In this document: piece by piece, positions 1 to 64,000 of the stretch | Position numbering within the stretch: the stretch's first letter is position 1 | Layout: the number at the start of each line of letters is the position of its first letter | Source: a virus | Strand: one strand, 5' to 3' | Virus record (IMG/VR): IMGVR_UViG_3300032116_014939 | Coordinates: 178,065-242,064 of that record | Length of the DNA: 64,000 nucleotides | Notes under the pieces: model-generated | The model's input: only the letters and a program-made list of their open reading frames with translations | What the model was told of the DNA's origin: nothing | Database searches by the model: none | Translations under genes and position numbers: made by a program

Positions 1-2
1 AC

Positions 3-164
3 CCTGAAATTATTATTAATTACAATAATAAAGTTGTTAAATATAAAACACTTTATAATGAAAAAATAAACTCGTCTAAAACTATTGAAAAGTTAAAGGA
101 ATTAGACGAAATAATCTCAAATATTACAGATGTTAAAAATACTAGGGGAACATTACTATATTGA
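3..164 (+). CDS. C-terminal fragment of an unidentified protein (cut by window start)
   Basis: An open frame runs from the window edge to TGA at 162-164, giving about 53 residues, mostly Lys, Ile, Asn and Glu. It overlaps the next gene by 35 bp, a tight arrangement common in phages. The fragment is too short to identify. It could be non-coding, but the lack of stops and the neighbour's same-strand orientation favour a real gene end. Confidence 0.45.
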   Translation, partial: PEIIINYNNKVVKYKTLYNEKINSSKTIEKLKELDEIISNITDVKNTRGTLLY

Positions 165-393
165 TTTGGAGTCTGCTCAATCAATTATTAATATAGACAC
201 ACCAAACTCATCAGGTTCAACTGAACAACAGATAGGTGTGGTTCAATACGAAATAATTAAAATGATGCTAGAGGTAGTCTTGAGTGAAACTGAAGAAGTT
301 GATGAAACTTTAGGAGATAAAGCATCAGCATCAATACCATTTAAATTGGCATTTAACACTTTATTAAATAATAAAATAATTCAAAAATACTAA
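130..393 (+). CDS. Small hypothetical protein, 87 aa
   Basis: A short acidic protein whose ATG overlaps the preceding open frame and whose stop lies 3 nt before the glycosyltransferase gene at 397, so it probably belongs to the same transcript. No motif, signal peptide or membrane segment is visible. Family unknown. Confidence 0.6.
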   Translation: MLKILGEHYYIDLESAQSIINIDTPNSSGSTEQQIGVVQYEIIKMMLEVVLSETEEVDETLGDKASASIPFKLAFNTLLNNKIIQKY

Positions 394-396
394 AAC

Positions 397-1455
397 ATGG
401 AAGAAACAATTAAAAAAATTGAAGATTCAATTAAAAATTTGAGTGAAAAAAAATCAAGAATTTATTTTTTCGCTCAAGATACTTTAGGGAACGCTAAAGC
501 GTCAATCAAATACATTTATGATATGGCATTAACACTTAAAAATGCCGGTTATAATGTCATTATTTTACATGAAAAACCTAATTATTTTGGAGTACAAAGT
601 TGGTTAGGAAATAAATATGATTCTATTCCCCACCAATCAGTAGAAGGACAAAATTTACAAATAGCGCCTGAAGATTTTATGATTATTCCTGAAATTTTTG
701 GTTACGTTATGAGTCAATTAACAAACTTACCTTGTACTAAAATCGTATTGTCACAGTCTTATGACTATATATTTGAAACTCTTCAACCAGGACAAACTTG
801 GCAACAATTTAACTTTACAAAGTGTATCACAACTTCAGAAGAGCAAAAAAATTATGTTTCAAAATTAATGAGAATGAGTGCTGTTGACGTTATTGAACCA
901 GTAATCGATGAGAATTTTGTTGTTTCTGAAAAACCTGTTAAACCAATTATTTCGGTTGTGTTTAGAGAACAAAGAGATTCAATTAATTTTATCAAGTCGT
1001 TCTATCAAAAGTATCCACAATTTAGATGGATTACTTTCCGTGATTTAAGAGGTTTATCTCAAGAAGAATTTGCAAGTTCATTAAGAGAATCTATGTTGTC
1101 AGTATGGAACGATAGAATTAGTTCTTTTGGTACCTTCCCATTAGAATCTATGAAGAGTGGTGTAGCAGTTATGGGTGTAGTTCCAAAACTAATTCCAAGT
1201 TGGTTAAGCGAAGAAAACGGAATTTGGATACAAGATGAAATAAAACTTGTAGACTATGTTGCAGATTTTGTTCAAAATTGGTTAGAAGATAATGTTTCTG
1301 AAAATCTTTACAAGAATGGTATTGAAACTTCGGAAAAATATAGTGATGTAGAAAAATTTGAAAAGACAATTTTATCAACGTTTGAAGGTTATCTTCAAGT
1401 TATAAAAGAAAATTTTGAAACTGAATTAAATAAACTACAATTAATTGAAAATTAA
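397..1455 (+). CDS. Glycosyltransferase-like protein (GT-B/GT4 type)
   Basis: This 352-residue protein has the two-domain look of GT-B glycosyltransferases. The N-terminal half has a Rossmann-like strand (RIYFFAQDTLG) and a helix-loop carrying 'LKNAGYNVIILHEKP'. The C-terminal half has 'FGTFPLESMKSGVAVMGV', which resembles the nucleotide-sugar-binding E-x7-E segment of GT4 enzymes. It lies directly before a GT2-like gene. The pair may decorate the virion, phage DNA or host surface; the acceptor cannot be told from sequence. Assignment is by fold pattern only. Confidence 0.6.
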   Translation: MEETIKKIEDSIKNLSEKKSRIYFFAQDTLGNAKASIKYIYDMALTLKNAGYNVIILHEKPNYFGVQSWLGNKYDSIPHQSVEGQNLQIAPEDFMIIPEIFGYVMSQLTNLPCTKIVLSQSYDYIFETLQPGQTWQQFNFTKCITTSEEQKNYVSKLMRMSAVDVIEPVIDENFVVSEKPVKPIISVVFREQRDSINFIKSFYQKYPQFRWITFRDLRGLSQEEFASSLRESMLSVWNDRISSFGTFPLESMKSGVAVMGVVPKLIPSWLSEENGIWIQDEIKLVDYVADFVQNWLEDNVSENLYKNGIETSEKYSDVEKFEKTILSTFEGYLQVIKENFETELNKLQLIEN

Positions 1456-1459
1456 TATT

Positions 1460-2266
1460 ATGGAAAATATTTTAGATTTAAGTGTTATATTACCTATTAA
1501 AAGTATGGTAATGAGAGATTTTGAGGATTTCTTTAAAAAATCAATTGAGTCTGTACAATCTCAAGAGTTCTTACCAAAAAACTTAATTATAGTTCATGGT
1601 AAAGATAAAAATTTATCGGATTATTTGAAAAAATATGATTTTCAAAATCTTAAAGTAACAACTTTTGAATTTGATGGAGAACCAAATTTTTCAAATCAGG
1701 TTAATTTTGGAATTACAAAAGCTGAAACTAAATGGGTTAGTATTCTAGAAGTTGACGATGAATACTCAAAAATTTGGTTTAAAAATGTAAAAAAATATTT
1801 AGATTCATATTCTGATGTTGACGCATTTTTACCTATCGTAGTTGAGGTAGATAATAAATTAACCTTCCAAGGATTTACAAACGAAGCTACATTTGCGGCT
1901 AATTTCTCACAAGAAATGGGATATCTAACAAATGAAACTTTATTACAATATCAAAATTTTCAAACATCAGGAATGGTATTCAAAAAATCTCTAATTGAAG
2001 ATTTTGGTGGATTTAAACCAAGCATTAAATTAACATTTGTTTATGAATTGTTACTTCGTTTAACGTACAATTCGGCTAAAATTATGACTATTCCTAAAAT
2101 TGGTTACAAACACACTAATTTAAGAGAAGGTTCTATTTTTTGGGAATACAAAAATGGTGAAACCAAACTTGAAGAAAATGAGGTTAAGTTTTGGGTATCT
2201 TCAGCTAAAAAAGAATATTTTTTTAGTGAAGACAGAAACATAAAATTTGTTCCTGAAAATGCTTAA
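1460..2266 (+). CDS. Glycosyltransferase family 2-like protein
   Basis: The protein (268 aa from the ATG at 1460) begins with the GT2 hallmark 'DLSVILPIKS', followed by 'SIESVQSQEFLPKNLIIVHG'. It has an acidic 'LEVDDEYS' near residue 100 in the position of the GT2 metal-binding D-x-D. This supports a GT-A nucleotide-sugar transferase. The TTG codon at 1445 was not used because ATG 1460 avoids overlap with the previous gene. The stop overlaps the next start (TAATG). It may act with the preceding GT-B-like protein. Confidence 0.65.
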   Translation: MENILDLSVILPIKSMVMRDFEDFFKKSIESVQSQEFLPKNLIIVHGKDKNLSDYLKKYDFQNLKVTTFEFDGEPNFSNQVNFGITKAETKWVSILEVDDEYSKIWFKNVKKYLDSYSDVDAFLPIVVEVDNKLTFQGFTNEATFAANFSQEMGYLTNETLLQYQNFQTSGMVFKKSLIEDFGGFKPSIKLTFVYELLLRLTYNSAKIMTIPKIGYKHTNLREGSIFWEYKNGETKLEENEVKFWVSSAKKEYFFSEDRNIKFVPENA

Positions 2267-3003
2267 TGATATTAAGCGCCAGCTCAATAGAAATTGCCGT
2301 TAAGACGAAAAAAAAATCTAGCGGTGAAAATTACTTTGACATAAGAGAAGAGAATGCGGTCAGAATGTTTCTGACTGCTTCTACTTTTGAAGAAAAAAAT
2401 AAGATTTATAATGAATATTTAAGACATCCTTTAGATAAAATGATTTCTTCAATTATTCGTAGATATAAATTATACAGAAAAGATATGGATTTTATTGAAA
2501 TTCATACTGATACACATTCATTTTTGATGACAAAAATTGACAAATTTAGTCCATCAAAAGAAAAGAAAGCTTATTCATATTTTGGAACTATTTGCAAGAA
2601 TTATCTTATGGGTCAAATATTAAAAGACCAAAAAGAACAAAATAGAAAAATTTCCTATGAAGATATATCAGGTGATTTAGAAAATTCTCCTGAAATGGTT
2701 TATTACTTAGATGTTGAACCATCTGAAGAAGTTAATTTAATACCAATATTAATTGATTATATTAAAGAAACTATTGAAATTGATGATTTAAACGAAAGTG
2801 AAATAAAATTAGGTATTTCATTAGTTGAGATTATGGAAAATTATGAGACAATTTTTCCAGCAACTGATAACAATAAATTTAATAAAAATATTATTTTATT
2901 ATCGCTCAGAGAGATGACAAATATGTCAACAAAAGAAATAAGAGCGTCAATGAAAAAGTTCAAAAAAATATATACTGCTCTACTCCAAGTTAATCCTGAA
3001 TAA
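2266..3003 (+). CDS. gp55-like late-transcription sigma factor
   Basis: A 245-residue protein whose middle (about residues 85-135) reads like sigma-70 region 2 in the minimal T4 gp55 form. An acidic helix is followed by 'IDKFSPSKEKKAYSYFGTI', then a basic helix 'LKDQKEQNRK'. In gp55 family members a segment of the type F-D-P-x-K-x-x-x-P-x-A-Y-F precedes the promoter-melting helix. A C-terminal helical region follows. A phage sigma factor would redirect host RNA polymerase to late genes. A recurrent TATTTAT motif upstream of virion genes in this window is a plausible target. Alternative: another helical regulator. Confidence 0.6.
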   Translation: MILSASSIEIAVKTKKKSSGENYFDIREENAVRMFLTASTFEEKNKIYNEYLRHPLDKMISSIIRRYKLYRKDMDFIEIHTDTHSFLMTKIDKFSPSKEKKAYSYFGTICKNYLMGQILKDQKEQNRKISYEDISGDLENSPEMVYYLDVEPSEEVNLIPILIDYIKETIEIDDLNESEIKLGISLVEIMENYETIFPATDNNKFNKNIILLSLREMTNMSTKEIRASMKKFKKIYTALLQVNPE

Positions 3004-3019
3004 AAAATGTCATAAAAAA

Positions 3020-3026
3020 TATTTAT
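3020..3026 (+). promoter_or_regulatory. TATTTAT late-type promoter motif
   Basis: TATTTAT lies 4 nt before the ATG at 3031, a spacing that would give a leaderless transcript. Confidence 0.5.
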
Positions 3027-3030
3027 AAGT

Positions 3031-3393
3031 ATGACAAAACCAAAAAAGAAACAAATAAATTTTACACAGGACTCAATTTTAGCTCTGATGCAGGAAATTT
3101 ATAATGAGTTAGTTGAACAACGCTCCACCGCAATTAGAATTCAAAATAAAATGATTTCTATGATGAAAGAGCCTGAAGACATGACTGTTATAGGCCCGGT
3201 TATTGAAAAACAACAAAAAATCATAAATGATTGTGTTGAGAAAAAACTTACGTTATCTAAGTTACAATCAGGTATATGGGAAAAAAGAAGTAATTCCGAA
3301 GAAACTTTTGATATTTCATCTATGGATGATGATATTCTACAGGGTCTAATTTCAAAGGATATAAATTCAGATATTGAAAAATTTAATCTGTAA
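3031..3393 (+). CDS. Small helical protein next to the sigma factor
   Basis: This 120-residue, mostly helical, charged protein has its own TATTTAT motif and a stop overlapping the next start. The acidic C-terminus ends 'DIEKFNL'. In T4 the late co-activator gp33 and sigma gp55 both end in a short acidic-hydrophobic tail that binds the sliding clamp. Position beside the gp55-like gene and this tail make a gp33-like role conceivable, but the rest of the sequence shows no recognisable similarity. A tail-assembly role is equally possible. Confidence 0.6.
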   Translation: MTKPKKKQINFTQDSILALMQEIYNELVEQRSTAIRIQNKMISMMKEPEDMTVIGPVIEKQQKIINDCVEKKLTLSKLQSGIWEKRSNSEETFDISSMDDDILQGLISKDINSDIEKFNL

Positions 3394-5315
3394 TGGCAGA
3401 GGATATCAGACAAGGTTTTAAAGAAAGTAAAGCAAGGGCTAAAGCCGTCAAAACTTTTACGCAAGTACAAAAGGATTATGAAGGGTTTATACAGAACAAT
3501 ACTGATAGATTACAAAAAAAAGCGGAAAACATTCAAATAAATTTAGATTCCGCAACAATTTCAAGAAAAATTAAAGAAAAAACAAGTAATTCGTTTGAAG
3601 AATTAATTGATTTAATTGGTCAAACAAATACTAACCCAAATAATGATTTTTTTATTAATATTTTAAAAAATCAATTACAGAATTTACCAACTTTAATTGA
3701 AGGTATTATCGAAGAGTGTGTTTTTAGCTCATTGAATTGTTCTAATGAACAAACTTATTTAACAAATCAAGAACTATATATTCAAGTAAGTGAAATTGAT
3801 TTATTTAATCAACTTAAATTAAGTCCTGATAGTTCCATTGGTGCTTCAATATATGAAAAAATACCGTATGACCCATTAGCATCAAGAAGAAGTACTAACA
3901 GGTTTTTATACGAATTAATTCAAACACCATCAGTTCCGCAAGTTTACTACGGTTCATCAGGTCAAGAATTATTTAAAATTTCTTTTGAAACTTTTAACGG
4001 AGTTACTCAGGGGAATTATTTTAAAGTAGTTTTATACCAAAGAATAAATGCTCCAAATAGAGTAACAGATTTTATTATTGATTATTATAAAACTCTAAAA
4101 ATGTTAGATTTTAATAATGCGATAAATAAAATAGTTGATTTAATTTTAAACATAACAAAATTTAATTCAAATACCGGACCTTCAAAATATAATGATTGGT
4201 TAAAATTCACTAGAATACTTGAAAGAATTTTAGGAATGTGTTTTGATTCTAACCAAGAGATTGATGTTGGGGGTATTGCAAAATATCCTGAATATGATGA
4301 TGTTACTGACACATTTTTTGAATTTACACCAAATGAAATTTCTCAAATTGAGAACGAAATTTCTATCATAAGACAGGGTTATGTTGAATTTATTGATTGT
4401 AATAATGTTCAATTACCAATTAGTGATGTTGATTATGTTTTTGACACTATAAGTGAAGTCAATGAAGATGGAAGTAATATTAATACAATATTTCAAGATA
4501 TCTATTTTAATTTATCTAATGATGATAGATGGCAATTACAAGGTATTTCTCTTGATTACGCTTGGAATCAAGGAATAATTAAAAACTTTGTTAAAGGTGC
4601 AATGATGTCAATTTTATCACCAAAAGTCCTATTACCTTTTGTGGTTATGTCTAAAGCACTTTCAACCACTGTTTCCAATTTAGATGAAAACATTGTAAAC
4701 GATTTAGAAGCAAGTTCACCAGGAATGATGCAGTTTGCAAAATTGAACAGAAAAATGATAATCTGTGCTACCTCAAAAATAGGTGCGTTATTTATTGAAG
4801 CATTATATGAACAATTCAAACAGGATATTCTTAAATTAGTTAAATCAATATTAAGAGATTTGATTGTGACTAAAACAAAAATGCAAAAAAATGCAATTCA
4901 ATCAATTTTAGATAATACAGAGGCAATTATTAGAGGAGTAGTTAGTTTAGTTAATGACTATCGAAGTTGTAAATCACTACTTAATGCAATTTTTAATCTA
5001 TTAAAATTAACTCCAATACCTAGAAAATATATTTTACCAACACCATTTTTATATTTAACTGAATATCTATCTGGAGTTTTACCTCAAAAAGAAGTTGTTG
5101 AATACATTTTACAAATGCAACAACTTGGGATACCAACAGGCCCGGGTATTAATGGTGAGCCTGACTTAGGAACCCTTGAGAAAATTGCGGTCTTTACAGC
5201 ATCTTTTAATGAAAGGACTAAAAATGGTAAAATTGAAGGTGTTATAGTTACTGAAACAATTTCACCTACAGGTCAACCAACAGGAAATGTAAGAGTAACA
5301 GGAAAATATTTTTAA
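3393..5315 (+). CDS. Large putative tail/baseplate structural protein
   Basis: A 640-residue protein. The N-terminus is rich in Lys/Ala coiled-coil-like sequence (about residues 1-65), the middle is mixed alpha/beta, and there is a hydrophobic stretch near residues 395-425 ('GAMMSILSPKVLLPFVVMSK'). The C-terminus is beta-like and Thr/Gly-rich. It is followed without gaps by two further genes that look like tail components, so a baseplate or tail role is inferred from position and size only. I do not recognise the family. Confidence 0.65.
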   Translation: MAEDIRQGFKESKARAKAVKTFTQVQKDYEGFIQNNTDRLQKKAENIQINLDSATISRKIKEKTSNSFEELIDLIGQTNTNPNNDFFINILKNQLQNLPTLIEGIIEECVFSSLNCSNEQTYLTNQELYIQVSEIDLFNQLKLSPDSSIGASIYEKIPYDPLASRRSTNRFLYELIQTPSVPQVYYGSSGQELFKISFETFNGVTQGNYFKVVLYQRINAPNRVTDFIIDYYKTLKMLDFNNAINKIVDLILNITKFNSNTGPSKYNDWLKFTRILERILGMCFDSNQEIDVGGIAKYPEYDDVTDTFFEFTPNEISQIENEISIIRQGYVEFIDCNNVQLPISDVDYVFDTISEVNEDGSNINTIFQDIYFNLSNDDRWQLQGISLDYAWNQGIIKNFVKGAMMSILSPKVLLPFVVMSKALSTTVSNLDENIVNDLEASSPGMMQFAKLNRKMIICATSKIGALFIEALYEQFKQDILKLVKSILRDLIVTKTKMQKNAIQSILDNTEAIIRGVVSLVNDYRSCKSLLNAIFNLLKLTPIPRKYILPTPFLYLTEYLSGVLPQKEVVEYILQMQQLGIPTGPGINGEPDLGTLEKIAVFTASFNERTKNGKIEGVIVTETISPTGQPTGNVRVTGKYF

Positions 5316-5316
5316 T

Positions 5317-5511
5317 ATGTCAGAAAAAATAAAAGAAATATTAGTTGAATATAAAACTAAATCAAACAAAGATTTGGTATTAGCAATGGATTTTTTATCA
5401 AAAGAATTTGATAATACCAAACATTTAGTTATTGAATTAACAAAAAAAATTGATAAAATAGAATCAACATATAACAAAATTTTAAAAGAATATGAGTCAA
5501 GGAAGGGATGA
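5317..5511 (+). CDS. Small coiled-coil protein, 64 aa
   Basis: The Lys/Glu-rich 64-residue sequence has heptad-like spacing of Leu/Ile (for example 'FLSKEFDNTKHLVIELTKKI'). It sits between two structural genes, 1 nt after the first and overlapping the second by 20 nt, implying translational coupling. A chaperone or small virion component is plausible; no family recognised. Confidence 0.6.
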   Translation: MSEKIKEILVEYKTKSNKDLVLAMDFLSKEFDNTKHLVIELTKKIDKIESTYNKILKEYESRKG

Positions 5512-7081
5512 CCAACAAAAACATAGGATATTATTTGGAGGTACTGTTACCCATAATGAAGACAAATATTCATTAGAACGTATTAGAGTTAAACCTGATT
5601 TTGAAATTTACCAACAAGTAATTGATTCACTTAAAGATATTACAAAAAATGGTAAATCAGTTTTAAATGCTCAAGGTAATGATATTTTAGAAGAATTTTT
5701 TTACGAAGATGTCGACCCTTTTGTTTATATTCCTTTAATTCCTGTTCAATTAAATATTGTTCCTGAAAATAATGATTATGTTCATTTAATTTATTATAAT
5801 TGGTCTGAAAATACAGGAAGAAAAAATCAATTTTATATTAAAGGCCCGATATCATCAGCAATGTCTGTTGCTCGTGAAAATTCAAACCAAACAAAAAGTA
5901 TTATGGCGGCAGGGCCTAATGTTAAACCAGGTTTACCATTAAAAAATTCAAATGGATACTTTTTTGAAAACACTAAAGGGGTATTTGCTGAACCAAAAGA
6001 TTATGGAATTTATTCTAAAGGAAGGTCTGATATTATTTTAAAAGATAATGAAGTTTTATTAAGGTCAAAAAAAACACCAATATTAAAAACAAATGAATAC
6101 CCTGTAACGAATCCTAAAAGGTCTTTTTTACAATTATCTAATTTTGATTCTAAAACAACCAAAGGGACACAAAAAACAATTACTCAAAATTCAACAGTAT
6201 CTGAACAAATTGTTAAACTTGTTGAGTATGAAATTTATTATGGATTGGATACTGAAGGCCCATTTTCAGGTAACATTAACATATATAATTTACCCGGAAA
6301 GTCCCCAAATACTTTAACAGATAGATTTACACAACAAACAGTTATTGACGATGTTACATATACGTATTTTTCACATTCTTTTAATAACATTGATACTCTA
6401 CAAGAAGTATCTGATATAATTAATAAAGTGATATCAGGATTAAATGACGGACTAATTAATATTGATTACTTAACGCCAAGAGAAACTGTAAATGTTACAG
6501 ATGTTAGATTTCCATTTTTCTTTAGACCATCATTATCTTTACAAAAAAAATCACTAATTGGTAGTGACCTCGAAAAGAAAAATACAAATACTTTAATTTC
6601 ATTAATAGCATTTCCGAAATCACAGAAATTAACAAACCCTGGTTCAGGATTAATTTCAAGTAAAAATAAATACGGATTAAAAAAGGTTTCAAAGAAAGTA
6701 AAATACACTCCTAATGTAAGTCAAAACGGTGATTTTGGTTACGCAGTAATGGGGTCTGAAAAAATATTTTTAATATCTAACAATTCAAATATTCCAGGAT
6801 TAGAAAAAATCCAATTAAAAAATTCAGATGTTTATGGTATTAATGAACCTACTTTATCAGGAAATTATTATAATTCAACAAACTCTATGGTTAGAGGAGA
6901 ATCGTTAAAAGATTTATTGGCATTAATTGTGAGATTTTTATTAAATCATCAACACCTATATCATAGAGAAACTCCATTTGAATTAACAAGGGAAACTTCT
7001 CCAATATCTAAGACAAAATTAACATCTGAATGGAAATTATTCGATACTAAAGTATTAAATCAAAATATTCGTATAAATTGA
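5492..7081 (+). CDS. Putative baseplate/tail protein with OB-like domain
   Basis: This 529-residue protein contains 'YVHLIYYNWSENTGRKNQFYIKGPIS' (given in part, about residues 92-117) and 'DYGIYSKGRSDIILKDNEVLLR'-type sequence near residue 170. These read like beta-barrel segments of spike/hub proteins, where a short solvent-exposed strand labels the phase 'I-L-K-D-N-E-V'. The C-terminal 'LLALIVRFLLNHQHLYH' resembles the C-terminal helices of baseplate proteins. Function as a baseplate hub or wedge component is inferred from these patterns and neighbours; family not established. Confidence 0.55.
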   Translation: MSQGRDDQQKHRILFGGTVTHNEDKYSLERIRVKPDFEIYQQVIDSLKDITKNGKSVLNAQGNDILEEFFYEDVDPFVYIPLIPVQLNIVPENNDYVHLIYYNWSENTGRKNQFYIKGPISSAMSVARENSNQTKSIMAAGPNVKPGLPLKNSNGYFFENTKGVFAEPKDYGIYSKGRSDIILKDNEVLLRSKKTPILKTNEYPVTNPKRSFLQLSNFDSKTTKGTQKTITQNSTVSEQIVKLVEYEIYYGLDTEGPFSGNINIYNLPGKSPNTLTDRFTQQTVIDDVTYTYFSHSFNNIDTLQEVSDIINKVISGLNDGLINIDYLTPRETVNVTDVRFPFFFRPSLSLQKKSLIGSDLEKKNTNTLISLIAFPKSQKLTNPGSGLISSKNKYGLKKVSKKVKYTPNVSQNGDFGYAVMGSEKIFLISNNSNIPGLEKIQLKNSDVYGINEPTLSGNYYNSTNSMVRGESLKDLLALIVRFLLNHQHLYHRETPFELTRETSPISKTKLTSEWKLFDTKVLNQNIRIN

Positions 7082-7088
7082 TATTTAT
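7082..7088 (+). promoter_or_regulatory. TATTTAT late-type promoter motif
   Basis: The motif ends 13 nt before ATG 7102; the spacer contains AAAAAGAG, a weak ribosome-binding-site-like stretch. Confidence 0.5.
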
Positions 7089-7101
7089 CTAAAAAGAGTA
7101 A

Positions 7102-8607
7102 ATGTCAATACATCGTTCATATTTTAGTAGGAACAATACAATAATTTCAAATAGTTTTACCAACACTGGTAAATCACCTTATACGCAATTATATTTTGGT
7201 TCAGCATCTGATGTAATTGCGTCCCCTGGATTTAGTAGATTTATCTTTGATTTAGATTTATCATTACTTGTACAAAAAATCCAAGACGGAATAATATCAA
7301 CAGGATGTACAGGTTTTTCAGGTATCACTCATACATTAAAAATGACCAACACATCTTCTTTTGATAAAGATGGGTTAAGTAATGAATACACATCACAAGG
7401 AAGATTAAGAGCAACATCATTTGACTTAGTTTTATTTAGAATACCTCTTACTTCAGGTAATACAGGAACTGCTCAAACGTGGGATGAAGGTGTTGGATAT
7501 GATTACTATGATGTTCAACGTACTTTAAATTCAACTAATGGTTTATTATCACCAATAGCTTTACCACAAGATAAAGCATATTCTCAAAGACCTTCTAATT
7601 GGTATCAAACAACAACATTAGATAATTGGTCAACACCCGGAATATACAATAATACAAACACAGGAACAGGGTCAACAATTAATTATTCGGCGTTAACAAT
7701 TGTTGATACTCAACATTTTGAATTTGGGAATGAAGATATTGAGTTTGATATGACAAATGAAATCAATCGAATTCTTACCGGTACAACAACTGGGTCAACA
7801 GGATGGGGAGTTGCTTTTTTACCCGAATTAGAAAATTTAACAGGTTTAACTGAAAACTATTCAGTAGGATTTTTTACAAGGCATACCCAAACTTTCTACG
7901 AACCATTTCTTGAAACAAATTATAACGATTTAATACTTGATAATCGAAACGCTTTTTATTCTTACAACAATAATAAATTATACTTGTATTCTTACATAGG
8001 TGGTGTACCAACAAATTTGGATAATTTACCGATTGTTACCTTAGAAAATAATCAAGGTAACACTATTGGTACTTATACGGGGTGTCAAATTACTCAAGGT
8101 GTTTATGAAATAACAACTAATTCTGTTTCAGCAACAACACCTTGTATGTTTACAGATACTTGGTCAAATCTTTATTATAACGGTATACAAATACCTAATG
8201 TAGTTAATGATTTAACTGTTTTACCATACACTGGTTATTTTACTCTTGGGCCTAATAGTCAAGACCCTGAACTTTTTGGTTTTGATTTTTACGGTATTAA
8301 ACAAGATGAAAAAATATTAAATACTGATTTAAGAAAAGTTGGTGTTGTTGTTAAAAAAGCGTACACATCTAATCAAGTATTAACACCTGTAACTGTTTAT
8401 TACCGAGTTTATGTTAAAGAGGGTCAAACAGAAGTACAAGTTCAAGATTGGACACAAGTAAACAGAGCGTCAAATGAATATTATTTCATCTTTGATACAA
8501 GAGATAAAATACCTAATGAATATTCAATAGATATTAAAGTACTTACATCAGGTGAAGTAGATACTTATAAGAAAACACTAACATTCCAAATAGTTGATAA
8601 GAAATGA
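7102..8607 (+). CDS. Putative tail-associated virion protein with DNRLRE-like region
   Basis: A 501-residue Thr/Ser/Asn/Gly-rich, beta-dominated protein. Its first half resembles carbohydrate-binding DNRLRE-type modules: 'SFDLVLFRIPLTSGNTG', 'LDNWSTPGIYNN' and a late 'FFTRHTQTFYEPFLETNYND' segment where such modules carry F-x-P-x-L-E-V-x-Y. The C-terminal third has Ig-like beta strands. An adhesion or tail-surface role fits both the position after the baseplate-like gene and the composition. It overlaps the next start by 4 nt (ATGA). Confidence 0.5.
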   Translation: MSIHRSYFSRNNTIISNSFTNTGKSPYTQLYFGSASDVIASPGFSRFIFDLDLSLLVQKIQDGIISTGCTGFSGITHTLKMTNTSSFDKDGLSNEYTSQGRLRATSFDLVLFRIPLTSGNTGTAQTWDEGVGYDYYDVQRTLNSTNGLLSPIALPQDKAYSQRPSNWYQTTTLDNWSTPGIYNNTNTGTGSTINYSALTIVDTQHFEFGNEDIEFDMTNEINRILTGTTTGSTGWGVAFLPELENLTGLTENYSVGFFTRHTQTFYEPFLETNYNDLILDNRNAFYSYNNNKLYLYSYIGGVPTNLDNLPIVTLENNQGNTIGTYTGCQITQGVYEITTNSVSATTPCMFTDTWSNLYYNGIQIPNVVNDLTVLPYTGYFTLGPNSQDPELFGFDFYGIKQDEKILNTDLRKVGVVVKKAYTSNQVLTPVTVYYRVYVKEGQTEVQVQDWTQVNRASNEYYFIFDTRDKIPNEYSIDIKVLTSGEVDTYKKTLTFQIVDKK

Positions 8608-9122
8608 AAAAAATAAAATTAAAAGAAAACGAATATATTAAATTATTAAAATTTGTTTTATCCGAAGCCTTTACTCCTGGTGAAGATAAAATTGACGCAA
8701 TTTTAGATAAAATTAGTCAATCAGGTATGGAATCAATTACACCTGAAGAAAGAAAAACTCTTGAGAAATTTACTAAAGGTATTTCAATTGAAGACGAACC
8801 GTCATCTAAAGAAGATGCTATAACAAAGGCAGGTGGTTTTTGGTCTTTTGAATTTCCAGGAATGCCATCGTTTAAATTTAGATATGAGTCAACTGAAGAT
8901 AATGAGGATGAAAAAATACATACAGGGTATCTAACTGTTGATGATAGTGACTATTATGGTGAAATTTATTGTGACCCCGAAGGTAATTTTCAAACTTGTA
9001 TGTTTGAAAACACAACTGAAGGAACAAATGTATTTGAAGATTATGAAGGTTTAGAACATGATATTGAAGTGTTTTTAGATGTAGTCTGTAATGACCTAAA
9101 AGAAGATGATATGATAGCTTAA
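8604..9122 (+). CDS. Tagged putative packaged protein, 172 aa
   Basis: The N-terminus starts 'MKKIKLKENEYIKLLKFV' and reaches L-S-E at residues 19-21 followed by Ala. This matches the recurrent tag in this window and an (I/L)-x-E prohead-protease site. The rest is very acidic with a beta-rich centre ('GFWSFEFPGMPSFKFRYEST'). The inferred fate is packaging in the head and trimming to residue 22 onward. The enzymatic role, if any, is unknown. The gene is translationally coupled to the preceding structural gene. Confidence 0.6.
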   Translation: MKKIKLKENEYIKLLKFVLSEAFTPGEDKIDAILDKISQSGMESITPEERKTLEKFTKGISIEDEPSSKEDAITKAGGFWSFEFPGMPSFKFRYESTEDNEDEKIHTGYLTVDDSDYYGEIYCDPEGNFQTCMFENTTEGTNVFEDYEGLEHDIEVFLDVVCNDLKEDDMIA

Positions 9123-9123
9123 T

Positions 9124-9579
9124 ATGAAAAACTTAGACAATTTAATTAAACAAGTATTAAAAGAACAAAATGAAAGATATATGTTTTTCAGTAATTTAGA
9201 ACAAATGCACCGTCAATGTGAGATACTTTTATCTATACCTAAAGATGACGTTGAAAATATTTTAAACAATGGTCACGATTGGGCTCAAGACCACATTGCC
9301 GAATCTAAAAATAACTTAGACCAAGTATTTGATTTTATGATGAATGAAATCAAAGGTGATAAGTTTAGTTCTGATGATGCAGTTAAACCTCAAGAAGATA
9401 TCATGATGGAAGGTCGTAAAAAAGCAGGTACTAAACTTTGTGCACGTGGTAAATCGGCAGCTAAAGCTAAATTTGATGTTTACCCTTCAGCATATGCTAA
9501 TGGTTATGCGGTACAGGTATGTAAAGGTACAAAACCTGGTTTAGACGGAAAAAAACACTGTTCAGGGGCTTATTGTTAA
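9124..9579 (+). CDS. Tagged, C-terminally basic Cys-containing protein, 151 aa
   Basis: The N-terminus 'MKNLDNLIKQVLKEQNERY' carries a possible L-K-E/Q cleavage site at residue 14. The C-terminal ~55 residues are basic and Cys-containing, with 'FDVYPSAYANGYAVQVCKG'. That 'VYPSAYAN' motif recurs in small proteins of many phages and giant viruses (I associate it with DUF5872, from memory). A DNA-associated packaged role is inferred from the basic tail and tag. It lies 1 nt after the previous gene. Confidence 0.6.
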   Translation: MKNLDNLIKQVLKEQNERYMFFSNLEQMHRQCEILLSIPKDDVENILNNGHDWAQDHIAESKNNLDQVFDFMMNEIKGDKFSSDDAVKPQEDIMMEGRKKAGTKLCARGKSAAKAKFDVYPSAYANGYAVQVCKGTKPGLDGKKHCSGAYC

Positions 9580-9588
9580 CAAAACATT

Positions 9589-9618
9589 TTGAATTATTAA
9601 AAAAACATAGTATATTTG
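9589..9618 (+). promoter_or_regulatory. Host-type (Bacteroidota sigma-A) promoter
   Basis: TTG (9589-9591), 19 nt, then TATATTTG (9611-9618) is an exact fit to TTG-N19-TAnnTTTG. It drives the gene starting at 9638 with a short leader. Confidence 0.7.
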
Positions 9619-9637
9619 TAGTCAAATCATAAATGAC

Positions 9638-10042
9638 ATGACTATAATAAAAAAACTATGGGTTAAATATCGTCTATATCTACGTCGATTAGACCGAGAA
9701 AGTACCGAATTTGACATTTATATGTCTAACGTGAGGAAATGTTCCACCATATGTAGAAAACTCATTCATTCGGAGGATTCTGAACTCATAATCGCTCCAA
9801 TATCTGACAAAAAATATATCCGTAATGATAAATTAGGTATTTTTGTTACTATGGACGGTGGTCAAATAACTGTAACAAATCATACATACAGTTATTTTAT
9901 TAAATTAAGTAAAAGTCAATGGGATAAATTGGTTAATACATTCCGTAAAGAAATGGAACATAGAGCCATGGAGATTGAAAAAGAATTAGAAACTCAAATT
10001 AATCATTCTCTTGATAATATTTATAGTAAAATAAATCACTAA
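9638..10042 (+). CDS. Hypothetical protein, 134 aa
   Basis: A basic protein beginning 'MTIIKKLWVKYRLYLRRLDR' and ending in a long charged helix. No enzyme motif is visible. Unlike its structural neighbours it has its own strong host-type promoter (9589-9618), which suggests early expression. Family unknown. Confidence 0.65.
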   Translation: MTIIKKLWVKYRLYLRRLDRESTEFDIYMSNVRKCSTICRKLIHSEDSELIIAPISDKKYIRNDKLGIFVTMDGGQITVTNHTYSYFIKLSKSQWDKLVNTFRKEMEHRAMEIEKELETQINHSLDNIYSKINH

Positions 10043-10052
10043 TATTATTATA

Positions 10053-10298
10053 ATGTCAAAGTTAAATAGTCAAATTAAAAAAGCAATAAAAGAAATGTCA
10101 CAAGAACCTGAATACGGAAGATTAGATAGAAGTTTAATCCAAGATGTTATTGATAGGTTATTATCTGATGATTCAGGTGATTATAGGAAAGCGTTAGAAA
10201 ACCTTAATTCAGAATATGGTACAGGACAATACTCAAGACCTGAAAGAACTTACGAACCTCTTAGACCCGGTATTAGAGTTAGTAAAAGTATTTATTAA
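10053..10298 (+). CDS. Small protein with tag-like N-terminus and PLRPG motif, 81 aa
   Basis: The N-terminus 'MSKLNSQIKKAIKEMSQ' has an I-K-E site. The C-terminus carries 'GTGQYSRP...YEPLRPGIRVSK', which resembles the 'GSYRAPLRPGLKLW' segment of the convergent neighbour at 10295-11245. The shared segment suggests that both interact with the same virion partner. Its stop overlaps the neighbour's end by 4 nt. Function unknown. Confidence 0.55.
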   Translation: MSKLNSQIKKAIKEMSQEPEYGRLDRSLIQDVIDRLLSDDSGDYRKALENLNSEYGTGQYSRPERTYEPLRPGIRVSKSIY

Positions 10299-11245
10299 TC
10301 TAAAGCCTTTCTAATTAAAGATATTAAGACCGATTCGTTGGTCTTTTTCTTTTTAGGTTTATATGAAGTCATAACAGGTTTTTGACCTTTACCTGTTTGA
10401 GTATCTTTCTTCTCAGCTCTTCTTTTTTGTTGACAAGCGGCTTTTTTTTGAGAATCTGACATTTTACCTGCAACCCCTGCGGCTCTACATTTTGGGTAAG
10501 ATTTAGATGATGCATCAGGTCTCCCACATGGTGGATGTTTACCATCAACCTTTTTACATATATTCACCCAAGGCCCTTTAGGTTGTTTACTACCTTTAGG
10601 TTTTTTCTTAGTCCCAAACCAAACACCCAAATCTTCATTAATTGTATGAACATCGTGAGACGGTATTTCATATCCACTTTCAGGATGTTTTTCCCAAACA
10701 CCAACAGTTTTTTTAATATTATTTTTAATATTTTTTTTCTTAGCTTTACTTGTTGTATGATGATTACTGTCATCACTAAATGGGTCAAGTTCTTGTTTTC
10801 TCCATTTTTTTAAACCTAACTCAATTGGCCCGCTATACTCACCAGCACTTGTAGAACTATGAGTACCTTCTTTTATTTTCTTTTTACCAAAAACTTTTTT
10901 AATTAATTCCGCATTAACAGGGTTATCATTTAAGTCACTACCATCTTCATCATTTTGAACAGGATGTTTTTTGTCTGACTTTGAAATTGCAACCGAAATT
11001 TTTTCTTTTCTTTTAACACCCTTTGTATCAATATTACCATCAAGTGAATCAACATATACTTCCGCATTATCATAACCATTTAACGGTTCTGTAAAAGGTT
11101 TCAAAATATTTTTATCCCATAATTTTAAACCAGGTCTTAATGGGGCTCTATAACTACCCGCATCACCTGTTGAGGTTGACTCATTTACATAATCGTCATA
11201 CTCCTTGAACTTTTTTAATATTTCTAATATAACGTTACTTTTCAT
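10295..11245 (-). CDS. Basic, multi-site virion protein with capsid-like cleavage site
   Basis: A 316-residue Lys-rich protein. Residues 20-31 (V-N-E/S-T-S-T-G-D-A-G-S-Y) closely resemble the predicted cut of the major capsid protein (I-N-E/A-A-S-T-A-D-S-G-S-F). A second copy follows near residue 120 (I-K-E/G-T-H-S-S-T-S-A-G-E-Y). Each is followed by a 'P-x-x-x-G-L-K-x-W' block. The C-terminal 100 residues are basic with Cys pairs ('YPKCRAAGVAGKMSDSQKK'), similar to small DNA-associated phage proteins. A packaged, protease-processed DNA-binding protein is inferred. A TATTTAT motif lies upstream. Confidence 0.6.
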   Translation of the reverse strand: MKSNVILEILKKFKEYDDYVNESTSTGDAGSYRAPLRPGLKLWDKNILKPFTEPLNGYDNAEVYVDSLDGNIDTKGVKRKEKISVAISKSDKKHPVQNDEDGSDLNDNPVNAELIKKVFGKKKIKEGTHSSTSAGEYSGPIELGLKKWRKQELDPFSDDSNHHTTSKAKKKNIKNNIKKTVGVWEKHPESGYEIPSHDVHTINEDLGVWFGTKKKPKGSKQPKGPWVNICKKVDGKHPPCGRPDASSKSYPKCRAAGVAGKMSDSQKKAACQQKRRAEKKDTQTGKGQKPVMTSYKPKKKKTNESVLISLIRKALD

Positions 11246-11271
11246 ATGGATTTTTTTTTACTATCTTTAAT

Positions 11272-11278
11272 ATAAATA
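11272..11278 (-). promoter_or_regulatory. TATTTAT late-type promoter motif
   Basis: Complement reads TATTTAT, 26 nt before the minus-strand ATG at 11245. The spacing is longer than usual, so confidence is lower. Confidence 0.35.
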
Positions 11279-11287
11279 TATCATGCT

Positions 11288-11542
11288 ATGGAACATTCTA
11301 ATGAAGAACAATTAAAAGACGAATTAAAAAATAAAATAAATAATTTATCACCTGAAACTGTTCTATTCGACGTATTTCAATTTAACACAAATGAAGATTT
11401 AGATTATTTTATTTTAAATTTTACTAAAGAAGACGCAAATAATTGTATTATACAATCATTAGTTTCCGCTTATAAAAGAGGAGCTTTCACTTTAGTTGAA
11501 TCTGAAATAATTTCAAAGTCTTTAAGAATGTTAGACAAATAA
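11288..11542 (+). CDS. Small hypothetical protein, 84 aa
   Basis: An acidic helical protein ('LDYFILNFTKEDANNCIIQS') between the basic protein and the capsid gene. It ends just inside the bidirectional terminator at 11543-11570. No family recognised. Confidence 0.6.
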   Translation: MEHSNEEQLKDELKNKINNLSPETVLFDVFQFNTNEDLDYFILNFTKEDANNCIIQSLVSAYKRGAFTLVESEIISKSLRMLDK

Positions 11543-11570
11543 AAAAAGGGACAATTTCTTGTCCCTTTTT
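11543..11570. terminator. Bidirectional intrinsic terminator
   Basis: The stem AAAAAGGGACAA / TTGTCCCTTTTT, with A and T runs on both flanks, separates the convergent small gene and capsid gene. Confidence 0.75.
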
Positions 11571-11589
11571 ATTATAGATTAAGATAAGA

Positions 11590-13440
11590 TTATCTTAATT
11601 CATTCAAATCGAATGTACGAACACCATCAACGATGATACGTCCATAGAAACGGTTGTTAACCATCTTCTTAGCGTAACGTGTCATAATACCCTTGATAGG
11701 AGTAAAGTTGAATGGGTTATACATTGTTGGAGTTAATTGTAATGGTACGTATGGAGCGTAGATATATCCAGTATCCAATAACGAAGTACCTTTGTGACCA
11801 ATCAACACAGTGTTTGGTGGGAAGTATGGGTCACGGTATACTTGGTAACGACCACTCAAAGTACCAACTCTTTCAATACCCATGTTGTATTGGTCTTGCT
11901 CAGGAGCCGCGTTTGATACGTGGAAGTATTCCAAGTCATCAAAGATAGCACTGATTTCAGAAGATACAACAATCCAGTTAGCTCCACCTCTTAAAGTAGA
12001 CTTATGGATTTGAGCTGAAATTTGGTTGATTGCAGTAATCAACGTTTGATTCCAGTCCTTTTGAGTGTAAGGAGTTGATTGGTTGTTCAGACGCTTCCAT
12101 CCGTTGTAATCCCAACGTAATGTCCAAGCCGCACCTTTACGTAAGTCACGTAAGATTTCACGGTCAATTTCAGCTGCCACTTGCTCAGATAATAAAGCTG
12201 TTAATTCAGCTTCAGCATCGATGTTGTGGAACGCTGCAACGTCTTGAGCAAGTTCTGGAGACCATTGTGCTCTTAACTTTCTTTCAGTCACAGAAACTGT
12301 TACTGATTGAAGGTCGAAAGAAACTTCACCAATTTTGTCTTCAAATTCTAACTCTTGGTAACGCTTCCAATATGCAGTAACTGCTGTGTTAGTTGTAACA
12401 CCCGTTAAAGTAGTTGTGAAAGTAGTTCCAGTGTAACCATCAGGAGTAGATGCTCCACAAGAGATACATGCTGGTGTTTGTAAATCAACTTCTAAGTAGA
12501 TAACACCATCAGCACTACATACATCATAGAACGAACCTCCATTTCCTGGAGTTGCTCCACCTGGCCATGTTGTAGTTTTGCTAGTACCATATTCAACAAT
12601 ACCTTTACCGTATTTTTGTGTAACAACACGGAATAAAAGTGGTGTAGAAGTAGTAACATTACCACCAGATGCGTTAATTCTTGCAGCTAATGCAGAAGTT
12701 GGTAATAAAGTTAAATCAGAAAGGAATGTTTCAGTATCCATTTCTTGTCCATCAGGGCCAATTAACTTACCGTCACCTACTGATGTGAAACCAGACATTA
12801 CTAAAAGTAATTTTCTGTATTCACCTGAACCATATCCAGATACTACTAATGAACCGTTTGACCAAACTACTTGGTTAGTTGCACCAGTAACCCAATACCA
12901 ACCACCTTTTGAATAATCAAAAAGACCTGATGGGTTTAAACCTGGTTCATTTCCTTCATAGAATAAATCATAAAGGTTCTTTGGATACGCAGTTGAATCA
13001 GTGTAACCAGCATTTGGGTCACCAGGATAGTTTCCAGGAGAACCTACAGGTGCTCTGTGTCCAGCTTCTCCTGAAGCTCCTTGTGTTGGAGTTGCTGCAG
13101 AATAACCTTGAATTTGAGGTACAAAGTAGAACAATTTACCGATTGGTAAGTTCATAGCTTGTACAGATACGATTTCGTTAGCTAATAATTTAGAGAACAC
13201 ACGTCTGATGATAGGGAATACCACAGTTTCGAATGAACCTGAATCAGCAGTTGAAGCCGCTTCGTTAATTAAGAATGATGCTTGGTTTTCATACAACTGA
13301 GCAACGTTTTCTTTTAGGTGGCCTCTAAGACCTTCAAGGAACCCTAATTTGTCCCATTTGTTTATAGTGTCTTCTTTGATAACTTTCAAGTGCTTAAGAC
13401 CGATGTTACCTACTAATCCACTTTCTAATAATGCTCCCAT
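11590..13440 (-). CDS. Major capsid protein (T4 gp23-like)
   Basis: This 616-residue protein is encoded in the head module beside scaffold and protease genes. Its N-terminal 60 residues are helical and end in 'SFLINE', followed by 'AASTADSGSF'. Cleavage after Glu60 by the prohead protease would match T4 gp23, which is cut after Glu65. Downstream segments 'FPIIRRVFSKLLANEIVSVQ' and 'DREILRDLRKGAAWTLRW' are typical of gp23-like HK97-fold capsid proteins. Codon choice is less AT-biased than that of neighbours (many GGT, GTA and CGT codons), as expected of a highly expressed gene. An insertion-like Gly/Thr-rich region occupies about residues 120-360. Confidence 0.88.
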   Translation of the reverse strand: MGALLESGLVGNIGLKHLKVIKEDTINKWDKLGFLEGLRGHLKENVAQLYENQASFLINEAASTADSGSFETVVFPIIRRVFSKLLANEIVSVQAMNLPIGKLFYFVPQIQGYSAATPTQGASGEAGHRAPVGSPGNYPGDPNAGYTDSTAYPKNLYDLFYEGNEPGLNPSGLFDYSKGGWYWVTGATNQVVWSNGSLVVSGYGSGEYRKLLLVMSGFTSVGDGKLIGPDGQEMDTETFLSDLTLLPTSALAARINASGGNVTTSTPLLFRVVTQKYGKGIVEYGTSKTTTWPGGATPGNGGSFYDVCSADGVIYLEVDLQTPACISCGASTPDGYTGTTFTTTLTGVTTNTAVTAYWKRYQELEFEDKIGEVSFDLQSVTVSVTERKLRAQWSPELAQDVAAFHNIDAEAELTALLSEQVAAEIDREILRDLRKGAAWTLRWDYNGWKRLNNQSTPYTQKDWNQTLITAINQISAQIHKSTLRGGANWIVVSSEISAIFDDLEYFHVSNAAPEQDQYNMGIERVGTLSGRYQVYRDPYFPPNTVLIGHKGTSLLDTGYIYAPYVPLQLTPTMYNPFNFTPIKGIMTRYAKKMVNNRFYGRIIVDGVRTFDLNELR

Positions 13441-13471
13441 TTTATTTTATAGGTTTTTTATTTTTTTAAGT

Positions 13472-14890
13472 TTATTTTATTATTTTTGACATAATGTCTT
13501 TCATTCTCAAGAATTGAGGATTTTCGTAAGTTTTTGATTCAATCAAATTCACAGCTGAACCTGATTGTGGAACTTTATCCATCACTCTTTCGATTGATTC
13601 TGTCATCGGAGCTTTAGTGGTAGCACCACCTAACTCGTCTTTTATTGTCTTATAAAGAGCTTTAGATTCTTTAAGAGTGTCTGCGGTATCAAATCTTCTT
13701 AAAATGTTAATCTTTTCTTGCTTTGACGTAGAGTGTTCTGTGAACAATCTTGTAGCGTATGCTAAATTTGAATTAAACACTGCAACTTCGTTAAGTTTGT
13801 CTCTAAACATATTTAGAGCCTTTCTGTATTCTTCATTTTTAGCTCTTAACATTTCAACTTCTTCCATAATTTCACGGCTTTCAAACGTTAAGTTTCTGTT
13901 AGGTGTAATACCCTTTCTTAAACCACGTCCTTTTTTAGAACCAAATCCGTAAGTACGAGCAGCTTCTTTAGCTTCTTCTTTTGTTCCGAATTTTTTAGGT
14001 CTATCCGTGTCCATTGAAGCTTCTTCTTTGAACTCAAATTTAGGTTTACCTGTACCTTTTGTAGGATTTGCGTGAGCTTTCTTTTCGTTAAAACCACCTT
14101 GTGTCTTTTTAACAACACCAGCAGTTTTAGCGTTACCCAATTTAACACCTTTACCAACTACAGCTTTAGTAGATTCAGTAAATACTTCTTCTTCAAGTTC
14201 GTATTCATCTTCTTCATAATCTAAACCATCGCCGTCTTCGTGTCCGTGTTCTCTTGAGTACTCACCTTTTTTGCTACCCCACATTTCATCCAACTCTTCT
14301 TCCTCTTCCTCTTCATTCATTTCAATTTCGTAAACGATTTCATCTAATTCTTCTTCCTCTTCTTCAGATTCCCAACCTTCATACTCTTCTTGTTCAGATT
14401 CAGTTTGAATAAGGTATTCATCTTCTTCATCTTTTAAATGAATAAAATCACCTTCTTTTTTAATTTCAAAACTGTCATCTGCACTCATTTGTTTAAAAGC
14501 TTTAAGGACATCTTCCATAGAACTGTCAGTTAAATCAGTAACTTCCATAGAATTAAATTCATCTTCACCACCCATATCAGATAAATCTGTCATGTCAAAT
14601 TCCTCTTCAGAATCTTCGTCTTCTTCAGTTCCAAATTCGTCTTCTTCCTCTTCAGATTCTTCATCTTCAGATTCAAATTCGTTTTCTTCTTCCTCAGAAT
14701 CTTCAAATTCTAATTCGTCTTCAACTTCAAATTCATCTTCTTCAGCCTCATTTTTCATAGACTCTTTTACTAATTCGCTAATTTCTTCTTTCATTGTAGA
14801 ATGAAGTATTTCTTTTGCGTTTTCATTGATAGCTTCTTCCAAATTTTGTATTTGGATTAACGCTTCTTCAACTAAGTTTTTTTCTGCCAT
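13472..14890 (-). CDS. Acidic prohead scaffold/core protein (gp22-like)
   Basis: A 472-residue protein whose residues ~45-235 are extremely rich in Glu and Asp with long acidic runs; the C-terminal half is helical and charged. It lies between the capsid and protease genes, the position of the T4 core genes. Its N-terminus 'LEEAINE' offers an I-N-E cleavage site. Scaffolds of this type are assembled inside the prohead and degraded by the prohead protease. The composition and location support the role; sequence similarity to gp22 is not directly visible. A TATTTAT motif precedes it. Confidence 0.7.
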   Translation of the reverse strand: MAEKNLVEEALIQIQNLEEAINENAKEILHSTMKEEISELVKESMKNEAEEDEFEVEDELEFEDSEEEENEFESEDEESEEEEDEFGTEEDEDSEEEFDMTDLSDMGGEDEFNSMEVTDLTDSSMEDVLKAFKQMSADDSFEIKKEGDFIHLKDEEDEYLIQTESEQEEYEGWESEEEEEELDEIVYEIEMNEEEEEEELDEMWGSKKGEYSREHGHEDGDGLDYEEDEYELEEEVFTESTKAVVGKGVKLGNAKTAGVVKKTQGGFNEKKAHANPTKGTGKPKFEFKEEASMDTDRPKKFGTKEEAKEAARTYGFGSKKGRGLRKGITPNRNLTFESREIMEEVEMLRAKNEEYRKALNMFRDKLNEVAVFNSNLAYATRLFTEHSTSKQEKINILRRFDTADTLKESKALYKTIKDELGGATTKAPMTESIERVMDKVPQSGSAVNLIESKTYENPQFLRMKDIMSKIIK

Positions 14891-14909
14891 TGCGTAGTTA
14901 TTTTATTAA

Positions 14910-14916
14910 ATAAATA
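14910..14916 (-). promoter_or_regulatory. TATTTAT late-type promoter motif
   Basis: Complement of ATAAATA, 19 nt before the scaffold ATG at 14890. Confidence 0.5.
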
Positions 14917-14957
14917 TATGAATGTTTATAAAAATTAATTTTTTTTTGTTAGAGCAT

Positions 14958-14985
14958 AAAAAAAGAGGACTTTTGTCCTCTTTTA
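14958..14985. terminator. Intrinsic terminator
   Basis: The stem AAAAGAGGAC / GTCCTCTTTT with flanking A/T runs ends the protease-side transcript before the scaffold promoter. Confidence 0.7.
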
Positions 14986-15005
14986 AATGTTTTTTTACTT
15001 TGTAA

Positions 15006-15221
15006 TTACTCAAACACTTCGTCAATTTTACTTTCACTAACTGAAGTAATTCTCCAATCATAACTAAATGATTTGTAAGCCTCAGTAACTTTAGCTTCTA
15101 CATCAGTAACTGAATAACCTTTTACAAGTTTTTCTTCTCTTACTTTTTTAATTTTTCCTGTGTTTTCATCTGGCAAATCGTATTGGATTTTTGCCACAAA
15201 GTATTTTTCGTCCATTTCCAT
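15006..15221 (-). CDS. Small protein, DUF4494-like, 71 aa
   Basis: 'YFVAKIQYDLPDENTGKIKK' followed by 'EKLVKGYSVTDVEAKVTEA' resembles DUF4494-type proteins of Bacteroidota and their phages (from memory). It is a compact beta-alpha protein, 6 nt downstream of the protease gene and probably co-transcribed with it. Function unknown; a head-assembly accessory role is a guess from position. Confidence 0.55.
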   Translation of the reverse strand: MEMDEKYFVAKIQYDLPDENTGKIKKVREEKLVKGYSVTDVEAKVTEAYKSFSYDWRITSVSESKIDEVFE

Positions 15222-15227
15222 AATTAT

Positions 15228-15947
15228 TTATTTTTTTAAATAATCGGAAAGTCTTCCCATTAAATCAAGCGATTTGTTAACTGTTCTTGCAGCTTTCATT
15301 TCGTTTTCTTCTTGTAGGTTCTCTTCAAACGCAAATCTTCCATCAGGTTCAGTAAATAAATAAGCTCCTGGTGTTGACGGTGAAGATACTAAGTCAAAAC
15401 AAATTAATTCAAAATCATCTTGTACTTCATTTTGGTCACCTACTTTTTTTAAAGAACCTACCCCTCTTGATGATATACCTAACGTTACACCTAATCTTAA
15501 TAGGTTTGCTGCTTGGTCACCCTTTGTTGACACAATACCTCTTTCATGGAACCCTGGTGAGGTTAGAAGTAATAACTTACCTAATAGAACATTACCATCC
15601 CACCACATCTCTGTAATCATGTGTGATACTCTATCCAAATCTATTAACGAAGATTCAGGATGGTTAAGTTCAGATAAGGCAGTTTTTTTACCTATATAAT
15701 TTTTTATATAATTTTCAGATTCTCTCTTTAAAATTCTTTCAGGATATATTCTACCATTTCTATTTGGTGTGTTATATTTTTGTAGAACGGCATAAAACTC
15801 AAATGGTTTTGAATAATCTTTAAAGTCCCTACTTTCTTGTAAGAATGTTTGATTATGTTTTTCTGTTGGGGAAACATATCCCGCATCCATCTCAATTAAA
15901 ATACCTCTTCCTGTCTCTCTTGGGCCTAATATTTTATAATTTTGCAT
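15228..15947 (-). CDS. Prohead core serine protease (T4 gp21-like, S21 family)
   Basis: This 239-residue protein has the herpesvirus-assemblin-like phage protease pattern. A conserved N-terminal strand 'FYAVLQKYNTPNRNGRIYP' is followed by the catalytic His in 'ELNHPES' (His96) and the catalytic Ser in 'GISSRGVGS' (Ser159/160). T4 gp21 cuts after (L/I)-x-E in scaffold, capsid and internal proteins. Its own 'FLQES' and 'NLQEE' segments could be self-cleavage sites. It is the inferred processing enzyme for the many tagged proteins of this window. A TATTTAT motif lies 16 nt upstream. Confidence 0.88.
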   Translation of the reverse strand: MQNYKILGPRETGRGILIEMDAGYVSPTEKHNQTFLQESRDFKDYSKPFEFYAVLQKYNTPNRNGRIYPERILKRESENYIKNYIGKKTALSELNHPESSLIDLDRVSHMITEMWWDGNVLLGKLLLLTSPGFHERGIVSTKGDQAANLLRLGVTLGISSRGVGSLKKVGDQNEVQDDFELICFDLVSSPSTPGAYLFTEPDGRFAFEENLQEENEMKAARTVNKSLDLMGRLSDYLKK

Positions 15948-15963
15948 TTTACCTTTTTATTAG

Positions 15964-15970
15964 ATAAATA
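15964..15970 (-). promoter_or_regulatory. TATTTAT late-type promoter motif
   Basis: Complement of ATAAATA, 16 nt before the protease start at 15947. Confidence 0.5.
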
Positions 15971-16435
15971 TTAAATACTTTCTAATTTATCGGTAGTATT
16001 TAATTTATCCTTTTTAGTTAAATAAAATTTAAAATATTTTGAAGGTTTAAAACAGTATTTGTCTATTTGTGATATTATATTTTTTAATTCATTTTTTAAC
16101 TCTGTTGATTTAAACCCCATTTCTGTTTTAACAAAAAGAGTTATTTCTAAATTCATGAAAGACCGTTTTTTAATTGATATTCCACTTGTTCTTAAATCTA
16201 AATCAACAATAAATTTATCATTAAATAAATCTTTGTTAATCATATCACCAAGAGTTGTTTTTATATTTTTGTTGAGTATTGATACAGGTCGTGACCAATC
16301 CATTTCTAAACCTTTTGGTTCAACCCAAGATTGGATGTTTAAGTAAATAGATTTTAAGTTTTTCGAATCCACAGTTCCATACGAACACTTTATTTGTTTG
16401 TAACCTTTGATTACACAACTTTTTCCTTTTTTCAT
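15971..16435 (-). CDS. Hypothetical protein in the head module, 154 aa
   Basis: A basic alpha/beta protein ('LEMDWSRPVSILNKNIKTTL'). Its end abuts the protease promoter. It has no visible catalytic motif or membrane segment. Its place among head genes suggests assembly or neck function, but I do not recognise it. Confidence 0.6.
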   Translation of the reverse strand: MKKGKSCVIKGYKQIKCSYGTVDSKNLKSIYLNIQSWVEPKGLEMDWSRPVSILNKNIKTTLGDMINKDLFNDKFIVDLDLRTSGISIKKRSFMNLEITLFVKTEMGFKSTELKNELKNIISQIDKYCFKPSKYFKFYLTKKDKLNTTDKLESI

Positions 16436-16505
16436 TTACAATTTTTTCATATCTTCGTTTATTTATATATTAATAATAACACACAAAAATATAGTTGTCA
16501 AAAAA

Positions 16506-16691
16506 ATGTTAATTATCCCTGTCAGAAATAACGAGGTGGAAAAAGCTTTAAAAATGTTTAAACAAAAAGTAGTTAAAACTCAACTTGTAAAAAAATTACA
16601 GGAAGGAAAATACTACAAAAAAAAATCTGACACAAAACGTCAGATTTTAAAAAATGCAATTTATAAAAATTCAAAGAATACTGAATTATAA
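16506..16691 (+). CDS. rpsU: Ribosomal protein bS21 (Bacteroidota type)
   Basis: The 61-residue protein starts 'MLIIPVRNNEVEKALKMFKQ', continues 'KVVKTQLVKKLQEGKYYKKK' and ends 'RQILKNAIYKN'. This is the complete bS21 layout in its Bacteroidota form (M-L-I-I-P-V-K start, a K-R-K-F-E-K-T-G-V-like block, then R-R-E-E-I-K-K-A-x-Y). ATG 16506 is chosen because it gives the exact family N-terminus; the upstream in-frame extension is not conserved-looking. bS21 sits near the anti-Shine-Dalgarno on the 30S platform, so a phage copy could change start-site selection. The leader has no Shine-Dalgarno. It is inserted, antisense, within the head module and overlaps the next gene's end by 6 nt. Confidence 0.85.
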   Translation: MLIIPVRNNEVEKALKMFKQKVVKTQLVKKLQEGKYYKKKSDTKRQILKNAIYKNSKNTEL

Positions 16692-17396
16692 ATTTTGAGT
16701 TAAACTCAATAACTTAATATATTCTTTTTTAGATGGTTTAGAATTTGTAATTCTTTCTTTTGTCTCAATTAAAACATTTTTAAGTTCTTCATCAGATTCT
16801 GAAATTAATGTATCAATTTTTTGAACAGCATTTTCTTTTAATTCATCAAATTTACTTTTTAAATTTTCTTCTTTTGAAGTTAAAATTTCTTTAATTGAAT
16901 TTCTTTCTGATTCAGTTAAATTTTCTAAATATTTTTCAGCAGTTTTATTAGCAACTTTTAACATTGAACTAATTGGAACTTTGGGTGTTTTACTTTCAAC
17001 AATTGGTTTAGTTTTAGTTAAACTTTCAACAATTTTCTTTTTAGCAATTGATTTTTTTTCAGGTTTAATCAAATCACCATACAATAAATCATCAATAGTT
17101 TCATATTTGTTTTCTAAAACTATATCCTTTGTCCAACTTTTAATAAACTTATTTGTTGATTCTGAAAGTTTCAAATTTCTAAATTCTGAAACCATATCCT
17201 CAACCAAGTAATTGGAAGTTTCTTTATCTAAACCTTTGTTTTCATTTAGGTTGTCATAAATTGACATCATTTTAACAAAATCTTTATTTTTTAATAGTTT
17301 TTTGTTAAAAAGATACATATCAGTTTTAAGAGTTTCATTTTTGAATGACTCTACCAACTTATTTTCTACTAGTGTTTTAATTATTCCGAATCTCAT
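16686..17396 (-). CDS. Helical head-module protein, 236 aa
   Basis: An almost wholly helical, Lys/Glu/Ser-rich protein with coiled-coil-like C-terminal half ('EENLKSKFDELKENAVQK'). It sits just downstream of the portal gene, where T4 keeps small prohead core genes. Several I/L-x-E sites (for example 'KLSES', 'LISES') fit a protease-processed core component. Family not recognised. A TATTTAT motif lies 17 nt upstream. Confidence 0.6.
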   Translation of the reverse strand: MRFGIIKTLVENKLVESFKNETLKTDMYLFNKKLLKNKDFVKMMSIYDNLNENKGLDKETSNYLVEDMVSEFRNLKLSESTNKFIKSWTKDIVLENKYETIDDLLYGDLIKPEKKSIAKKKIVESLTKTKPIVESKTPKVPISSMLKVANKTAEKYLENLTESERNSIKEILTSKEENLKSKFDELKENAVQKIDTLISESDEELKNVLIETKERITNSKPSKKEYIKLLSLTQNL

Positions 17397-17413
17397 TTTA
17401 TAATAATTTAATT

Positions 17414-17420
17414 ATAAATA
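17414..17420 (-). promoter_or_regulatory. TATTTAT late-type promoter motif
   Basis: Complement of ATAAATA, 17 nt before the start at 17396. Confidence 0.5.
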
Positions 17421-19268
17421 TCAATCCTTTAATAGTTTATCCAATTGATTTCCAATTTCACCCAATGATTCTTGAACTCTACCTAAATCAATCAGTTCAT
17501 CTTCATTTAACATTCCACTATTTTCTAATAAAATATTAAGTCCTGAATTACGTTTTTCTATGTTTTCAGGAACTGTACCCGCACCTTCTGCCGGTGGTGG
17601 GGCAGGACTTTCAGATGGTGGTGCAGCACTTTCGGAACCACCTCCAAATCCTTCCATTCCTCCTAATCCTGATTCAGGTGGTGCTCCCCCACCTTCTGAT
17701 GGGGCACCTGCTGGTTCACCCTCTTTTTTACCATATAATTTATCTAAATTATCAAATAAACCTGTATGAGTAATAACTTCAGCAGTTTTCTTAAGTTCTT
17801 CACCAACGGCTCTTTCAATACGTTGTTGTTGTAAGTCAAGTTTAATTTCTTCATCAGAAAACCCAAGAATGTGTTTCTTAGCCCATGACATAGACACTGG
17901 TGCAATTCCACTACCAGGGTCAGCAACTAAATCCTTATATAATAAAATCTTTTCTTTCCATACATCAATTTTCATCAAATCTGCCTGAGTTGACGGATTT
18001 GTTAAACTAAGTTGGAAATTTGATATTTCATCTTCAAAACCTAAAATGAATAAATGTATAATAGCAATTTTATTCAATTCAGAAATCATATTTTTTTGAA
18101 TTCTGTTAATAGTTCTTGCAAAACGAATATCTTGTAGTGATAAATTTTTACCGTCACCAACAGTTTCTTCAAAACCTAAAAACGCTTTAGGTACTCTTAA
18201 AGCTGTTAATAATTTCTTTTGGATATATTCGATATCCGCAATTTCAGATAGGTTCTGTGCCCCCGCTAATGTCTCAATAGGACTTGCCTGTGCGGTATCT
18301 CTAACAGGAACGAAATAATCTTGGTCAACCGCCATCTGATTAAATCTCATATCTACATTACCCGATTTTGGGTCAACAGTTTGACTTCTCTTAAATTTAT
18401 TCGCAAATCTTTGGATATATGGTTCAACATCCGCATCATCCATATTTCCAACAAACACTTTAAATACACGTCTTTCAGGAGCTCTTGATGTTCTGTAAAT
18501 TAACATCGCATCTTCTGATAACAATAATTGTTTCCAAATACGACGAGCTTTTTCTAACATAGATGTACCATAAGGTAATCTTCTATCATCACCTAATAAT
18601 CTGAAGTGAGCAATTTCCCAAGTATTAAATTCTAAATCTTTCTGTTTCCATTTAAACTTTAAATGTTTTTTTTCAGGATTAGTAGTTGAATCAGTTGAAT
18701 GTGAACCCATACCCGCTTCCAATCGTTCAATTTCAATAATTGGTAACTGCATACATCCTACAACACCTTTTTCAGGGTCTAATTTTATATAAACAAAGTT
18801 ATCACCATACTTACATGTGTTTCTTGTCCACATGGGTAAGTTAGTGTTAATATCTAAAGCGTTATTAAACAAATCCCCAAGAATTGATTTAATTCTTGAC
18901 GATTCAGAATAAATTTGTAACATGTAACCATCTTGATTGATGGTGGTAGATTCCTCAGCGTAAATGTCTAAAGCAGCACCAATTTCAGGTGTAAACTCCA
19001 TTGACTCATAGTCATAAAAAGATGCTAAACGGGTTGGTTCGTAATAAACTGCTTGAGTATATAGATTATTTTCAATTCGACCCCATTGGTTCGCCAAATA
19101 ATATGTTTGTTGAGCTTGAAGTTTCTCTCTTTCGTATTCGGCCTTTGAGGTTGTTTTTAATAACTCGCTTTTATCATATTTGTATGTAGGGTAATCCTGA
19201 CCTAATAATGAATTAGGGCCAAAGGTCTGTGATAACCTTTGCCATACCGTTAGTTTATTTTCACTCAT
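17421..19268 (-). CDS. Portal vertex protein (T4 gp20-like)
   Basis: A 615-residue protein with the gp20 pattern. It has 'FTPEIGAALDIYAEESTT' near residue 90, 'LPMWTRNTCKYGDNFVYIK' around 145-165, 'HFRLLGDDRRLPYGTSMLEK' near 220, and 'ERRVFKVFVGNM' with 'LRVPKAFLGFEE' later. The C-terminal ~100 residues are Pro/Gly/Ala/Ser-rich and low in complexity before a final helix. The portal forms the dodecameric DNA entry ring and terminase dock. The gene order portal - small ORF - terminase is typical of a packaging module. Confidence 0.88.
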   Translation of the reverse strand: MSENKLTVWQRLSQTFGPNSLLGQDYPTYKYDKSELLKTTSKAEYEREKLQAQQTYYLANQWGRIENNLYTQAVYYEPTRLASFYDYESMEFTPEIGAALDIYAEESTTINQDGYMLQIYSESSRIKSILGDLFNNALDINTNLPMWTRNTCKYGDNFVYIKLDPEKGVVGCMQLPIIEIERLEAGMGSHSTDSTTNPEKKHLKFKWKQKDLEFNTWEIAHFRLLGDDRRLPYGTSMLEKARRIWKQLLLSEDAMLIYRTSRAPERRVFKVFVGNMDDADVEPYIQRFANKFKRSQTVDPKSGNVDMRFNQMAVDQDYFVPVRDTAQASPIETLAGAQNLSEIADIEYIQKKLLTALRVPKAFLGFEETVGDGKNLSLQDIRFARTINRIQKNMISELNKIAIIHLFILGFEDEISNFQLSLTNPSTQADLMKIDVWKEKILLYKDLVADPGSGIAPVSMSWAKKHILGFSDEEIKLDLQQQRIERAVGEELKKTAEVITHTGLFDNLDKLYGKKEGEPAGAPSEGGGAPPESGLGGMEGFGGGSESAAPPSESPAPPPAEGAGTVPENIEKRNSGLNILLENSGMLNEDELIDLGRVQESLGEIGNQLDKLLKD

Positions 19269-19305
19269 ATCTAAAGTATAATTTGTTTAAACAACACTAT
19301 AAATG

Positions 19306-19425
19306 TTATTTACTAGGTTTTTTATCACTTACAGGTAATTTTACAGTTTGTACCCCTTGTCCGGATACTTTACTTCTTGTACCTGCGTTATATGTTCCTG
19401 ATTTTTGTCTTTTTATATATCCCAT
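19306..19425 (-). CDS. Small basic protein between terminase and portal, 39 aa
   Basis: The complement encodes 'MGYIKRQKSGTYNAGTRSKV' and 19 more residues, ending at TAA. A GGAGGAAGGAGAT stretch about 10 nt upstream is one of very few Shine-Dalgarno-like sequences in the window and supports translation. Basic, with no recognised family; possibly a packaging accessory. Confidence 0.5.
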   Translation of the reverse strand: MGYIKRQKSGTYNAGTRSKVSGQGVQTVKLPVSDKKPSK

Positions 19426-19429
19426 AATT

Positions 19430-21175
19430 TTATCTCCTTCCTCCGAATAACCATAAATAGTTTTCATAATCACTTTTTGTGGCTTCTCGTTTAAAGTTTT
19501 CTTGATGTTGAGGGACTACCGGGTCCATGAATTGTTTTCGATTATATTCATTTGTATTAACAGTCCATGAATTAATCATTGCCTTTGTTTGATTTGTTAC
19601 CTTATTAAGTGACGTAAATGATGATTCACCAACATAAAGAGCCATAGCTACTGACATAATTAAATCATCGTGTTGTCCTTTTTGGTGGTCAGGTCTTCCA
19701 TTTATATAAATAAATGTGTTCATTTCATTTAACAATCTACTTGAATTTATTTTAAAACCATGTCTTAAATATTCTTCAAAGGTTGCAATAATTTGAACTC
19801 TCTTAGCATTAAAGTTAATTCCTGGTATTTTTTCAGTAGCCTTTGGGTCATATTTCCATTTATTTGAGATATCTACACCGTCAACGTACATATTCTTATA
19901 CCCTAACTCTCTAAGTCTTAAGGACGTTGTAACACCCATACCACCTGTAATATCTATTACAATAAATGCGTTATACATATTACCCCATTTAAAACATATT
20001 TCCGCTAATGTGTCAGGAGGAAGTTTTCCAACATACTCAGCAACTTGTTCTCTTGTATCAAAATCAATGATTTGGAATGTTGAGAAGTCCTCACTATCCC
20101 CACGAGATACGTCAACACCCATAATGTATTTTTTACCCATTTCAGGTTCTTTCCAAATCCAAAGTCCACCACCCATCATCTTTGTGGATGGTTCTTTAAC
20201 CATATTAATTCTTAAATTTTCCAATAAATCCGAATCAAATACGTTATCCCCCGAACCAAGAAATGCACATTCTAATTCCTGACTAACTTTACGTTTGTCA
20301 TATTTAAGTTTTTTAACCATTGATTCATACCAAGAAGAACTTGGTTTATATCCCTGAGCAATCAATTGTCTTATTTCATCAAAGTTTTTTTCTTTATTGT
20401 TATAGTCAATAATTTCAACAGTTTGATATTCATTACGATTTAAATAATAATGAATAATATCTTTTACATTTATTAATGATAAATCTTTAGCATATCTTGG
20501 GTCTTTCCACCAAACCATTTCGGAAACTTTAAATTCATTCATTCCCTTTAACGCTTGGTCATATATACCATAATAAATTGGGTCATATCCATTTGGTGTT
20601 GATACAACTATAACCTTACCACCTGTGGATAAGGATGCCATACAAGCCGCCCAAAAATCATCATCGGCATCAATATACGCCGCCTCGTCAAATATCAAGA
20701 TTGTTGGTGTATAACCACGAAGAGCATCTTTAGATGTCGCAACTGCTTTAACTTCACATCCATTTGTTAATTTAAAATGTCTTTGTGAGTTTTTTTCAGC
20801 AGAAAAACCAACACCTACCCAACTAGGCCATTGTTCAGTAAATCCTCTAATTTTATTTGCAACCTCAACTGCTGTATCTAATTTGTTAGCAATAACCAAT
20901 ATTTTTTCAGGGCTATTCTTTTTAGCAAAAACAAGTTTTTTTGATGACCAAGCGGCTGTCACAGTTGATACACCTGCCTGTCGATACTTTAATGCAATAT
21001 TTTCGTTATAGTTTTCATAATCTTCAACCAAACTAACTTGGTCAGGAAATAATTCTAATGGGACATACTTTTGAACAGTGTTGTCATATGTCTGTAAATA
21101 AGTTTTAAGGGCGTATGGTGTTGATTTCATACACTTGGCATACTCCATTAAAACTGCTTCTCTTGATAAACTCAT
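19430..21175 (-). CDS. Terminase large subunit (gp17-like packaging ATPase/nuclease)
   Basis: In this 581-residue protein the ATPase domain shows an adenine-binding 'LFPDQ', the Walker A-like 'YRQAGVST' (about residues 64-71) in which the usual Lys is Val, and Walker B with catalytic Glu in 'TILIFDEAAY'. It also has a coupling motif 'VVSTPNG'. The nuclease domain has 'GVDVSRGDSEDFSTF', 'IVIDITGG' and the final acidic 'HDDLIMSVAMA', matching the RNase H-like triad. It pumps DNA through the portal and cuts concatemers. The non-Lys P-loop is seen in other large terminases. A TATTTAT motif lies 5 nt before the ATG. Confidence 0.9.
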   Translation of the reverse strand: MSLSREAVLMEYAKCMKSTPYALKTYLQTYDNTVQKYVPLELFPDQVSLVEDYENYNENIALKYRQAGVSTVTAAWSSKKLVFAKKNSPEKILVIANKLDTAVEVANKIRGFTEQWPSWVGVGFSAEKNSQRHFKLTNGCEVKAVATSKDALRGYTPTILIFDEAAYIDADDDFWAACMASLSTGGKVIVVSTPNGYDPIYYGIYDQALKGMNEFKVSEMVWWKDPRYAKDLSLINVKDIIHYYLNRNEYQTVEIIDYNNKEKNFDEIRQLIAQGYKPSSSWYESMVKKLKYDKRKVSQELECAFLGSGDNVFDSDLLENLRINMVKEPSTKMMGGGLWIWKEPEMGKKYIMGVDVSRGDSEDFSTFQIIDFDTREQVAEYVGKLPPDTLAEICFKWGNMYNAFIVIDITGGMGVTTSLRLRELGYKNMYVDGVDISNKWKYDPKATEKIPGINFNAKRVQIIATFEEYLRHGFKINSSRLLNEMNTFIYINGRPDHQKGQHDDLIMSVAMALYVGESSFTSLNKVTNQTKAMINSWTVNTNEYNRKQFMDPVVPQHQENFKREATKSDYENYLWLFGGRR

Positions 21176-21180
21176 ATACT

Positions 21181-21187
21181 ATAAATA
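21181..21187 (-). promoter_or_regulatory. TATTTAT late-type promoter motif
   Basis: Complement of ATAAATA, 5 nt before the terminase ATG; the same ATATTTATAGTATATG string recurs before the gene at 49326. Confidence 0.55.
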
Positions 21188-21206
21188 TAAAATTTATCTT
21201 AAAATA

Positions 21207-21233
21207 GAAAACCCTTCATCTCTGAAGGGTTTT
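21207..21233. terminator. Intrinsic terminator
   Basis: The stem AAAACCCTTCA / TGAAGGGTTTT lies between the terminase promoter and the gene ending at 21241. Confidence 0.7.
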
Positions 21234-21240
21234 AAAGTTT

Positions 21241-22536
21241 TTAGTTGATGCCTAATCCTTTTAAGAAATCATCAAAATCCTCATCATCATCGTCGTCATC
21301 ATCCTCATATTTCTTCATAGTATCTTCATATTCTTCTTCTTTAAGTTCAGCAATGATTTCATCAACCATATCTTTTACCATTTTCTTTCCTTTTGGTGAA
21401 CCTGATAAAATTTCACGAGCCATTGCAAAGAATTCGTTTGGGGTAAGTTCGGCAAACTTAACAAGGAAATATTGTTGTAAGTTTCTCTTATCATCATCAA
21501 ACAATTCATCAGGATAAGCTTCACGAAACTTTTGCCAAATAACCGGCCCTAATCTCATATCCCAAATTTCACCAACAACAGTATCTTGTGATTTAATAAC
21601 CGCTTCTTGTCTTGTCTTATCTTTCGGTAATCCGTATGTTCCTGCAATTTCCATAACACCTTTAGCAAGTTCATGAATAAGGATTGGTAAATTAACACCA
21701 CGAGCCTTTACTGTCGGTGGGTCAGTCTTAGCGTCTAACTCAGACATACCATATGTCGATTCTCCACCACCTGCCATACCTTGAACCATTGAGTCAGGCA
21801 TTAACCAATAAAGTGAATCAGCAAATGACATAAAGACACCATACATATTCAATAATCTTGGGTTAATAGCATTTAACTCTCTATTTAATAATTCAAACAT
21901 ATAAGAAGATTGTTTAGCCGCTCCTTGAATAAGGGAGTTTATAAACCTTCTTTTAGCCTTTTCTAAATCAAATTTTTCAAATGAATCCATGAAATCCTCA
22001 AGTTGTTCTTGTTCTTCTTCAGAACCAAACATGTTTTCAATTTCTTCTTCACTTGGTTCTTCACCTTTAGCAGATAACTTACTTGAATCAATGTCATTTG
22101 GTTTAACCAACTGAACATCATACTGTAATGCTCCTTCAGGAATACCAAATTCCTTTTGAACAACCTCAATTGCTAATTCTTCCAAGTATTCTTTGTTTTC
22201 AGATTCAATCTGAGCGATTTCTTGCATAGCGTTCATCACCATCATTTGAAGTCTCATCATTGAATTCTGCGAAGTCACATCTTCAATACCTGTATATCTT
22301 TTTAATCTGTTAATAACCTCTTTAAATCTTTGAGACGCAATAAGTTGTTCAAAGTTAGATGGTTTATCCGGACTTTCAGGTGTTATTTCAGGAAATGCTT
22401 TACTACCTGAATGAGGTGTTTCACCTTTCTCAAATTTAGATTGAATATCAGGTGCCATTCTTTCAGGGCCTTCATATCCGATAGGTGCCTCATTAAGTCG
22501 ACTAACCAATCTTTTTACTAATTTTTCTTTTTTCAT
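21241..22536 (-). CDS. Tagged virion-associated protein, 431 aa
   Basis: Starting at ATG 22536 the protein reads 'MKKEKLVKRLVSRLNEAPIG'. An L-N-E/A site at the end of a basic helix matches the window's tag-and-cut pattern. A GTG at 22545 is an alternative start that would overlap the upstream gene. The body is acidic and helical, with 'LPILIHELAKGVMEI' (not a complete HExxH) and a terminal poly-Asp stretch. It lies in the head module, so a packaged or capsid-associated role is inferred. Family not recognised. Confidence 0.65.
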   Translation of the reverse strand: MKKEKLVKRLVSRLNEAPIGYEGPERMAPDIQSKFEKGETPHSGSKAFPEITPESPDKPSNFEQLIASQRFKEVINRLKRYTGIEDVTSQNSMMRLQMMVMNAMQEIAQIESENKEYLEELAIEVVQKEFGIPEGALQYDVQLVKPNDIDSSKLSAKGEEPSEEEIENMFGSEEEQEQLEDFMDSFEKFDLEKAKRRFINSLIQGAAKQSSYMFELLNRELNAINPRLLNMYGVFMSFADSLYWLMPDSMVQGMAGGGESTYGMSELDAKTDPPTVKARGVNLPILIHELAKGVMEIAGTYGLPKDKTRQEAVIKSQDTVVGEIWDMRLGPVIWQKFREAYPDELFDDDKRNLQQYFLVKFAELTPNEFFAMAREILSGSPKGKKMVKDMVDEIIAELKEEEYEDTMKKYEDDDDDDDEDFDDFLKGLGIN

Positions 22537-22537
22537 C

Positions 22538-23437
22538 TTACTCACCTTTTAATTTAATATTCATTTTACCAAAACTCAAATAAGATGGTAATTCACCTTT
22601 TGGTCTTGGTTCAGTGTCTGGTGCTGGTTTGAAAGGATTTTTTCTAGTCGGAGTAGTTGTCTTTTCCTTTTCCTTAGTTCTTTCTTTTTCTTTTGTACCA
22701 GAACCTTTTGGTCTTGGTTCAGTGTCTGGTGCTGGTTTGAAAGGGTTTTTTCTCGTAGGAGTTGTTGTTTTTTCTTTTTCTTTTGTTCTTTCTTTTTCTT
22801 TTGTTTGTGATTCCAAAATACTTCTGATTAAATCTTTTTTTGTCATAGATGGTCTTAAATTTTCTTCAATGATTTCTCTCATTTTTCGTTCCAAAATAAC
22901 TTCATATGGATTTTTACCTTCTTTTAATGACTTTTTGACATCAAGAACACATCTTTCAAATTTCTTATCTTCACCTTTAGTGTAATCGTCTTTCTTTTTA
23001 CCTTCTAAACCCAATGATGATGTACAGATAGCCCAAGGATTTTTTTCAACTTTCTTTTTTGTTTTTTTCTTACCCTCAGTCATTTCACCTTCAGCTGTTG
23101 ATATTTTTAAAACTCCGTTTTCCACTTTAGCGGTTGATGGTTTGTTAGGGTCATTTGATTTTGGAATTACCGCCCCTTTATTTTGAATATCCGATAAAGG
23201 TATATTTGTTGTTGTTGTTATATCTTTAGTTTGGGTAATTGCTTCTTTAGTTTCAGATTTTTTACCACTCGAAAACATATTCCCAATAGGTTTATTCATT
23301 TTACCATAACCAATAAATCCATGGGCATTAACCATAGATTCATATAAGGTATTAATTTGTTTTGGAGATTGTTTACTTAAATTTTCTTTAGTAAAACCTA
23401 TCTCAACTAATTTTTGAATTTGTTTTTTTATTTCCAT
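22538..23437 (-). CDS. Repeat-containing basic protein, 299 aa
   Basis: Starting at ATG 23437 (the open frame extends to a TTG at 23464). The middle has 'KNPWAICTSSLGLEGKKKDD' followed by 'FERCVLDVKKSLKEGK', a Cys-paired motif I know from small proteins of many phages. The C-terminus has two copies of a 36-residue Lys/Thr/Pro-rich unit ('TKEKEKTTTPTRKNPFKPAP'). It overlaps the upstream gene and abuts the downstream one, indicating one operon. Probably virion-associated and flexible; activity unknown. Confidence 0.6.
   Translation of the reverse strand: MEIKKQIQKLVEIGFTKENLSKQSPKQINTLYESMVNAHGFIGYGKMNKPIGNMFSSGKKSETKEAITQTKDITTTTNIPLSDIQNKGAVIPKSNDPNKPSTAKVENGVLKISTAEGEMTEGKKKTKKKVEKNPWAICTSSLGLEGKKKDDYTKGEDKKFERCVLDVKKSLKEGKNPYEVILERKMREIIEENLRPSMTKKDLIRSILESQTKEKERTKEKEKTTTPTRKNPFKPAPDTEPRPKGSGTKEKERTKEKEKTTTPTRKNPFKPAPDTEPRPKGELPSYLSFGKMNIKLKGE
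22596..22811 (-). repeat. Tandem 108-bp coding repeat (2 copies)
   Basis: The sequence starting CCTTTTGGTCTTGG recurs at 22596 and 22704, a 108-bp period (36 codons), with scattered silent and near-silent differences. The second unit's end is approximate. Confidence 0.75.
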
Positions 23438-23822
23438 CTTCTTCAAACTCTTTATAAAATTCAAGGATTATATCCTTTTCATATAATTTATCTTTAACTT
23501 GTTGTTCAGTCATTCCAAAGTGAAAAACTAATCTTTCATCTTTATCACTATCTTTTTCCCAAGCTAAAGCTACCACATTATCTAACGCATCTTTCATACA
23601 AAAAAAATCGGAGTTTTGAATGAGCTCCATATCTATTCCGTCTCTATTCAATACTCCTACTTTTTTAATTTCTTCAGTATCAGGTGGTGTTGGGTTTCCG
23701 TTAGCTGGAACTGTGTCCCAATCATCACCAAATACTTCAGTTGTTTGTGAGAAAATAAACTCATAAGTTTTATTTCCTCTATAATTTGCCCCTAATCCGT
23801 TAACAAAAACTAAATAACTCAT
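23403..23822 (-). CDS. Hypothetical structural-operon protein, 139 aa
   Basis: 'MSYLVFVNGLGANYRGNKTY' and 'FIFSQTTEVFGDDWDTVPAN' suggest a compact beta-rich fold. It overlaps both neighbours (35 bp downstream, 4 bp upstream), a strong sign of translational coupling with the head operon. I do not know the family. Confidence 0.65.
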   Translation of the reverse strand: MSYLVFVNGLGANYRGNKTYEFIFSQTTEVFGDDWDTVPANGNPTPPDTEEIKKVGVLNRDGIDMELIQNSDFFCMKDALDNVVALAWEKDSDKDERLVFHFGMTEQQVKDKLYEKDIILEFYKEFEEDGNKKTNSKIS

Positions 23823-25075
23823 AGGATATTACCTTTTGGAGATACCTTAAGTTGTTTGTTTTTATTTTCAAATACTAAATTACCTTTATTAGTTTTACCT
23901 ACAAAAGTTACAAACGGGAAATTGTTAACAATCTTTTTTGATATTTCAGCTTGAGCTTCAGTTAAAGATAATCTTTCAATTTCTTTATTATACTTAATCT
24001 TTCTTGATTCTGAAATAACTTTTTGTTCTTTTTTCTTTTCTGTAATAAATTTCTTTTCATTTTCATTAATTACAACATAACCTTTAAGAACTTTTTCAAT
24101 TGTAGATTCTTTAAAAATACTTTTAAGAGCGGATTCTACATAACTTTCTTCGTTGAATTCCCCTTCGTCCATCCAACCTTCATCCATTTCACCTTCAGGT
24201 TCTGCAATTGGTTCTTCCTCAGAAGACATTTCAGGTTCTTCACTTGACATTTCATCTTCAGATGAACCCATATCTTCCATTCCGTAGTCAGATTCTTCTT
24301 CACCTTCAAATCTTGTTAAGATTTCTTCTTTATCATCTTCATCTAATGATGATAAATCTAAAGAAGATAATATTGAATTAATAACATATTTTACATCTTT
24401 ACTTGATAACTCTTCCTCACCTGAATAATCTCTAATTTTTTGAGCTAACTTTCCTGTTAACTTTTGGATAGATTTAAATGTAACTGGTTCACCTTCTCCA
24501 CCTTCTGATGGTAATTCATCCATATCTGATGGTTCTTCCATACCCATTTCATCTCCTTCAGGAGCAATTGGTAAATCGTCACCCATATCAGTACCCATAT
24601 CAGAATCCATAGATGGTTCTGCAGGTGCTGGAGTTTCCTCAGGTGCCGGTGGAGGTAAATCTGAAGGTTCTTCAGCTGGAGCTTCCATTTCAGGCTTTGG
24701 TGTTTTTAACATGTATTTCTTATCTTCAGTGAATAAAGAAATTCCTTCACTAATACCGTTAACTCTATTAATTTCACCAGCCATTAAATTTAATTTTCTC
24801 ATAGCCGCCGAGTATGAAGAAAAGTGTTTTCTATTCTTCATGTGGTCAATATAATCTGAAACAGATTCACTGATTTGTTTTTTGATAATATAACCTAATC
24901 TTTCTTTTACAATTTCATAGGTGTTACCATCAGCTAATGTTACTCTGTAATCAACTGAAGATGTTTCATTAATTGAATTTGGAATATTCTCGTTATAACG
25001 AGCGATTTCCATAATTCTTTGGATTTTATCCATACCTTGTAGTTTTTCACTACCAATTGGTTTTAGTTTGCTCAT
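23819..25075 (-). CDS. Acidic Pro/Glu-rich virion-operon protein, 418 aa
   Basis: Three regions are visible: a helical N-terminus with 'NENIPNSINETSSVDYRV' (an I-N-E site), a central ~170 residues of Pro/Glu/Asp/Met low complexity, and a basic C-terminal domain ending 'FENKNKQLKVSPKGNIL'. The architecture resembles scaffold-like or core proteins of other T4-like phages. It may be a second prohead core component, but this is inferred from composition and position only. Confidence 0.6.
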   Translation of the reverse strand: MSKLKPIGSEKLQGMDKIQRIMEIARYNENIPNSINETSSVDYRVTLADGNTYEIVKERLGYIIKKQISESVSDYIDHMKNRKHFSSYSAAMRKLNLMAGEINRVNGISEGISLFTEDKKYMLKTPKPEMEAPAEEPSDLPPPAPEETPAPAEPSMDSDMGTDMGDDLPIAPEGDEMGMEEPSDMDELPSEGGEGEPVTFKSIQKLTGKLAQKIRDYSGEEELSSKDVKYVINSILSSLDLSSLDEDDKEEILTRFEGEEESDYGMEDMGSSEDEMSSEEPEMSSEEEPIAEPEGEMDEGWMDEGEFNEESYVESALKSIFKESTIEKVLKGYVVINENEKKFITEKKKEQKVISESRKIKYNKEIERLSLTEAQAEISKKIVNNFPFVTFVGKTNKGNLVFENKNKQLKVSPKGNIL

Positions 25076-25081
25076 AATTTT

Positions 25082-25270
25082 TTAACTATTTAATCCGTTA
25101 AAACCGCCTATTGTTACGGCATTTAATTGTACTACAGTATCTCCTGAAATTGTTCCACCTCCATATGTTGGGTGTGGTTGTAACGTTGATGTACAACTAT
25201 TACATGCGGTTCCACCTGTAGTGTTGTTAATAACTACATATGTATATGTTCCTGAAGAATACTGCGCCAT
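25082..25270 (-). CDS. Small Gly/Thr-rich protein, 62 aa
   Basis: A beta-like sequence with a C-N-S-C motif ('GGTACNSCTST') and no charged residues. It looks like a small decoration or fibre-type protein. It has a TATTTAT motif 17 nt upstream and ends 6 nt before the next gene. Unknown family. Confidence 0.6.
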   Translation of the reverse strand: MAQYSSGTYTYVVINNTTGGTACNSCTSTLQPHPTYGGGTISGDTVVQLNAVTIGGFNGLNS

Positions 25271-25287
25271 AATATTATTTTTTCTTT

Positions 25288-25294
25288 ATAAATA
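25288..25294 (-). promoter_or_regulatory. TATTTAT late-type promoter motif
   Basis: Complement of ATAAATA, 17 nt before the ATG at 25270. Confidence 0.5.
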
Positions 25295-25303
25295 TAAGGA
25301 AAA

Positions 25304-26065
25304 TTAAGATTTTTTTAGATTAAGTAAAAAATCTATCTTTTGTTCCATCAGTGATAATTCTTTATCGACCAATTTATTCTCTAAATTAAATAGTTTTTCC
25401 AAATAATCACTTCTTCTTAAGTACTTAAAGACCAAATTTTCATATGAATATTCACCATCTTTTTTAAGACCTGAACTTCTATATTTTTTAAGTTTTTCTT
25501 TAAATTTTTTAATATATTCTCTTGCTTCATCGATATCTTTCTCCGATGCGTTATCAACCACAGTATCAATCTGTGTTTTCCAGTGATTAATTTTCGACTT
25601 TAATAATTTAGTATCAATACTAACTTCCTCTTTTTCAGGTTTAACCAACCACTCATCATATAACACAGAATAAACACCTGAACTAAAATGTGACTCACTT
25701 TCATTCTGAACATAAAGTTCAACTTCATATCCAAAAATTTTAATATCGTGATTGGTATTAAAAATTGTTTTTTTCACTTTAAACAACTCTTCATATAGTG
25801 GAAGTTCTGTATCTGAAAATTGAATAAAATCAGAAACAACGTGAAGGTCGATATCAGAATACTCTGACCAATTATAATTTGCTAATGAACCTGTAAAAAT
25901 TACATCTTCAACTAAAATAGGTACTCCGATAAAATCAACAAATTCATTTGCTGTGTGAAGTAATTTTTCTCTTACTTCTTTACGCAACTTCATGTTCTCA
26001 TCCCAAATTTTTGAGTTGAGTTTATCTTGAGCAAAAAAACTTTTAATGATATTATTGTCTTTCAC
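25304..26065 (-). CDS. Nucleotidyltransferase-domain protein (pol-beta superfamily)
   Basis: A 253-residue protein with the minimal nucleotidyltransferase signature 'FTGSLANYNWSEYSDIDLHV': Gly59-Ser60 and the metal-binding Asp71-x-Asp73. A helical C-terminus follows. Such enzymes transfer NMP to proteins, RNA or small molecules, and some are antitoxin or toxin partners; the substrate here is unknown. The start codon is GTG (26063-26065), supported by a TATTTAT motif 5 nt upstream, the same spacing as at many ATG starts. Confidence 0.75.
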   Translation of the reverse strand: MKDNNIIKSFFAQDKLNSKIWDENMKLRKEVREKLLHTANEFVDFIGVPILVEDVIFTGSLANYNWSEYSDIDLHVVSDFIQFSDTELPLYEELFKVKKTIFNTNHDIKIFGYEVELYVQNESESHFSSGVYSVLYDEWLVKPEKEEVSIDTKLLKSKINHWKTQIDTVVDNASEKDIDEAREYIKKFKEKLKKYRSSGLKKDGEYSYENLVFKYLRRSDYLEKLFNLENKLVDKELSLMEQKIDFLLNLKKS

Positions 26066-26070
26066 AAATA

Positions 26071-26077
26071 ATAAATA
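26071..26077 (-). promoter_or_regulatory. TATTTAT late-type promoter motif before a GTG start
   Basis: Complement of ATAAATA, 5 nt before GTG 26065, which would be at or near the transcript 5' end. Confidence 0.5.
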
Positions 26078-26085
26078 TCTGTAAA

Positions 26086-26328
26086 TTACAATCTTTTATA
26101 TTTGTAAGCCTTTGCGATGTTTTTACTAAAATAACTTCCTTGTGATTCCGCCATTCTAAAACGAGTATATACTTCGTGTGGTACATCGTCATACTCATAT
26201 TGAATACCTGTCTTAAAATCAACAATTAACTTCTTAGATTCAGTGTTATAATCAGTTTTAGTAATGTTTGATGACTCGATTTCACAAATGATGTTAGTTC
26301 CTTTGATTGTTTCTTTAAGAATTGCCAT
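26086..26328 (-). CDS. KTSC-domain protein, 80 aa
   Basis: From ATG 26328 the protein carries 'SSNITKTDYNTESKKLIVDF', then 'YEYDDVPHEVYTRFRMAES' and 'GSYFSKNIAKAYKY'. This is the KTSC-domain pattern (S-N-I, F-x-x-G-x-x-Y-x-Y-x-x-V-P, G-x-Y-F). KTSC is a small domain often found next to nucleic-acid enzymes and alone in phages; its function is not established. The longer frame to 26385 adds non-conserved residues, so the internal ATG was chosen. Confidence 0.8.
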   Translation of the reverse strand: MAILKETIKGTNIICEIESSNITKTDYNTESKKLIVDFKTGIQYEYDDVPHEVYTRFRMAESQGSYFSKNIAKAYKYKRL

Positions 26329-26337
26329 AACTTTTTT

Positions 26338-26369
26338 TTGTAAGTATAAAAAAAATTGTATTAGTTTTG
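26338..26369 (+). promoter_or_regulatory. Host-type promoter of the clp gene
   Basis: TTG (26338-26340), 21 nt, TAGTTTTG (26362-26369), matching TTG-N-TAnnTTTG; the leader to ATG 26419 is about 45 nt. Confidence 0.6.
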
Positions 26370-26418
26370 TAGTTGAATTTAACAAGAAAATAAATTAATC
26401 TTAATCAAAACAATTTTT

Positions 26419-28482
26419 ATGACAGATTCAGTTGATGAAGGTGGAAAACTACCAAAAAAGACAGAGGTAAACTCAAGTACACCTGTTCTAGACAATTTTA
26501 GTCGTGACCTTATTAAACTTGCCGAGGAAGGTAAATTAGACCCAGTTGTAGGTAGGGAAAACGAAATATTACGAATTGCACAAATTCTTTCAAGAAGAAA
26601 GAAAAATAACCCAATTATTATTGGTGAACCTGGTTGTGGTAAGACCGCAATTGTTGAGGGGTTGGCTATGAAGATTTTTGAAGGTGATTGTCCAAGAAAC
26701 CTAATTGATAAACGTATTTTATCATTAGAGATGAATTCGGTAATTGCCGGAACAAAGTATCGTGGTCAATTTGAAGAACGATTAAAGGTTATCTTGGAAG
26801 AAATTCAGGCAAACCCTAATGTTATTCTATTCATTGATGAAATCCATACTATTGTAGGAGCGGGTAACGCATCAGGTTCAATGGATGCATCTAACATTCT
26901 AAAACCTGCATTATCAAGAGGTGAAATACAATGTATTGGAGCAACAACATTGGATGAGTACAAGAAACAAATTGAAAAGGACGGAGCGTTAGATAGACGT
27001 TTCCAAAAAGTAATAGTTAGTTCTTCAACCAAAGAAGAAACATTACAAATCCTTAAGAATGTTAAAGACAGATATGAAAATTATCACAAGGTAAATTACA
27101 CTGATGAAATTTTACAAATCTGTGTTGATTTGGCGGAACGATATATCACAGACAGAGAGTTCCCTGATAAAGCGTTTGACATCTTGGATGAGGTTGGAGC
27201 AAGAGCTCAGGTAGATGTGAAAAATCCTGAAATTATTGATGAATTAAAACGTCAGGCATTAGAAATTAAACAACAAAAATTACTTGTTGTTAAAAAACAG
27301 AATTACGAAGAAGCCGCAAACTTAAGAGATAAAGAAAAGAAAGTTTTATCACAACTCGATATTGAAAAGAAAAAGTTTGAACAAACTCTTTTAGATAATA
27401 GAAAAACAATTTCTGAAGAATTGGTTTATGAGGTAGTGTCAACAATGACAAAAATACCTTTAACTAAACTTAATTTAGATGATAAAGTTGCTCTTATTAA
27501 TTTAGAAGAAGAGTTAAACAAATCAGTAGTTGGACAAAAAGATGCTGTTACTAAAATTGCAAAATCTATTCGTAGAAATAGATTAGGTATCAAAGACCCA
27601 AATAAACCAATTGGTTCATTTATATTCTTAGGTTCAACAGGTGTTGGTAAGACATTGTTGGCTAAAGAATTGGCTAAACAAATTTTTGGAAGTGAGGAAA
27701 ACCTTATCCGAGTTGATATGTCTGAATTCCAAGAAAAACATACCGTATCTCGTTTGATTGGTTCACCTCCTGGTTATGTTGGATATGATGAAGGTGGACA
27801 ACTTACAGAACAAGTAAAAACCAAACCATATTCTGTAGTATTATTTGACGAGGTTGAGAAAGCCCACAAAGATATCTTCTCAGCATTACTTCAACTATTA
27901 GACGAAGGTTACATGACGGATAGTTTTGGAAGAAAAATCAATTTCAAAAACTGTTTAATCATCATGACTTCAAATCTTGGGGTGAAAAAGATGCAAGAGT
28001 TTGGTGCAGGTGTTGGATTTAGTAAGACAGGTAATGTTTACACCAATGAAGAACTTAAGAAAACGATGTTGAATAAAGAATTGAAGAATCACTTCGCACC
28101 TGAGTTCATCAATCGTTTGGATGAAGTAATTGTATTCAACACACTTCAAAATGACGATATCCAAAAGATTGTTTTGGTTGAAATTAACAAACTAAAAACT
28201 CGTCTATTAAACTTGGGTTACAACATTAATTTTGGTCAATCAGTAATTGACTTTGTTTCAAAAGTAGGATTTGATGATGTTTACGGAGCACGTCCTCTAA
28301 AGAGAGCAATCCAAGAAAAGATTGAAGACTACATTTCAGATGAAGTATTACGTGAAAAAATTGTATTAGGTAAGACTTATAATATCGAAATCAATGAAGA
28401 AGAGGTTTCAATAACAGAAGTTGAAGTCCAACCTGATGAAACACCAAAAGTGAAAAGACCAAGAAAGAAAAAGGGGGAATAA
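26419..28482 (+). CDS. ClpC/ClpA-family AAA+ unfoldase lacking the N-domain
   Basis: In this 687-residue protein two AAA+ modules are complete: D1 with 'GEPGCGKT' (residues 69-76), 'VILFIDEIH' and 'GATTLDEY', and D2 with 'GSTGVGKT' (405-412), 'VVLFDEVEKAH' and a 'FINRLDEVIVF' sensor region. A UVR-like 'YEEAANLRDKEK' linker is present as in ClpC. 'AGVGFSK' at V532-G533-F534 corresponds to the ClpP-docking tripeptide of ClpC proteins. The Clp N-domain, which binds adaptors, is absent; the usual length is over 800. It can plausibly dock on host ClpP and degrade a phage-chosen substrate set. It is under a host-type promoter, so probably early. Confidence 0.88.
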   Translation: MTDSVDEGGKLPKKTEVNSSTPVLDNFSRDLIKLAEEGKLDPVVGRENEILRIAQILSRRKKNNPIIIGEPGCGKTAIVEGLAMKIFEGDCPRNLIDKRILSLEMNSVIAGTKYRGQFEERLKVILEEIQANPNVILFIDEIHTIVGAGNASGSMDASNILKPALSRGEIQCIGATTLDEYKKQIEKDGALDRRFQKVIVSSSTKEETLQILKNVKDRYENYHKVNYTDEILQICVDLAERYITDREFPDKAFDILDEVGARAQVDVKNPEIIDELKRQALEIKQQKLLVVKKQNYEEAANLRDKEKKVLSQLDIEKKKFEQTLLDNRKTISEELVYEVVSTMTKIPLTKLNLDDKVALINLEEELNKSVVGQKDAVTKIAKSIRRNRLGIKDPNKPIGSFIFLGSTGVGKTLLAKELAKQIFGSEENLIRVDMSEFQEKHTVSRLIGSPPGYVGYDEGGQLTEQVKTKPYSVVLFDEVEKAHKDIFSALLQLLDEGYMTDSFGRKINFKNCLIIMTSNLGVKKMQEFGAGVGFSKTGNVYTNEELKKTMLNKELKNHFAPEFINRLDEVIVFNTLQNDDIQKIVLVEINKLKTRLLNLGYNINFGQSVIDFVSKVGFDDVYGARPLKRAIQEKIEDYISDEVLREKIVLGKTYNIEINEEEVSITEVEVQPDETPKVKRPRKKKGE

Positions 28483-28495
28483 ACCCCCTTTTTTT
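28470..28495. terminator. Bidirectional intrinsic terminator
   Basis: The stem AAAGGGGG / CCCCCTTT with T-run, overlapping the clp stop and serving the convergent peptidase gene. Confidence 0.8.
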
Positions 28496-28499
28496 ATGA

Positions 28500-29318
28500 T
28501 TAAAAATTAAACATTTGTGAATTATGTATGAATTGGTATTTCTGTTTACCAAGTTCTTCGATTAGTTTTTTACCTGTATTCATACCAGCAAAAACTTCAT
28601 GGACAACAACATACTCATTTGGTGTGTGATAGTTATGATATCCGATTGAGAAGTTGATACAAGAGAAGTCAAACTTCTTACGAAGTTGCCAAACATCAGT
28701 GTAAGGGTGTTGCATATATTTTGGTTCAGACAACATACCTTCAGAAAGAACTTTTTTAGCTTTTGTTTCAAATTCAGAATCCGTTTCAAATACTTTAACA
28801 CCATAACAATATTCTGTTACCATGTAGTCGTCAGGAGCGTCAAATTGAATTGCGTAACCTACATTACTAAAGAAATCTCTGTCAGCTTCTTTTGAACCCA
28901 AACAACCAACTTCTTCAGATACAAATAAAGCAACTTTAATTACATCAAAGACTTCCAATAACTGAAGACAAGCAAACACTCCACACTTATCATCACCACC
29001 AATACCTGTTGGGTTACCCAAATCGTTATATGCCTTAAGAGATAAACTTAGATTACCTTTTGAATCTTTAAGTTGTTCTTCATGGATATTGATTGTGTCA
29101 ATGTTATGAACCGTATCGGTATGTGCGACAATACAAGGATAAAATTCACCCTCGTTTATTTCACCCTTTGTGACATAAACATTTCCAAAGTCATCAACTT
29201 TAAAATTGTGTTTTTTTTCGGTTAAATATTCAACCAAAAATTCAATCATTAAATCTTCTTTAAATGATTTTGTAGGTATTGACAATACCTTTTTTAAGAA
29301 ATCAACATTTTCTATCAT
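28500..29318 (-). CDS. M20/M28-type zinc peptidase (short tripeptidase-like)
   Basis: This 272-residue protein shows the co-catalytic zinc pattern: 'CIVAHTDTVHN' (His-x-Asp), 'GIGGDDKCGVFACLQLLE' (bridging Asp), 'ALFVSEEVGCLGS' (catalytic Glu-Glu) and 'AIQFDAPDD'. It ends with a zinc-ligand-like 'EYVVVHEVFAG'. Peptidase T-like enzymes are about 400 aa; the dimerisation domain is absent here. It could trim peptides released by the neighbouring Clp unfoldase and host ClpP, an inference from adjacency. Confidence 0.75.
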   Translation of the reverse strand: MIENVDFLKKVLSIPTKSFKEDLMIEFLVEYLTEKKHNFKVDDFGNVYVTKGEINEGEFYPCIVAHTDTVHNIDTINIHEEQLKDSKGNLSLSLKAYNDLGNPTGIGGDDKCGVFACLQLLEVFDVIKVALFVSEEVGCLGSKEADRDFFSNVGYAIQFDAPDDYMVTEYCYGVKVFETDSEFETKAKKVLSEGMLSEPKYMQHPYTDVWQLRKKFDFSCINFSIGYHNYHTPNEYVVVHEVFAGMNTGKKLIEELGKQKYQFIHNSQMFNF

Positions 29319-29345
29319 AGCTCATAAAGATAAGCTATTTTTCTA

Positions 29346-30425
29346 TTAAAACAATTCAGGATGATATAAAAAATTTAAAAAAGTATCATAATCAATTTTA
29401 ACGGTTTGGTTAAATTCATTTTTACTATGATTACTATATGTAACAAGTATCTTTCCGTCATCAACATCTTGAATTATGAATTTGTTTGGTGTCTTTTCAC
29501 CAAATGTTTTTTGTGAAGGAAATTCATACCATTTATTAAATTCACTATACTTTAACTTTGATAATTTTTCAAGTATTTCAGAGTTTTTACGATAAGAATC
29601 GATATTATCACTATTTTCAATTTTTTCCATGATTTTGTCAAGATTCCAAGTTACACTTCTGTTAAAACCTTCATCATCATAATTTTGACTATCAAAATAA
29701 GCATAATAATCTTCATATAAATCTTCATCAAACTGTATTCCCAATTGGTCAATACTTGTTTTTAACATATCTGAAAGTTTAGCGTCTTTGTCTTCACCAG
29801 ATTTATCCCAAGTATTTAAAAGAATTGCTACAGTTGTCATGTAGAGATTAGTACATTTTTTCTCAAAGATATTTAAAGGAAGTAAAGCGTTACATAATTT
29901 AGATGTAACATATTGTCTTAATCCTTTAACCAAGGCTTCATCATATTCACTTGAATAATCGTAAATAATACTATCTATCTCATTTGAAAATTCATTTTTT
30001 AACCACTTACAAATTTCAATAACTTTATCGTTATGATTTCTTAAATCATCAACGGAAAGACTAGGTCTTAATATTTTTACTATTTGTTTAACCCTATCTA
30101 AATTCTCATCATTGAAATAGTGTAGTAAATAACCCTCGTCCCAATCATAATCCATGGAATAATCATCAACAAAAACATTACCTCCATAATACCCCCCTTG
30201 GAAAGCAACTCTAATTAAATAACCGTTATTAGTTTCATCATTATTTCTAGTGAAAAGGTCAACATAATCATTAGTATCAAACGTTAAATAAACCAAAGAC
30301 TTACCAAGATTTTTTTCATTTATTCTTGTAATACGTAAAATATCCTCATCGTCTTCGTACCTAACAAAATTTGCGGTAACTAAATCTTCCGTAAAATCTT
30401 TTAATGCCTGATAAAGTTGACTCAT
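29346..30425 (-). CDS. Hypothetical acidic protein, 359 aa
   Basis: An Asp/Asn/Tyr-rich soluble protein with many aromatic-acidic clusters ('YLLHYFNDENLDRVKQIVKI') and no visible catalytic motif or membrane segment. A TATTTAT motif 14 nt upstream suggests late expression. I do not recognise the family. Confidence 0.65.
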   Translation of the reverse strand: MSQLYQALKDFTEDLVTANFVRYEDDEDILRITRINEKNLGKSLVYLTFDTNDYVDLFTRNNDETNNGYLIRVAFQGGYYGGNVFVDDYSMDYDWDEGYLLHYFNDENLDRVKQIVKILRPSLSVDDLRNHNDKVIEICKWLKNEFSNEIDSIIYDYSSEYDEALVKGLRQYVTSKLCNALLPLNIFEKKCTNLYMTTVAILLNTWDKSGEDKDAKLSDMLKTSIDQLGIQFDEDLYEDYYAYFDSQNYDDEGFNRSVTWNLDKIMEKIENSDNIDSYRKNSEILEKLSKLKYSEFNKWYEFPSQKTFGEKTPNKFIIQDVDDGKILVTYSNHSKNEFNQTVKIDYDTFLNFLYHPELF

Positions 30426-30439
30426 TAAACTTTTTTTTA

Positions 30440-30446
30440 ATAAATA
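30440..30446 (-). promoter_or_regulatory. TATTTAT late-type promoter motif
   Basis: Complement of ATAAATA, 14 nt before the ATG at 30425; it overlaps the -33 region of the divergent tmRNA promoter. Confidence 0.5.
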
Positions 30447-30447
30447 C

Positions 30448-30478
30448 TTGGTAAAAGAAGAATATATTTATATCTTTG
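30448..30478 (+). promoter_or_regulatory. Host-type promoter of tmRNA
   Basis: TTG (30448-30450), 20 nt, TATCTTTG (30471-30478): a full match to the Bacteroidota consensus, about 22 nt before the mature tmRNA 5' end. Confidence 0.7.
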
Positions 30479-30500
30479 TAACATAGTTCTTTGAGTATAT

Positions 30501-30895
30501 GGGGATGTTTTTGGATTTGACAGGTATGAATCTGTCATAAAACGCACGTCGGGGCTAAACTAACCCTGTAAAACTGGTTTAAAACACAAACGGCAACACA
30601 ATTGCAAAACTTTCTACACTCGGTTTAATCCGTACTGAAGAAGTAACTGTAGCCTAATCTAAGATTAGTATACAACGGGGTCGGTGAGCATATAACCTTG
30701 CAACAGAAGCTTGTACTGTGGTGTGGTTTCTATCCGAAAAGAAACAAAGTGGAGGATTAGTTCTCAGTAAACCGAACCACTATAAAATAAGGGAATTGTG
30801 AAGTTTCGGATTGTTTAGAAAAACAATGACCTAAACGTGTAGTGTTTTATGGTCGACATATTTGGACCGGGGTTCGAACCCCCGCATCTCCACCA
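30501..30895 (+). ncRNA. ssrA: Transfer-messenger RNA (tmRNA)
   Basis: The 5' end GGGGATG pairs with CATCTCC near 30884-30890, followed by ACCA so the CCA is encoded. The T-arm 'GGTTCGAACC' and the 5' 'GGATTTGACAGG' are characteristic of tmRNA. The likely resume codon is GGC at 30592 after AAAC. The frame then encodes GNTIAKLSTLGLIRTEEVTV plus a final A, stopping at TAA 30655-30657, immediately before a CTAATCT/AGATTAG hairpin. tmRNA rescues stalled ribosomes and tags products for proteolysis. The predicted tag is long (21 aa) and ends VTVA rather than the usual ALAA. A second frame (A-T-Q-L-Q-N-F-L-H-S-V) cannot be excluded. Confidence 0.88.
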
Positions 30896-30898
30896 ATT

Positions 30899-30927
30899 AA
30901 AAAGGGACTTTTCAGTCCCTTTTTTTA
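30899..30927. terminator. Bidirectional terminator after tmRNA
   Basis: The stem AAAGGGACT / AGTCCCTTT with flanking A/T runs directly follows the CCA end. Confidence 0.8.
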
Positions 30928-31794
30928 TTTTATCATTTTTGATTTAATTCTTTTAACATCTTCTAAAATATTCTTTTTCTTTTGTTCAGATTCAAATTGT
31001 GGTATAATACTTTTAACTTTATCTAAAATATCATCTAATTTATATCCGAATATTTCAAACCCATTATCATCGTCTTTCACATCATCATCAGAAAAAAGTT
31101 CTTTTGCTTTATCCACCAATCCTTTTTGACTTTCTTTATCACCTACCTTTGCATCTGATAAGTCACCTAATCCAACATAATCTAAAAATTTATCAAGTTT
31201 ACTTGGTTCTTGTAATGGTATTTTTGACTCAATTTTATCAAAATCAATATGGTCTAAATCTAAATCTTTAACTGATGAACAAAATTCAGAAGTGCCGTGA
31301 CCTTCATCTTTTCCACTTTCAGACCAAGAAAAATGATAGTGAACACCTGTTGAATGTTTACTTGGATGTCTATATTCATCAATAAAAGTAAACCCAGGAT
31401 ATTTTTTTCTTACAGCACATAACACAGTTGATATTCTATCTAATTCTTCATCATCATTTTTATCAACCCCTTTAAATACAACGTCATTAGCATTACCTTT
31501 ATTATGTCGACTATTTGGGTAACTTTGGTGGAATTTATCTCTACCTGAACCAAATCTAATTTTTAGATGAGGTAACTCTTGTTTTAAGGCGGCGGCGGCT
31601 TTTTTCAAAACATCACCAAATTGAGGGGTTAAGTCTCCGACCTCAGCCATGGTTGATTTTGTTTCATAACCTAATCCCTCCAAATAATTTTTAACACTTG
31701 ATGCCACAGGACGAGCAATTGATTCTTCTTCAAAGATATATTCTAACTTACGTAGTTCTTTTAATGATTGCTCGTGTAATTGTTTTTTATTCAT
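30925..31794 (-). CDS. M15-type (D-Ala-D-Ala carboxypeptidase-like) zinc peptidase, tagged
   Basis: A 289-residue protein. Residues 95-104 (S-R-H-N-K-G-N-A-N-D) fit the M15 motif S-x-H-x-x-G-x-A-x-D, and 'GVHYHFSW' supplies the H-x-H (152-154), giving His97, Asp104 and His154 as zinc ligands. M15 enzymes cut peptidoglycan peptides. The N-terminus 'MNKKQLHEQSLKELRKLEYI' is a basic amphipathic leader, and the Asp/Lys-rich C-terminal ~100 residues have no known fold. It may be a virion-borne wall hydrolase rather than an endolysin, given the leader and TATTTAT promoter. Confidence 0.7.
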   Translation of the reverse strand: MNKKQLHEQSLKELRKLEYIFEEESIARPVASSVKNYLEGLGYETKSTMAEVGDLTPQFGDVLKKAAAALKQELPHLKIRFGSGRDKFHQSYPNSRHNKGNANDVVFKGVDKNDDEELDRISTVLCAVRKKYPGFTFIDEYRHPSKHSTGVHYHFSWSESGKDEGHGTSEFCSSVKDLDLDHIDFDKIESKIPLQEPSKLDKFLDYVGLGDLSDAKVGDKESQKGLVDKAKELFSDDDVKDDDNGFEIFGYKLDDILDKVKSIIPQFESEQKKKNILEDVKRIKSKMIK

Positions 31795-31807
31795 TATGAA
31801 AATGGTA

Positions 31808-31819
31808 TATTTATAAATA
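31808..31819. promoter_or_regulatory. Overlapping divergent TATTTAT promoters
   Basis: The near-palindrome TATTTATAAATA provides TATTTAT on the plus strand (31808-31814, 7 nt before ATG 31822) and on the minus strand (31813-31819, 18 nt before ATG 31794). Confidence 0.5.
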
Positions 31820-31821
31820 TT

Positions 31822-32589
31822 ATGGAAAACAATAAATTAATTCAAATCGCCAAAAAGTTATCTTTATCCATTAAAGATAGATATGTTACACAAATATCAA
31901 GAAAATTAAATGACCGTAAAGGCCCGTATCGACAAATGATGTCCGTGTTAGAAGGATGGGATTTTGTTAAATTGGTATTTTTAATCAACGCCATTAATAA
32001 TGGTGAAAAAGAATTTGAATCAATATTATGGAAATTAGACAATGAAAGATTTACCTACGCAATTGCCACTGTATTTGATACTGAAGTTCAGGAAAGCTGT
32101 GATTACTGTGGTGGTGATGGTGAGATTAGTTGCAGTGAATGCGATAGTTCAGGTGAAGTAGATTGTGATGAATGTGGTGGTGAAGGTGAAGACGACGAAG
32201 GTGAAACATGTTCAAATTGTGATGGTCGTGGTAGACTTGATTGTGATACCTGTGGGGGTAGCGGTCATGAAGATTGTTATGACTGTGGTGGTACAGGTGA
32301 ACAACAAAAAAGCGATGCTTACGAATTAAAATTAGACTTTTATTTTAGTATTAATGAAGAATTAAAATCAGAAGTTAGTGAACTTAACAGATATGACAAA
32401 ATTGACTCTGACACAATCACAGATTATGAAGATACAAATGAAACTATATTAGTATACGCATCACCGATGGCAATAGAAGTTGAGACAAATGAAGATTTAG
32501 AATATAATACTGAATATTTCTATGAAATAGATACAGCAGGATGGGTTGGTAATACGGCTAGTAACCCAAACTTTGATTTAGATTATTAA
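31822..32589 (+). CDS. DnaJ-type Cys-rich zinc-finger protein without J domain
   Basis: From ATG 31822 the protein is 255 aa. Residues ~90-160 contain repeated C-x-x-C-x-G-x-G units ('CDYCGGDGEISCSECDSSG', 'CSNCDGRGRL', 'CDTCGGSGHEDCYDCGGTGE'), the zinc-binding region of DnaJ-like chaperones. There is no J-domain (H-P-D motif), so it cannot stimulate DnaK in the usual way. The N-terminus is basic, the C-terminus acidic. A protein-binding or redox role is inferred. It overlaps the next convergent gene by 4 nt. Confidence 0.7.
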   Translation: MENNKLIQIAKKLSLSIKDRYVTQISRKLNDRKGPYRQMMSVLEGWDFVKLVFLINAINNGEKEFESILWKLDNERFTYAIATVFDTEVQESCDYCGGDGEISCSECDSSGEVDCDECGGEGEDDEGETCSNCDGRGRLDCDTCGGSGHEDCYDCGGTGEQQKSDAYELKLDFYFSINEELKSEVSELNRYDKIDSDTITDYEDTNETILVYASPMAIEVETNEDLEYNTEYFYEIDTAGWVGNTASNPNFDLDY

Positions 32590-33203
32590 ATCAAAAAGTT
32601 TCTAACTGACTGAGTGTCTTTTTTGAAGTCCTCTCTAAAATTCTTTGTAAACTCCTCATTTTCACAATATACTTCAACATGTTCACTGAACACCCAATCC
32701 ATACAAAGAAGAGCTATTAAATGATTTTCTTTGTCCATAATTGGTAATGAAACCATAGATTGTGTTCCAAACTTTTTAATTAAAGCTCTCGTTGCAATAT
32801 CAGGGATAAGTTCACAATCGTGAATAAACAATCCGTCATCCATAGTTTGTTTAATTAACCAATTGTAATGACTTACAAAAACATTTTGTATTTTTTCAGT
32901 TATTCTTTCAAGACCATCTGAACATCTTTCATATGTCACAGACGCTTTTTGCATTGCTGATGATGTATAGAAATTACCACCATTGTGAAATTGAATAACA
33001 TATATTCTATCAGCATTATATTTTCTTCTAATTTCTCTTAAAGTAGAGTGAACAATTTCATCTGTTTCAATTTGCTGAGAAAGTTTGTTTCTTGAACTTT
33101 GCTTTGCTCTCTTTTCCTTCATCATATTGAAAAACCCCGCAGTTATTAATGCTATAACAATTGATGTAACTGAGGTAATAATCGTTGGTACTAGTTCCTT
33201 CAC
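32586..33203 (-). CDS. Membrane-anchored GAF-like domain protein
   Basis: The GTG start at 33203 gives 205 aa. Residues ~5-25 form one transmembrane helix ('TIITSVTSIVIALITAGFF'), followed by a basic region and a GAF-like domain ('RKYNADRIYVIQFHNGGNFY', 'GTQSMVSLPIMDKENHLIAL'). GAF domains bind small molecules or serve as structural sensors. Similar single-TM proteins occur in phages with unknown role. A TATTTAT motif is 33 nt upstream. Confidence 0.6.
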   Translation of the reverse strand: MKELVPTIITSVTSIVIALITAGFFNMMKEKRAKQSSRNKLSQQIETDEIVHSTLREIRRKYNADRIYVIQFHNGGNFYTSSAMQKASVTYERCSDGLERITEKIQNVFVSHYNWLIKQTMDDGLFIHDCELIPDIATRALIKKFGTQSMVSLPIMDKENHLIALLCMDWVFSEHVEVYCENEEFTKNFREDFKKDTQSVRNFLI

Positions 33204-33236
33204 TTTTTCTTTCTTTAAAATTTATGTAACTGATTT

Positions 33237-33243
33237 ATAAATA
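33237..33243 (-). promoter_or_regulatory. TATTTAT late-type motif (distant)
   Basis: Complement of ATAAATA, 33 nt before the GTG start; beyond the usual spacing classes, so tentative. Confidence 0.3.
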
Positions 33244-33254
33244 GTTTAAAAAAT

Positions 33255-33284
33255 AAAAAAAGGGTCAATATTAACCCTTTTTTT
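33255..33284. terminator. Bidirectional intrinsic terminator
   Basis: The stem AAAAAGGGT / ACCCTTTTT with runs on both sides ends the tRNA transcript. Confidence 0.75.
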
Positions 33285-33288
33285 AATG

Positions 33289-33365
33289 TGGTACCCCCGA
33301 AGGGATTCGAACCCCTGACCCACAGATTAGAAATCTGTTGCTCTATCCTACTGAGCTACGAAGGC
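33289..33365 (-). tRNA. tRNA-Arg (anticodon UCU)
   Basis: The complement folds as a complete cloverleaf. The acceptor is GCCTTCG with CGGGGGT (two G-U pairs), the D-arm GCTC...GAGC, the anticodon stem-loop ACAGATTTCTAATCTGT with anticodon TCT, the T-arm loop TTCGAAT, and encoded CCA (33289-33291). It reads AGA, the commonest Arg codon in this AT-rich genome, so it probably supports phage codon usage. Confidence 0.9.
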
Positions 33366-33404
33366 AATTATTTGTCACAAATATACGTGTTTTTTGTTAC
33401 ACCA

Positions 33405-33582
33405 TCAAATTTTCTTGACAACGTATCTGTAACCTGAGTCAGAATTCATCTGAAGAATAGATTTAAAATCTTCAGCCTTTTCTTCAGCATCAAATTCTAA
33501 AATTTCGTCCTGAGAATTTAAAATAATAACAGGTAATTCTTTCTTGTCGACCTTAATATACTTAACAATACAATACATAATT
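33405..33582 (-). pseudogene. Frameshifted small conserved protein gene
   Basis: From ATG 33582 the frame encodes M-Y-C-I-V-K-Y-I-K-V-D-K-K-E and then shifts. The second half, 'LPVIILNSQDEILEFDAEEK' onward to 'GYRYVVKKI', lies in another frame. Removing one 4-nt unit from the AAAG repeat (complement of 33537-33549) would join both halves into a 57-aa protein of a type I recall from other phages. Either a real slippage mutation, a phase-variable gene or an assembly error. Confidence 0.55.
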
Positions 33583-33832
33583 AATATCCAAAATGTGTTC
33601 CACTATAATTATCCCAAGCGTCATCAAACGAAAATTTAACTCTATCGTATTTTTCAATTATAGAAGATGATTTTTCCTCAATAAAGTTTGGATTTGAAAT
33701 AAATTCTTTCCATGTATAAAAATCATGTAAACTTTCTAATACCTCTAAAGGAACTAGTATAAGTTTATCATGAGTTAACCCTTTAACATCATTTCTATAT
33801 TTTTCAGATATTTGTATTTTGTTTTCCGACAT
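33581..33832 (-). CDS. Hypothetical protein, 83 aa
   Basis: A soluble, acidic small protein ('LILVPLEVLESLHDFYTWKE') ending right at the start codon of the frameshifted gene. No family recognised. Confidence 0.6.
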   Translation of the reverse strand: MSENKIQISEKYRNDVKGLTHDKLILVPLEVLESLHDFYTWKEFISNPNFIEEKSSSIIEKYDRVKFSFDDAWDNYSGTHFGY

Positions 33833-33871
33833 AACAATTTAAGTATAATAATACTTATTGGAAAATTCAAT

Positions 33872-33902
33872 TTGTCTCAATAAATTTTTATTAATATATT
33901 TG
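33872..33902 (+). promoter_or_regulatory. Host-type promoter with 5-nt spacing to ATG
   Basis: TTG (33872-33874), 20 nt, TATATTTG (33895-33902), then TGATT and ATG 33908: a leaderless or nearly leaderless arrangement. Confidence 0.7.
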
Positions 33903-33907
33903 TGATT

Positions 33908-34396
33908 ATGAGTGGAATATTGGTTCTTAATTCAGATTATAGTCCCTTAAATGTAACATCGTTTAACCGTGGGTTTAATTTAGTATATAAAGGAAAGGCA
34001 GAGATTGTTAAATCATCTGAAGAACCAGTTGTATGCGGTGTTATGAAATTTGTTAGACCATTGATTATTCGTCTTTTAAATTACGTTTCTTTTAACAGAA
34101 GAAGAATACGTGTTAATCGTCATAGAATCATGAGACGTGACAATAATGCCTGTGTATATTGTGGTAGTAAAAAAGACCTTACAATCGACCATATTATCCC
34201 AAAATCAAAAGGTGGGGGTAATACATGGGATAACCTAGTTACGTGTTGTATAACGTGTAATTCGAAGAAAGGGGACAAGTTATTGAGTGAGACTAATATG
34301 AAGTTAATGAAAAAACCCACAGAACCTACTATATTTTCGGATTCTGTGGGTCAGTCTTTACAAAAAGTTTGGATTGAATTCCAAAAAAGTTTCTAA
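33908..34396 (+). CDS. HNH endonuclease
   Basis: A 162-residue protein. The N-terminal half 'GILVLNSDYSPLNVTSFNRG' is the leader typical of one HNH family (McrA-like/5-methylcytosine-type HNH proteins). The catalytic zone has C-V-Y-C (residues 82-85), 'LTIDHIIPKSKGGGNTWDNL' with the Asp-His pair at 94-95 and Asn109, then 'CITCNSKKGD', forming a zinc-stabilised beta-beta-alpha-metal finger. Possible roles are homing, DNA packaging assistance or degradation of competing DNA. ATG 33908 is preferred over the upstream GTG 33902, which lies inside the promoter. Confidence 0.82.
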   Translation: MSGILVLNSDYSPLNVTSFNRGFNLVYKGKAEIVKSSEEPVVCGVMKFVRPLIIRLLNYVSFNRRRIRVNRHRIMRRDNNACVYCGSKKDLTIDHIIPKSKGGGNTWDNLVTCCITCNSKKGDKLLSETNMKLMKKPTEPTIFSDSVGQSLQKVWIEFQKSF

Positions 34397-36142
34397 TTAT
34401 TTTTCAATAATTGATTTTTTAATTTTTTCTTCAAGTGACTTGATATCTGTTTTAACACCTTCAATATAATTTTGTAGATGTTGTCTTACACCTTGCTTAA
34501 GTTGTTTATCATCAAACTTAATTGACTGAGATACAATACCTTTTAATCCTTCTTCTTCTTTTGAAGATGATTGTGCAGATTTTGTAACCGCAGTTGCAAT
34601 AGCCTCAGGAACATCATATTCGTTTTTAAACATATCTTTAGCTGAAACTTTTTCTAATTCAGATTTTATGTTCTTTCCCATTTCTGATGTTGGTTGTACT
34701 TGTAGTTTGTTTAAAATATACTCAATTGCTCTATTTTTAAATTCAGTTTCTTTTCCTTGGAAAATAACATCAAATGATTTTTCAAATTCTGCGTTTGTTG
34801 CTTCGTTTAAATTTTTAGTTTTTCTGAAATTATTAAGTCCGTCAAAGAATTTTTTGAAGTTTTGTTTTTGGAAATCTTCAGATAATGAAATTAAAGTTTT
34901 TTCATTTTTCTTTGATTTTAATTTGGTTTGAATATTTTCTTTAATCATTTTACCTTCTTGAAACACTCTTAATTTAGTTTTTACTCTACTTTCCAAATCC
35001 GTCTTTAACCAATTTGAATTTTTTGAATTACACATTTGAATAGCCTTTTGAACTGTTTCACTTCTATCTGAAGATGATTTTAAAGCATTTCTTAAATTAA
35101 CACATAAATTTCTATTAGCACCTGCTGATAAAATTACTTCAGCACTTGAGTCAGCTGGTGTATCTGAAGGTCTAACATTTTTAGTTTTTCCTTCTTCACT
35201 TCTACCACCTGAAATATATGGTGTAACTTCTTCACCACTATCTTTTAAAAACTTAGTAAATAAATCACTTTTTCTATCAACACGAGTAAGTTCGTCTCTC
35301 ATCCAAACTTTATGTAACGACAATAATCTAACAATTGGGTGTTGGTAAATTTGATGTTCTTTACCATCTTCATCCATCCAAACATTTTCATCCCAATTAA
35401 TATCATTAGCATCAAAACCACAAAAATCAGATGGTACTAAATTACCATACCAACCTTGTTCACCTGACCATTCAATAAATTCTCTAGTTTTTTGATTTAA
35501 TGTTTCAACACCTTCTCTTCTATATTTTTTTTCAAATAAATTACCTAAAGTCCAAGACTCACATTTTCTTTTTTCTGACTCAATTGCTTTTTCAAAACTA
35601 ACGTCAACCCCTTCACCTGTCTTTAACCAATTTTCGTTTTCATCTTTAATTTGTTTACCTAACGATTGTAAAGCCGAGTTAGGAGAATTAAGTAAGAATT
35701 GGATAAACTCATTACCATATTCTTCCCAAGCAATTTTGATAGAATCAGCATCATCTTTTATATCTGAAATAATATCTTTAATATTTTTTTTGCTAAAAAA
35801 ACCATAACGAAAACTTTTTAACCATTTTCTGAATTTATTTGACCTATCAATAGTATTAATTGGGAATTCAACTTTTTTAGTTTCAGTATCTTTTTTATCC
35901 TTAGAACCAGAATCTTTTTTATTATCAGAACCGCCTGGTCCTTTACCCTCTTTTTTATTATCAGAACCGCCTGGACCTTTACCTTTATCACCTGAACCGC
36001 CTGGACCTTTACCTTTATCACCTGAACCTCCTGGCCCTTTACCTTTATCACCTGAACCTCCTGGCCCTCCACCTGAACCTCCTGGCCCTCCACCTGAACC
36101 GCCTGGACCTATTTCATTTAATATATCTATATTTTCTTCCAT
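34397..36142 (-). CDS. Large Gly-rich-repeat virion cargo candidate, 581 aa
   Basis: The N-terminus 'MEENIDILNEIGPGGSGG' has an L-N-E site at residue 10, then ~68 residues of Gly/Pro/Lys repeats (10-residue unit GPGGSGDKGK) as a flexible linker. The remaining ~500 residues are Lys/Glu-rich and helical with a few Cys. An internal 'LNEATNAEF' is a second potential protease site. First of three consecutive large minus-strand proteins with such features; an ejected internal protein is inferred. I recognise no catalytic domain. Confidence 0.6.
   Translation of the reverse strand: MEENIDILNEIGPGGSGGGPGGSGGGPGGSGDKGKGPGGSGDKGKGPGGSGDKGKGPGGSDNKKEGKGPGGSDNKKDSGSKDKKDTETKKVEFPINTIDRSNKFRKWLKSFRYGFFSKKNIKDIISDIKDDADSIKIAWEEYGNEFIQFLLNSPNSALQSLGKQIKDENENWLKTGEGVDVSFEKAIESEKRKCESWTLGNLFEKKYRREGVETLNQKTREFIEWSGEQGWYGNLVPSDFCGFDANDINWDENVWMDEDGKEHQIYQHPIVRLLSLHKVWMRDELTRVDRKSDLFTKFLKDSGEEVTPYISGGRSEEGKTKNVRPSDTPADSSAEVILSAGANRNLCVNLRNALKSSSDRSETVQKAIQMCNSKNSNWLKTDLESRVKTKLRVFQEGKMIKENIQTKLKSKKNEKTLISLSEDFQKQNFKKFFDGLNNFRKTKNLNEATNAEFEKSFDVIFQGKETEFKNRAIEYILNKLQVQPTSEMGKNIKSELEKVSAKDMFKNEYDVPEAIATAVTKSAQSSSKEEEGLKGIVSQSIKFDDKQLKQGVRQHLQNYIEGVKTDIKSLEEKIKKSIIEK
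35906..36109 (-). repeat. Gly/Pro/Ser/Lys-rich coding tandem repeats
   Basis: 30-bp units encoding about GPGGSGDKGK, with shorter GPGGSGG and longer GPGGSDNKK variants, in the N-terminal linker of the 581-aa protein. Confidence 0.8.
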
Positions 36143-36155
36143 ATTAATTATTTAA

Positions 36156-37634
36156 TTAATCCCAATTCCAAGTATTGTTACTATATGTCATACCCCATTG
36201 TTTATTACCAACAATAGCAATTGCCTTGTTTGGTGATACTGTTGCGTCATAGAGTATATCACCTAACGTGTTAATATCCCATTTACCGGTATTATGTTCT
36301 CCATTAGCATCTGCGGTTAACCATGTTTTAATTGTCTCTTTAGTTTGGTTGTTTGTTTCTTTTTGGTCACCACCACCTTTTGGTGTTATTGTTGGTGTTA
36401 TTTTATTATTATCATCTTTGAATAACTTATAATTATAAGTATTAGTTGGGGTCTCAACAGTTAATTCCTCAATAGGACCAAGAGCTTCGTTTTCATAAGT
36501 TTTATATGAAACTCCATAACCATCTGCCTTTAAAAATAGTTTTTCTAAATCGTCTGGTTTTGCAACATTAAGATATGCATTTAAAATTGCCTCACTCGCA
36601 TTTTCAGTTGAGGGATATACTTTTTTAATTTTTGTATATGGTTTCTCTCGTAATTCATCAACAGTTTCTGGAATTTTTGATAATCCCTCTACCGCATAAT
36701 AAACCACTACCCCAATTATAATAAGAGAACCTACACTTACCCCCATAGTAACCCCTTTTTTTCTAACGTATTCTAATACTTTATACCATTTCTCACCTTG
36801 GAACGCACTTTTAATTCTACCCCAAATAGATGGTTTTTGAAGTTGTTCAAATAAATACTGTCTAGCTTTGTACTCCCCTTCTGATTTGATTTTACGTTTA
36901 GTTTCATCTTCAAAATATCCAAACCAATCAGCAAATTTCTTTTTAGATAATAAAGGGTCACCTTTAATTTTATTTCTAACGGAACTACGAATATTATCAT
37001 ATTGGTCATCAATAGCTTTTGCCTTTGCAATTGCATCTTCCGCTTCTGTCCTTGCATTTTTTAAAGGTTTGCCATACACATCATCTAAAGCAGCCTTTAA
37101 TTCATTATCGAGGACATCATCCCCAGTTTTAATTTCTTTTACTAATAAATCAAAGTCGTCAGCAGTTTTAAAAACCAATTTAGGAGGTAAATTAGCGCCG
37201 CTTTCTATTTTTGTGATAACATTCTTTACGTTTGTTCCCACATTGTCTTTAAACCAAGTTTTTGCAATAAGTTCAGCACCTTCAGGTGTTCCAATAATTT
37301 GTTTCATTATTGTTTTTGAAACTGTTTCAACGACTGCTTCCGGAATTTCTTTTTTTACAATTGCCGCTGATAGTTCTTCTAAAGTATTATATGTTTTCGG
37401 TATAGTGTTACGATAAGATAAATTTCTTGTTTCACGACTAACAACGTCATCAATTACACTCATCGCGTTGTCATCAAAACTTTTTCCAACATCCGCAATT
37501 GCTTGTACTAAATCACCCACTTGTTCAGATATTAAATCATTTTGTTCGAATTGAAAATCTTCAATTATGTCTGTCTTTTTAATACCCATTATTTCTTGGA
37601 TTCTAAAAAGCTCCTCATTTAAAACTTGTTTCAT
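36156..37634 (-). CDS. Tagged single-membrane-span virion cargo candidate, 492 aa
   Basis: The N-terminus 'MKQVLNEELFRIQEIMGI' belongs to a second tag type (…E-x-x-R-x-x-x-I-M-G-I), also seen in the PPK2-lysozyme protein. It is followed by 'NDLISEQVGD', an I-S-E/Q site near residue 38. The middle is helical and charged, with one strong membrane segment ('MGVSVGSLIIIGVVVYYAVE', about residue 300); the C-terminus is beta-like and ends 'GMTYSNNTWNWD'. It could be a membrane-inserting ejection protein. The TATTTAT promoter motif supports late expression. Confidence 0.6.
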   Translation of the reverse strand: MKQVLNEELFRIQEIMGIKKTDIIEDFQFEQNDLISEQVGDLVQAIADVGKSFDDNAMSVIDDVVSRETRNLSYRNTIPKTYNTLEELSAAIVKKEIPEAVVETVSKTIMKQIIGTPEGAELIAKTWFKDNVGTNVKNVITKIESGANLPPKLVFKTADDFDLLVKEIKTGDDVLDNELKAALDDVYGKPLKNARTEAEDAIAKAKAIDDQYDNIRSSVRNKIKGDPLLSKKKFADWFGYFEDETKRKIKSEGEYKARQYLFEQLQKPSIWGRIKSAFQGEKWYKVLEYVRKKGVTMGVSVGSLIIIGVVVYYAVEGLSKIPETVDELREKPYTKIKKVYPSTENASEAILNAYLNVAKPDDLEKLFLKADGYGVSYKTYENEALGPIEELTVETPTNTYNYKLFKDDNNKITPTITPKGGGDQKETNNQTKETIKTWLTADANGEHNTGKWDINTLGDILYDATVSPNKAIAIVGNKQWGMTYSNNTWNWD

Positions 37635-37647
37635 AATCTTTTTATTT

Positions 37648-37654
37648 ATAAATA
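37648..37654 (-). promoter_or_regulatory. TATTTAT late-type promoter motif
   Basis: Complement of ATAAATA, 13 nt before the ATG at 37634, within a TATTTATAAATA near-palindrome. Confidence 0.5.
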
Positions 37655-37679
37655 TACTTTTATTTAAAAAAACAATATA

Positions 37680-39701
37680 TTATTCATCAGAACCTAAATA
37701 TTGTTCATAATCATCATAGGTTTTCTCTAAAGAATCTCTTGTCGCTATAATTTTAGGATTTGTTAAAGATGACATCATTGGTTTAATTGTCTTTACATCA
37801 ATTGGCTCCATCTTTTCAGAGTTATCAAGTCCAAGAGTTTTAGATAACTCTTGAGCCAATTTTTCTATTTCATTTTTTTTATTTTGTTTATATGTTTCAG
37901 TTTGATATTCCTCAGGTACCTCAAGTCCTGGTCTCCATCTAAAACCCCATGCTTCTGATAACTTTTTATTATCTTCAGCACTACCGTTTGAACCAAACAA
38001 TTGTTTAACAGTTTCCCATTTATACCCTTCAGCTTCAACTTGTGTTTTAATGTTTCCTCTAATTAAAGGTTTAAAAGTTTCATAACCTCCTTTCGCAGTA
38101 AGAGGTAATCCTGCTCCAATAGTACCTGCGGCAAATACTTTACCCGCTAATTGACCTTTAGCCGCTTGATTTAATGCACTTTTAGAATTAGGAGATAAAT
38201 TACTAACAATTTGTTTATTACCTAATATTTCTTTTGATTTCTCTTTAACCACTTGTTCATATTGTTGACGAACTGCTGGATTTTTCCCCATTTCAGTTTC
38301 GAGCTCTTTAAGGATTACATCTAAATTTTCAGGTAAATTTTTAGTGTTATTTTCTAAAAGAGCTTTTGACATTTGAACTATTTCCTCGTCAGTCAAATTA
38401 CTTATTGCTTGTTTTCCAATATTTCCAAATCCGGCCTTTAGAATTGGTAAATCAAATAAAATACTTAAACCTAAAGTTAATGCCGCCATATTCTTTTCTC
38501 CTTGAGCGTAATATACTCCACTATCAACAATCCCTAAACCTAAAGAAACAAACGGGCCAACAACAGGTATCATTAAACTTACAATTTGTAATAATGAAAG
38601 TACGTCGTGGATATCACCTGCATTGGCTGTACTCACTGAACCAACCACCTTACCATCTTTCACATTTGTTGCACCAATAAAAAAGTCGTCTTTTTTAGCA
38701 GAATCTAGAGCAGTTATAATTTTTTTAACATTACCCCCAAAACCATACGCTTTAATTACTTCAGCGTAAGACGGAATATAACCGGTATATCTATTAATTG
38801 ATGTTCTAGACAATCTACCAGCACTTGATGTCAATTTTCCATAATTTATTTTATAAAACGGTTTATATACCGCTAAATCTTGATTATAACACAAAAATTT
38901 ATATATATGTTTTTGAGGAGCATTCCCTGTGTTAGTTTTTATATCACCAGTCTTAGGACATTCCCATCCAGACTTTTCATATCCGTAAGTGTCCGCAATA
39001 ACTCCATTAACAGTTGATTTTTTCCATCCGCAAGCTATTGCTCTTTTTTGTAGTTCAGTCCCATCAAATCTTGGTTCAGTACTTTGTTCATTAATTGCTT
39101 TTGTAAGTTTACCAGATTTAATATCAGGTAAATAACGTGATATTAAATCTTGAAGAGACATTTCTTTCCCATTATAATTTACCGATAATTTGTTTTTTTC
39201 ACAACCACCTTCATATCCCGATTTATTCAAATATAAGTTAGTGAATTTCCATACTTCAACCATTTCAGCCAACCACACTGCAAAAACTGCATACCATTCA
39301 TCTTGTGTTTTAACTATAAAGGTTGGTATATTCCATTCACCACCGTAACCTGTTCCTAATGATTGTGCTAAATTTCTTTGTTTAGAATCTGAAAGACGAC
39401 AATATCCTTTTTTTCCTTTGTAAGTTTCATTACCATCTAAATTGTTAGGTTCCCATTGGAAATCTTTAACCGTACCTCTATTACAGTAATCGTTCCCTGT
39501 TTTATAATCATCCGCCGCAAGTCCTTTTCTTATTATTCCCTGGCTAGCTTCAAGTGCTTTCTCATTTTCTATTTCTGCAGGACTTTTGGGTTTGAAGGTT
39601 TGTTCTGAAACAATTTCAGTATTTTCAGTGAGCGTCATTTCGTTGTTATATTTCATTAACAACAATACTCTTTCTAATAATTCTTTTTTCTTATTTTCCA
39701 T
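37680..39701 (-). CDS. Large tagged protein with pre-toxin-like hydrophobic region, 673 aa
   Basis: ATG 39701 is chosen because it starts 1 nt after the upstream stop; the frame extends further. The N-terminus 'ELLERVLLLMKYNNEM' then 'ENTEIVSEQTFKPKSP' fits tag plus V-S-E/Q site (about residue 32). 'KAINEQSTEPRFDG' (around residue 205) is an internal I-N-E/Q site. Residues ~375-425 are hydrophobic ('LMIPVVGPFVSLGLGIVDSG', 'MAALTLGLSILFDLPILKAG'), resembling the membrane-active or pre-toxin region of polymorphic toxins. Several Cys lie in the first half. An ejected, pore-forming or effector protein is a hypothesis. Confidence 0.6.
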   Translation of the reverse strand: MENKKKELLERVLLLMKYNNEMTLTENTEIVSEQTFKPKSPAEIENEKALEASQGIIRKGLAADDYKTGNDYCNRGTVKDFQWEPNNLDGNETYKGKKGYCRLSDSKQRNLAQSLGTGYGGEWNIPTFIVKTQDEWYAVFAVWLAEMVEVWKFTNLYLNKSGYEGGCEKNKLSVNYNGKEMSLQDLISRYLPDIKSGKLTKAINEQSTEPRFDGTELQKRAIACGWKKSTVNGVIADTYGYEKSGWECPKTGDIKTNTGNAPQKHIYKFLCYNQDLAVYKPFYKINYGKLTSSAGRLSRTSINRYTGYIPSYAEVIKAYGFGGNVKKIITALDSAKKDDFFIGATNVKDGKVVGSVSTANAGDIHDVLSLLQIVSLMIPVVGPFVSLGLGIVDSGVYYAQGEKNMAALTLGLSILFDLPILKAGFGNIGKQAISNLTDEEIVQMSKALLENNTKNLPENLDVILKELETEMGKNPAVRQQYEQVVKEKSKEILGNKQIVSNLSPNSKSALNQAAKGQLAGKVFAAGTIGAGLPLTAKGGYETFKPLIRGNIKTQVEAEGYKWETVKQLFGSNGSAEDNKKLSEAWGFRWRPGLEVPEEYQTETYKQNKKNEIEKLAQELSKTLGLDNSEKMEPIDVKTIKPMMSSLTNPKIIATRDSLEKTYDDYEQYLGSDE

Positions 39702-39702
39702 A

Positions 39703-39963
39703 TTACCAAACTTGATTTCCAACACCACGTTTAACACCTGATTGCCATTTTTCACCTTTCTTACCTAACATGTTGGCTTTACCACGAGTTAAAACATATA
39801 ACTCATCCCAATTACTACCTCTTTTATTTGTGTTAGATGTTGCACCTCCACCACCGCCAGCCGCAGCGTCTTGTTCCCCAAGTTCATTTTTATCACCTCT
39901 GTTTTTGTCAGATGTTGTTAATTTTTGAAATAGGGAAATTATGTAATCAACGTCGTGTATCAT
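39703..39963 (-). CDS. Small tagged Gly-rich protein, 86 aa
   Basis: 'MIHDVDYIISLFQKL...ELGEQDAAAGGGGG' gives an L-G-E/Q site after a 33-residue leader. The basic, Trp-containing C-terminus follows ('NWDELYVLTRGKANMLGKKG'). It is probably co-expressed with the 673-aa protein, whose start follows its stop by 1 nt. Function unknown. Confidence 0.55.
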   Translation of the reverse strand: MIHDVDYIISLFQKLTTSDKNRGDKNELGEQDAAAGGGGGATSNTNKRGSNWDELYVLTRGKANMLGKKGEKWQSGVKRGVGNQVW

Positions 39964-39969
39964 TATTAC

Positions 39970-39976
39970 ATAAATA
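39970..39976 (-). promoter_or_regulatory. TATTTAT late-type promoter motif
   Basis: Complement of ATAAATA, 6 nt before the ATG at 39963. Confidence 0.5.
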
Positions 39977-40004
39977 TAACTCTACCAATAAAAAAGTGGA
40001 TAAT

Positions 40005-40340
40005 TTAGAACAAGAAGGACGGTGGAATTTTTTTTGGATTGTTTGAATAATATTCTTCCATAAATGATGTCAGTTCATCTGTATCAACCTCATATTCTTT
40101 TTCATCTGACGCTTCCTCGTCAATTATAAGTTCATCAGTATCTTCTTCATATATAATTGGGAAATCACTTGATTCATAATCATAGTTTTCCAAAATGAAA
40201 AAACCGGACTTTTCAATAAAGTCCAGTTCAAATTCATGTTCTCTAATTTCATCATCACCATCTTCCTCTAATCTGAAACTAACCTGTAGTATTTCAGATT
40301 TTGGATTATAGTAATAATCAACTATTTCTTTGATGTTCAT
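40005..40340 (-). CDS. Hypothetical very acidic protein, 111 aa
   Basis: Asp/Glu-rich beta-like protein ('ILQVSFRLEEDGDDEIREHE'), 1 nt downstream of the zinc-ribbon gene and so probably in its operon. No recognised family; the acidity would suit a DNA mimic or chaperone but nothing specific supports this. Confidence 0.6.
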   Translation of the reverse strand: MNIKEIVDYYYNPKSEILQVSFRLEEDGDDEIREHEFELDFIEKSGFFILENYDYESSDFPIIYEEDTDELIIDEEASDEKEYEVDTDELTSFMEEYYSNNPKKIPPSFLF

Positions 40341-40341
40341 T

Positions 40342-40803
40342 TTACAAAATTCTCTTAAACCAATTTAATGATTCGCTGATATTTTCTTGTACTAATGGAG
40401 CCTTTGATTTTAATTTAATACTTTCCTCAAGTTCTTCCATAGTATATCCTTTTCCACACTCACATGTTTCACCCTCTTTCATTTCAGTTCCACATTGCTC
40501 ACATTGTTCTCCCTCTTTCATAGATGAACACTGTTCACACATTTCACCTTCATATAAACCATTACACTCATCACAAACTTTTTTAAGTTTTCGGTTAACT
40601 TCTTTGTTTGTATATTCTTTAACTTCACCCATATTAGATACAGTAATTCCTTTTTCATCTAACGCCAAATTTTCCACGTTAAGGATTTGTTCTTTTGGTG
40701 TGTTAAACCCACGACTAACATATCCATCATACTGACTTCTATGTCTATCTTGTATTGATTGTTTTTCTTCTTCAGTAATATTTAAAAAAAATGCGTTTCT
40801 CAT
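40342..40803 (-). CDS. Zinc-ribbon-like protein with helical leader, 153 aa
   Basis: The centre contains four Cys pairs in a repetitive pattern ('CDECNGLYEGEMCEQC', 'EQCEQCGTEMKEGETCEC'), predicted to bind zinc. The N-terminus 'NITEEEKQSIQDRHRSQYDG' resembles that of the protein at 55115-55573 ('DLSEEVKNSIREQHEGG'), a further shared leader type. A TATTTAT motif lies 17 nt upstream. Confidence 0.6.
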   Translation of the reverse strand: MRNAFFLNITEEEKQSIQDRHRSQYDGYVSRGFNTPKEQILNVENLALDEKGITVSNMGEVKEYTNKEVNRKLKKVCDECNGLYEGEMCEQCSSMKEGEQCEQCGTEMKEGETCECGKGYTMEELEESIKLKSKAPLVQENISESLNWFKRIL

Positions 40804-40820
40804 ATATAATTGTTTTCTAA

Positions 40821-40827
40821 ATAAATA
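40821..40827 (-). promoter_or_regulatory. TATTTAT late-type promoter motif
   Basis: Complement of ATAAATA, 17 nt before the ATG at 40803. Confidence 0.45.
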
Positions 40828-40832
40828 TACGG

Positions 40833-40863
40833 TTGATTGAATAATATTAATTTATTATATTTT
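40833..40863 (+). promoter_or_regulatory. Host-type promoter with 4-nt spacing to ATG
   Basis: TTG (40833-40835), 20 nt, TATATTTT (40856-40863, one mismatch to TAnnTTTG), ACAC, ATG 40868. Confidence 0.55.
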
Positions 40864-40867
40864 ACAC

Positions 40868-41377
40868 ATGGAAAAACCTTATCAACTATTACAACCAGTT
40901 TTTAAAGACCATCGTGGGTCTTTTACCCCAATTAAACTTTCTGACAAGTGGGTTCAATCAAACATTAGTATAAACGACGATATATTTGTCTTTCGTGGGC
41001 TACACTATCAAGATGAACCAATGGCTCAAACAAAACTTTTATCGGTTATCCAAGGAAAAATAATTGATTTTGTTGTTAACTTGGATAAAGAAAGTGAGGA
41101 CTTTGGTAAACTTGAAACATTTGTTTTAACCTCAGGTGAATCGGTATATATTCCAAAAGGTTACGCTCACGGATTTTTGACACTTCAAAGTGGAACAGTT
41201 GTTAACTACTTAGTAGATAATGATTATTCTAAAGAACACGAAGGATGTATTCAATGGGACACCGTAGAAGAAGTAAAAGATATTATTACCAAATACATGA
41301 GAGGTTTTAACTTTAAAGTTAGAATTAGTGATAAAGACACCGAAGGAATCACATTAGAACAATATAAAAACAAATGA
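40868..41377 (+). CDS. dTDP-4-dehydrorhamnose 3,5-epimerase-like (RmlC)
   Basis: The 169-residue double-stranded beta-helix protein has the RmlC landmarks: an N-terminal 'PVFKDHRGSFTPI', 'VFRGLHYQ' with substrate His, 'SVIQGKIIDFVVNL', 'IPKGYAHGFLTL' and 'VNYLVDNDYSKEHEGCIQWD'. RmlC converts dTDP-4-keto-6-deoxyglucose in dTDP-rhamnose synthesis. In a phage it could support modified sugar for glycosylation by the two transferases at the window start or alter host surface sugars. It overlaps the next gene by 4 nt (ATGA). Confidence 0.85.
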   Translation: MEKPYQLLQPVFKDHRGSFTPIKLSDKWVQSNISINDDIFVFRGLHYQDEPMAQTKLLSVIQGKIIDFVVNLDKESEDFGKLETFVLTSGESVYIPKGYAHGFLTLQSGTVVNYLVDNDYSKEHEGCIQWDTVEEVKDIITKYMRGFNFKVRISDKDTEGITLEQYKNK

Positions 41378-41610
41378 CAAAAGAAGAAGTAGAAGAATTA
41401 GCCGAAGGAGCAATTCTATTAGACGGATTTGATGATTGTATTACAGGAATTGTTGAAGAGTTTGGTAATGGAGTAAGAATACTTTATTCACGTGATAAAA
41501 TACTTGAGTCATTACAAAAAGATATGTCTTATGAAGATGCTTTAGAATATTATTACTACAATATTGTTGGTGGACATTTCGGTGAAAGAAATCCTTTGTT
41601 TTTACTTTAG
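41374..41610 (+). CDS. Conserved-looking small phage protein, 78 aa
   Basis: 'GFDDCITGIVEEFGNGVRIL' and 'GHFGERNPLFLL' match a small protein type I recall from many phages (G-E-x-T/N-P-x-x ending). Function unknown. Translationally coupled to the RmlC-like gene. Confidence 0.6.
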   Translation: MTKEEVEELAEGAILLDGFDDCITGIVEEFGNGVRILYSRDKILESLQKDMSYEDALEYYYYNIVGGHFGERNPLFLL

Positions 41611-42209
41611 AAATAATTTGCGTAAAACGAAATAATTTTTGGAGCGTATCTTCTTAAAGCAGAATTAATATTTTCCACTGTTACTTCTTTATTTTCATCT
41701 TCAAGTATACTGATTACTCCGTTTACCATTTCACCTTGAGCCTTATCCGCCATATCAACTAATTCATCAAATGCTTCGTTAGTGTCATTATACTTGTGTT
41801 CATGAGCTAATCTTTCTTTACCCATATAAAGATATGGTGCCGCCGCAAACATATTAACAACACTAGCTTCTCTTAATTTATTTAGATATCTTTTTATAAA
41901 CAACATGTTAAAATGTTTTACTAACATCGCATGTTGTGTTAAATCAGTCGATTTATTTTCTTGTATATTTTTTTTCATTTTTCTTTCTCTCATTTCATCA
42001 AACTCAGACTCATACATCCATTTATCCTCATCCAATAAATAAAGACTTGACCCATTGTCCCATTTAACAACATACTGAGTGAATCCAGGGCCACTTTGAA
42101 TTTTAGTAACGGTTCCTCTATCACCAAAAGATAATTGAGGTTCACCCAAAAGTTCAATGATTACAATTCTATCACCAGGTTTAAGTTCAGGATTTAATTT
42201 CTTACTCAT
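41607..42209 (-). CDS. Hypothetical protein with SH3/KOW-like N-terminus, 200 aa
   Basis: Residues ~8-65 ('KPGDRIVIIELLGEPQLSFG', then 'RGTVTKIQSGPGFTQYVVKW') look like a small SH3-like beta barrel of the kind that binds nucleic acid or peptide. The C-terminal part is helical and Ala/Asn-rich. Its TATTTAT motif overlaps the divergent one of the next gene. Unknown function. Confidence 0.6.
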   Translation of the reverse strand: MSKKLNPELKPGDRIVIIELLGEPQLSFGDRGTVTKIQSGPGFTQYVVKWDNGSSLYLLDEDKWMYESEFDEMRERKMKKNIQENKSTDLTQHAMLVKHFNMLFIKRYLNKLREASVVNMFAAAPYLYMGKERLAHEHKYNDTNEAFDELVDMADKAQGEMVNGVISILEDENKEVTVENINSALRRYAPKIISFYANYF

Positions 42210-42210
42210 A

Positions 42211-42222
42211 TATTTATAAATA
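42211..42222. promoter_or_regulatory. Overlapping divergent TATTTAT promoters
   Basis: TATTTATAAATA serves both strands: 7 nt before ATG 42225 (+) and 6 nt before ATG 42209 (-). Confidence 0.55.
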
Positions 42223-42224
42223 TA

Positions 42225-42845
42225 ATGAAATATCTAATTAAAGAATCTCAAAAACAAATTATCCTTGAAGCAATAAATGACAGGATTAAAGAAGTTCAAG
42301 AGGATGGTGTTGAACTAACAAAAAAGATTATTGAAGACACCAAATCTCACGCTTCGATAAACTTAAAGATGATGCTCACATGGGGAGCGGCAATCGGAGG
42401 GTTCATGGGGCCAATTATGCAATGGTTAAATGGACAGGTACCTGAATTAACTGAAAAAGATTTATCATTAATTGCCGCAGGTATTGCTTCAGTAATATTC
42501 TTTCAAGAAAGAAGTTTTACCAAATCAATTATTAAAAAGATTAAAGAAGATGGACTTGAAGAACCATTTAAATTGGGTGCAATCAAAGCCAATCAACTTA
42601 AAACTGTTTTAGCAGGTTTTTTAAAGAGTTTGAATTTATCAGCATTTACTGTAACAAATATGTTAAGTTACGCATTCTTGGTTCCGATTATACCAATGAT
42701 ATATGATGCTGTTTCTGAGGGTATTTGGGATATGAAAGATACTGAAATGTTAGTTAAATCATTATCAGCATTTGGATTAATAACAATTTCAGGTAATTTC
42801 TTAAAACGACTTATGGAATTGATTATCGATAGAATCACTAAATAA
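42225..42845 (+). CDS. Tagged membrane protein, 206 aa
   Basis: The N-terminus 'MKYLIKESQKQIILEAINDR' is a variant of the recurrent tag, with L-E/A and I-L-E possibilities at residues 13-15. Three or four hydrophobic segments follow ('LTWGAAIGGFMGPIMQWL', 'LSLIAAGIASVIFFQ', 'TVTNMLSYAFLVPIIPMI', 'LSAFGLITISGNFL'). A virion-packaged membrane protein would be suited to forming a channel on entry; a holin-like role is an alternative. Unknown family. Confidence 0.6.
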   Translation: MKYLIKESQKQIILEAINDRIKEVQEDGVELTKKIIEDTKSHASINLKMMLTWGAAIGGFMGPIMQWLNGQVPELTEKDLSLIAAGIASVIFFQERSFTKSIIKKIKEDGLEEPFKLGAIKANQLKTVLAGFLKSLNLSAFTVTNMLSYAFLVPIIPMIYDAVSEGIWDMKDTEMLVKSLSAFGLITISGNFLKRLMELIIDRITK

Positions 42846-43104
42846 AATCAATCTTTAATTCTAAATCAGTTTTTCCTTTAAAAATTCTATGATAAGTTCC
42901 TTCAGGGATTAATAATACTTGTCCTTCAGTTAATTCTATTGGTAATTGATTATCCATTTGGAATTTCCACCCTTCACCCTGAACCACTTCAATCAATCTA
43001 TCTTCTCTATCACGATGCCATTGTAGTTCACCACTATCAACATTGGATTTAAAAACTCTAATCTTTGAAGTTTCTGTTAATTTTCTATCTTTATACGGTT
43101 TCAT
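42838..43104 (-). CDS. Small cupin protein, 88 aa
   Basis: From ATG 43104 ('MKPYKDRKLTETSKIRVFKS') the protein shows cupin motifs: 'ELQWHRDREDRLIEVVQGEG' (His-x3-Glu-Asp) and 'QVLLIPEGTYHRIF' (P-x-G-x-x-H). A single-domain cupin could bind metal and a small ligand. Possibly a sugar- or peptide-modifying enzyme; substrate unknown. Confidence 0.7.
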   Translation of the reverse strand: MKPYKDRKLTETSKIRVFKSNVDSGELQWHRDREDRLIEVVQGEGWKFQMDNQLPIELTEGQVLLIPEGTYHRIFKGKTDLELKIDFI

Positions 43105-43105
43105 A

Positions 43106-43705
43106 TTACCAAAATCCTGGATAAGTTTTACCACCCCACAAATAACCAAAACGGTTTAAACGACATGCCCAATAACCAGCCGTTAATCTATCTTTTTTCT
43201 TAGCACACTGATGTCTTGCAGCAAATGATTTACGTGCTTTAGGATTGGATACCTTAGCTGTTAATCCACCATGAACATCACCAAATGAAATTTTCTTAAC
43301 TCTACCTGTTGATGGGTTTTTAACATAAACAACATATTTCTTACCACCACCAGTATTTCTTCTTGGTTTACCAAGTTCAACTTTCTTTCCGTTATATTCA
43401 GCTTCAGAAATAAATGATTCTTCCATCGGAGTATCCAAGTAAACAACTCTACCACTTGATAATTTAACCTGTGTTCCAAAATCAGATTCAACAAGTTCAA
43501 CATCATCTTCACTTAATTCAACCATTCCCTCGTAATATAACTCACGAGCTTCTTGAATAACATTAAAGAATTCCTCAGAACCAAATCTAAAGATATTATC
43601 ATTTAATGGAACTTCATTTGTTATATGATAATTAAGGTGTTCTGAGATAAGTGGTTTTTCCACCGATTCTGTAAGAACTTTTTTGATAAGTTTTTTGATA
43701 TTCAT
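43106..43705 (-). CDS. Tagged basic DNA-associated-type protein, 199 aa
   Basis: The leader 'MNIKKLIKKVLTESVEKPLI' has L-T-E/S (residue 13) and then L-I-S-E/H sites. The C-terminal ~90 residues are basic: 'KKYVVYVKNPSTGRVKKISF' followed by 'NPKARKSFAARHQCAKKKDR' and 'AGYWACRLNRFGYLWGG'. This F-x-x-R-H-x-C ... Y-W-x-C-R module recurs in marine phages and giant viruses (from memory). A packaged DNA-binding protein is inferred. It overlaps the next upstream gene by 4 nt. Confidence 0.65.
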   Translation of the reverse strand: MNIKKLIKKVLTESVEKPLISEHLNYHITNEVPLNDNIFRFGSEEFFNVIQEARELYYEGMVELSEDDVELVESDFGTQVKLSSGRVVYLDTPMEESFISEAEYNGKKVELGKPRRNTGGGKKYVVYVKNPSTGRVKKISFGDVHGGLTAKVSNPKARKSFAARHQCAKKKDRLTAGYWACRLNRFGYLWGGKTYPGFW

Positions 43706-43905
43706 TTTTTACTTCGTAATAAGAAATACAACCCAAAGAACAATGCTGAAATACAGTAAAAAATTCCTGTGGTAATCCAATAAGAATTTGTGTAATCCAA
43801 AATTGCTTTGAACATTATGTCGAACCCTATTGGATTGAAAAACATTGCGAGCATAAGGCAATAAGTGGCAACATTTTCCTTTAGAATTCGTTTCATTTTC
43901 GTCAT
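43702..43905 (-). CDS. Small two-span membrane protein, 67 aa
   Basis: Two hydrophobic segments ('VATYCLMLAMFFNPIGFDIM' and 'TGIFYCISALFFGLYFLL') are separated by a short loop, with a basic C-terminus 'RSKK'. The topology fits a small holin-like protein, but no family is recognisable. ATG 43896 is a possible alternative start. Confidence 0.55.
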   Translation of the reverse strand: MTKMKRILKENVATYCLMLAMFFNPIGFDIMFKAILDYTNSYWITTGIFYCISALFFGLYFLLRSKK

Positions 43906-43963
43906 TATCCATTAACGTGGGTTTAAAGTTTATGAACAGAGTTCGTTTTATTTATAAATATAT

Positions 43964-43993
43964 TTGTGTGGAAGAATATTTTGTATATATTTG
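43964..43993 (+). promoter_or_regulatory. Host-type promoter of the secreted CAP-like gene
   Basis: TTG (43964-43966), 19 nt, TATATTTG (43986-43993): a perfect consensus, 26 nt before ATG 44020. Confidence 0.75.
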
Positions 43994-44019
43994 TATTAAT
44001 AATTAAATAATCAAGTCCT

Positions 44020-44553
44020 ATGAAAAACTTATTTCTTTCTCTTGTTTTAGTGATGATTAGTTTAGTTGCAAACTCACAATTACCAAGTCATCTCAATTTG
44101 CAAGAAATACAAAAGGAATTTATGATTCTTTATTACAAAAGATGTGATAGTTTGGGTCACAAAATAGTTGAAGATAAATCTTTAGTTTGCTTGACTGAAT
44201 GCCAAGTAAATTACCTTTCAAAACTTGAAGACATTTCACACGAACAAGAGGTAGGTTCTAAGTTTTACTCTTTAGTTGATAGATATGCCTTTTTTTACCC
44301 TCAAATGTCAAAAACATCAGGTGTAAATTTAGAAATGAGTGAAGTAATTTCTTTGGCAGGTGTAGGTAAAACTTTAAATAAACAAACCAATAAAGGATTA
44401 GCAAAAAGGTTATTCAATAATTTTTTAAAATCAGATTCTCATAGAGAAATTATGGATGATAAAAAATTAATAAAAGTTAACTTCCAAGTTGGATTAAATA
44501 AATGTAATTCAATCTACATTGTTGGTGTTCTTTCTAATCAAACATTAAAATAA
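44020..44553 (+). CDS. Secreted CAP/SCP-like protein
   Basis: A 177-residue protein with an N-terminal signal peptide ('MKNLFLSLVLVMISLVANSQ', probable cut before Gln20, typical of Bacteroidota). Then a CAP-like pattern: an early helix ending 'KLEDISHEQEVGSKF' (His74), 'LEMSEVISLAG' (Glu108), 'FNNFLKSDSHREIMDD' (His141) and a final strand 'NFQVGLNKCNSIYIVGVLSN'. CAP proteins are extracytoplasmic and sometimes peptidoglycan-linked. Its strong host-type promoter suggests expression early or as a lysogenic-conversion-like gene. It looks acquired from a host. Confidence 0.6.
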   Translation: MKNLFLSLVLVMISLVANSQLPSHLNLQEIQKEFMILYYKRCDSLGHKIVEDKSLVCLTECQVNYLSKLEDISHEQEVGSKFYSLVDRYAFFYPQMSKTSGVNLEMSEVISLAGVGKTLNKQTNKGLAKRLFNNFLKSDSHREIMDDKKLIKVNFQVGLNKCNSIYIVGVLSNQTLK

Positions 44554-44580
44554 GTTACCATAATTAATGGTAACTTATTT
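44548..44580. terminator. Bidirectional terminator between convergent genes
   Basis: The inverted repeat AAATAAGTTACCAT / ATGGTAACTTATTT covers the stop of the CAP-like gene and precedes the stop of the OmpA-like gene. Confidence 0.7.
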
Positions 44581-45901
44581 GGTCTTTTTTCTTTTTTTCA
44601 AAGTGACGTTTTGCGTCACTTTGTGTTTTTCTAACACACATTGAAACTGCGTCGTCACATGATTGAGTTTTTATTGAACCGTGTTTATTACCTCTTCTTT
44701 TTTTACGTCTACCTGAACCTCCGCCAGTTAAACTAAATTTCCATTTGTATAGCATTGCCCAATATTTTTGACTTGGGTTTGTTATTTTTTCAGGAGGAGT
44801 ACTATCTGGTAAAGTTACATCTCTATCACCTGGAGCGTCAACATCGTAAAATATTTGTATTTTTACTGTTGGTCTAACATATCTGTATTTTTCATATGCT
44901 TTAGCACCACCTTTATCCGCGGGTTCAGGAGTCCCAAATTCATTTCTTTTCTTTTCTAAAGTTGTTGCTTGTGGTGTATTGGGTGTGACAAAATTATTAA
45001 AATTGTAATCAACACCTTTAGGTAAAAAACTATATCCCTTAGGTGGATTTGGGCCAGATGTACCATCACCATTTTGACCTTTAGCATTTATAGTCGTATT
45101 ACGTTTACCTGTACACCACCCACCTTTTAAATTTTCATAATTTTTCATTAAAAAGTTTTCAACAGTTGCTGCTCTTGCTTCTGATAATTTTTCAAAACTT
45201 AAATCTTTGGCCTCACCTTGATTTCTAAATCGGCTAGCACTTGATTCTAAAGAAATACTTTGTATACATATTCCCGCATTAGGGTAAGTTTGTCTAAGAT
45301 TGTCTAACGCAGTCTTGTATGGTTCAACAAAAGTTTGATAAAATTCATTTTCGCCTGCCGGTTTTAATCTCCAACTATTATTATCAAAAAAATCTTGTTG
45401 TACAACTTCGGATGGAATTATAACCGTATCAAGTTCTGGTGGTGTCTCAGACTTATTTGGTAGTTTCTGTTTTGGTAATTTCTCAAGTTCAGAAAATGAT
45501 TGTCTTGTTCCTAATCTACAGTATTTATATCTATCTCGACCTTCAGAATTTTTTACTTTTTTAATAATATCCGCAGCGAAATACATGTCGTCAGTTTTTA
45601 TTTTTCCCCATAGGTCGATTTGGTCTTGACCCGTAAGAATATTTTTTACGTACCCATTTTGATTTTCTTGGTAAACTAATGATTGAGCTTCACGGTATAA
45701 ATCCATAAACTTTTCATTATCTTCAGTATTTTCACCTTTAGATTTAAATAACTCATACTTTTCTGAATAACCACCTTCACCTTGAGTTAATTTACTTGAT
45801 GACTGAGATATAAATCTTTTTCTATCAGGAGTTTGTTCGCTAATAACTTTCTGTATAATTGCAACTAAATCATTTTCAGTTAACCTAACTATTTTTTTCA
45901 T
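44564..45901 (-). CDS. Tagged OmpA-like protein, 445 aa
   Basis: The recurrent tag 'MKKIVRLTENDLVAIIQKV' ends in I-S-E/Q at residues 20-22. Around residues 215-260, 'ICIQSISLESSASRFRNQGE', then 'LSFEKLSEARAATVENFL', gives the OmpA C-terminal pattern (…S-x-x-G…N…L-S-E-x-R-A-x-x-V…L), which in other proteins binds peptidoglycan. The C-terminal tail is basic with two Cys ('SCDDAVSMCVRKTQ'). A virion cargo that engages the cell wall on entry is inferred. A TATTTAT motif lies 15 nt upstream. Confidence 0.65.
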   Translation of the reverse strand: MKKIVRLTENDLVAIIQKVISEQTPDRKRFISQSSSKLTQGEGGYSEKYELFKSKGENTEDNEKFMDLYREAQSLVYQENQNGYVKNILTGQDQIDLWGKIKTDDMYFAADIIKKVKNSEGRDRYKYCRLGTRQSFSELEKLPKQKLPNKSETPPELDTVIIPSEVVQQDFFDNNSWRLKPAGENEFYQTFVEPYKTALDNLRQTYPNAGICIQSISLESSASRFRNQGEAKDLSFEKLSEARAATVENFLMKNYENLKGGWCTGKRNTTINAKGQNGDGTSGPNPPKGYSFLPKGVDYNFNNFVTPNTPQATTLEKKRNEFGTPEPADKGGAKAYEKYRYVRPTVKIQIFYDVDAPGDRDVTLPDSTPPEKITNPSQKYWAMLYKWKFSLTGGGSGRRKKRRGNKHGSIKTQSCDDAVSMCVRKTQSDAKRHFEKKKKDQISYH

Positions 45902-45916
45902 AAAAAAACTTTTTAT

Positions 45917-45923
45917 ATAAATA
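45917..45923 (-). promoter_or_regulatory. TATTTAT late-type promoter motif
   Basis: Complement of ATAAATA, 15 nt before the ATG at 45901. Confidence 0.5.
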
Positions 45924-45970
45924 GATGAAATTTTAAAAAAAAGTATACTTATTGCTAAATAAATGAAATA

Positions 45971-46111
45971 ATGGCAGCTAAAACAACTAAATCATCTAAC
46001 TCAACGAAGGTTTCATTCGGAGTTAAGAAATCAGGTAAATCAACAAAGAAATTTACCGCAAATAAAAGAAGTAAGAATTACAAAAAACCTTACAGAGGTC
46101 AAGGGAGATAA
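45971..46111 (+). CDS. Small basic protein, 46 aa
   Basis: ATG 45971 to TAA 46109 encodes 'MAAKTTKSSNSTKVSFGVKK' and continues Lys/Ser/Arg-rich to 'KKPYRGQGR'. About 40% of residues are Lys, Arg or Ser. It lies 2 nt before the next same-strand ATG, supporting a real operon. Possibly DNA-binding or packaged; no recognised family. Confidence 0.6.
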   Translation: MAAKTTKSSNSTKVSFGVKKSGKSTKKFTANKRSKNYKKPYRGQGR

Positions 46112-46113
46112 AC

Positions 46114-46431
46114 ATGAAAGAATACATTAAAAAACAAATCGGAAACATTAAACAGTTTTCATTTGCCGAGATGACTTCCAATAGTTCAGGAAAGACATCA
46201 GGAAGTGGAACTGCGGGTCTTTACATCGTGTTTATCGGAGGTTTAACATTCTTTATGGGTTGTATCGATAAAATGTTTTTAAACAAAGATATTGACGTTA
46301 TAACACAATCAATAATCCTTGTTGGTATTGGAGCAACTCTTTTAGGTTATAGAAAATCAAAAGATAAAACAGAAGAACCTACGGTAGAAGAAGTACAAGA
46401 AACTACTGAAGAAAGTGAAACTATAAACTAG
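46114..46431 (+). CDS. Small membrane protein with acidic tail, 105 aa
   Basis: Two hydrophobic spans ('AGLYIVFIGGLTFFMGCID' and 'ITQSIILVGIGATLLGY') are preceded by a polar Ser/Gly region and followed by a Glu/Thr-rich tail. Holin-like topology, but the acidic C-terminus is unusual for holins. Overlaps the next convergent gene by 4 nt. Confidence 0.6.
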   Translation: MKEYIKKQIGNIKQFSFAEMTSNSSGKTSGSGTAGLYIVFIGGLTFFMGCIDKMFLNKDIDVITQSIILVGIGATLLGYRKSKDKTEEPTVEEVQETTEESETIN

Positions 46432-47024
46432 TTCCACCATCTTTCAATATTTTCACTCAATACTTTGAAAAGTAATTTCCTTGCCCTTTCGTGATTGTAT
46501 CTTCCAATATTCAAGGCAATTCTTGATTTAACATCGTATGAAGTTAAATCCTCGTTGTCAATTTTAAAAATTTGATGTTTTTTGTTGGTAACAATTTTTT
46601 TGTAAACTAATGGGTATTTTTTGAAAAAATCATTTAAGTTTTCTTTTTTCAAACGGGTCTCCATATAATAACCACCTAAATCATCTTCGATATCATCACC
46701 TGTTGGAACAAAGAAAAAATCTTTATCTTCATAGTCCATATATTCCATAACATAAAATTCTTCCTGAACTTTTTCCATCAGTTTGACACATAACATCATT
46801 CTTTTAGCATCAAGGTCTGAATTAGTGTGAAATCCTTTTTCTTTAATGTACTTAGCTTGTTTTTCTAACTTAAACTTAAAAACCTCAAAAATATAATGGT
46901 CATCCCAATCCCTGTCTTTCCAAATGATAGGGAACCATTTAATTAAATTACCAACTGAGGTAAAAAAACCTCTTACCTTATAACCGATTTTAGACCAATA
47001 AAGTTCTTTTATTTTTTCAATCAT
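46428..47024 (-). CDS. Hypothetical phage protein, 198 aa
   Basis: 'WKDRDWDDHYIFEVFKFKLE' and the charged helices that follow match a protein type I recall in many phages (D-W-D-x-x-Y-I-L-E-x-L-K-x-K-L). The N-terminus has a weakly hydrophobic segment 'GFFTSVGNLIKWFPIIWK'. Function unknown; overlaps the upstream gene by 4 nt. Confidence 0.65.
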   Translation of the reverse strand: MIEKIKELYWSKIGYKVRGFFTSVGNLIKWFPIIWKDRDWDDHYIFEVFKFKLEKQAKYIKEKGFHTNSDLDAKRMMLCVKLMEKVQEEFYVMEYMDYEDKDFFFVPTGDDIEDDLGGYYMETRLKKENLNDFFKKYPLVYKKIVTNKKHQIFKIDNEDLTSYDVKSRIALNIGRYNHERARKLLFKVLSENIERWWN

Positions 47025-47227
47025 AATTCAAGAATTGCCTTTTTACTAATTAAACTTTTCTTTAAGGAAACAATACTACATTCAAAGTCCAAAGAATATT
47101 GTGTTAATTCTTCAGAATTTTCATATTTTTTAACATAAAAATCAATCAGATTTTCGGCAGATTGAATTTGTCCAAAGTGGGTAATCGAACCAATTACCTT
47201 ACGTATCCATTGAAAGTCCCTATCCAT
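47021..47227 (-). CDS. Hypothetical protein, 68 aa, from a near-leaderless promoter
   Basis: ATG 47227 ('MDRDFQWIRKVIGSITHFGQ') is chosen over ATG 47242. The latter's first codons contain the promoter element TATATTTG (complement of 47232-47239), and the same layout recurs at 57377. A helical acidic protein of unknown family. Confidence 0.55.
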   Translation of the reverse strand: MDRDFQWIRKVIGSITHFGQIQSAENLIDFYVKKYENSEELTQYSLDFECSIVSLKKSLISKKAILEL

Positions 47228-47231
47228 AGGA

Positions 47232-47239
47232 CAAATATA
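47232..47239 (-). promoter_or_regulatory. TATATTTG-N4-ATG promoter
   Basis: The complement reads TATATTTG, exactly 4 nt before ATG 47227. Confidence 0.6.
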
Positions 47240-47250
47240 CATAATCTTTC

Positions 47251-47634
47251 TTAATTATACAACAACGCAGTTAGTTGTGGATTACTTTTTTCGTACATAC
47301 GAATCATAATACCTGCTTCAGTATTAGCATAATTCTCTTGAGATTGGGTGTTAAACCCTTGTAACTTGATATTTCTTTGACGAGCAAACTCATGAACCCA
47401 CTCGTGAGCAACAGTTCTTAAAATGTCAATTAACATTCTTCCACCCGCAAGTACTTTAATTCTACCAGTGATTTCACTACCTGTGGTCATTTTACCAAAA
47501 CGTTCACCAAGAAGATGGATATCAACGTCTTTCTTAAGTGGAGAGTTTTTTTGACAAAATCTCAAAAAGTCCTGAATAACGTTTATTTCTTCAGAACCAA
47601 GCCCACTAGATTTATCATATAAATTTACTTTCAT
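47251..47634 (-). CDS. Zincin-type metalloprotease-like protein, 127 aa
   Basis: 'ILRTVAHEWVHEFARQ' supplies H-E-x-x-H (His77, Glu78, His81), and 'NYANTEAGIMIRMYEK' a downstream Glu (Glu106), as in gluzincins. The upstream 'MTTGSEITGRIKVLAGGRM' forms the edge strand typical of this fold. The protein is small for a peptidase. It may be a compact phage zincin acting in lysis or protein processing. A TATTTAT motif lies 7 nt upstream. Confidence 0.7.
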   Translation of the reverse strand: MKVNLYDKSSGLGSEEINVIQDFLRFCQKNSPLKKDVDIHLLGERFGKMTTGSEITGRIKVLAGGRMLIDILRTVAHEWVHEFARQRNIKLQGFNTQSQENYANTEAGIMIRMYEKSNPQLTALLYN

Positions 47635-47641
47635 CTTAACA

Positions 47642-47648
47642 ATAAATA
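47642..47648 (-). promoter_or_regulatory. TATTTAT late-type promoter motif
   Basis: Complement of ATAAATA, 7 nt before the ATG at 47634. Confidence 0.5.
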
Positions 47649-47675
47649 TCTTATATTTCTTTTGTATATATAATT

Positions 47676-47945
47676 ATGAAAAAGAGTTTTTTTGAAAAAG
47701 TCCTAAACAAAACAAACAAAAAAGACATCGACCAATGGTTCGGTGAAAATTCTGAAATCAAAGTTACGGAATTTTCTCATTCAATTAGTCAGAAAAAAAA
47801 CATTTTATCAGTAAAATTATACCCATCAAATTATGAATACGCTATCGAACTTTTTCCGGAAGGCTTGGAAATTCTTGTCTTACATACTATCAAAAGTCTT
47901 TCACTTCCTGAGGATTATATATTAACAACATCTATAGAACACTAA
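47676..47945 (+). CDS. Hypothetical protein, 89 aa
   Basis: A small alpha/beta protein ('KNILSVKLYPSNYEYAIELF'). It starts a short plus-strand operon with the DUF6915-like gene, which begins 3 nt after its stop. Unknown family. Confidence 0.6.
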   Translation: MKKSFFEKVLNKTNKKDIDQWFGENSEIKVTEFSHSISQKKNILSVKLYPSNYEYAIELFPEGLEILVLHTIKSLSLPEDYILTTSIEH

Positions 47946-47948
47946 ATT

Positions 47949-48302
47949 ATGGCACATCCAATAATCCATGCAAAATCATCCGTGAAAAAATTCGGAGGAA
48001 AATGGGAAGATTATATCCATTTACATGAATGGTTAGATGAAACAAAAGGTTGGTACGGACATTCATCTCACAGAATGTTTCGTCATCACTCTGAAGGTAT
48101 ATTTGAAATGGAACAACGTTTTGGTGCTGAATTTAAAAACAGTGATGGGAAAACTGTATACACCCGTTATGTCGGTGAACAACATGTTATGGAGGATTGT
48201 AACGGATATATCCCATCAGCAAAAGAATGGGTGTTAGCATTAGAAAATAAACAAAGACCTTTATGGATGATTAAAACCATGAAGTTAGAAATTGATGATT
48301 GA
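47949..48302 (+). CDS. DUF6915-like conserved phage protein
   Basis: A 117-residue His-rich protein with 'HPIIHAKSSVKKFGGKWEDY', 'HLHEWLDETKGWYGHSSHRM', 'RHHSEGIFEMEQRFGAEFKN' and 'YVGEQHVMEDCNGYIPSAKE'. This fits the family I know as DUF6915 in phages and bacteria. The conserved His and Glu residues suggest metal binding, possibly a hydrolase; the function is not known. Confidence 0.75.
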   Translation: MAHPIIHAKSSVKKFGGKWEDYIHLHEWLDETKGWYGHSSHRMFRHHSEGIFEMEQRFGAEFKNSDGKTVYTRYVGEQHVMEDCNGYIPSAKEWVLALENKQRPLWMIKTMKLEIDD

Positions 48303-48309
48303 TATTTAT
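48303..48309 (+). promoter_or_regulatory. TATTTAT late-type promoter motif
   Basis: TATTTAT, 4 nt before ATG 48314; it overlaps the end of the previous gene. Confidence 0.5.
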
Positions 48310-48313
48310 TATT

Positions 48314-49012
48314 ATGAAAGAATTATTAAATAACCCTGAAACTATAAAAAATTTTAAACTTTTACATTATATCCTATTAAGTAATGGTCTTACTCGTGTC
48401 AGTAATGACTTTTATGTTGATTACGACGGGAATGTTGATTATCACTTCTCACCTTGGACTAATAAAGGTGGAGCTTATGATATTATACCTAATAAATTAT
48501 TTGATTTTTTAGATAATTTTTTTGATTCTATTAAAGATGAAGTTTTAGATTCACTAGAAGGTGATGGTGACTCTAGAGCGACGGTATCATGTGAGTATTC
48601 AACAAGAGATAAAACTTTTACAATTGATGAAAGTATTCAAACTATGGGTTATGAATCATATTACCAAGAGTTTGAAATTGACGAAAAGGAATTACTTGAG
48701 GATATGGTTCAGTGGAAAGAAGATGGTAAACTTAAAATTAGAGTTGATTTTAGTGGTTCAGGTGATTCAGGTTATATTGATGACGTTGGTCTAATCAATG
48801 ATACTGATGACAAACATTATGAATTTACAGCGGTTTGGGAAAATAAGTTATACAACATTTTGGAGCAAAATCATGGTGGATGGGAAATAAATGAAGGTTC
48901 TGAGGGAACATTTATAATTAACAATGAAAACCAAACAATAGAATTAGATTTTCGTATGAATGTTGAACAATCTTCAACAGGTTACGAATTTAAACACCAA
49001 TTTGAGTTTTAA
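48314..49012 (+). CDS. Hypothetical acidic protein, 232 aa
   Basis: ATG 48314 is used because the TATTTAT motif lies 4 nt before it; the frame is open further upstream. Acidic, Tyr/Asp-rich beta-type protein ('GDSRATVSCEYSTRDKTFTI'). Unknown family. Overlaps the next convergent gene by 4 nt. Confidence 0.6.
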   Translation: MKELLNNPETIKNFKLLHYILLSNGLTRVSNDFYVDYDGNVDYHFSPWTNKGGAYDIIPNKLFDFLDNFFDSIKDEVLDSLEGDGDSRATVSCEYSTRDKTFTIDESIQTMGYESYYQEFEIDEKELLEDMVQWKEDGKLKIRVDFSGSGDSGYIDDVGLINDTDDKHYEFTAVWENKLYNILEQNHGGWEINEGSEGTFIINNENQTIELDFRMNVEQSSTGYEFKHQFEF

Positions 49013-49326
49013 TAAACCTGAATAGTTCTTTGCGGTCTGTCATCACCAAAGTCAGGACAGAAATAAACATTGTTACCATCGTGGTAAATTGTTCCACCAA
49101 CTCCATTAGGAATTTTGTGTTTTTCATGGAATTTATCATCCAAATCTATTTGGTGATTTCCATCATGAATAACAAAACATAAGTTTTCAAAACCACACTT
49201 ATATTGTTGGTCTTTGTTTTTATGTTTCATAAACTCGTCAAAAGACATTACGTATCTTGCATCTTCGTTAAGGTATCTTTTAACTATAAATTCTAATTGA
49301 CTTTCTGTAATAATAAACTTTTTCAT
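49009..49326 (-). CDS. Tagged hypothetical protein, 105 aa
   Basis: The tag 'MKKFIITESQLEFIVKRYL' ends in L-N-E/D at residues 19-21. The remainder is a small His/Asp-rich domain ('GFENLCFVIHDGNHQIDLDD', 'YHDGNNVYFCPDFGDDRP') that could bind metal. A TATTTAT motif lies 5 nt before the ATG in a string identical to the terminase promoter. Probably packaged cargo. Confidence 0.65.
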   Translation of the reverse strand: MKKFIITESQLEFIVKRYLNEDARYVMSFDEFMKHKNKDQQYKCGFENLCFVIHDGNHQIDLDDKFHEKHKIPNGVGGTIYHDGNNVYFCPDFGDDRPQRTIQVY

Positions 49327-49331
49327 ATACT

Positions 49332-49338
49332 ATAAATA
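49332..49338 (-). promoter_or_regulatory. TATTTAT late-type promoter motif
   Basis: Complement of ATAAATA, 5 nt before the ATG at 49326; ATATTTATAGTATATG as at the terminase gene. Confidence 0.55.
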
Positions 49339-49344
49339 TAAGGG

Positions 49345-51132
49345 TTAAGAATAAATTCCTTGACTATAAATTTTCCATTCTTTTTCTCTTCGGTCTCTAT
49401 GACTAAAATCTAAAAAGTTAATTTTAACTGAATTAGAATTTGGATTCATTTTTAAAGAAGTACTTAATTTTGGGGCCTTTGTTGTACAACCCGCAAATCC
49501 AACTTGATAACATAATGATGATAATGCATCAACTTGTTTTTGATTTAAATTAGGATATATTGCTAATAACTTACCTGCCAATTTATTTAAAGCAGTTTTT
49601 AAATACGTTTTAGCAATATCTTTTGTTATTGATGGGTCTTTAGGTGATACTTTTCTACCATCAGGGTAATAAACCGTACCATAACCAATTGTCGGGGTTC
49701 CAGATGGAACTCTACCTTTTAAACAACAATCAGATTCTCCTCTAATACATTTACCACCTTTAGCATCATCATAAACACAAGGAACAAAAAACTCAATATT
49801 ACCAACAAAATTTACAAGATTATCTGAAACACCTGTAGGTTTTTGATTGGTTTTCTCATTTTTTTTAGATATTTCACTTGAGGCTTTTTGAAGACCGGAT
49901 TTAATTGTTTTATTTATATCACTAACAACACCTCCCGAATCTGGTTTCATTTGGTCTTTTGGTTGACCCATAGAAGACCATTTATCCATAAAATTTGGTT
50001 CTTTATTTGATTGGTTAAAACCCATAGTTTTATTAATGTCATCAAAAACTGATTGCTCATTAATATTTGGTTTTAACACAGTCATTGCTTCAGGAAAATC
50101 CTTATTTAAAACATCCTCATCTTTATTTGTATAAGGAATATTCTGTAAAACATATCTAATTGAATTTAAACCTGAAATCTTTTTATCGTTAGAATCCAAA
50201 ACAACCCAAGGATGGTTTACAGTGGATGTTTTATCAAAAAGTTTTTGTTTATACTCTGTAAACTTTTCCCACACATCTTGCATTTTTTCATCATTCTCAG
50301 AATACTTCCAATATTTCAATGGTGACTTTTGTCTAAAATCAAATCTTTTAGCCTGAGTTTCTTTATCTATTGAGAACCAAAGTTTGAATAGATAATCACC
50401 GTCAATAACTAATGACTCCTCAAAGTCCTGAACATTATCCATAAAGTCTTCATATTCATCTGAAGAACCATAACCCATAACAGGTTCCACTAAACCTCTA
50501 TTATACCAACTTCTATCAAAGAAGTTTATCTTACCTTTCTCAATTTGATTTCTGTATCTATCCCACCAGTTCTTTCTTTCATCGGGTGTAGGAATACCAA
50601 GAGCAATAACTTTATAATATCTTGGATTTAAGTTTTCAGTAAACTTTTTAATTGTTGAACCTTTACCTGCAGAATCTCTTCCTTCAAAAACAATAATAAC
50701 AGTTTTACCTGTTTGTTTTAACCATTCCTGTAGTTTTAATAATTCAACCTGAAGGAAAAATAATTCTTTCTTATAAATGTCCTTATCTAATATTGATGGC
50801 TCTTCTTCAGGACTAACAACTTCTTTTTTAGTTTTTCTTTTTTCTAATGATTTAGTTAGTTGTTTGAAAAATTCAAAAATATTAATGTCTTTACTACCTT
50901 TTAATTTTAAAGTTTTTAAAATACCTCTTGTAACTAATCCAAAATCAACTAAGCCATCTTTTGAATATTCTTCAATCTTATTAATGAATTTTTGAATTTG
51001 AGCACTATATACTTTGTTATCTTTTAAAACCGCAACAAGAGATTTAACCTCAGGGCTATACTTTGGTTTGTCAGCTTCTGTCAAACCCATTATGTTTTTC
51101 ATCTTACTAACTTCAGTTAATAAATTCCTCAT
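49345..51132 (-). CDS. Polyphosphate kinase 2 fused to a GH24-type lysozyme, tagged
   Basis: A 595-residue protein with four parts. (1) Leader 'MRNLLTEVSKMKNIMGLTEA', the second tag type with an L-T-E/A site at residue 19. (2) PPK2 domain, about 120-335: Walker A 'GRDSAGKG' (151-158), 'INFFDRSWYNRG' (Walker B and Arg lid area), 'YLFKLWFSIDKETQAKRF' and 'PWVVLDSNDKK'. PPK2 enzymes move phosphate between polyphosphate and nucleotides. (3) Low-complexity linker holding an I-N-E/Q site at residues 357-360. (4) GH24 lysozyme-like domain, about 435-595: 'IEFFVPCVYDD' with candidate catalytic Glu447, 'TPTIGYGTVYYPDG' and 'QKQVDALSSLCYQVG'. Protease cutting in the linker would release kinase and lysozyme. 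TATTTAT lies 4 nt upstream. Confidence 0.82.
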   Translation of the reverse strand: MRNLLTEVSKMKNIMGLTEADKPKYSPEVKSLVAVLKDNKVYSAQIQKFINKIEEYSKDGLVDFGLVTRGILKTLKLKGSKDINIFEFFKQLTKSLEKRKTKKEVVSPEEEPSILDKDIYKKELFFLQVELLKLQEWLKQTGKTVIIVFEGRDSAGKGSTIKKFTENLNPRYYKVIALGIPTPDERKNWWDRYRNQIEKGKINFFDRSWYNRGLVEPVMGYGSSDEYEDFMDNVQDFEESLVIDGDYLFKLWFSIDKETQAKRFDFRQKSPLKYWKYSENDEKMQDVWEKFTEYKQKLFDKTSTVNHPWVVLDSNDKKISGLNSIRYVLQNIPYTNKDEDVLNKDFPEAMTVLKPNINEQSVFDDINKTMGFNQSNKEPNFMDKWSSMGQPKDQMKPDSGGVVSDINKTIKSGLQKASSEISKKNEKTNQKPTGVSDNLVNFVGNIEFFVPCVYDDAKGGKCIRGESDCCLKGRVPSGTPTIGYGTVYYPDGRKVSPKDPSITKDIAKTYLKTALNKLAGKLLAIYPNLNQKQVDALSSLCYQVGFAGCTTKAPKLSTSLKMNPNSNSVKINFLDFSHRDRREKEWKIYSQGIYS

Positions 51133-51136
51133 ACTG

Positions 51137-51143
51137 ATAAATA
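51137..51143 (-). promoter_or_regulatory. TATTTAT late-type promoter motif
   Basis: Complement of ATAAATA, 4 nt before the ATG at 51132. Confidence 0.5.
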
Positions 51144-51205
51144 CTTTTTAATAAATATTTTGTTAATGTTGATTATTTTTAATAAAACGCATATATTTAA
51201 TTTTA

Positions 51206-51274
51206 ATGGTAACAAAAAAAGTTAAAAGAAAACTACGAAATTTAAACAACAATAATATTTTTAAGAAATCCTGA
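51206..51274 (+). CDS. Possible 22-aa basic microprotein
   Basis: ATG 51206 to TGA 51272 encodes 'MVTKKVKRKLRNLNNNNIFK' plus two residues. TATATTTA lies 6 nt upstream of the ATG and an intrinsic terminator overlaps the stop, so a separate short transcript is likely. Whether the peptide or the RNA is the functional product cannot be told. Confidence 0.3.
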   Translation: MVTKKVKRKLRNLNNNNIFKKS

Positions 51275-51294
51275 CATTTGTCAGGATTTTTTTT
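51266..51294 (+). terminator. Intrinsic terminator
   Basis: The stem AATCCTGACA / TGTCAGGATT followed by eight T ends the short transcript before the synthetase-like gene. Confidence 0.8.
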
Positions 51295-51329
51295 GCCCTT
51301 TTAATAAATAAAATAAAAAAAAACAAAAA

Positions 51330-52154
51330 ATGAAAAACACAGAAACTTACAACGAGTTAGTTCAAAAGATGAGAACATTCTTCCAAAACAAAGGTTTTAA
51401 AGAAGTTCCAACTCAATCAAGATTATCAATCTTGGCGGCGTGTGAAAATCCACACTCAATAACAACATTCAATTATCAAGGAGAAGTATGGCCACTACCA
51501 CAGACGGGTCAAATGTGGTTAGAATACGAACTTCTTAAGAATCCTGAATGGAACGGTGTCTATTGTATTTCAACGTCTTATAGACAAGAAAAAGACCCAA
51601 TTCCAGGTCGTCACGAAATGATTTTTCCAATGTTTGAATTCGAATCAAAAGGTGGAATGAAAGAAATGTTAAAACTTGAATCTGAACTTTTAGATTATTT
51701 AGGTTTTGATTCACCTGTAGAAGTTAACTACGATGATGTATGTGAAGAGTACGGTGGAGTTTCAATTTTAGAAAACGAACACGAAACAAGAATGTGGGAA
51801 GAAAAAGGTTCAGTCGTCTCACTTCAAAATTTCCCATACAGAACAAACCCATTTTGGAACATGAGAGAAAGTGAAAACAAAATATTCAACAAAGTTGATG
51901 TAATTCTTTACGGACAAGAAACAATTGGTTCCGCAGAAAGAAGTTCTAACGTAGAAGAAATGAAAAATAACTTCTACACAATAGAAAATGGAAAATATTC
52001 TGAAAAACTTTTTGAACTATTCGGAAAAGAAAGAGTTGAGAAGGAATTAGAAGAATTCTTATCTCATGATTTCTTCCCAAGATTTGGTGGTGGGATTGGG
52101 ATGACCCGTTTAGCAAGAGCTTACGAACTACTACAACAAGAAGTAACAGTATAA
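51330..52154 (+). CDS. Stand-alone class II synthetase-like enzyme (Asx/AsnA type)
   Basis: This 274-residue protein consists of a class II aminoacyl-tRNA synthetase catalytic core with motif 2 'YRQEKDPIPGRHEMIFPMFE' and motif 3 'GGGIGMTRLAR'. Between them is 'YGQETIGSAERSSNVEEM', which matches the class IIb (Asp/Asn/Lys) insertion G-x-E-I-x-x-G-x-x-R. No anticodon-binding OB domain is present; full AsnRS is about 450 aa. Relatives without that domain include AsnA-type asparagine synthetases. It may ligate an amino acid to a non-tRNA substrate or make Asn. No Shine-Dalgarno; A-rich leader. Confidence 0.78.
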   Translation: MKNTETYNELVQKMRTFFQNKGFKEVPTQSRLSILAACENPHSITTFNYQGEVWPLPQTGQMWLEYELLKNPEWNGVYCISTSYRQEKDPIPGRHEMIFPMFEFESKGGMKEMLKLESELLDYLGFDSPVEVNYDDVCEEYGGVSILENEHETRMWEEKGSVVSLQNFPYRTNPFWNMRESENKIFNKVDVILYGQETIGSAERSSNVEEMKNNFYTIENGKYSEKLFELFGKERVEKELEEFLSHDFFPRFGGGIGMTRLARAYELLQQEVTV

Positions 52155-52160
52155 ACCATA

Positions 52161-52187
52161 AATCCCCTCATTAGAGGGGATTTTTTT
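52161..52187 (+). terminator. Intrinsic terminator
   Basis: The stem ATCCCCTC / GAGGGGAT followed by seven T, just after the synthetase-like gene. Confidence 0.8.
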
Positions 52188-52350
52188 ATTCTTTAATCTC
52201 TTTCATCAACTTACCCCACAAAGCTGTCTGTAATAGGATAAGACCAACACTTAAAACAAATACAGGTAATGATGGTGAGCTAACCATTAATACAACTGAT
52301 AATACAAGAGCGAACATTGCTGAAGTCAATTTTAGTTTTAAGTTTTTCAT
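52186..52350 (-). CDS. Small membrane protein, 54 aa
   Basis: ATG 52350 to TAA 52186 encodes 'MKNLKLKLTSAMFALVLSVV' followed by 'LMVSSPSLPVFVLSVGLILL' and a charged tail 'GKLMKEIKE'. Two hydrophobic spans, basic N-terminus. A TATATTTG promoter lies upstream and a terminator is on each side, so it is a monocistronic unit. A holin/antiholin-like or membrane-stress role is possible; no family recognised. Confidence 0.6.
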   Translation of the reverse strand: MKNLKLKLTSAMFALVLSVVLMVSSPSLPVFVLSVGLILLQTALWGKLMKEIKE

Positions 52351-52375
52351 AGTGGTGTCGGTGTTAATTGTTCTA

Positions 52376-52383
52376 CAAATATA
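52376..52383 (-). promoter_or_regulatory. Host-type -7 element TATATTTG
   Basis: The complement reads TATATTTG, 25 nt before the ATG of the 54-aa membrane protein. Confidence 0.6.
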
Positions 52384-52387
52384 AACA

Positions 52388-52412
52388 AAAAAACTCCCAA
52401 TCGGGAGTTTTT
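52388..52412. terminator. Intrinsic terminator
   Basis: The stem AAAAACTCCC / GGGAGTTTTT ends the minus-strand gene whose stop is at 52431. Confidence 0.75.
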
Positions 52413-52430
52413 CATTATTTTTTTTTTAAA

Positions 52431-52847
52431 TTAATATCTTCTTGTTTTTCTTCTGATATTTTCAGCCATTGGCTTCATTGGTTCTTCATCTTCAATATCC
52501 ATATTATCAACTTCAACTTCAGAATCCATTTCTTCACCTGAATTCATTTTATTACTTTCATAATCTTGGATGATAGACTTAAGTTCCATCGCCTCTTGTT
52601 CTTTTCCTTCAGTTTTTCTTAAATGACGATAAAAATCCTTAAGATAATCCCATCCTGCTATACCTAAAAGTGCAATAGTTGTACCAACCATTGTAGCAAT
52701 CGCCCCACCTGTACTCATAGCCTCAGGATTAAAGAAGTTTTCAACCGCTTCATTAACTCCATTTTTTTTATTTCTTTTTGTTTCTTTAACTACTGTTTTA
52801 ATTAAGTTAGTTAATTCTGATTCTGACAATCTTACTACTTTTTTCAT
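52431..52847 (-). CDS. Tagged single-span membrane protein, 138 aa
   Basis: The tag 'MKKVVRLSESELTNLIKTVV' followed by K-E/T ends at residue 22. Residues ~50-72 form one membrane segment ('TGGAIATMVGTTIALLGIAG'), then basic and acidic stretches. Virion-packaged membrane protein inferred from the tag; function unknown. No TATTTAT motif in its short A/T-only leader. Confidence 0.62.
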   Translation of the reverse strand: MKKVVRLSESELTNLIKTVVKETKRNKKNGVNEAVENFFNPEAMSTGGAIATMVGTTIALLGIAGWDYLKDFYRHLRKTEGKEQEAMELKSIIQDYESNKMNSGEEMDSEVEVDNMDIEDEEPMKPMAENIRRKTRRY

Positions 52848-52865
52848 TTTTTTGTTTTTTTTATT

Positions 52866-53441
52866 TTATCTTGGAGCACCTCTATATGATGCATTTGGTT
52901 TAATTGGTACTACATAATCAGGGGTTCCTTTATAAGTACAAAACGGTCTTGATGTAATTACTTTTGCTAAATCGTTATTTAGATAATCTTCTTTAATTCC
53001 ACCTTTTCTTTTGAAAGGTTCACCAATAGCACCTAATCCTTTTTCAAATGCCGAGTTACAATTCCATCTGAATTTAATAGGTTCACTATATCTTTTTTTA
53101 TCTCTATTTAAAAAAGTACCTGTATAACCCTCAACGTCCGAACCTGTAATATCTTGGACTGTAAATTCAACTGTTGGTAAATTATTAATCGTTGTTATTC
53201 CAACTTGTTTTATTTTATAGTTTTCAGAAGTTCTTTTACCTTTAAACATCCCACTTTCACCTGTATATTTGTTTAAACCATAAGCATTAAACATAAGAAC
53301 TTCAGAACCTGTAAGACCTGATACTTCCTTACGAAATTGTTCAGGTGTTTTTGCAGTTAAATCATCGTTTTCTTTTATAACTTTTTTAATTAAATTAATA
53401 AGTTCATTTTCTGTTAATCTAATAACTTTTTCTTTTTTCAT
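52866..53441 (-). CDS. Tagged hypothetical protein, 191 aa
   Basis: The tag 'MKKEKVIRLTENELINLIKK' followed by V-I-K-E/N ends at residue 24. The rest is a basic, beta-rich domain ('LPTVEFTVQDITGSDVEGYT', 'EPIKFRWNCNSAFEKGLGAI') ending 'VPIKPNASYRGAPR'. Probably packaged; no enzyme motif recognised. A TATTTAT motif lies 21 nt upstream. Confidence 0.62.
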   Translation of the reverse strand: MKKEKVIRLTENELINLIKKVIKENDDLTAKTPEQFRKEVSGLTGSEVLMFNAYGLNKYTGESGMFKGKRTSENYKIKQVGITTINNLPTVEFTVQDITGSDVEGYTGTFLNRDKKRYSEPIKFRWNCNSAFEKGLGAIGEPFKRKGGIKEDYLNNDLAKVITSRPFCTYKGTPDYVVPIKPNASYRGAPR

Positions 53442-53462
53442 AAAAAATTCTTTTTTATCTAT

Positions 53463-53469
53463 ATAAATA
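53463..53469 (-). promoter_or_regulatory. TATTTAT late-type promoter motif
   Basis: Complement of ATAAATA, 21 nt before the ATG at 53441. Confidence 0.45.
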
Positions 53470-53525
53470 CAAAGAAAATTAACTTTTACACTTTTTTATA
53501 TCAAAAAAAAATAATATAATTGTAC

Positions 53526-53951
53526 ATGAGTAAAATTAAAAACGGTGATAATGTATCTGTTCATTATACAGGTAAATTAGAAGATGGTACAGTATTCGAC
53601 ACATCTTTAGCTGAGGGTAGAGAACCTCTGACAGTAACTTTAGGTCAAGGACAGTTAATTCCAGGTTTTGAAAATGGATTAATTGATATGACTATTGGCG
53701 AAATGAAAACAATTGAAATTGAGCCAGAAAATGCTTACGGAGATATTAATCCTCAACTTGTTAGTGAAGTGTTACTAACCCAAGTCCCTGAAGGTGTTAA
53801 AGCTGGGGATATGTTACAAGGACAAAACCAATTTGGCCCTGTTAACGTTGTAGTTAAAGAAATTAAAGAAGAAACAGTCGTTTTGGATATGAACCATCCA
53901 TTAGCGGGTAAGAAACTTATCTTTGATTTAGAAGTTGTGTCAGTAAATTAA
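53526..53951 (+). CDS. FKBP-type peptidyl-prolyl isomerase (SlyD-like)
   Basis: A 141-residue protein in full SlyD/FKBP order: 'GDNVSVHYTGKLEDGTVFDT', 'TVTLGQGQLIPGFENGLIDM', an 'ENAYGDINPQLV' flap-like insert, then 'VVLDMNHPLAGKKLIFDLEV'. These are prolyl isomerases and chaperones of the cytosol; the insert-in-flap domain gives chaperone activity. The His-rich metal-binding tail of SlyD is absent. It may help fold abundant virion proteins. ATG 53526 starts the domain; TATAATTG lies 3 nt before it. Confidence 0.88.
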   Translation: MSKIKNGDNVSVHYTGKLEDGTVFDTSLAEGREPLTVTLGQGQLIPGFENGLIDMTIGEMKTIEIEPENAYGDINPQLVSEVLLTQVPEGVKAGDMLQGQNQFGPVNVVVKEIKEETVVLDMNHPLAGKKLIFDLEVVSVN

Positions 53952-53972
53952 TACAATTTCATTTATTTTTCA

Positions 53973-54000
53973 AAACATCCCACTCATTGTGGGATTTTTT
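53973..54000. terminator. Intrinsic terminator
   Basis: The stem ATCCCAC / GTGGGAT followed by TTTTTT, after the FKBP gene. Confidence 0.75.
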
Positions 54001-54003
54001 GTT

Positions 54004-54011
54004 TATATTAG
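54004..54011 (+). promoter_or_regulatory. TATATTAG-N4-ATG promoter-like element
   Basis: One mismatch to TAnnTTTG, 4 nt before ATG 54016, the same spacing as other near-leaderless starts. Confidence 0.4.
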
Positions 54012-54015
54012 CATT

Positions 54016-54552
54016 ATGAATATCTTCTTTTTGGATTGGGATACTAAAAAATGTGCAGAATATCATTGTGATAAACATGTAGTTAAGATGATATTGGAAA
54101 CTGCCCAACTTTTGTGTGGTGCCCACCAAGTACCCACCAAGTACCGACCAAGTACCGACCAAGTACCGTACAAGTTATCACACAAAAATCATCCTTGTGC
54201 TATTTGGACTCGTGAATCACTTTCCAACTATCTTTATCTTTGTGACTTAGGACTTGAGTTGTGTAAAGAATACACTTATAGATATGGGAAACGTCATAAA
54301 TCTCAAGATGTAATTGAATGGTGTGTTACAAATAAGTTAAATATTTGTGACAAAGGTTTTACAGAACCACCAAAAGCAATGCCTGATGAATATAAAGTCA
54401 CAGACGTTATAGAATCATATAGAAACTACTATAATGGAGCTAAAAAAGATTTTGCTAAATGGAAAAATAGAAATACACCTGAATGGTTTATCCATTCATC
54501 AATTGTTGCATCTGAGCAACCAATTGTCCCTGTTGCATCTGAAGTACTCTAA
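54016..54552 (+). CDS. Conserved phage protein of unknown function with variable repeat
   Basis: The 178-residue protein begins 'MNIFFLDWDTKKCAEYHCDK' and continues 'HVVKMILETAQLLCGAHQ', 'LSHKNHPCAIWTRESLSNYL', 'TYRYGKRHKSQDVIEWC' and 'AMPDEYKVTDVIESYRNYY'. I recognise this set as a widespread phage protein family without a firm function; conserved His, Cys and Arg suggest an enzyme or nucleic-acid role. Residues ~36-52 are encoded by an 11-bp tandem repeat. It overlaps the next convergent gene by 65 bp. Confidence 0.75.
   Translation: MNIFFLDWDTKKCAEYHCDKHVVKMILETAQLLCGAHQVPTKYRPSTDQVPYKLSHKNHPCAIWTRESLSNYLYLCDLGLELCKEYTYRYGKRHKSQDVIEWCVTNKLNICDKGFTEPPKAMPDEYKVTDVIESYRNYYNGAKKDFAKWKNRNTPEWFIHSSIVASEQPIVPVASEVL
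54121..54173 (+). repeat. 11-bp tandem repeat inside a coding region
   Basis: Four to five units of the form CC(A/C/G)ACCAAGTA with small changes, encoding the 'VPTKYRPSTDQVPYK' segment. The unit is not a multiple of three. Confidence 0.7.
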
Positions 54553-54676
54553 TTCTACCCATTTGTTCATTATTTAATTCAAAATCCTCAGATTTAATTT
54601 CATTAATTTTATTATCCAAACGAGTGTGTTGTGATAATAAATTACTATACAATTGTGATTTTTGTTCTTGTGTCAT
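54488..54676 (-). CDS. Small coiled-coil protein, 62 aa
   Basis: 'MTQEQKSQLYSNLLSQHTRL' and 'QMGRIRVLQMQQGQLVAQMQ' form a regular coiled coil, a type I recall in phage genomes. It overlaps the end of the plus-strand neighbour by 65 bp, but its heptad pattern argues that it is real. Function unknown. Confidence 0.55.
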   Translation of the reverse strand: MTQEQKSQLYSNLLSQHTRLDNKINEIKSEDFELNNEQMGRIRVLQMQQGQLVAQMQQLMNG

Positions 54677-54714
54677 AAAATAAAAATAAAAATAAATTTA
54701 AAAAAATAAATGGA

Positions 54715-55062
54715 TTACCAATCAATTCCAGGCCCAAATTCCCTTTCATCAATAATATCGTTTATATATAATTCAATATTGGGTAACAAATCTTCTATCC
54801 TATATTGAATTTCCGCCCTGATATTATCAAAATCACTTCTATTTTGTGACTTGTAGATATCAACGTAAACTTTTATTTTATCTGATAGTGTGATATAATT
54901 AATTTTAATCTTATCAATAGATTGAACTTCGTGTAATTCATCCATCTCACCCATTCCCCATTCTTCAGATTCTTCCCTTAAACTATCTAATTTAGAATTT
55001 ATCAATCCCTGAATTAAATTTTTTGTTTTTTCTAATTGTTTTTGGTCTATGATATATTTCAT
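54715..55062 (-). CDS. Hypothetical phage protein with tag-like start, 115 aa
   Basis: The start 'MKYIIDQKQLEKTKNLIQGL' is a divergent tag-like helix. The rest includes 'ITLSDKIKVYVDIYKSQNRS' and ends 'IIDEREFGPGIDW', an ending I recall from a family of small phage proteins. Unknown function. A TATTTAT motif lies 5 nt upstream. Confidence 0.6.
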   Translation of the reverse strand: MKYIIDQKQLEKTKNLIQGLINSKLDSLREESEEWGMGEMDELHEVQSIDKIKINYITLSDKIKVYVDIYKSQNRSDFDNIRAEIQYRIEDLLPNIELYINDIIDEREFGPGIDW

Positions 55063-55067
55063 ATATT

Positions 55068-55074
55068 ATAAATA
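55068..55074 (-). promoter_or_regulatory. TATTTAT late-type promoter motif
   Basis: Complement of ATAAATA, 5 nt before the ATG at 55062. Confidence 0.5.
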
Positions 55075-55085
55075 CAAATGAAAAT

Positions 55086-55112
55086 AAAAAACCCCACTTG
55101 TGGTGGGGTTTT
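55086..55112. terminator. Intrinsic terminator
   Basis: The stem AAAACCCCAC / GTGGGGTTTT after the minus-strand gene ending at 55115. Confidence 0.8.
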
Positions 55113-55114
55113 GA

Positions 55115-55573
55115 TTACTTCAAGTTAGTATTGTCTTCGACAAAATTATCCACTTTATCTTTAAAAATCATATATGCCAAAGTTTGAACTCCAATAGCAG
55201 TTAAAAACTTTGGTATGTCTTTTTTAAATTCATTAGCTTGTTGTTTTAAACTTCTTTTTACTTTTTTAAGTAATTTTTTTAACCATTTAGGATTGGTTTG
55301 TTTCAATTCCAAAAAGTAAGCTTTAACTTCATCTTTATCTTTACCAACTAAAGAATTAATTGCGTTATCAATATTATCTTCAGGAGCGGTTTCCATCTTA
55401 GCTTCAAAACTTTTTTTATCAAGAGTTGATTCTGTAATATATGGTTTAACATCACCTGATTTTGTTTCAATCAATTTTTTAAAATTTTCAATAACAATTT
55501 TTTTACCACCTTCGTGTTGTTCACGAATTGAGTTTTTTACTTCTTCCGATAAATCGTTTAATAAATGTTTCAT
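55115..55573 (-). CDS. Helical basic protein with shared leader, 152 aa
   Basis: The leader 'DLSEEVKNSIREQHEGGKKI' resembles the start of the zinc-ribbon protein at 40342-40803. A Lys-rich helical body follows, with a weak hydrophobic C-terminal helix ('KFLTAIGVQTLAYMIF'). Perhaps a packaged membrane-associated protein. A TATTTAT motif lies 12 nt upstream. Confidence 0.58.
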   Translation of the reverse strand: MKHLLNDLSEEVKNSIREQHEGGKKIVIENFKKLIETKSGDVKPYITESTLDKKSFEAKMETAPEDNIDNAINSLVGKDKDEVKAYFLELKQTNPKWLKKLLKKVKRSLKQQANEFKKDIPKFLTAIGVQTLAYMIFKDKVDNFVEDNTNLK

Positions 55574-55585
55574 AGTTTTTTATTT

Positions 55586-55592
55586 ATAAATA
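55586..55592 (-). promoter_or_regulatory. TATTTAT late-type promoter motif
   Basis: Complement of ATAAATA, 12 nt before the ATG at 55573, within a TATTTATAAATA near-palindrome. Confidence 0.5.
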
Positions 55593-55594
55593 TA

Positions 55595-56299
55595 TTAAGA
55601 TACAATAATATTCACATCAACATATTGCCAGTTTCTGTCTATCATTGTTTTATATTGACTCAAATTTTCTATAATACAATCCCATACAGGGTTTTCAAAC
55701 AATTCATCATTATCATACTTTATGTCATAAACCAAATGAACCATATCATCATAATTTTCCATAAAATGATGAACCTTTCTAACAAGGTCATCAACAAATA
55801 TTTTTTCAATTTTAAAAGTGATGTCTATTCTAAAAGATTCACTACTTTCCCAATACATTTCAAAGTTATCATCAATAATATATTTTCCATATATTGTATA
55901 TATTATGCTGTTATTATCTCTGTATTTTATCTCAACGGTATCTGTATTTAAACATTTCCTTAATTTTTTTTCATTTTCTTTAGGAATATAAAACTCTCCT
56001 TTATTGAAATCATTTAATACTATAAGTGATGGACGTTGATATGATTTAATTGATACATTGGCAAAATTTCCAACAGTATCTAATTCATCATCAAGTAAAG
56101 AGCTGAGTGCATTGTATGAAAACGGAATGTTATTTGGATTTTTTATCTTTAAGATTGGAACCTTAACTAGTTCATTATCCAAATAAACTCCAGTATATTC
56201 ATCATCATGATAAATTATTAATCCGTGAATCTCTTTCGATTTAAAATAAACGGACATTACTTTAGAAAACGCCTTGTATTTGGGACGTAAATTACTCAT
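55595..56299 (-). CDS. Hypothetical protein, 234 aa
   Basis: A soluble alpha/beta protein with many Asp/Tyr ('HGLIIYHDDEYTGVYLDNEL'). It starts 3 nt downstream of the next gene's stop, so the two form an operon. No recognised family or motif. Confidence 0.62.
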   Translation of the reverse strand: MSNLRPKYKAFSKVMSVYFKSKEIHGLIIYHDDEYTGVYLDNELVKVPILKIKNPNNIPFSYNALSSLLDDELDTVGNFANVSIKSYQRPSLIVLNDFNKGEFYIPKENEKKLRKCLNTDTVEIKYRDNNSIIYTIYGKYIIDDNFEMYWESSESFRIDITFKIEKIFVDDLVRKVHHFMENYDDMVHLVYDIKYDNDELFENPVWDCIIENLSQYKTMIDRNWQYVDVNIIVS

Positions 56300-56302
56300 G
56301 TA

Positions 56303-56812
56303 TTATATTTCGTATTCGTCAGGAATTATTCTATCAACGTCTTCTTCTGTTGTATTAATCAATTGGTTCATATCTCTCCAATTAATACCATTGATTGATA
56401 ATATATGCACCATCGTCATACCTGAATTAAGTTTTTTATCACTCAATAATGCCCATTCATCCGCAGTATCATCTTCATACATTTTTAAATAATTGTACAA
56501 TATTGATATATCATTTTCATCGGTGACTTCTGGTATTATCACATCAACATAAACGTCATACATTTCTCCAAAGTAGTCGTCCGCCTCTTCAACATCTGTA
56601 ATTTGAACAGGAAGTCGGTACCTTTTAGACAAATCGTCAAGATAGAACTCAATACTACCCCCTAACTTTGAATCAACCAATGCTTTTAGATATGGATATT
56701 GGGAAACTTTTTGAATGAATTGTTCTAACCCACCAAAAAACTTGGAGATTTCCATAACAGAAACCCCTTTATCAATTAAACCAATTACTTTTTGTGAAAA
56801 ATTATCAGACAT
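56303..56812 (-). CDS. Hypothetical protein, 169 aa
   Basis: ATG 56812 ('MSDNFSQKVIGLIDKGVSVM') is chosen because the TATTTAT motif lies 5 nt upstream and would be part of the coding sequence if ATG 56827 were used. Acidic helical protein ending 'EEDVDRIIPDEYEI'; no family recognised. Confidence 0.6.
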   Translation of the reverse strand: MSDNFSQKVIGLIDKGVSVMEISKFFGGLEQFIQKVSQYPYLKALVDSKLGGSIEFYLDDLSKRYRLPVQITDVEEADDYFGEMYDVYVDVIIPEVTDENDISILYNYLKMYEDDTADEWALLSDKKLNSGMTMVHILSINGINWRDMNQLINTTEEDVDRIIPDEYEI

Positions 56813-56817
56813 ATAAG

Positions 56818-56824
56818 ATAAATA
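56818..56824 (-). promoter_or_regulatory. TATTTAT late-type promoter motif
   Basis: Complement of ATAAATA, 5 nt before the ATG at 56812. Confidence 0.5.
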
Positions 56825-56835
56825 CATTATAAAAC

Positions 56836-56870
56836 AAAAAACCCCACTCAGATGAATGGGGGTTTAAAAA
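56836..56870. terminator. Intrinsic terminator
   Basis: The stem AAACCCCACTCA / TGAATGGGGGTTT with flanking A and T, after the gene ending at 56877. Confidence 0.7.
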
Positions 56871-56876
56871 TTACTC

Positions 56877-57377
56877 CTATTCCTCGTCAAGATATCTACC
56901 AAGATTAACAGGTTCCACAAATGTCCCCTCAAGTTCGGACATTTCTTTCTTATACTCCTCAATAGTTTCAACAGAATAGATGGGAGCAAATAATGGACGA
57001 CGACTAAATGGAACGTTATCTCGGTTTTCCCATTCCTCCAATTCTTTTTCTATATTAGGGATTTGTCGTTTTACATATGAATATTTGTACCACTTCTCGT
57101 AGTCCTCACGTGTAGGAAAGAATTTAACGTCACCGTAGTTATAAATATTCAAATCAGGGTTGTTTGTATAAACATTAAGAATACCCTCATCACCATCATA
57201 CTGATTACATAACTCTTGAAGAGTATATGGGTTTGTTATACCTTTTTCTTCCCAACTTCTTCCATAGGAATTAATTTTACAGATATAAAAATATCCATCT
57301 TCAAAAGAATAAATTTGACTATTAATCTTGTCTTTTAATTCAACAAGTTGTTCTATTGTGTAATTAGATAAATCCAT
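56877..57377 (-). CDS. Hypothetical protein, 166 aa, from a near-leaderless promoter
   Basis: ATG 57377 ('MDLSNYTIEQLVELKDKINS') is used because TATATTTG lies 4 nt before it, exactly as at 47227. The first helix resembles H-NS-like or small helical oligomerisation segments. The rest is Tyr/Glu-rich ('EDGYFYICKINSYGRSWEEK'). Function unknown. Confidence 0.6.
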   Translation of the reverse strand: MDLSNYTIEQLVELKDKINSQIYSFEDGYFYICKINSYGRSWEEKGITNPYTLQELCNQYDGDEGILNVYTNNPDLNIYNYGDVKFFPTREDYEKWYKYSYVKRQIPNIEKELEEWENRDNVPFSRRPLFAPIYSVETIEEYKKEMSELEGTFVEPVNLGRYLDEE

Positions 57378-57381
57378 AGAA

Positions 57382-57389
57382 CAAATATA
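57382..57389 (-). promoter_or_regulatory. TATATTTG-N4-ATG promoter
   Basis: The complement reads TATATTTG, 4 nt before ATG 57377. Confidence 0.6.
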
Positions 57390-57410
57390 CAAAAAGTTTT
57401 TGATAAAACA

Positions 57411-57719
57411 CTAAAACTGCATGTTAATTCTCTTAATCTCTATTCCAAACTTATCCGTATAATATTTCTCAATACCTTCACCTACCGAATTTCCAAATAA
57501 AACACGCATCTTTTCAAAAAAAGAATAATCAATCCATAATGTTCCATTAAGATTTCTGTGGGCAATTCTTACAGGGTGACCATCACTATCAATATCTTTC
57601 CTACTAAAGAAATGAATATACCCATCCTCATCAACAGCCATTTCAACATCACCATAGGTGGCGTCCATGTACTTCTTAATAACCTCATTTAACTTACTCT
57701 CGGTGATAATATATTTCAT
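57411..57719 (-). CDS. Tagged hypothetical protein, 102 aa
   Basis: The start 'MKYIITESKLNEVIKKYMDA' is the Tyr variant of the recurrent tag. The body is a small alpha/beta domain ('EMAVDEDGYIHFFSRKDIDS'). The promoter string GGTATTTATTGTAATATG is identical to that of the gene at 60311, so the two genes share both tag and promoter. Unknown function. Confidence 0.62.
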   Translation of the reverse strand: MKYIITESKLNEVIKKYMDATYGDVEMAVDEDGYIHFFSRKDIDSDGHPVRIAHRNLNGTLWIDYSFFEKMRVLFGNSVGEGIEKYYTDKFGIEIKRINMQF

Positions 57720-57725
57720 ATTACA

Positions 57726-57732
57726 ATAAATA
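57726..57732 (-). promoter_or_regulatory. TATTTAT late-type promoter motif
   Basis: Complement of ATAAATA, 6 nt before the ATG at 57719. Confidence 0.5.
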
Positions 57733-57734
57733 CC

Positions 57735-58271
57735 TCAAAGTAAAAAACGGTGGAAGTTGGATACCCGTAAAGGAAATATATTATTTCCCTTTGTTCGATT
57801 ATCATCTTTCCATAAAGGTCTCAAGTTTTTATAATAACATGATTTTTTAACCCATTCTTCAGATTTATACAAAGATACTGGAATAATATGGTCATATTCC
57901 CATTCACCACGATTACCCCAAGTCATACCTTCTAAAAATCTTGATTCAATATAAGGTATAAACAATTCAACGGAAATACCAAGATATTCGGACAAAAAAC
58001 TATTTTTTTTATAACCTCTTTTACTGTTAATACTTCTAACTAAAGACCTTAAACTCTGAGTTGTACCATGAATAGGATTTTCTTTTTCTCGTCTACGTTT
58101 TCTCTTAACATCATACGCATTCAACTCCTTATGATATTCAGGGTCATTCTTTCTACGTTCCATCTTTTGAATATACCTACGTTTGTTATCACATAGTTTA
58201 CACTTCTTTCGGTTATCTCTAAAATCGGAAACGGGCTTACTAATATTACAACAATTACAAATACGTTCCAT
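57735..58271 (-). CDS. HNH endonuclease with N-terminal zinc finger, 178 aa
   Basis: Residues ~4-28 have two Cys pairs ('CNCCNISKPVSDFRDNRKKC'), then a basic helix. The HNH core is 'WGNRGEWEYDHIIPVSLY' (Asp-His), 'KNLRPLWKDDNRTKGN' (His/Asn positions). It closely parallels the next upstream gene, which has the same zinc finger and two HNH cores. Probably a free-standing homing-type nuclease. Confidence 0.8.
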   Translation of the reverse strand: MERICNCCNISKPVSDFRDNRKKCKLCDNKRRYIQKMERRKNDPEYHKELNAYDVKRKRRREKENPIHGTTQSLRSLVRSINSKRGYKKNSFLSEYLGISVELFIPYIESRFLEGMTWGNRGEWEYDHIIPVSLYKSEEWVKKSCYYKNLRPLWKDDNRTKGNNIFPLRVSNFHRFLL

Positions 58272-58276
58272 ATTTT

Positions 58277-59116
58277 TTATACTCCTCTCATTTCTTTTAA
58301 AAATTTATTATATCTATCAATATTTGATTCGTTAATTTTATTTGATTTACTAGCATTTTCATCTTTCCACAAAGGTTGCAGATTAGTGTGATGATTTAAA
58401 TATATTTTTTCTTCAAATGTATTTCCACAACTAATGGGAACAATATGGTCAAAACACCATTCACTACGATTGTCCCATGACATACCCTCCTTGAATAAAC
58501 TTTCAAAATACTTTAATCCGCTACTATAATCAATTCCAAGAATTTCTTCAGGAGAAAATTTACTTCTATATTCAGGGAATCCTGATAAAGAATATGAAAG
58601 TATTGAACCAATACTTTGTTTATATTTAAACAGTGGCGCTTTATCGTAATCCAATTTATCACTTTTACACCTGTTAGCAATAGTAAAAAGAGGTCGGATA
58701 TTAGTATAATGAGAGTTTTTTTCATAACTCTCTTGATTTTCAGATTTACTTAAAGGAAATATATGGTCAACTTCCCAATCACCATAATTATCCCACGACA
58801 TACCATCAACAAATTGTTTCTCCAAATGTTCTTTTAACATAATGGCATCACATCCAATAATATCTTCGTAAGTTTTTCCTTCAGGTTTAGAATAACCACG
58901 TCTTTTAAATTCATTTTTTAGTCGAGATTTTAATGACAATAAAATTTTATAATGTATTTCAAGTGACTTTCGGTTCTTTCTAATCTCAACCCTAGATTTT
59001 TTAGCACATTCTTTACATTTAGAAGACACTTTATTTTTAGCAAAATAATATTCTGACCTAGGTTTGCTTTCCTTACATACATAACAAACTTTTAATTCAT
59101 CCAATCTATGACCCAT
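58277..59116 (-). CDS. Double-HNH endonuclease, 279 aa
   Basis: An N-terminal zinc finger ('CYVCKESKPRSEYYFAKNK', then C-K-E-C) is followed by two complete HNH units. The first has 'WDNYGDWEVDHIFPLSKSEN' and 'HYTNIRPLFTIANRCKSDKL'. The second has 'WDNRSEWCFDHIVPISCGN' and 'HHTNLQPLWKDENASKSNKI'. Each follows a 'F-x-x-G-M-S-W-D-N' block, indicating an internal duplication. The adjacent single-HNH gene is a probable paralogue. TATATTTG lies 4 nt before its ATG, so early expression is likely. Confidence 0.82.
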   Translation of the reverse strand: MGHRLDELKVCYVCKESKPRSEYYFAKNKVSSKCKECAKKSRVEIRKNRKSLEIHYKILLSLKSRLKNEFKRRGYSKPEGKTYEDIIGCDAIMLKEHLEKQFVDGMSWDNYGDWEVDHIFPLSKSENQESYEKNSHYTNIRPLFTIANRCKSDKLDYDKAPLFKYKQSIGSILSYSLSGFPEYRSKFSPEEILGIDYSSGLKYFESLFKEGMSWDNRSEWCFDHIVPISCGNTFEEKIYLNHHTNLQPLWKDENASKSNKINESNIDRYNKFLKEMRGV

Positions 59117-59120
59117 AAAC

Positions 59121-59128
59121 CAAATATA
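59121..59128 (-). promoter_or_regulatory. TATATTTG-N4-ATG promoter
   Basis: The complement reads TATATTTG, 4 nt before ATG 59116; no clear TTG upstream. Confidence 0.55.
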
Positions 59129-59168
59129 ACGAAAAATGGGGTATTGGAAATGTGAGAAATAAAAAAAA

Positions 59169-59552
59169 TTATATTTCTTTTATAAATTGACCAACACCTA
59201 CACTACGAAAACCTTTACTTCTTAATTTGTTTTTAACTCTAACCGCATCTTCTCTTTCAAAACCAGCATCGGCAAAATCTAAAGGTGCCCCCACATCAAC
59301 TATAACGTATCTACTAGTAATACCAAATTTAACACAATCAGTATCAATATATTGTCTTAAATAATTACGGATTTCGTCATAAAAATTATTAGATATGGTT
59401 TTATTATTAGAATCAACGTCATCATTAGGTGTTGGGTTATTTTTGGGGACAATACGTTTGGCTGGACGTTTTTTTTCAGCTTCTGATAATTTAACAACCC
59501 TTTTAATCAATCTTGTTAAATCAGATTCAGTTAATCTTACAATTTTTTTCAT
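59169..59552 (-). CDS. Tagged paralogue A, 127 aa
   Basis: The tag 'MKKIVRLTESDLTRLIKRVV' followed by K-L-S-E/A ends at residue 24, then a basic, disordered linker. The C-terminal ~65 residues ('YVIVDVGAPLDFADAGFERE', 'RSKGFRSVGVGQFIKEI') match the next gene's C-terminus (V-D-V-G-A-P-L-D-F). The two adjacent genes are tandem paralogues with diverged linkers. The domain is unknown; packaged cargo inferred. Confidence 0.65.
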   Translation of the reverse strand: MKKIVRLTESDLTRLIKRVVKLSEAEKKRPAKRIVPKNNPTPNDDVDSNNKTISNNFYDEIRNYLRQYIDTDCVKFGITSRYVIVDVGAPLDFADAGFEREDAVRVKNKLRSKGFRSVGVGQFIKEI

Positions 59553-59557
59553 ATTAA

Positions 59558-59929
59558 TTAAAATTCGCTTGTTCTAACTTTTTTCGCATATTGACCTACA
59601 CCCCAACTATTAAAACCATGTTTTCTTAATTTATCTTTAGCTTTGTTTGCCTCACTTCTTGAAAATCCACAATCTTCAAAATCTAATGGAGCCCCAACAT
59701 CAAATACCAAATAATCTGCTAAATACTTATATGTAATACAACCCGCTTTAAGATACGGTTCCATAGCGTTAAACACCGGTTGTGTTTCAATATCTTTATC
59801 TGATGGTTTAGAATTAAATCCACTATAAAATGTGTCTTTTATCTTATCTTCCCAACTATCATTTTCTTTGATGACTTTCTTAACTATTTTAACCAAATCA
59901 GACTCGGTTAATCTTATAACTTTTTTCAT
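59558..59929 (-). CDS. Tagged paralogue B, 123 aa
   Basis: The tag 'MKKVIRLTESDLVKIVKKVI' followed by K-E/N ends at residue 22. The C-terminal domain ('YLVFDVGAPLDFEDCGFSRS', 'KHGFNSWGVGQYAKKV') is the paralogue of that at 59169-59552. A TATTTAT motif lies 14 nt upstream, and 5 bp separate the two genes, so they are probably co-transcribed. Confidence 0.65.
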   Translation of the reverse strand: MKKVIRLTESDLVKIVKKVIKENDSWEDKIKDTFYSGFNSKPSDKDIETQPVFNAMEPYLKAGCITYKYLADYLVFDVGAPLDFEDCGFSRSEANKAKDKLRKHGFNSWGVGQYAKKVRTSEF

Positions 59930-59943
59930 AATAATATTTTATT

Positions 59944-59950
59944 ATAAATA
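59944..59950 (-). promoter_or_regulatory. TATTTAT late-type promoter motif
   Basis: Complement of ATAAATA, 14 nt before the ATG at 59929. Confidence 0.5.
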
Positions 59951-59960
59951 CCACAAAATT

Positions 59961-60000
59961 AAAAAGGGGGTAGGGGGATTGGAACAACGGGAAAAAATTT
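59961..60000. repeat. Interspersed ~40-nt G-tract element, copy 1
   Basis: AAAAAGGGGGTAGGGGGATT followed by GGAACAACGGG and an A run, immediately past the stop of the minus-strand gene at 60000. Copies 2 and 3 are at 60796 and 61793. Confidence 0.75.
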
Positions 60001-60311
60001 TATACAAAAATAACATCCCACACCGCAGTAGAATCTCCGTTTTTGTCTTTAGGAAATAATAATGTAAACATGGTTCCAATCTTTTCTTCAATATCTGAAC
60101 CCTCGTCATAAGCATGATAACTACGACCACCTGTATTTAGTATAATTTGATATACAGGATATGTCTCATTTCTAAATTTCCAATTTTTTGTTTTTATCTC
60201 AACATCACCATTAAACCATTCGTATTCAGATAATAAGTTCTCAACATAATCCTTTAAGAAATTAACTTTCCTCATTTGTAAATTCTGAGACTCGGTGATA
60301 ATATATTTCAT
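60000..60311 (-). CDS. Tagged hypothetical protein, 103 aa
   Basis: The start 'MKYIITESQNLQMRKVNFLK' is the Tyr variant of the tag. The body 'WFNGDVEIKTKNWKFRNETY', then 'ILNTGGRSYHAYDEGSDIEE', is a small beta domain. Its promoter string equals that of the gene at 57719. Unknown function. Confidence 0.62.
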   Translation of the reverse strand: MKYIITESQNLQMRKVNFLKDYVENLLSEYEWFNGDVEIKTKNWKFRNETYPVYQIILNTGGRSYHAYDEGSDIEEKIGTMFTLLFPKDKNGDSTAVWDVIFV

Positions 60312-60317
60312 ATTACA

Positions 60318-60324
60318 ATAAATA
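60318..60324 (-). promoter_or_regulatory. TATTTAT late-type promoter motif
   Basis: Complement of ATAAATA, 6 nt before the ATG at 60311. Confidence 0.5.
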
Positions 60325-60334
60325 CCTTAAAAAT

Positions 60335-60361
60335 AAAAAACCCCTCACATCGGAGGGGTTG
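60335..60361. terminator. Intrinsic terminator
   Basis: The stem AACCCCTC / GAGGGGTT with an A/T run on the minus-strand downstream side; it ends the transcript of the gene at 60384-60764. Confidence 0.75.
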
Positions 60362-60383
60362 TATAATTTAATATTGTTTTACA

Positions 60384-60764
60384 TCACCAACGTTTGGGAT
60401 TAAACCATCCAAGATGTCTGCCGGTTTCCTTAAAGCTTTGACGATTATCATCATCTTCCTCATCTTCTTTACCAAGAAGAACATAATTCAAATCGTCAAG
60501 AACTGTATACTTATCAACCTCCTCATCATTAACATTCAAAAAAATATCACGTCCAAGATATTTCACCAACGGGGTACCTCCTTCAACATACTCATTGTAT
60601 AACTCAATAATACTCTGTGGTGAAGATGTTTCACCAACTTTATTTCTAACACCCTTAAATCCAGCAGATATGAAAATATCCTTTTCTTCATGTCTATTTT
60701 CCTTAACAACTCTTTTAACTATTTTAACCAAATCTGATTCAGTTAATGTTATAACTTTTTTCAT
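60384..60764 (-). CDS. Tagged hypothetical protein, 126 aa
   Basis: The tag 'MKKVITLTESDLVKIVKRVV' followed by K-E/N ends at residue 22. An acidic body with 'DIFISAGFKGVRNKVGETSS' and a C-terminal Asp/Glu run before 'RHLGWFNPKRW'. Unknown domain. A TATTTAT motif lies 14 nt upstream. Confidence 0.62.
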   Translation of the reverse strand: MKKVITLTESDLVKIVKRVVKENRHEEKDIFISAGFKGVRNKVGETSSPQSIIELYNEYVEGGTPLVKYLGRDIFLNVNDEEVDKYTVLDDLNYVLLGKEDEEDDDNRQSFKETGRHLGWFNPKRW

Positions 60765-60778
60765 ATTAATATTTTATA

Positions 60779-60785
60779 ATAAATA
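60779..60785 (-). promoter_or_regulatory. TATTTAT late-type promoter motif
   Basis: Complement of ATAAATA, 14 nt before the ATG at 60764. Confidence 0.5.
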
Positions 60786-60795
60786 CACCCCAAAA

Positions 60796-60837
60796 CAAAA
60801 AAGGGGGTAGGGGGGAATTGGGACAACGGAAAAAAAA
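60796..60837. repeat. Interspersed ~40-nt G-tract element, copy 2
   Basis: AAAAAAGGGGGTAGGGGGGA followed by ATTGGGACAACGG and an A run, immediately past the stop at 60838. Confidence 0.75.
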
Positions 60838-61140
60838 TTATTTTTTCTTGTCTGTACGTTTAACTTCAACGTTATTAATAAAAACCTTTGTCGGGGGATT
60901 ATTTCTTGTCGATTCAAAATATTCATCAAAGGCGGTCCAGAACATATTTGGTTCTAAATTATATGTATTTAACATTTCGTTACCATGTATTGACAATCGA
61001 CTAACATCTTCAGAGTTGTAATATCTTTTTATTCTTTCTTTAAGAGCATCCATCTTCTGTTTCGGATATGTTTGCTCCGCAATAACTCGTTTAATTATAC
61101 GAGTCAAATCTGATTCTGTAAGTCTAATTATCTTTTTCAT
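60838..61140 (-). CDS. Tagged hypothetical protein, 100 aa
   Basis: The tag 'MKKIIRLTESDLTRIIKRVI' followed by A-E/Q ends at residue 22, the clearest tag/cut-site pair in the window. The body is helical ('ALKERIKRYYNSEDVSRLSI') and ends in a basic tail 'VEVKRTDKKK'. A TATTTAT motif lies 5 nt upstream. Unknown function. Confidence 0.65.
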   Translation of the reverse strand: MKKIIRLTESDLTRIIKRVIAEQTYPKQKMDALKERIKRYYNSEDVSRLSIHGNEMLNTYNLEPNMFWTAFDEYFESTRNNPPTKVFINNVEVKRTDKKK

Positions 61141-61145
61141 ATGTA

Positions 61146-61152
61146 ATAAATA
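61146..61152 (-). promoter_or_regulatory. TATTTAT late-type promoter motif
   Basis: Complement of ATAAATA, 5 nt before the ATG at 61140. Confidence 0.5.
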
Positions 61153-61175
61153 TAACAGAAATAAAAAAGGGGAAA

Positions 61176-61751
61176 TTAAGGTTTAACCAAATAGATTTTA
61201 TTTTCATCGTAATTCTTAACCAAGACAGTCTCTTGTTTAAATTCTTGAGCAAGTTCTTCAGCAACCTTATTTAATACGTCAGAAGTAATTCCAACGATTT
61301 CAACAGATAATGAACTCTCATCATACAACGAACCATCTTTGGCTTTATATCGACCCTTAACAAAATTTCCAATGGTCACACCAAATATTTCAGGGTTGTT
61401 TTTAATCACCTTATTTATTTTACTTGATTTAAACAAAATATTTGTTGCGGTTTCAAGTTTGTTTTTAATAAAACGAACCAACTTGTTTTTAGATAATTCA
61501 ACAGCATTAACATTAACAGAAAAAACAATTACCCCACCTTTATCTTCAAACTCAAAATCAATTTCTTCAGTAAGTTCAGATTCAACATTTGGTTGTATAT
61601 AAAATGTTTGAGCATCAGGGTCGTTGTCTATATTAATAGAAAACCCATTTAATTTTAATCCTTCCATTAAACTACTCGCACCAATCTGCTCGTAAGTCTT
61701 TTTTGACGAATCAAAGTTCTTAACTTTATCAATAAATTTTCTAATATCCAT
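61176..61751 (-). CDS. Hypothetical protein, 191 aa
   Basis: 'MDIRKFIDKVKNFDSSKKTY' begins a basic helical N-terminus; a beta-rich middle ('GGVIVFSVNVNAVELSKNKL') and helical C-terminus follow. The leader is short and not clearly a tag. A TATTTAT motif lies 15 nt upstream. No family recognised. Confidence 0.6.
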   Translation of the reverse strand: MDIRKFIDKVKNFDSSKKTYEQIGASSLMEGLKLNGFSINIDNDPDAQTFYIQPNVESELTEEIDFEFEDKGGVIVFSVNVNAVELSKNKLVRFIKNKLETATNILFKSSKINKVIKNNPEIFGVTIGNFVKGRYKAKDGSLYDESSLSVEIVGITSDVLNKVAEELAQEFKQETVLVKNYDENKIYLVKP

Positions 61752-61766
61752 ATACTTGATTTTTAA

Positions 61767-61773
61767 ATAAATA
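61767..61773 (-). promoter_or_regulatory. TATTTAT late-type promoter motif
   Basis: Complement of ATAAATA, 15 nt before the ATG at 61751. Confidence 0.5.
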
Positions 61774-61792
61774 TAAACTAAAGATACAAAAT

Positions 61793-61838
61793 AAAAAAGG
61801 GGGGTAGGGGGGATTGGAACAACGGAAAAAAAATATTT
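61793..61838. repeat. Interspersed ~40-nt G-tract element, copy 3
   Basis: AAAAAAGGGGGGTAGGGGGG followed by ATTGGAACAACGG and an A run, immediately past the stop at 61839. Confidence 0.75.
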
Positions 61839-62300
61839 TTATAATTTACCAACAAGTTCATCCAATCCCTCAATGATAATCCCACACTCAGAATAAAACT
61901 CGTAGTTACACTTACCCGTGTTCTTAGCTCTAAGAGTAACCAATGAATGTTCCTTGTCAGTCAAAGAAATGGTGGACGCATATTTCTTACATAATAAAAC
62001 AAAATCATCAACACCAATAGTAGGATTCTTACTTAACTCATCCATGATATATCCCATGGCAATCTTTCTCGGAACATAGTGGTCATGAACAATCTTACCA
62101 CCACCCTTAACTCCATTAGATGATAAACCCGTATGCCAAAACTTAGTGTTAGTTAAATCAAACAAAGGGTTGCGGTTCCTAGATAAAAACATATCATATA
62201 ATACATCATTATCCTTAACTTCCAAATACCTCGGAACAAGACAAAGAAAATCCTTCAATGTCTCCTCAACCTTAACCAATTGTTTATTTGTAAGTTTCAT
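61839..62300 (-). CDS. Hypothetical protein with H-D-H motif, 153 aa
   Basis: 'NGVKGGGKIVHDHYVPRKIA' contains a compact His-Asp-His that could be part of an HNH-like or other metal site, but the rest ('NTGKCNYEFYSECGIIIEGL') does not complete a known pattern. TATATTTG lies 4 nt before the ATG, so it is probably early. Weak hint of a nuclease only. Confidence 0.6.
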   Translation of the reverse strand: MKLTNKQLVKVEETLKDFLCLVPRYLEVKDNDVLYDMFLSRNRNPLFDLTNTKFWHTGLSSNGVKGGGKIVHDHYVPRKIAMGYIMDELSKNPTIGVDDFVLLCKKYASTISLTDKEHSLVTLRAKNTGKCNYEFYSECGIIIEGLDELVGKL

Positions 62301-62304
62301 AATA

Positions 62305-62312
62305 CAAATATA
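62305..62312 (-). promoter_or_regulatory. TATATTTG-N4-ATG promoter
   Basis: The complement reads TATATTTG, 4 nt before ATG 62300. Confidence 0.6.
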
Positions 62313-62321
62313 AGAAAAAAA

Positions 62322-62825
62322 TTATTTTTTCCCAAAGATATTCATAAACTCTTTCTCGTAATCACGTCTCTCAACCTTAACGGTGTTTACATGAAACTTA
62401 ACAAACTTAACGTCAGTATATATCATAGGAAATGACATGTTGATTTTATCACCCAACTTCTCAGGAGATAATACATCACTTGTATCCCAATTGTATCTAA
62501 CATCAACATATACCAAATACGTTGGGGTGGATTCTAAACTATCAACAAAAGCATATGAATATTTAGTTTCAATCTTATTAACAGTAATTGAATGAATACC
62601 AGGTAAACTCTTCTTAAGAACCTTGAATAACATCTCAGGAAAAACAAATTCACCATCCTTATTATACATTCTGTTGCACGTTGAAGGGATACCATAATCA
62701 TTATCAACATACGGGTTAACAGTTATTCCTCCATTAGTTACACGATATTCACCGTAATCTCTTGTTAACAAAAAATTATCTCCTAAAATATTCATCATAC
62801 CAATATTTTCTTCTTCAGGTTCCAT
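62322..62825 (-). CDS. Hypothetical protein, 167 aa
   Basis: A soluble beta-rich protein ('KIETKYSYAFVDSLESTPTY', 'LVYVDVRYNWDTSDVLSPEK'). TATCTTTG occurs on its coding strand about 14 nt before the ATG (complement of 62840-62847), suggesting a host-type promoter. Family unknown. Confidence 0.6.
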   Translation of the reverse strand: MEPEEENIGMMNILGDNFLLTRDYGEYRVTNGGITVNPYVDNDYGIPSTCNRMYNKDGEFVFPEMLFKVLKKSLPGIHSITVNKIETKYSYAFVDSLESTPTYLVYVDVRYNWDTSDVLSPEKLGDKINMSFPMIYTDVKFVKFHVNTVKVERRDYEKEFMNIFGKK

Positions 62826-62839
62826 ATATATTTTTTTTA

Positions 62840-62847
62840 CAAAGATA
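62840..62847 (-). promoter_or_regulatory. Host-type -7 element TATCTTTG
   Basis: Complement of CAAAGATA, 14 nt before the ATG at 62825; a TTG (complement of CAA near 62851) is too close to be the -33, so support is partial. Confidence 0.4.
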
Positions 62848-62874
62848 AAACAATAATACTAATTTACCAAAAAA

Positions 62875-63123
62875 TTATTTAACATCAGAAAATGAATCCA
62901 CATTAATAAACTCAGATTCCAAATGACCAATGATATCCCTAAGAGTCTGACCCTGTAACTCAGGGGTTTCCCTACTACGAATAGATAATGAAATAGCCCC
63001 ACACAATACAGATATAATATCATTAATATTCATACCCTTCTTGGCCATTATGTCATAAAAAAATTTATTGTCCCTTAATGTTACATCCACAGTAACTGAT
63101 AATTTTTCTTCTTCCATTTCCAT
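62875..63123 (-). CDS. Hypothetical protein, 82 aa
   Basis: Acidic start 'MEMEEEKLSVTVDVTLRDNK' followed by helices ('NDIISVLCGAISLSIRSRET'). A second ATG at 63117 is possible. Unknown family. Confidence 0.58.
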   Translation of the reverse strand: MEMEEEKLSVTVDVTLRDNKFFYDIMAKKGMNINDIISVLCGAISLSIRSRETPELQGQTLRDIIGHLESEFINVDSFSDVK

Positions 63124-63154
63124 ATATCAATAATAAGAAAAAAAATGAAATAAA

Positions 63155-63209
63155 AAACCCCTCCGTTAAAGGAAGGGTCAGTCCAACAATACTATCATTG
63201 GAGAGGTTA
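63155..63209 (-). terminator. Possible long-stem terminator
   Basis: On the minus strand AACCTCTCC pairs with GGAGGGGTT across a ~36-nt loop and is followed by TTTTTTATTTC, just past the stop of the tagged gene at 63207. Confidence 0.4.
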
Positions 63210-63449
63210 ATAATCTTCAGTACCCATAAATGCTTCGTCCCCAATATCACCTATAGTATCAATAATATCAGTTAAAACTCTTACGACACCTTCCGTTCCG
63301 TATGTTTTATAAACAGGTTGTAAAATATCCATAATTTGGACATGTACTGACTCAGTATCATCATGAAATGAATCTTCATCTCTTTCTTCATTAATAACCC
63401 TTTTAATTATATTGGTTAATTCTTTTTCTGTTAATCTAATCTTTTTCAT
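63207..63449 (-). CDS. Tagged hypothetical protein, 80 aa
   Basis: From ATG 63449 the tag 'MKKIRLTEKELTNIIKRVIN' followed by E/E ends at residue 21. The short acidic body ('VRVLTDIIDTIGDIGDEAFM') shows no known fold. The frame is open upstream to 63476, but that extension would destroy the tag. A TATTTAT motif lies 16 nt upstream. Confidence 0.62.
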   Translation of the reverse strand: MKKIRLTEKELTNIIKRVINEERDEDSFHDDTESVHVQIMDILQPVYKTYGTEGVVRVLTDIIDTIGDIGDEAFMGTEDY

Positions 63450-63465
63450 AGTATATATTTTATAT

Positions 63466-63472
63466 ATAAATA
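63466..63472 (-). promoter_or_regulatory. TATTTAT late-type promoter motif
   Basis: Complement of ATAAATA, 16 nt before the ATG at 63449. Confidence 0.5.
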
Positions 63473-63559
63473 CCAATTTTCCAAAAAATTTCCCAAAATT
63501 TATTTTTTACATATAGGGAACATTTTAAAACAAAGGGTCGCTTTTCTAAAAAATTTTTC

Positions 63560-63690
63560 CAGGATTTTTTCGAGGGGATTATCCCCCCTTCTGACCCAAA
63601 AAACCCCCTATATAAGGGGGGATACGGGAGGGGGTACCCCATAGGTAGGGGTATAGGAGGGGGTAGTAGGGGGTGTTGATAACTTTTAAT
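63560..63690. other. Non-coding G-run region with nested inverted repeats
   Basis: In ~130 bp there are GGGGATTATCCCC, CCCCCTATATAAGGGGG and GGGGTACCCC, plus many G-runs of 4-6 (GGGAGGGGG, GGTAGGGG, GGAGGGGG, GTAGGGGG). This contrasts with an otherwise AT-rich window. No convincing gene crosses it. It may be a terminator cluster, a regulatory or replication region, or a structured DNA element. Confidence 0.5.
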
Positions 63691-63706
63691 AAGTATCCCC
63701 TCCCCT

Positions 63707-63805
63707 TTACATTAGGTCACATCCTTTTACCACTGCTACTATGGTAACCATTAGTAGGCAGTATAGGATGATTGCTTGATTGGGTGTGATGGTAAATCGT
63801 TTCAT
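63707..63805 (-). CDS. Small membrane peptide, 32 aa
   Basis: ATG 63805 to TAA 63707 encodes 'MKRFTITPNQAIILYCLLMV' then 'TIVAVVKGCDLM', one transmembrane span with a basic N-terminus. It starts 1 nt after the stop of the lipoprotein-like gene, which supports coupled expression. Small lysis-accessory proteins have this size, but the identity is unknown. Confidence 0.45.
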   Translation of the reverse strand: MKRFTITPNQAIILYCLLMVTIVAVVKGCDLM

Positions 63806-63806
63806 A

Positions 63807-63995
63807 TTATCTTCTGTGTTTCTTAGGAGTACATTGGTGTTGTAGTTGGTTCTTCCCTTTGTTCACACGTTTAGTTTGTTTGTACATCTTCTGTTGTGTG
63901 TTAGAATGTTTCTTGTAGTTGTACCCATGTTGTGGGGTAGAACAAGATGTTAGTATAACGACTAACATGATTAGGGGTAGTATGTATTTCTTCAT
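63807..63995 (-). CDS. Small lipoprotein, 62 aa
   Basis: 'MKKYILPLIMLVVILTSCST' is a lipoprotein signal peptide with lipobox L-T-S-C (Cys18). The mature part is His/Lys/Gln-rich and very basic. A small phage lipoprotein next to a single-span peptide recalls o-spanin/i-spanin-type lysis pairs, though the mature region is not a recognised spanin. It could begin further upstream of the window end, but this ATG gives the normal signal length. Confidence 0.6.
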   Translation of the reverse strand: MKKYILPLIMLVVILTSCSTPQHGYNYKKHSNTQQKMYKQTKRVNKGKNQLQHQCTPKKHRR

Positions 63996-64000
63996 AATGT

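Follow-up and report, generated by a model that had tools for sequence, protein, structure and literature searches.

A recurrent N-terminal leader that looks like a packing label for the virus head in a large uncultured T4-like phage and its relatives

The DNA analysed here (the window) is a stretch of 64,000 nucleotides, positions 178,065 to 242,064 of the 242-kb IMG/VR virus record IMGVR_UViG_3300032116_014939. As shown in Table 1, it contains gp20-, gp21- and gp23-type head genes. The predicted prohead protease is 34% identical to T4 gp21 and retains the His and Ser motifs ELNHP and GISSRG. The product of the gene in the place of gp22 is, from its position, a putative scaffold. At the position of T4 FLTE/A, LINE is found in 29 of 30 distinct relatives of the major capsid protein and LIYE in the other one. 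The earlier note had likened the ends of the leaders described below to this predicted capsid cut, LINE/A.

A recurrent N-terminal tag is present on proteins of the window, and all ten coordinates at which it had been listed are start codons of open frames. These ten N-termini had been described as nearly the same. Eight are strong copies of a 22-residue tag, here called class A (52-59 bits with a PWM made from those eight, 38-53 bits when scored leave-one-out), and the best class A score in 20 first-order Markov shuffled versions of the window was 14.4 bits. The other two fit less well: the tag at 8604 (16 bits) is a divergent class A copy, on a protein whose homologues bear canonical class A leaders, and that at 49326 (11 bits) was placed by HMM in the MKYIITES class and stands between classes A and B. 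The protein at 53441 begins MKKEKV. No class A copy was found in the remaining 1-178 kb of the record. A proposed Tyr variant with looser forms stood at 57719 and 60311 (class B) and 42225 (class B-like), but 55062 fell under the threshold.

Table 1. Head genes and N-terminal leaders in the window (a slash marks the end of the leader or the predicted cut)
Feature	Position	Strand	Remark
Divergent class A leader MKKIKLKENEYIKLLKFVLSE/A	8604..8666	+	on 172-aa protein
Short leader MKNLDNLIKQVLKE/Q	9124..9165	+	class A leaders on homologues in L070/L378, L157
gp23-type major capsid protein	11590..13440	-	
LINE of predicted capsid cut SFLINE/AASTADSG	13261..13272	-	matches T4 SFLTE/AEIGG
Acidic 472-aa protein, gp22 scaffold place	13472..14890	-	position only
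gp21-type prohead protease (Peptidase_S77)	15228..15947	-	profile match E 8.9e-28
Portal protein (gp20-type)	17421..19268	-	
Terminase large subunit	19430..21175	-	
Leader MKKEKLVKRLVSRLNE/AP	22489..22536	-	on 434-aa head-cluster protein (21241-22545), adjoining terminase gene
Class B-like leader MKYLIKE/S	42225..42245	+	boundary inferred
Class D1 leader MNIKKLIKKVLTE/S	43667..43705	-	on 199-aa protein
Class A leader MKKIVRLTENDLVAIIQKVISE/Q	45836..45901	-	on 445-aa protein (44564-45901)
Leader MKKFIITESQLEFIVKRYLNE/D, class A/class B intermediate	49264..49326	-	
Class A leader MKKVVRLSESELTNLIKTVVKE/T	52782..52847	-	on 138-aa protein
Class A leader MKKEKVIRLTENELINLIKKVIKE/N	53370..53441	-	on 191-aa protein
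Class C-type long leader MKHLLNDLSEEVKNSIREQH...KPYITE/S	55430..55573	-	
Class B leader MKYIITE/S	57699..57719	-	boundary inferred
Class A leader MKKIVRLTESDLTRLIKRVVKLSE/A	59481..59552	-	on 127-aa protein
Class A leader MKKVIRLTESDLVKIVKKVIKE/N	59864..59929	-	on 123-aa protein
Class B leader MKYIITE/S	60291..60311	-	boundary inferred
Class A leader MKKVITLTESDLVKIVKRVVKE/N	60699..60764	-	on 126-aa protein
Class A leader MKKIIRLTESDLTRIIKRVIAE/Q	61075..61140	-	on 100-aa protein
Class A leader MKKIRLTEKELTNIIKRVINE/E	63387..63449	-	on 80-aa protein

The tag had been said to end in [ILV]-[NSAK]-E. At 59552, however, the sequence is ...RVVKLSE/A, which puts the [L]-x-E two residues further on. 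The residue after the tag E in the ten listed proteins is N (three), Q (two), A (two), D, T or E, and, as claimed, the residues past the tag share nothing. The TATTTAT motif, which the earlier note gave to nearly all of these genes as one expected for late genes, lies within about 45 bp upstream in 11 of the 14 listed genes, and each of the other three closely follows another gene. Additional leader types at 9124, 21241-22545, 43705 and 55573 had been missed.

Relatives of the tag were gathered with a degenerate DNA pattern that fixes its first 12 residues, so that conservation there is partly by selection, and the E22 end lies outside the pattern. The 243 distinct class A proteins obtained (4-17 copies per large genome) fall into 181 mature families which are unrelated to each other. 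Among 150 representatives, conservation does not reach past E22; every counted case has I, L or V at P3, and 109 of 113 have E at P1, with a variable residue next. E22 is missing in 15 of the 243 copies, nearly all of which have [ILVMF]-x-E a few residues on, usually behind a four-residue helix extension. Codons differ at conserved tag residues across the relatives, so the tag is not just a recent DNA duplication. TATTTAT was found upstream of 154 of 218 tagged genes. A contig scan of genomes gave a single match, in a bacterial MAG, which is probably phage contamination. Short tblastn of the tag against phage isolates gave no match, and masking or query length may limit that search; the evidence for absence from isolates is therefore limited to an HMM search of four whole records (T4, RM378, pT24 and Mel-JY01), none of which has the tag.

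A blind search for common N-termini recovered at least four leader types beyond class A, with 185 (A), 86 (B), 55 (C), 36 (D) and 11 (E) families, about 370 in all; a DnaJ protein grouped in class C was a false member. With the exception of the short MKYIITES type (class B), which has no clear end of this kind other than ITE/S, the leader types finish in [ILV]-x-E, and Q is often the next residue. Within residues 6-45, phi-phi-x-E occurs in 91% of class A, 84% of class C, 96% of class D1 and 100% of class E. The corresponding figure is 29% for other proteins, and later parts of the leader proteins themselves give 10-23%; the comparison is mildly circular, since the classes were clustered on N-termini containing the site. 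Q is the next residue in about 40% of classes A, C and E and lies outside the 12 commonest post-E residues in the background. P1' of the leaders is mostly Q, S, N, E or D, and that of the capsid site is A. Sec signal peptides were recovered by the same comparison as a separate class; the tag forms an amphipathic helix with no hydrophobic stretch, and a Sec-type hydrophobic core after the basic start was not found in it.

Homologous proteins swap leaders exactly at the [ILV]-x-E site. In the 434-aa head-cluster protein, E16-A17-P18 is invariant in 20 relatives, and the leaders that precede this constant E-A-P are unrelated to one another and include a class A leader. L106 and L195 are 98% identical from the site onward, with class A and class E leaders, respectively. 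The MFFSNLEQM family carries several different leaders and a pterin dehydratase carries two. An internal junction in L107, VNE/NRHEEKD, corresponds to the leader end VVKE/NRHEEKD of the window protein at 60764.

The AlphaFold model of this 126-aa protein has a helix at residues 9-22, a hinge at 21-25 and a folded domain at 30-100. Both proteins modelled show a helix before the site, a low-confidence hinge at it and a folded domain after it, and Foldseek of the two models against PDB gave no match. Pfam and PHROG scans of the proteins borne by the leaders (the cargo) found few known domains. The mature parts comprise 95 basic and 121 acidic ones. Some cargo with other leaders resembles lysozyme, carboxypeptidase or peptidoglycan binding proteins, and these could be tail or lysis proteins.

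Peptidase_S77 was detected in all nine tagged contigs of at least 240 kb and in 15 of 17 of at least 100 kb; the tagged contigs without it have no intact gp23 gene (in G044 the gene is interrupted by the contig end, and a weak gp23 match in G037, which is tagged and without the protease, was not confirmed by blastp). The earlier note took the tag in genomes lacking a gp21-like protease as a refutation; wherever a tagged contig has its capsid cluster intact, the protease is present too, but the test is weak given the high base rate of this protease in large phages. The association at first appeared perfect, an impression undone by the controls: 8 of 16 large AT-rich viral contigs also have Peptidase_S77, so the co-occurrence adds little. 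Class A was absent from one S77-positive contig of 371 kb.

The earlier proposal that the leader is cleaved by the capsid protease is strongly supported by sequence (the protease itself, conservation of LINE/A, the convergent [ILV]-x-E and leader exchange) and by the hinge in the models. Quite probably, the tags are N-terminal propeptides of prohead-core proteins, freed by a gp21-type protease which cuts after [ILV]-x-E. Several points count against this reading: the leader P1' residues differ from the A of the capsid site, the mature parts are not predominantly basic, some cargo resembles lysis or tail proteins, class B lacks a clear [ILV]-x-E end beyond ITE/S, and one S77-positive contig has no class A tag. 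By analogy with T4, capsid targeting is the most likely function of the leader. The basic amphipathic helix (LTESDLxxIVKRVIxE) would dock a new late protein on the scaffold core, the gp21-type prohead protease would cut after [ILV]-x-E at the leader end, and this head maturation cleavage would release the folded cargo within the capsid, from which it could leave together with the DNA. One protease would serve several unrelated leader types, and leaders would be swapped among cargo genes. Injection of a large protein set is plausible, a weaker claim than cleavage and packaging. The leaders look like a packing label for the virus head in this phage and its relatives, and if they mark packed proteins, the packed set would be predictable from sequence. 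There is about an even chance that this extends to a general modular loading code in a large group of uncultured giant T4-like phages. In such a code, five or more leader types, interchangeable though unrelated, would all be read by one prohead protease; each phage would load its head with many proteins to be injected, most of them uncharacterised and changing fast, and some of this cargo would be made as polyproteins of several units that are cut at this motif as well.

A rather unlikely alternative is that the prohead protease cuts the leaders, yet these serve only as scaffold or core anchors, on proteins that help to build or stabilise the head and are not injected effectors. The leader on the 434-aa head-cluster protein, and comparable early sites in T4 gp22, gp67 and gp68, agree with it; the cargo, however, includes enzymes, and its at least 181 unrelated small families, which differ between close relatives, look accessory rather than structural. 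We consider it improbable that the leader is an uncut helix docking to the virion or another phage assembly, with E22 a mere helix end. Its amphipathic character and LTESDL, a sequence typical of helix caps, would suit such a helix, but unrelated leader types have in common only the terminal [ILV]-x-E and the preference for Q next, and exchange occurs exactly at this site, which matches that of the capsid. Targeting elsewhere (host membrane, replication compartment or tail), with any cleavage by another protease, would suit a basic amphipathic helix and the peptidoglycan enzyme-like cargo under class C leaders; it is very improbable given that Sec signal peptides separate in the blind comparison, that a head-cluster protein bears a leader and that the leader end is of the capsid protease site type. 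Finally, a nucleic-acid cassette of late promoter and start region, spread by recombination without protein function, might account for TATTTAT before the tagged genes and for exchange points at the tag end, but it is extremely improbable, as residues are kept though codons vary, the [ILV]-x-E end survives the four-residue extension and several unrelated sequences share it.

For head-carried, injected proteins of giant phages, T4 supplies only few examples. If the leaders are capsid-targeting propeptides, several hundred families without known relatives would share one predicted fate, the proteins that a phage injects could be read from its genome, early anti-defence and take-over factors could be sought among the cargo, and new leader/protease pairs could be used to load phage heads with proteins.

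The bS21-encoding freshwater Bacteroidetes phages, lake myoviruses of up to 331 kb whose TerL, portal, prohead protease and capsid genes share a region, are possible relatives; the parts of that report used here describe no leader system (PMC9723584). Like the phage studied here, SPN3US and phiKZ are giant phages, whose head ejection proteins are many, packed and cut after a short motif ending in Glu. According to the sections of the source consulted for SPN3US, short propeptides of 20 and 24 residues exist, but most are of 111-254 residues and no common leader is described, unlike here (PMC10052503).

The closest likeness is to the capsid-targeting sequence (CTS) of T4 IPI, IPII and IPIII, an N-terminal leader which is also common to unrelated mature parts, ends in [IL]-x-E and belongs to a phage with gp20/gp21/gp23-type head genes. 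IPII and IPIII share the leader MKTYQEFIAE, and the gp21 site motif is [LI]-x-E (PMC9026906). The leaders here very probably work like the T4 sequences, but at 22 residues they are longer than the 10 of T4, they come in several types, and their cargo is far more numerous, with at least 181 families and between 4 and 17 class A copies in each large genome; their P1' is mostly Q, S or N, not A. They have no sequence similarity to the T4 CTS, and no class HMM matched T4. T4 internal proteins are predominantly basic, whereas the mature parts here are not. In T4, gp21 also cuts the propeptides of Alt, gp22, gp67, gp68, gp23 and gp24 after [IL]-x-E, an arrangement shared by the capsid protein here; those propeptides are protein-specific, whereas the leaders here are exchanged among proteins.

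All ten frames described in the earlier note as sharing an N-terminal tag start as it stated (10/10). Eight of the tags are alike well above chance, at 38–53 bits leave-one-out versus at most 14.4 bits (the maximum of 20 shuffles), but that of gene 8604 (genes are named by window start) is divergent and that of 49326 is closer to the MKYIITES type. The tag of 59552 ends in KLSE/A, the slash marking the predicted cut. A search of the other 178 kb of the virus record (242,064 bases; window, bases 178,065–242,064) found no tag. Codons at conserved tag residues differ between relatives, so the peptide is conserved and not the DNA alone. Homologues of the 8604 and 9124 proteins are tagged in relatives. 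TATTTAT, previously credited to nearly all the listed genes, lies just upstream of 11 of 14 and is missing from three. In the whole record it precedes 15 of 23 leader genes and about 30% of all larger frames, and it also occurs at terminase, protease and portal-side genes; we infer that it is probably the late promoter.

The wider search used a degenerate DNA pattern covering the first 12 tag residues, the last ten lying outside it. Viral contigs gave at least 119 matching stretches, and some 85,000 genomes of bacteria and archaea gave one. The fetched loci gave 243 distinct tagged proteins, in 181 families by mature part, with 4–17 such (class A) tags per tag-bearing contig of 240–412 kb. The consensus of 150 aligned representatives is MKKIIRLTESDLxRIVKRVIxE; nothing beyond the tag has any consensus, in agreement with the earlier note that the following sequences are unrelated. 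Among the ten unselected residues, only I, L or V occurs at P3, and P1 is E in 109/113, with P2 and P1' variable. Glu is absent from position 22 in 15/243, nearly all of which have [ILVMF]-x-E a few residues on, mostly because the helix is four residues longer. The [ILV]-x-E end is conserved, but the number of residues before it is not. A MAG named Alphaproteobacteria UBA3650 (L363, DFKH01000024.1) has small contigs with several tagged genes; these are probably phage contamination.

T4 gp21 cuts after [LI]-x-E, and T4 targeting sequences are cleaved off at such sites (PMC9026906). T4 IPII and IPIII begin MKTYQEFIAE/A, and gp22 MLKEQLIAE/A. The window's prohead protease matches the Peptidase_S77 profile (8.9e-28) and is 34% identical to gp21; its ELNHP and GISSRG motifs are intact, and the crystallised T4 protein (5jbl) has Ala at both places. 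Of 30 distinct capsid proteins of relatives, 29 have LINE, the remaining one has LIYE, and the next residue is A, S or T; this site aligns with T4 SFLTE/AEIGG. Peptidase_S77 was found in 23/40 tagged contigs (15/17 at ≥100 kb, 9/9 at ≥240 kb); the protease-negative ones have no intact gp23 gene either, which makes them look like fragments that do not include the head cluster. Among 16 AT-rich control contigs eight had Peptidase_S77, and tags occurred in 5/8 of these versus 2/8 protease-negative ones. Given these control counts, the association is weak evidence, compatible with cutting by the capsid protease.

Features and their coordinates (window positions unless a locus or the record is named)
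Feature	Position	Strand	Remarks
Leader-type genes 8604, 9124, 10053	8604–10298	+	immediately follow a 501-aa gene; strand opposite to head cluster
T4-type head cluster	10–26 kb	−	terminase, portal, gp21-type protease, large acidic protein (scaffold position), gp23-type capsid protein
Adjacent Cys-rich proteins between leader genes	57735–58271, 58277–59116	−	CNCC...CKLC; CYVCKE...CKEC; possibly HNH-type
C-rich intergenic repeat CCGTTGTTCCAATCCCCCCTACCCCCTTTTTT	59977, 60815, 61812	−	precedes three late genes
Tagged proteins with internal KRKVNE/NRHEEKD junction	L107:6622–7194; L176:5940–6533	−; +	perhaps polyproteins cut at several sites
Giant frames (L015–L016)	record 60–100 kb		1,400–2,600 codons; one with long GSSGTSG repeats; antisense frames open too; probably tail fibre proteins

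A blind comparison of 45-residue N-termini from 2,701 frames, retaining matches only if the protein remainders were unrelated, gave five phage leader types: A (185 families), B (MKYIITESQ; 86), C (e.g. MKKLLDISSEERNRILEMHQEATRKNYLTE/A; 55), D (e.g. MKKLIRHTLKE/E, MKNLNENIQRIKQMMNTINE/S; 36) and E (MNRSYSKIRHIQESNLKLEKRFLNE/Q; 11). Sec signal peptides were recovered as separate small groups, so the comparison detects real targeting sequences. phi-phi-x-E occurs within residues 6–45 in 84–100% of families of types A, C, D1 and E versus 29% in other proteins, directly followed by Q in about 40% of types A, C and E. HMMs of the leader types matched nothing in T4 or in reversed sequences.

Leaders are exchanged at the site. 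In the 434-aa protein adjoining the terminase gene, E16-A17-P18 is invariant across 20 relatives, after variable residues; among its leaders are KRLVSRLNE/AP, RRRLNE/AP and a class A one in L395, MKKIKLTEKDLTRIVKRIVNE/AP. Homologues of 9124 carry MKNLDNLIKQVLKE/Q, MEKLIKKILKE/E or class A, and pterin dehydratase has two different leaders. From the site onward, the proteins at loci L106 and L195 share 98% identity; their leaders are class A and class E, respectively. The domain after VVKE/ in 60764 is that after an internal VNE/ in L107, and some products may therefore be cut at more than one place. AlphaFold models of the 60764 and 434-aa proteins have a leader helix (9–22 and 3–15), pLDDT <50 around the site (21–25 and 12–22) and then a confident folded domain; Foldseek found no relatives of either in the PDB.

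Only a handful of 150 class A proteins have Pfam matches. Cargo of other types includes polyphosphate kinase 2, pterin dehydratase, VanY carboxypeptidase and lysozyme-like proteins. The lysozyme-like proteins may belong to the tail or act in lysis, and it is mainly they that cast doubt on capsid targeting by every leader.

Judged by sequence, the leaders are very likely a set cut by the prohead protease. By analogy, packaging of their proteins in the capsid is likely, and injection is a plausible candidate fate. In open-access papers we found neither the motif RLTESDL nor a described system of this leader kind. In their probable way of working the window leaders resemble the T4 capsid-targeting sequence, but they have no sequence homology to it.

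Follow-up and report, generated by a model that had tools for sequence, protein, structure and literature searches.

Tagged internal head proteins that are cut by a prohead protease are already known. The internal wall hydrolases of the T7 gp16 type are peptidoglycan hydrolases which are ejected from the virion at entry. Class I enzymes of the polyphosphate kinase 2 (PPK2) family use polyphosphate to phosphorylate nucleoside diphosphates, and the reverse reaction is also possible. In T4, the prohead protease gp21 cuts after L/I-X-E, and an N-terminus of 10 amino acids is enough for head targeting (PMC9026906).

Here we analyzed a window of 64,000 nucleotides, which is the final 64 kb of a virus record comprising 242,064 bases. 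One gene of this window (49345..51132, minus strand) encodes a PPK2 and a lysozyme in a protein of 595 amino acids without an internal stop. The earlier note on this DNA had stated that no PPK2-lysozyme fusion was described, and the literature searched, with few subscription journals covered, contained neither a fusion of PPK2 with a wall hydrolase nor a jumbo-phage or phage-encoded PPK2. As far as these searches show, the novelty lies in this cargo, in a precursor that combines two enzymes and in the swapping of the hydrolase. Phage PPK2s have been little described, although relatives of this protein are encoded by at least 319 IMG/VR stretches.

Domains of the fusion protein

The earlier note had read the frame as a PPK2 joined to a GH24-like lysozyme; its coordinates were exact and both domains were matched in Pfam. 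The kinase domain (residues 115-338; 50119..50790, minus strand) matched PF03976 with E=1.7e-70 and 237.6 bits, against a curated cut-off of 22.3. The motifs GRDSAGKG (151-158) and FFDRSWYNRG (204-213), as well as TPTIGYGT (479-486) in the lysozyme part, lie at the residues given previously. The kinase motifs comprise Walker A residues D153 and K157, Walker B residues D206-R207-S208 and the class I signature N211, and these catalytic columns (Walker A/B and Asn) are invariant in an alignment of seven phage PPK2s. Class I PPK2s carry an Asn signature after Walker B (PMC8776046). The nearest structures found by Foldseek for the PPK2 domain (5llb and 6dzg) are both class I. Thus, the nearest structures and the Asn that follows Walker B both identify the fusion kinase as a class I PPK2, and the same two criteria rule out class II or III. 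With the NCBIfam equivalog model TIGR03707 it scored 267.8 bits, below the cut-off of 301.8; it is a member of the PPK2 family, but is not certified as a P. aeruginosa-type equivalog. A PHROGs search with the fusion protein returned no PPK2 family and only a weak match to thymidylate kinase. Class I membership would imply interconversion of nucleoside diphosphates and triphosphates with polyphosphate, in either direction.

The GH24 lysozyme domain (approximately residues 436-595; 49348..49827, minus strand) was recognized by Phage_lysozyme PF00959 (residues 476-549, E=7e-10; 39.8 bits against a cut-off of 22.3) and by alignment with nine other GH24 modules. Glu447, previously proposed as the candidate catalytic residue, was placed correctly and aligns with a Glu that is invariant in ten GH24 modules. 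E447, D456 and T481 are all present; the alignment shows an insertion between D456 and T481, which GH24 modules of three relatives (L011, L117 and L151) do not have between the Asp and the Thr. Because this insertion separates D456 from T481, GH24 activity is uncertain. Judged by sequence, the catalytic motifs of both the PPK2 and the lysozyme appear to be retained.

AlphaFold predicts a fold for both domains, and for parts of the PPK2 its confidence is moderate. Residues 355-429, in the linker, have pLDDT below 50, and the N-terminal tag forms a helix at residues 2-14 followed by a low-confidence stretch at 16-23. Comparison of the window with a relative (L005) gave 55 synonymous and 4 nonsynonymous codon differences in the PPK2 part, versus 17 and 13 in the lysozyme part. 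The codon differences show that the PPK2 is under purifying selection; by this measure the kinase is tightly constrained, with the hydrolase drifting or being replaced.

Recurrence of the fusion and exchange of its hydrolase

An IMG/VR scan with the fusion protein as the query yielded 25 loci. Four contigs were 100% identical, and others were 93 to 67% identical and kept the fusion. A second scan, for which aligned phage PPK2s served as the query, gave the relatives mentioned above, 80 of which were retained; this and a further scan also revealed a second fusion group (L121, L125, L127, L150 and L151). Altogether, 15 distinct sequences, which come from numerous IMG/VR contigs, have the fusion. 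On a tree of 58 PPK2 sequences, two changes between the fused and non-fused states were required, both forced by starred branches, and the fusion arose at least twice among phage PPK2s. The same architecture, which the earlier note had suggested seeking in other phages, was therefore found in many contigs and in two lineages. Among GTDB genomes, no cellular relative of the fusion was confirmed.

The earlier note had named an assembly chimera as what would refute its reading. A chimera or read-through is ruled out by the recurrence of the gene in many contigs and samples and by its two origins. A trivial artefact without function is extremely improbable, as the frame is open in all this material and the PPK2 is under selection.

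From the sequences, the C-terminal partner of a fused PPK2 appears always to be a wall hydrolase, of differing kinds. In lineage 1, to which the window belongs, there are several GH24 types (window, L008, L009, L011 and L017) and a SleB-type Hydrolase_2 (L013 and identical contigs). The module of L012 matched the tail-injection transglycosylase and related profiles of PHROGs (an assignment by these profiles alone; its fold model was weak and had no PDB match). Lineage 2 contains Phage_lysozyme2 (L121 and L127) and two GH24 types (L125; L150/L151). In other relatives, those of lineage 2, the PPK2 is followed by a separate, tagged hydrolase gene with an overlap of 1-14 nt (L085, L110, L112, L115/L117 and L130). 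The tags of such standalone hydrolases next to PPK2 (MKIIDILQKIILKE↓Q, MNLVKILRNIILE↓Q, MKIIDILQRLLNE↓Q and MKTINILQKILME↓Q, with candidate cleavage sites marked by arrows) end mostly in [IL]xE↓Q. Three contigs (L024-L026) have a tag, PNINEQ and a lysozyme, without PPK2; no PPK2 was found elsewhere in the 55 and 85 kb records of L024 and L025, which are fragments. A PPK2-only neighbor in lineage 1 (L016) ends in LKPKVN, followed by a stop. Kinase and hydrolase are not obligatorily paired, since in most relatives no hydrolase lies next to the PPK2. Hydrolase swapping behind a constant kinase would represent cargo exchange at work. Since relatives pair the kinase with differing wall-cutting enzymes, both enzymes probably travel in the phage head and are delivered when the phage infects.

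Among the swapped modules are some with matches to families of tail lysozymes and tail-injection transglycosylases, as would be expected if the fusion were a virion protein of the tail or neck in which the hydrolase served as an entry lysin and the PPK2 as a structural or regulatory passenger. In this genome, profile searches, which could miss one, detected no wall-hydrolase domain in the large tail proteins. We consider a tail or neck location very unlikely: the strong constraint on the PPK2 and its full set of catalytic motifs favor an enzymatic function, and the tag resembles propeptides of head proteins.

Tags, linker site and head genes

The N-terminal tag (residues 1-19, MRNLLTEVSKMKNIMGLTE↓A; 51076..51132, minus strand) is a candidate capsid-targeting propeptide, and the L-T-E19↓A20 site that had been noticed in it is present at that residue. 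The next gene downstream on the same strand (49009..49326, minus strand), which is kept 3' of the fusion in relatives, is itself tagged (MKKFIITESQLEFIVKRYLNE↓D). The tag site of the window's lineage reads GLTE, GLQE, GLEE or GLDE; the X position varies and L and E are constant, and the position of the Glu shifts with tag length. The PPK2s of phages of 634-735 kb, which are 43-52% identical, have other short tags (MPVYNFHKFINEE, MINNFIKFINEE and MISNYDNFMNES) ending in INE or MNE. The earlier note had also taken the residue after the scissile Glu to be Q, as in other tags. Q is indeed common at this position, but it is not universal, and A, S, N, T, E and D occur as well.

We examined residues 12-33 of 27 distinct phage PPK2 N-termini for [LIV]xE and compared them with 2000 shuffles. 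The motif occurred in 23 of the 27, compared with 13.2 +/- 2.5 in shuffled sequences, and none of the 2000 shuffles reached this number; five control motifs were not enriched. Two of the four N-termini that have no [LIV]xE in the tested stretch have one earlier, at 9-11. Genome-wide, [LIV]xE was enriched 1.73-fold at residues 9-40 over more internal positions (p=1e-10), which exceeds the values for nine other patterns tested; [LIV]xK was also up, 1.4 times. [LIV]xE is a weak motif that many N-termini have by chance, and it is no proof for any single protein. Few further members were detected with a hidden Markov model (HMM) built on the PPK2-type tag. With an HMM of the RLTE-type tag, 12 N-termini scored 8 or more versus 0 of 1216 internal decoys, and 7-8 of the 12 were its own training sequences.

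Such tags also occur elsewhere in the window. A run of small genes at 52431-63476 (minus strand) carries the tag MKK(V/I)(I/V)RLTESDLxxIIKKVIKE↓(N/Q), and its products are candidate head cargo. Two tagged proteins (MKKIKLKENEYIKLLKFVLSE↓A and MKNLDNLIKQVLKE↓Q) are encoded just ahead of the head gene cluster (8604-9579, plus strand). Two proteins of Flavobacterium phage immuto (L036:1676-2140 and L037:25061-25456) have a similar tag, MKKQILSEQFRRMQKLAGIITE↓S.

It is also possible that both enzymes act inside the infected cell and not from the virion, with the PPK2 supplying nucleotides, the hydrolase aiding lysis and the tag serving some other sorting or turnover. PPK2 could aid nucleotide synthesis during phage replication, the tags occur on many small proteins without known role, and the fusion lysozyme may have a role in lysis. 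However, with a separate, untagged endolysin (PG_binding_1 and GH19) in the genome, lysis does not obviously require the fusion lysozyme. For a purely cytoplasmic kinase, a wall hydrolase would be an odd fusion partner, and the tags end in a gp21-type motif. We therefore regard an intracellular role as rather doubtful.

A second candidate cleavage site, I-N-E359↓Q360 (residues 357-360; 50053..50064, minus strand), lies between the two domains as the earlier note had described, in a linker that is predicted to be disordered. Residues 357-359 are the sole [LIV]xE within residues 340-595. At a frequency of about 1.7% per position in this genome, a single match in so long a linker is not improbable, but its conservation exceeds chance. 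PN[IV]NEQ is invariant in 12/12 lineage-1 proteins, whereas the linker after it is about 45% identical on average (98% for the PPK2). Every fusion of lineage 1 has L(K/R)PN[IV]NE↓Q, and lineage 2 has [ILV]NE at the same place. The codons of the site vary (GAA/GAG, AAT/AAC) and its residues are fixed. The linker of a lineage-2 fusion (L121) is 44% identical over 95 amino acids to a standalone hydrolase (L110; two-sequence E 4e-28), and the similarity begins exactly at the end of the tag (INE↓TEGADPKNP versus LKE↓QEGSDPKNA). This similarity, the end of the PPK2-only neighbor and the three lysozyme-only contigs place the between-domain site at the expected tag end of the second enzyme.

Such descent from the tag of a standalone hydrolase accounts for the INE motif also if the fusion is packaged yet left uncut at E359, as a single bifunctional enzyme in which INE is a relic of the fusion event. 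This is unlikely: the P3 and P1 positions of the site are fixed while the remaining linker falls to 45% identity, the site sits in a segment predicted to be disordered, and the same gp21-type specificity works on T4 head proteins.

Genes that would serve cleavage of this kind are present in the genome, as the earlier note had supposed. A gp21-type prohead protease (15228..15947, minus strand; phrog_207, 3.1e-44), presumed to be the processing enzyme, has both catalytic motifs, ELNHP and GISSRG, aligned with those of T4 gp21. In the gp23-type major capsid protein (11590..13440, minus strand; PF07068, 6.9e-73), LINE↓A aligns with FLTE↓A, the site at which the T4 capsid protein is cut. These two genes lie with portal and large terminase genes at 11.6-21.2 kb, and the phage is a T4-like jumbo phage. 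When capsid proteins are compared, Flavobacterium phage immuto and Microcystis phage Mel-JY01 are the closest isolates (41-42% identity); a search for a proteome among the nearest isolates (Flavobacterium phage immuto) found none.

Several other genes of the window were noted. A tmRNA gene (30501-30895, plus strand) has a predicted tag peptide, AKLSTLGLIRTEEVTVA, of unusual length. A class II aminoacyl-tRNA synthetase-like protein of 274 amino acids (51330-52154, plus strand; tRNA-synt_2, 3.2e-13), too short for a full synthetase, is encoded next to the fusion, also in several relatives. The window further encodes a ClpA/ClpC-like protein of 687 amino acids with two AAA domains (26419-28482, plus strand) and a protein of 581 amino acids with long GPGGSGDKGK repeats at its start, which matched no known family (34397-36142, minus strand).

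Proposed role and comparison with known systems

Our preferred reading, which we hold to be probable on balance, is that the fusion is a capsid-targeted cargo precursor of two enzymes: cuts at E19 and E359 as the head matures would release a PPK2 and a wall hydrolase, to be delivered at entry. The tag would bring the precursor into the prohead, in the way in which internal proteins of T4 are led there by their capsid targeting sequences. The gp21-type protease would then cut after Glu19 and Glu359, removing the tag and parting the PPK2 from the peptidoglycan hydrolase, and both enzymes would be ejected along with the DNA. The hydrolase would open or remodel the wall, and the PPK2, in the cytoplasm, would catalyze phosphate exchange of nucleoside diphosphates with host polyphosphate, most likely making NTPs. 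Sequence comparison supports the targeting and cutting part well, although packaging, cutting, ejection and roles are all steps that we infer. A wider proposition, to which we give even odds, is that in a family of T4-like jumbo phages the virion holds a polyphosphate kinase and an exchangeable wall hydrolase as protease-processed cargo, jointly delivered before phage gene expression.

If packaged, the fusion would serve as a cargo precursor from which the head protease frees two enzymes, and an energy or nucleotide enzyme would be delivered with the genome. Host polyphosphate could then be drawn on as a phosphate store as soon as infection begins, together with the opening of the wall. The tag may also offer a sequence rule for predicting phage proteins that travel in the head.

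Like the T4 internal proteins (IPI-IPIII and Alt), the fusion has a short N-terminal propeptide ending in L/I-X-E and a gp21-type protease and gp23-type capsid protein in the same genome, and ejection with the DNA is proposed. The cargo differs, in that a PPK2 and a wall hydrolase share one precursor and are separated by a second site; the tag sequences also differ, and packaging of the cargo in this phage is a prediction. With the T7 gp16-type proteins it has in common a peptidoglycan hydrolase, here proposed to be virion-delivered at entry, but it is no T7-type core protein, a nucleotide enzyme is attached to it and it has a predicted protease release site. The kinase shares its fold, Walker A GRDxAGKG, Walker B DRS and the class I Asn with the class I PPK2s of Francisella (5llb/4yeg) and Sinorhizobium (6dzg), at approximately 43-45% identity in the fold comparison. 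In contrast to these, the phage protein has its own N-terminal tag and helical region (residues 1-110) and a fused wall hydrolase, and it scores under the TIGR03707 equivalog cut-off. Finally, the lysozyme resembles GH24 phage lysozymes and endolysins in its PF00959 domain, catalytic Glu and Thr and C-terminal RRxxE region, but it lies behind a PPK2, has a Cys-rich insertion between the Asp and the Thr, and is replaced by unrelated hydrolases in relatives.
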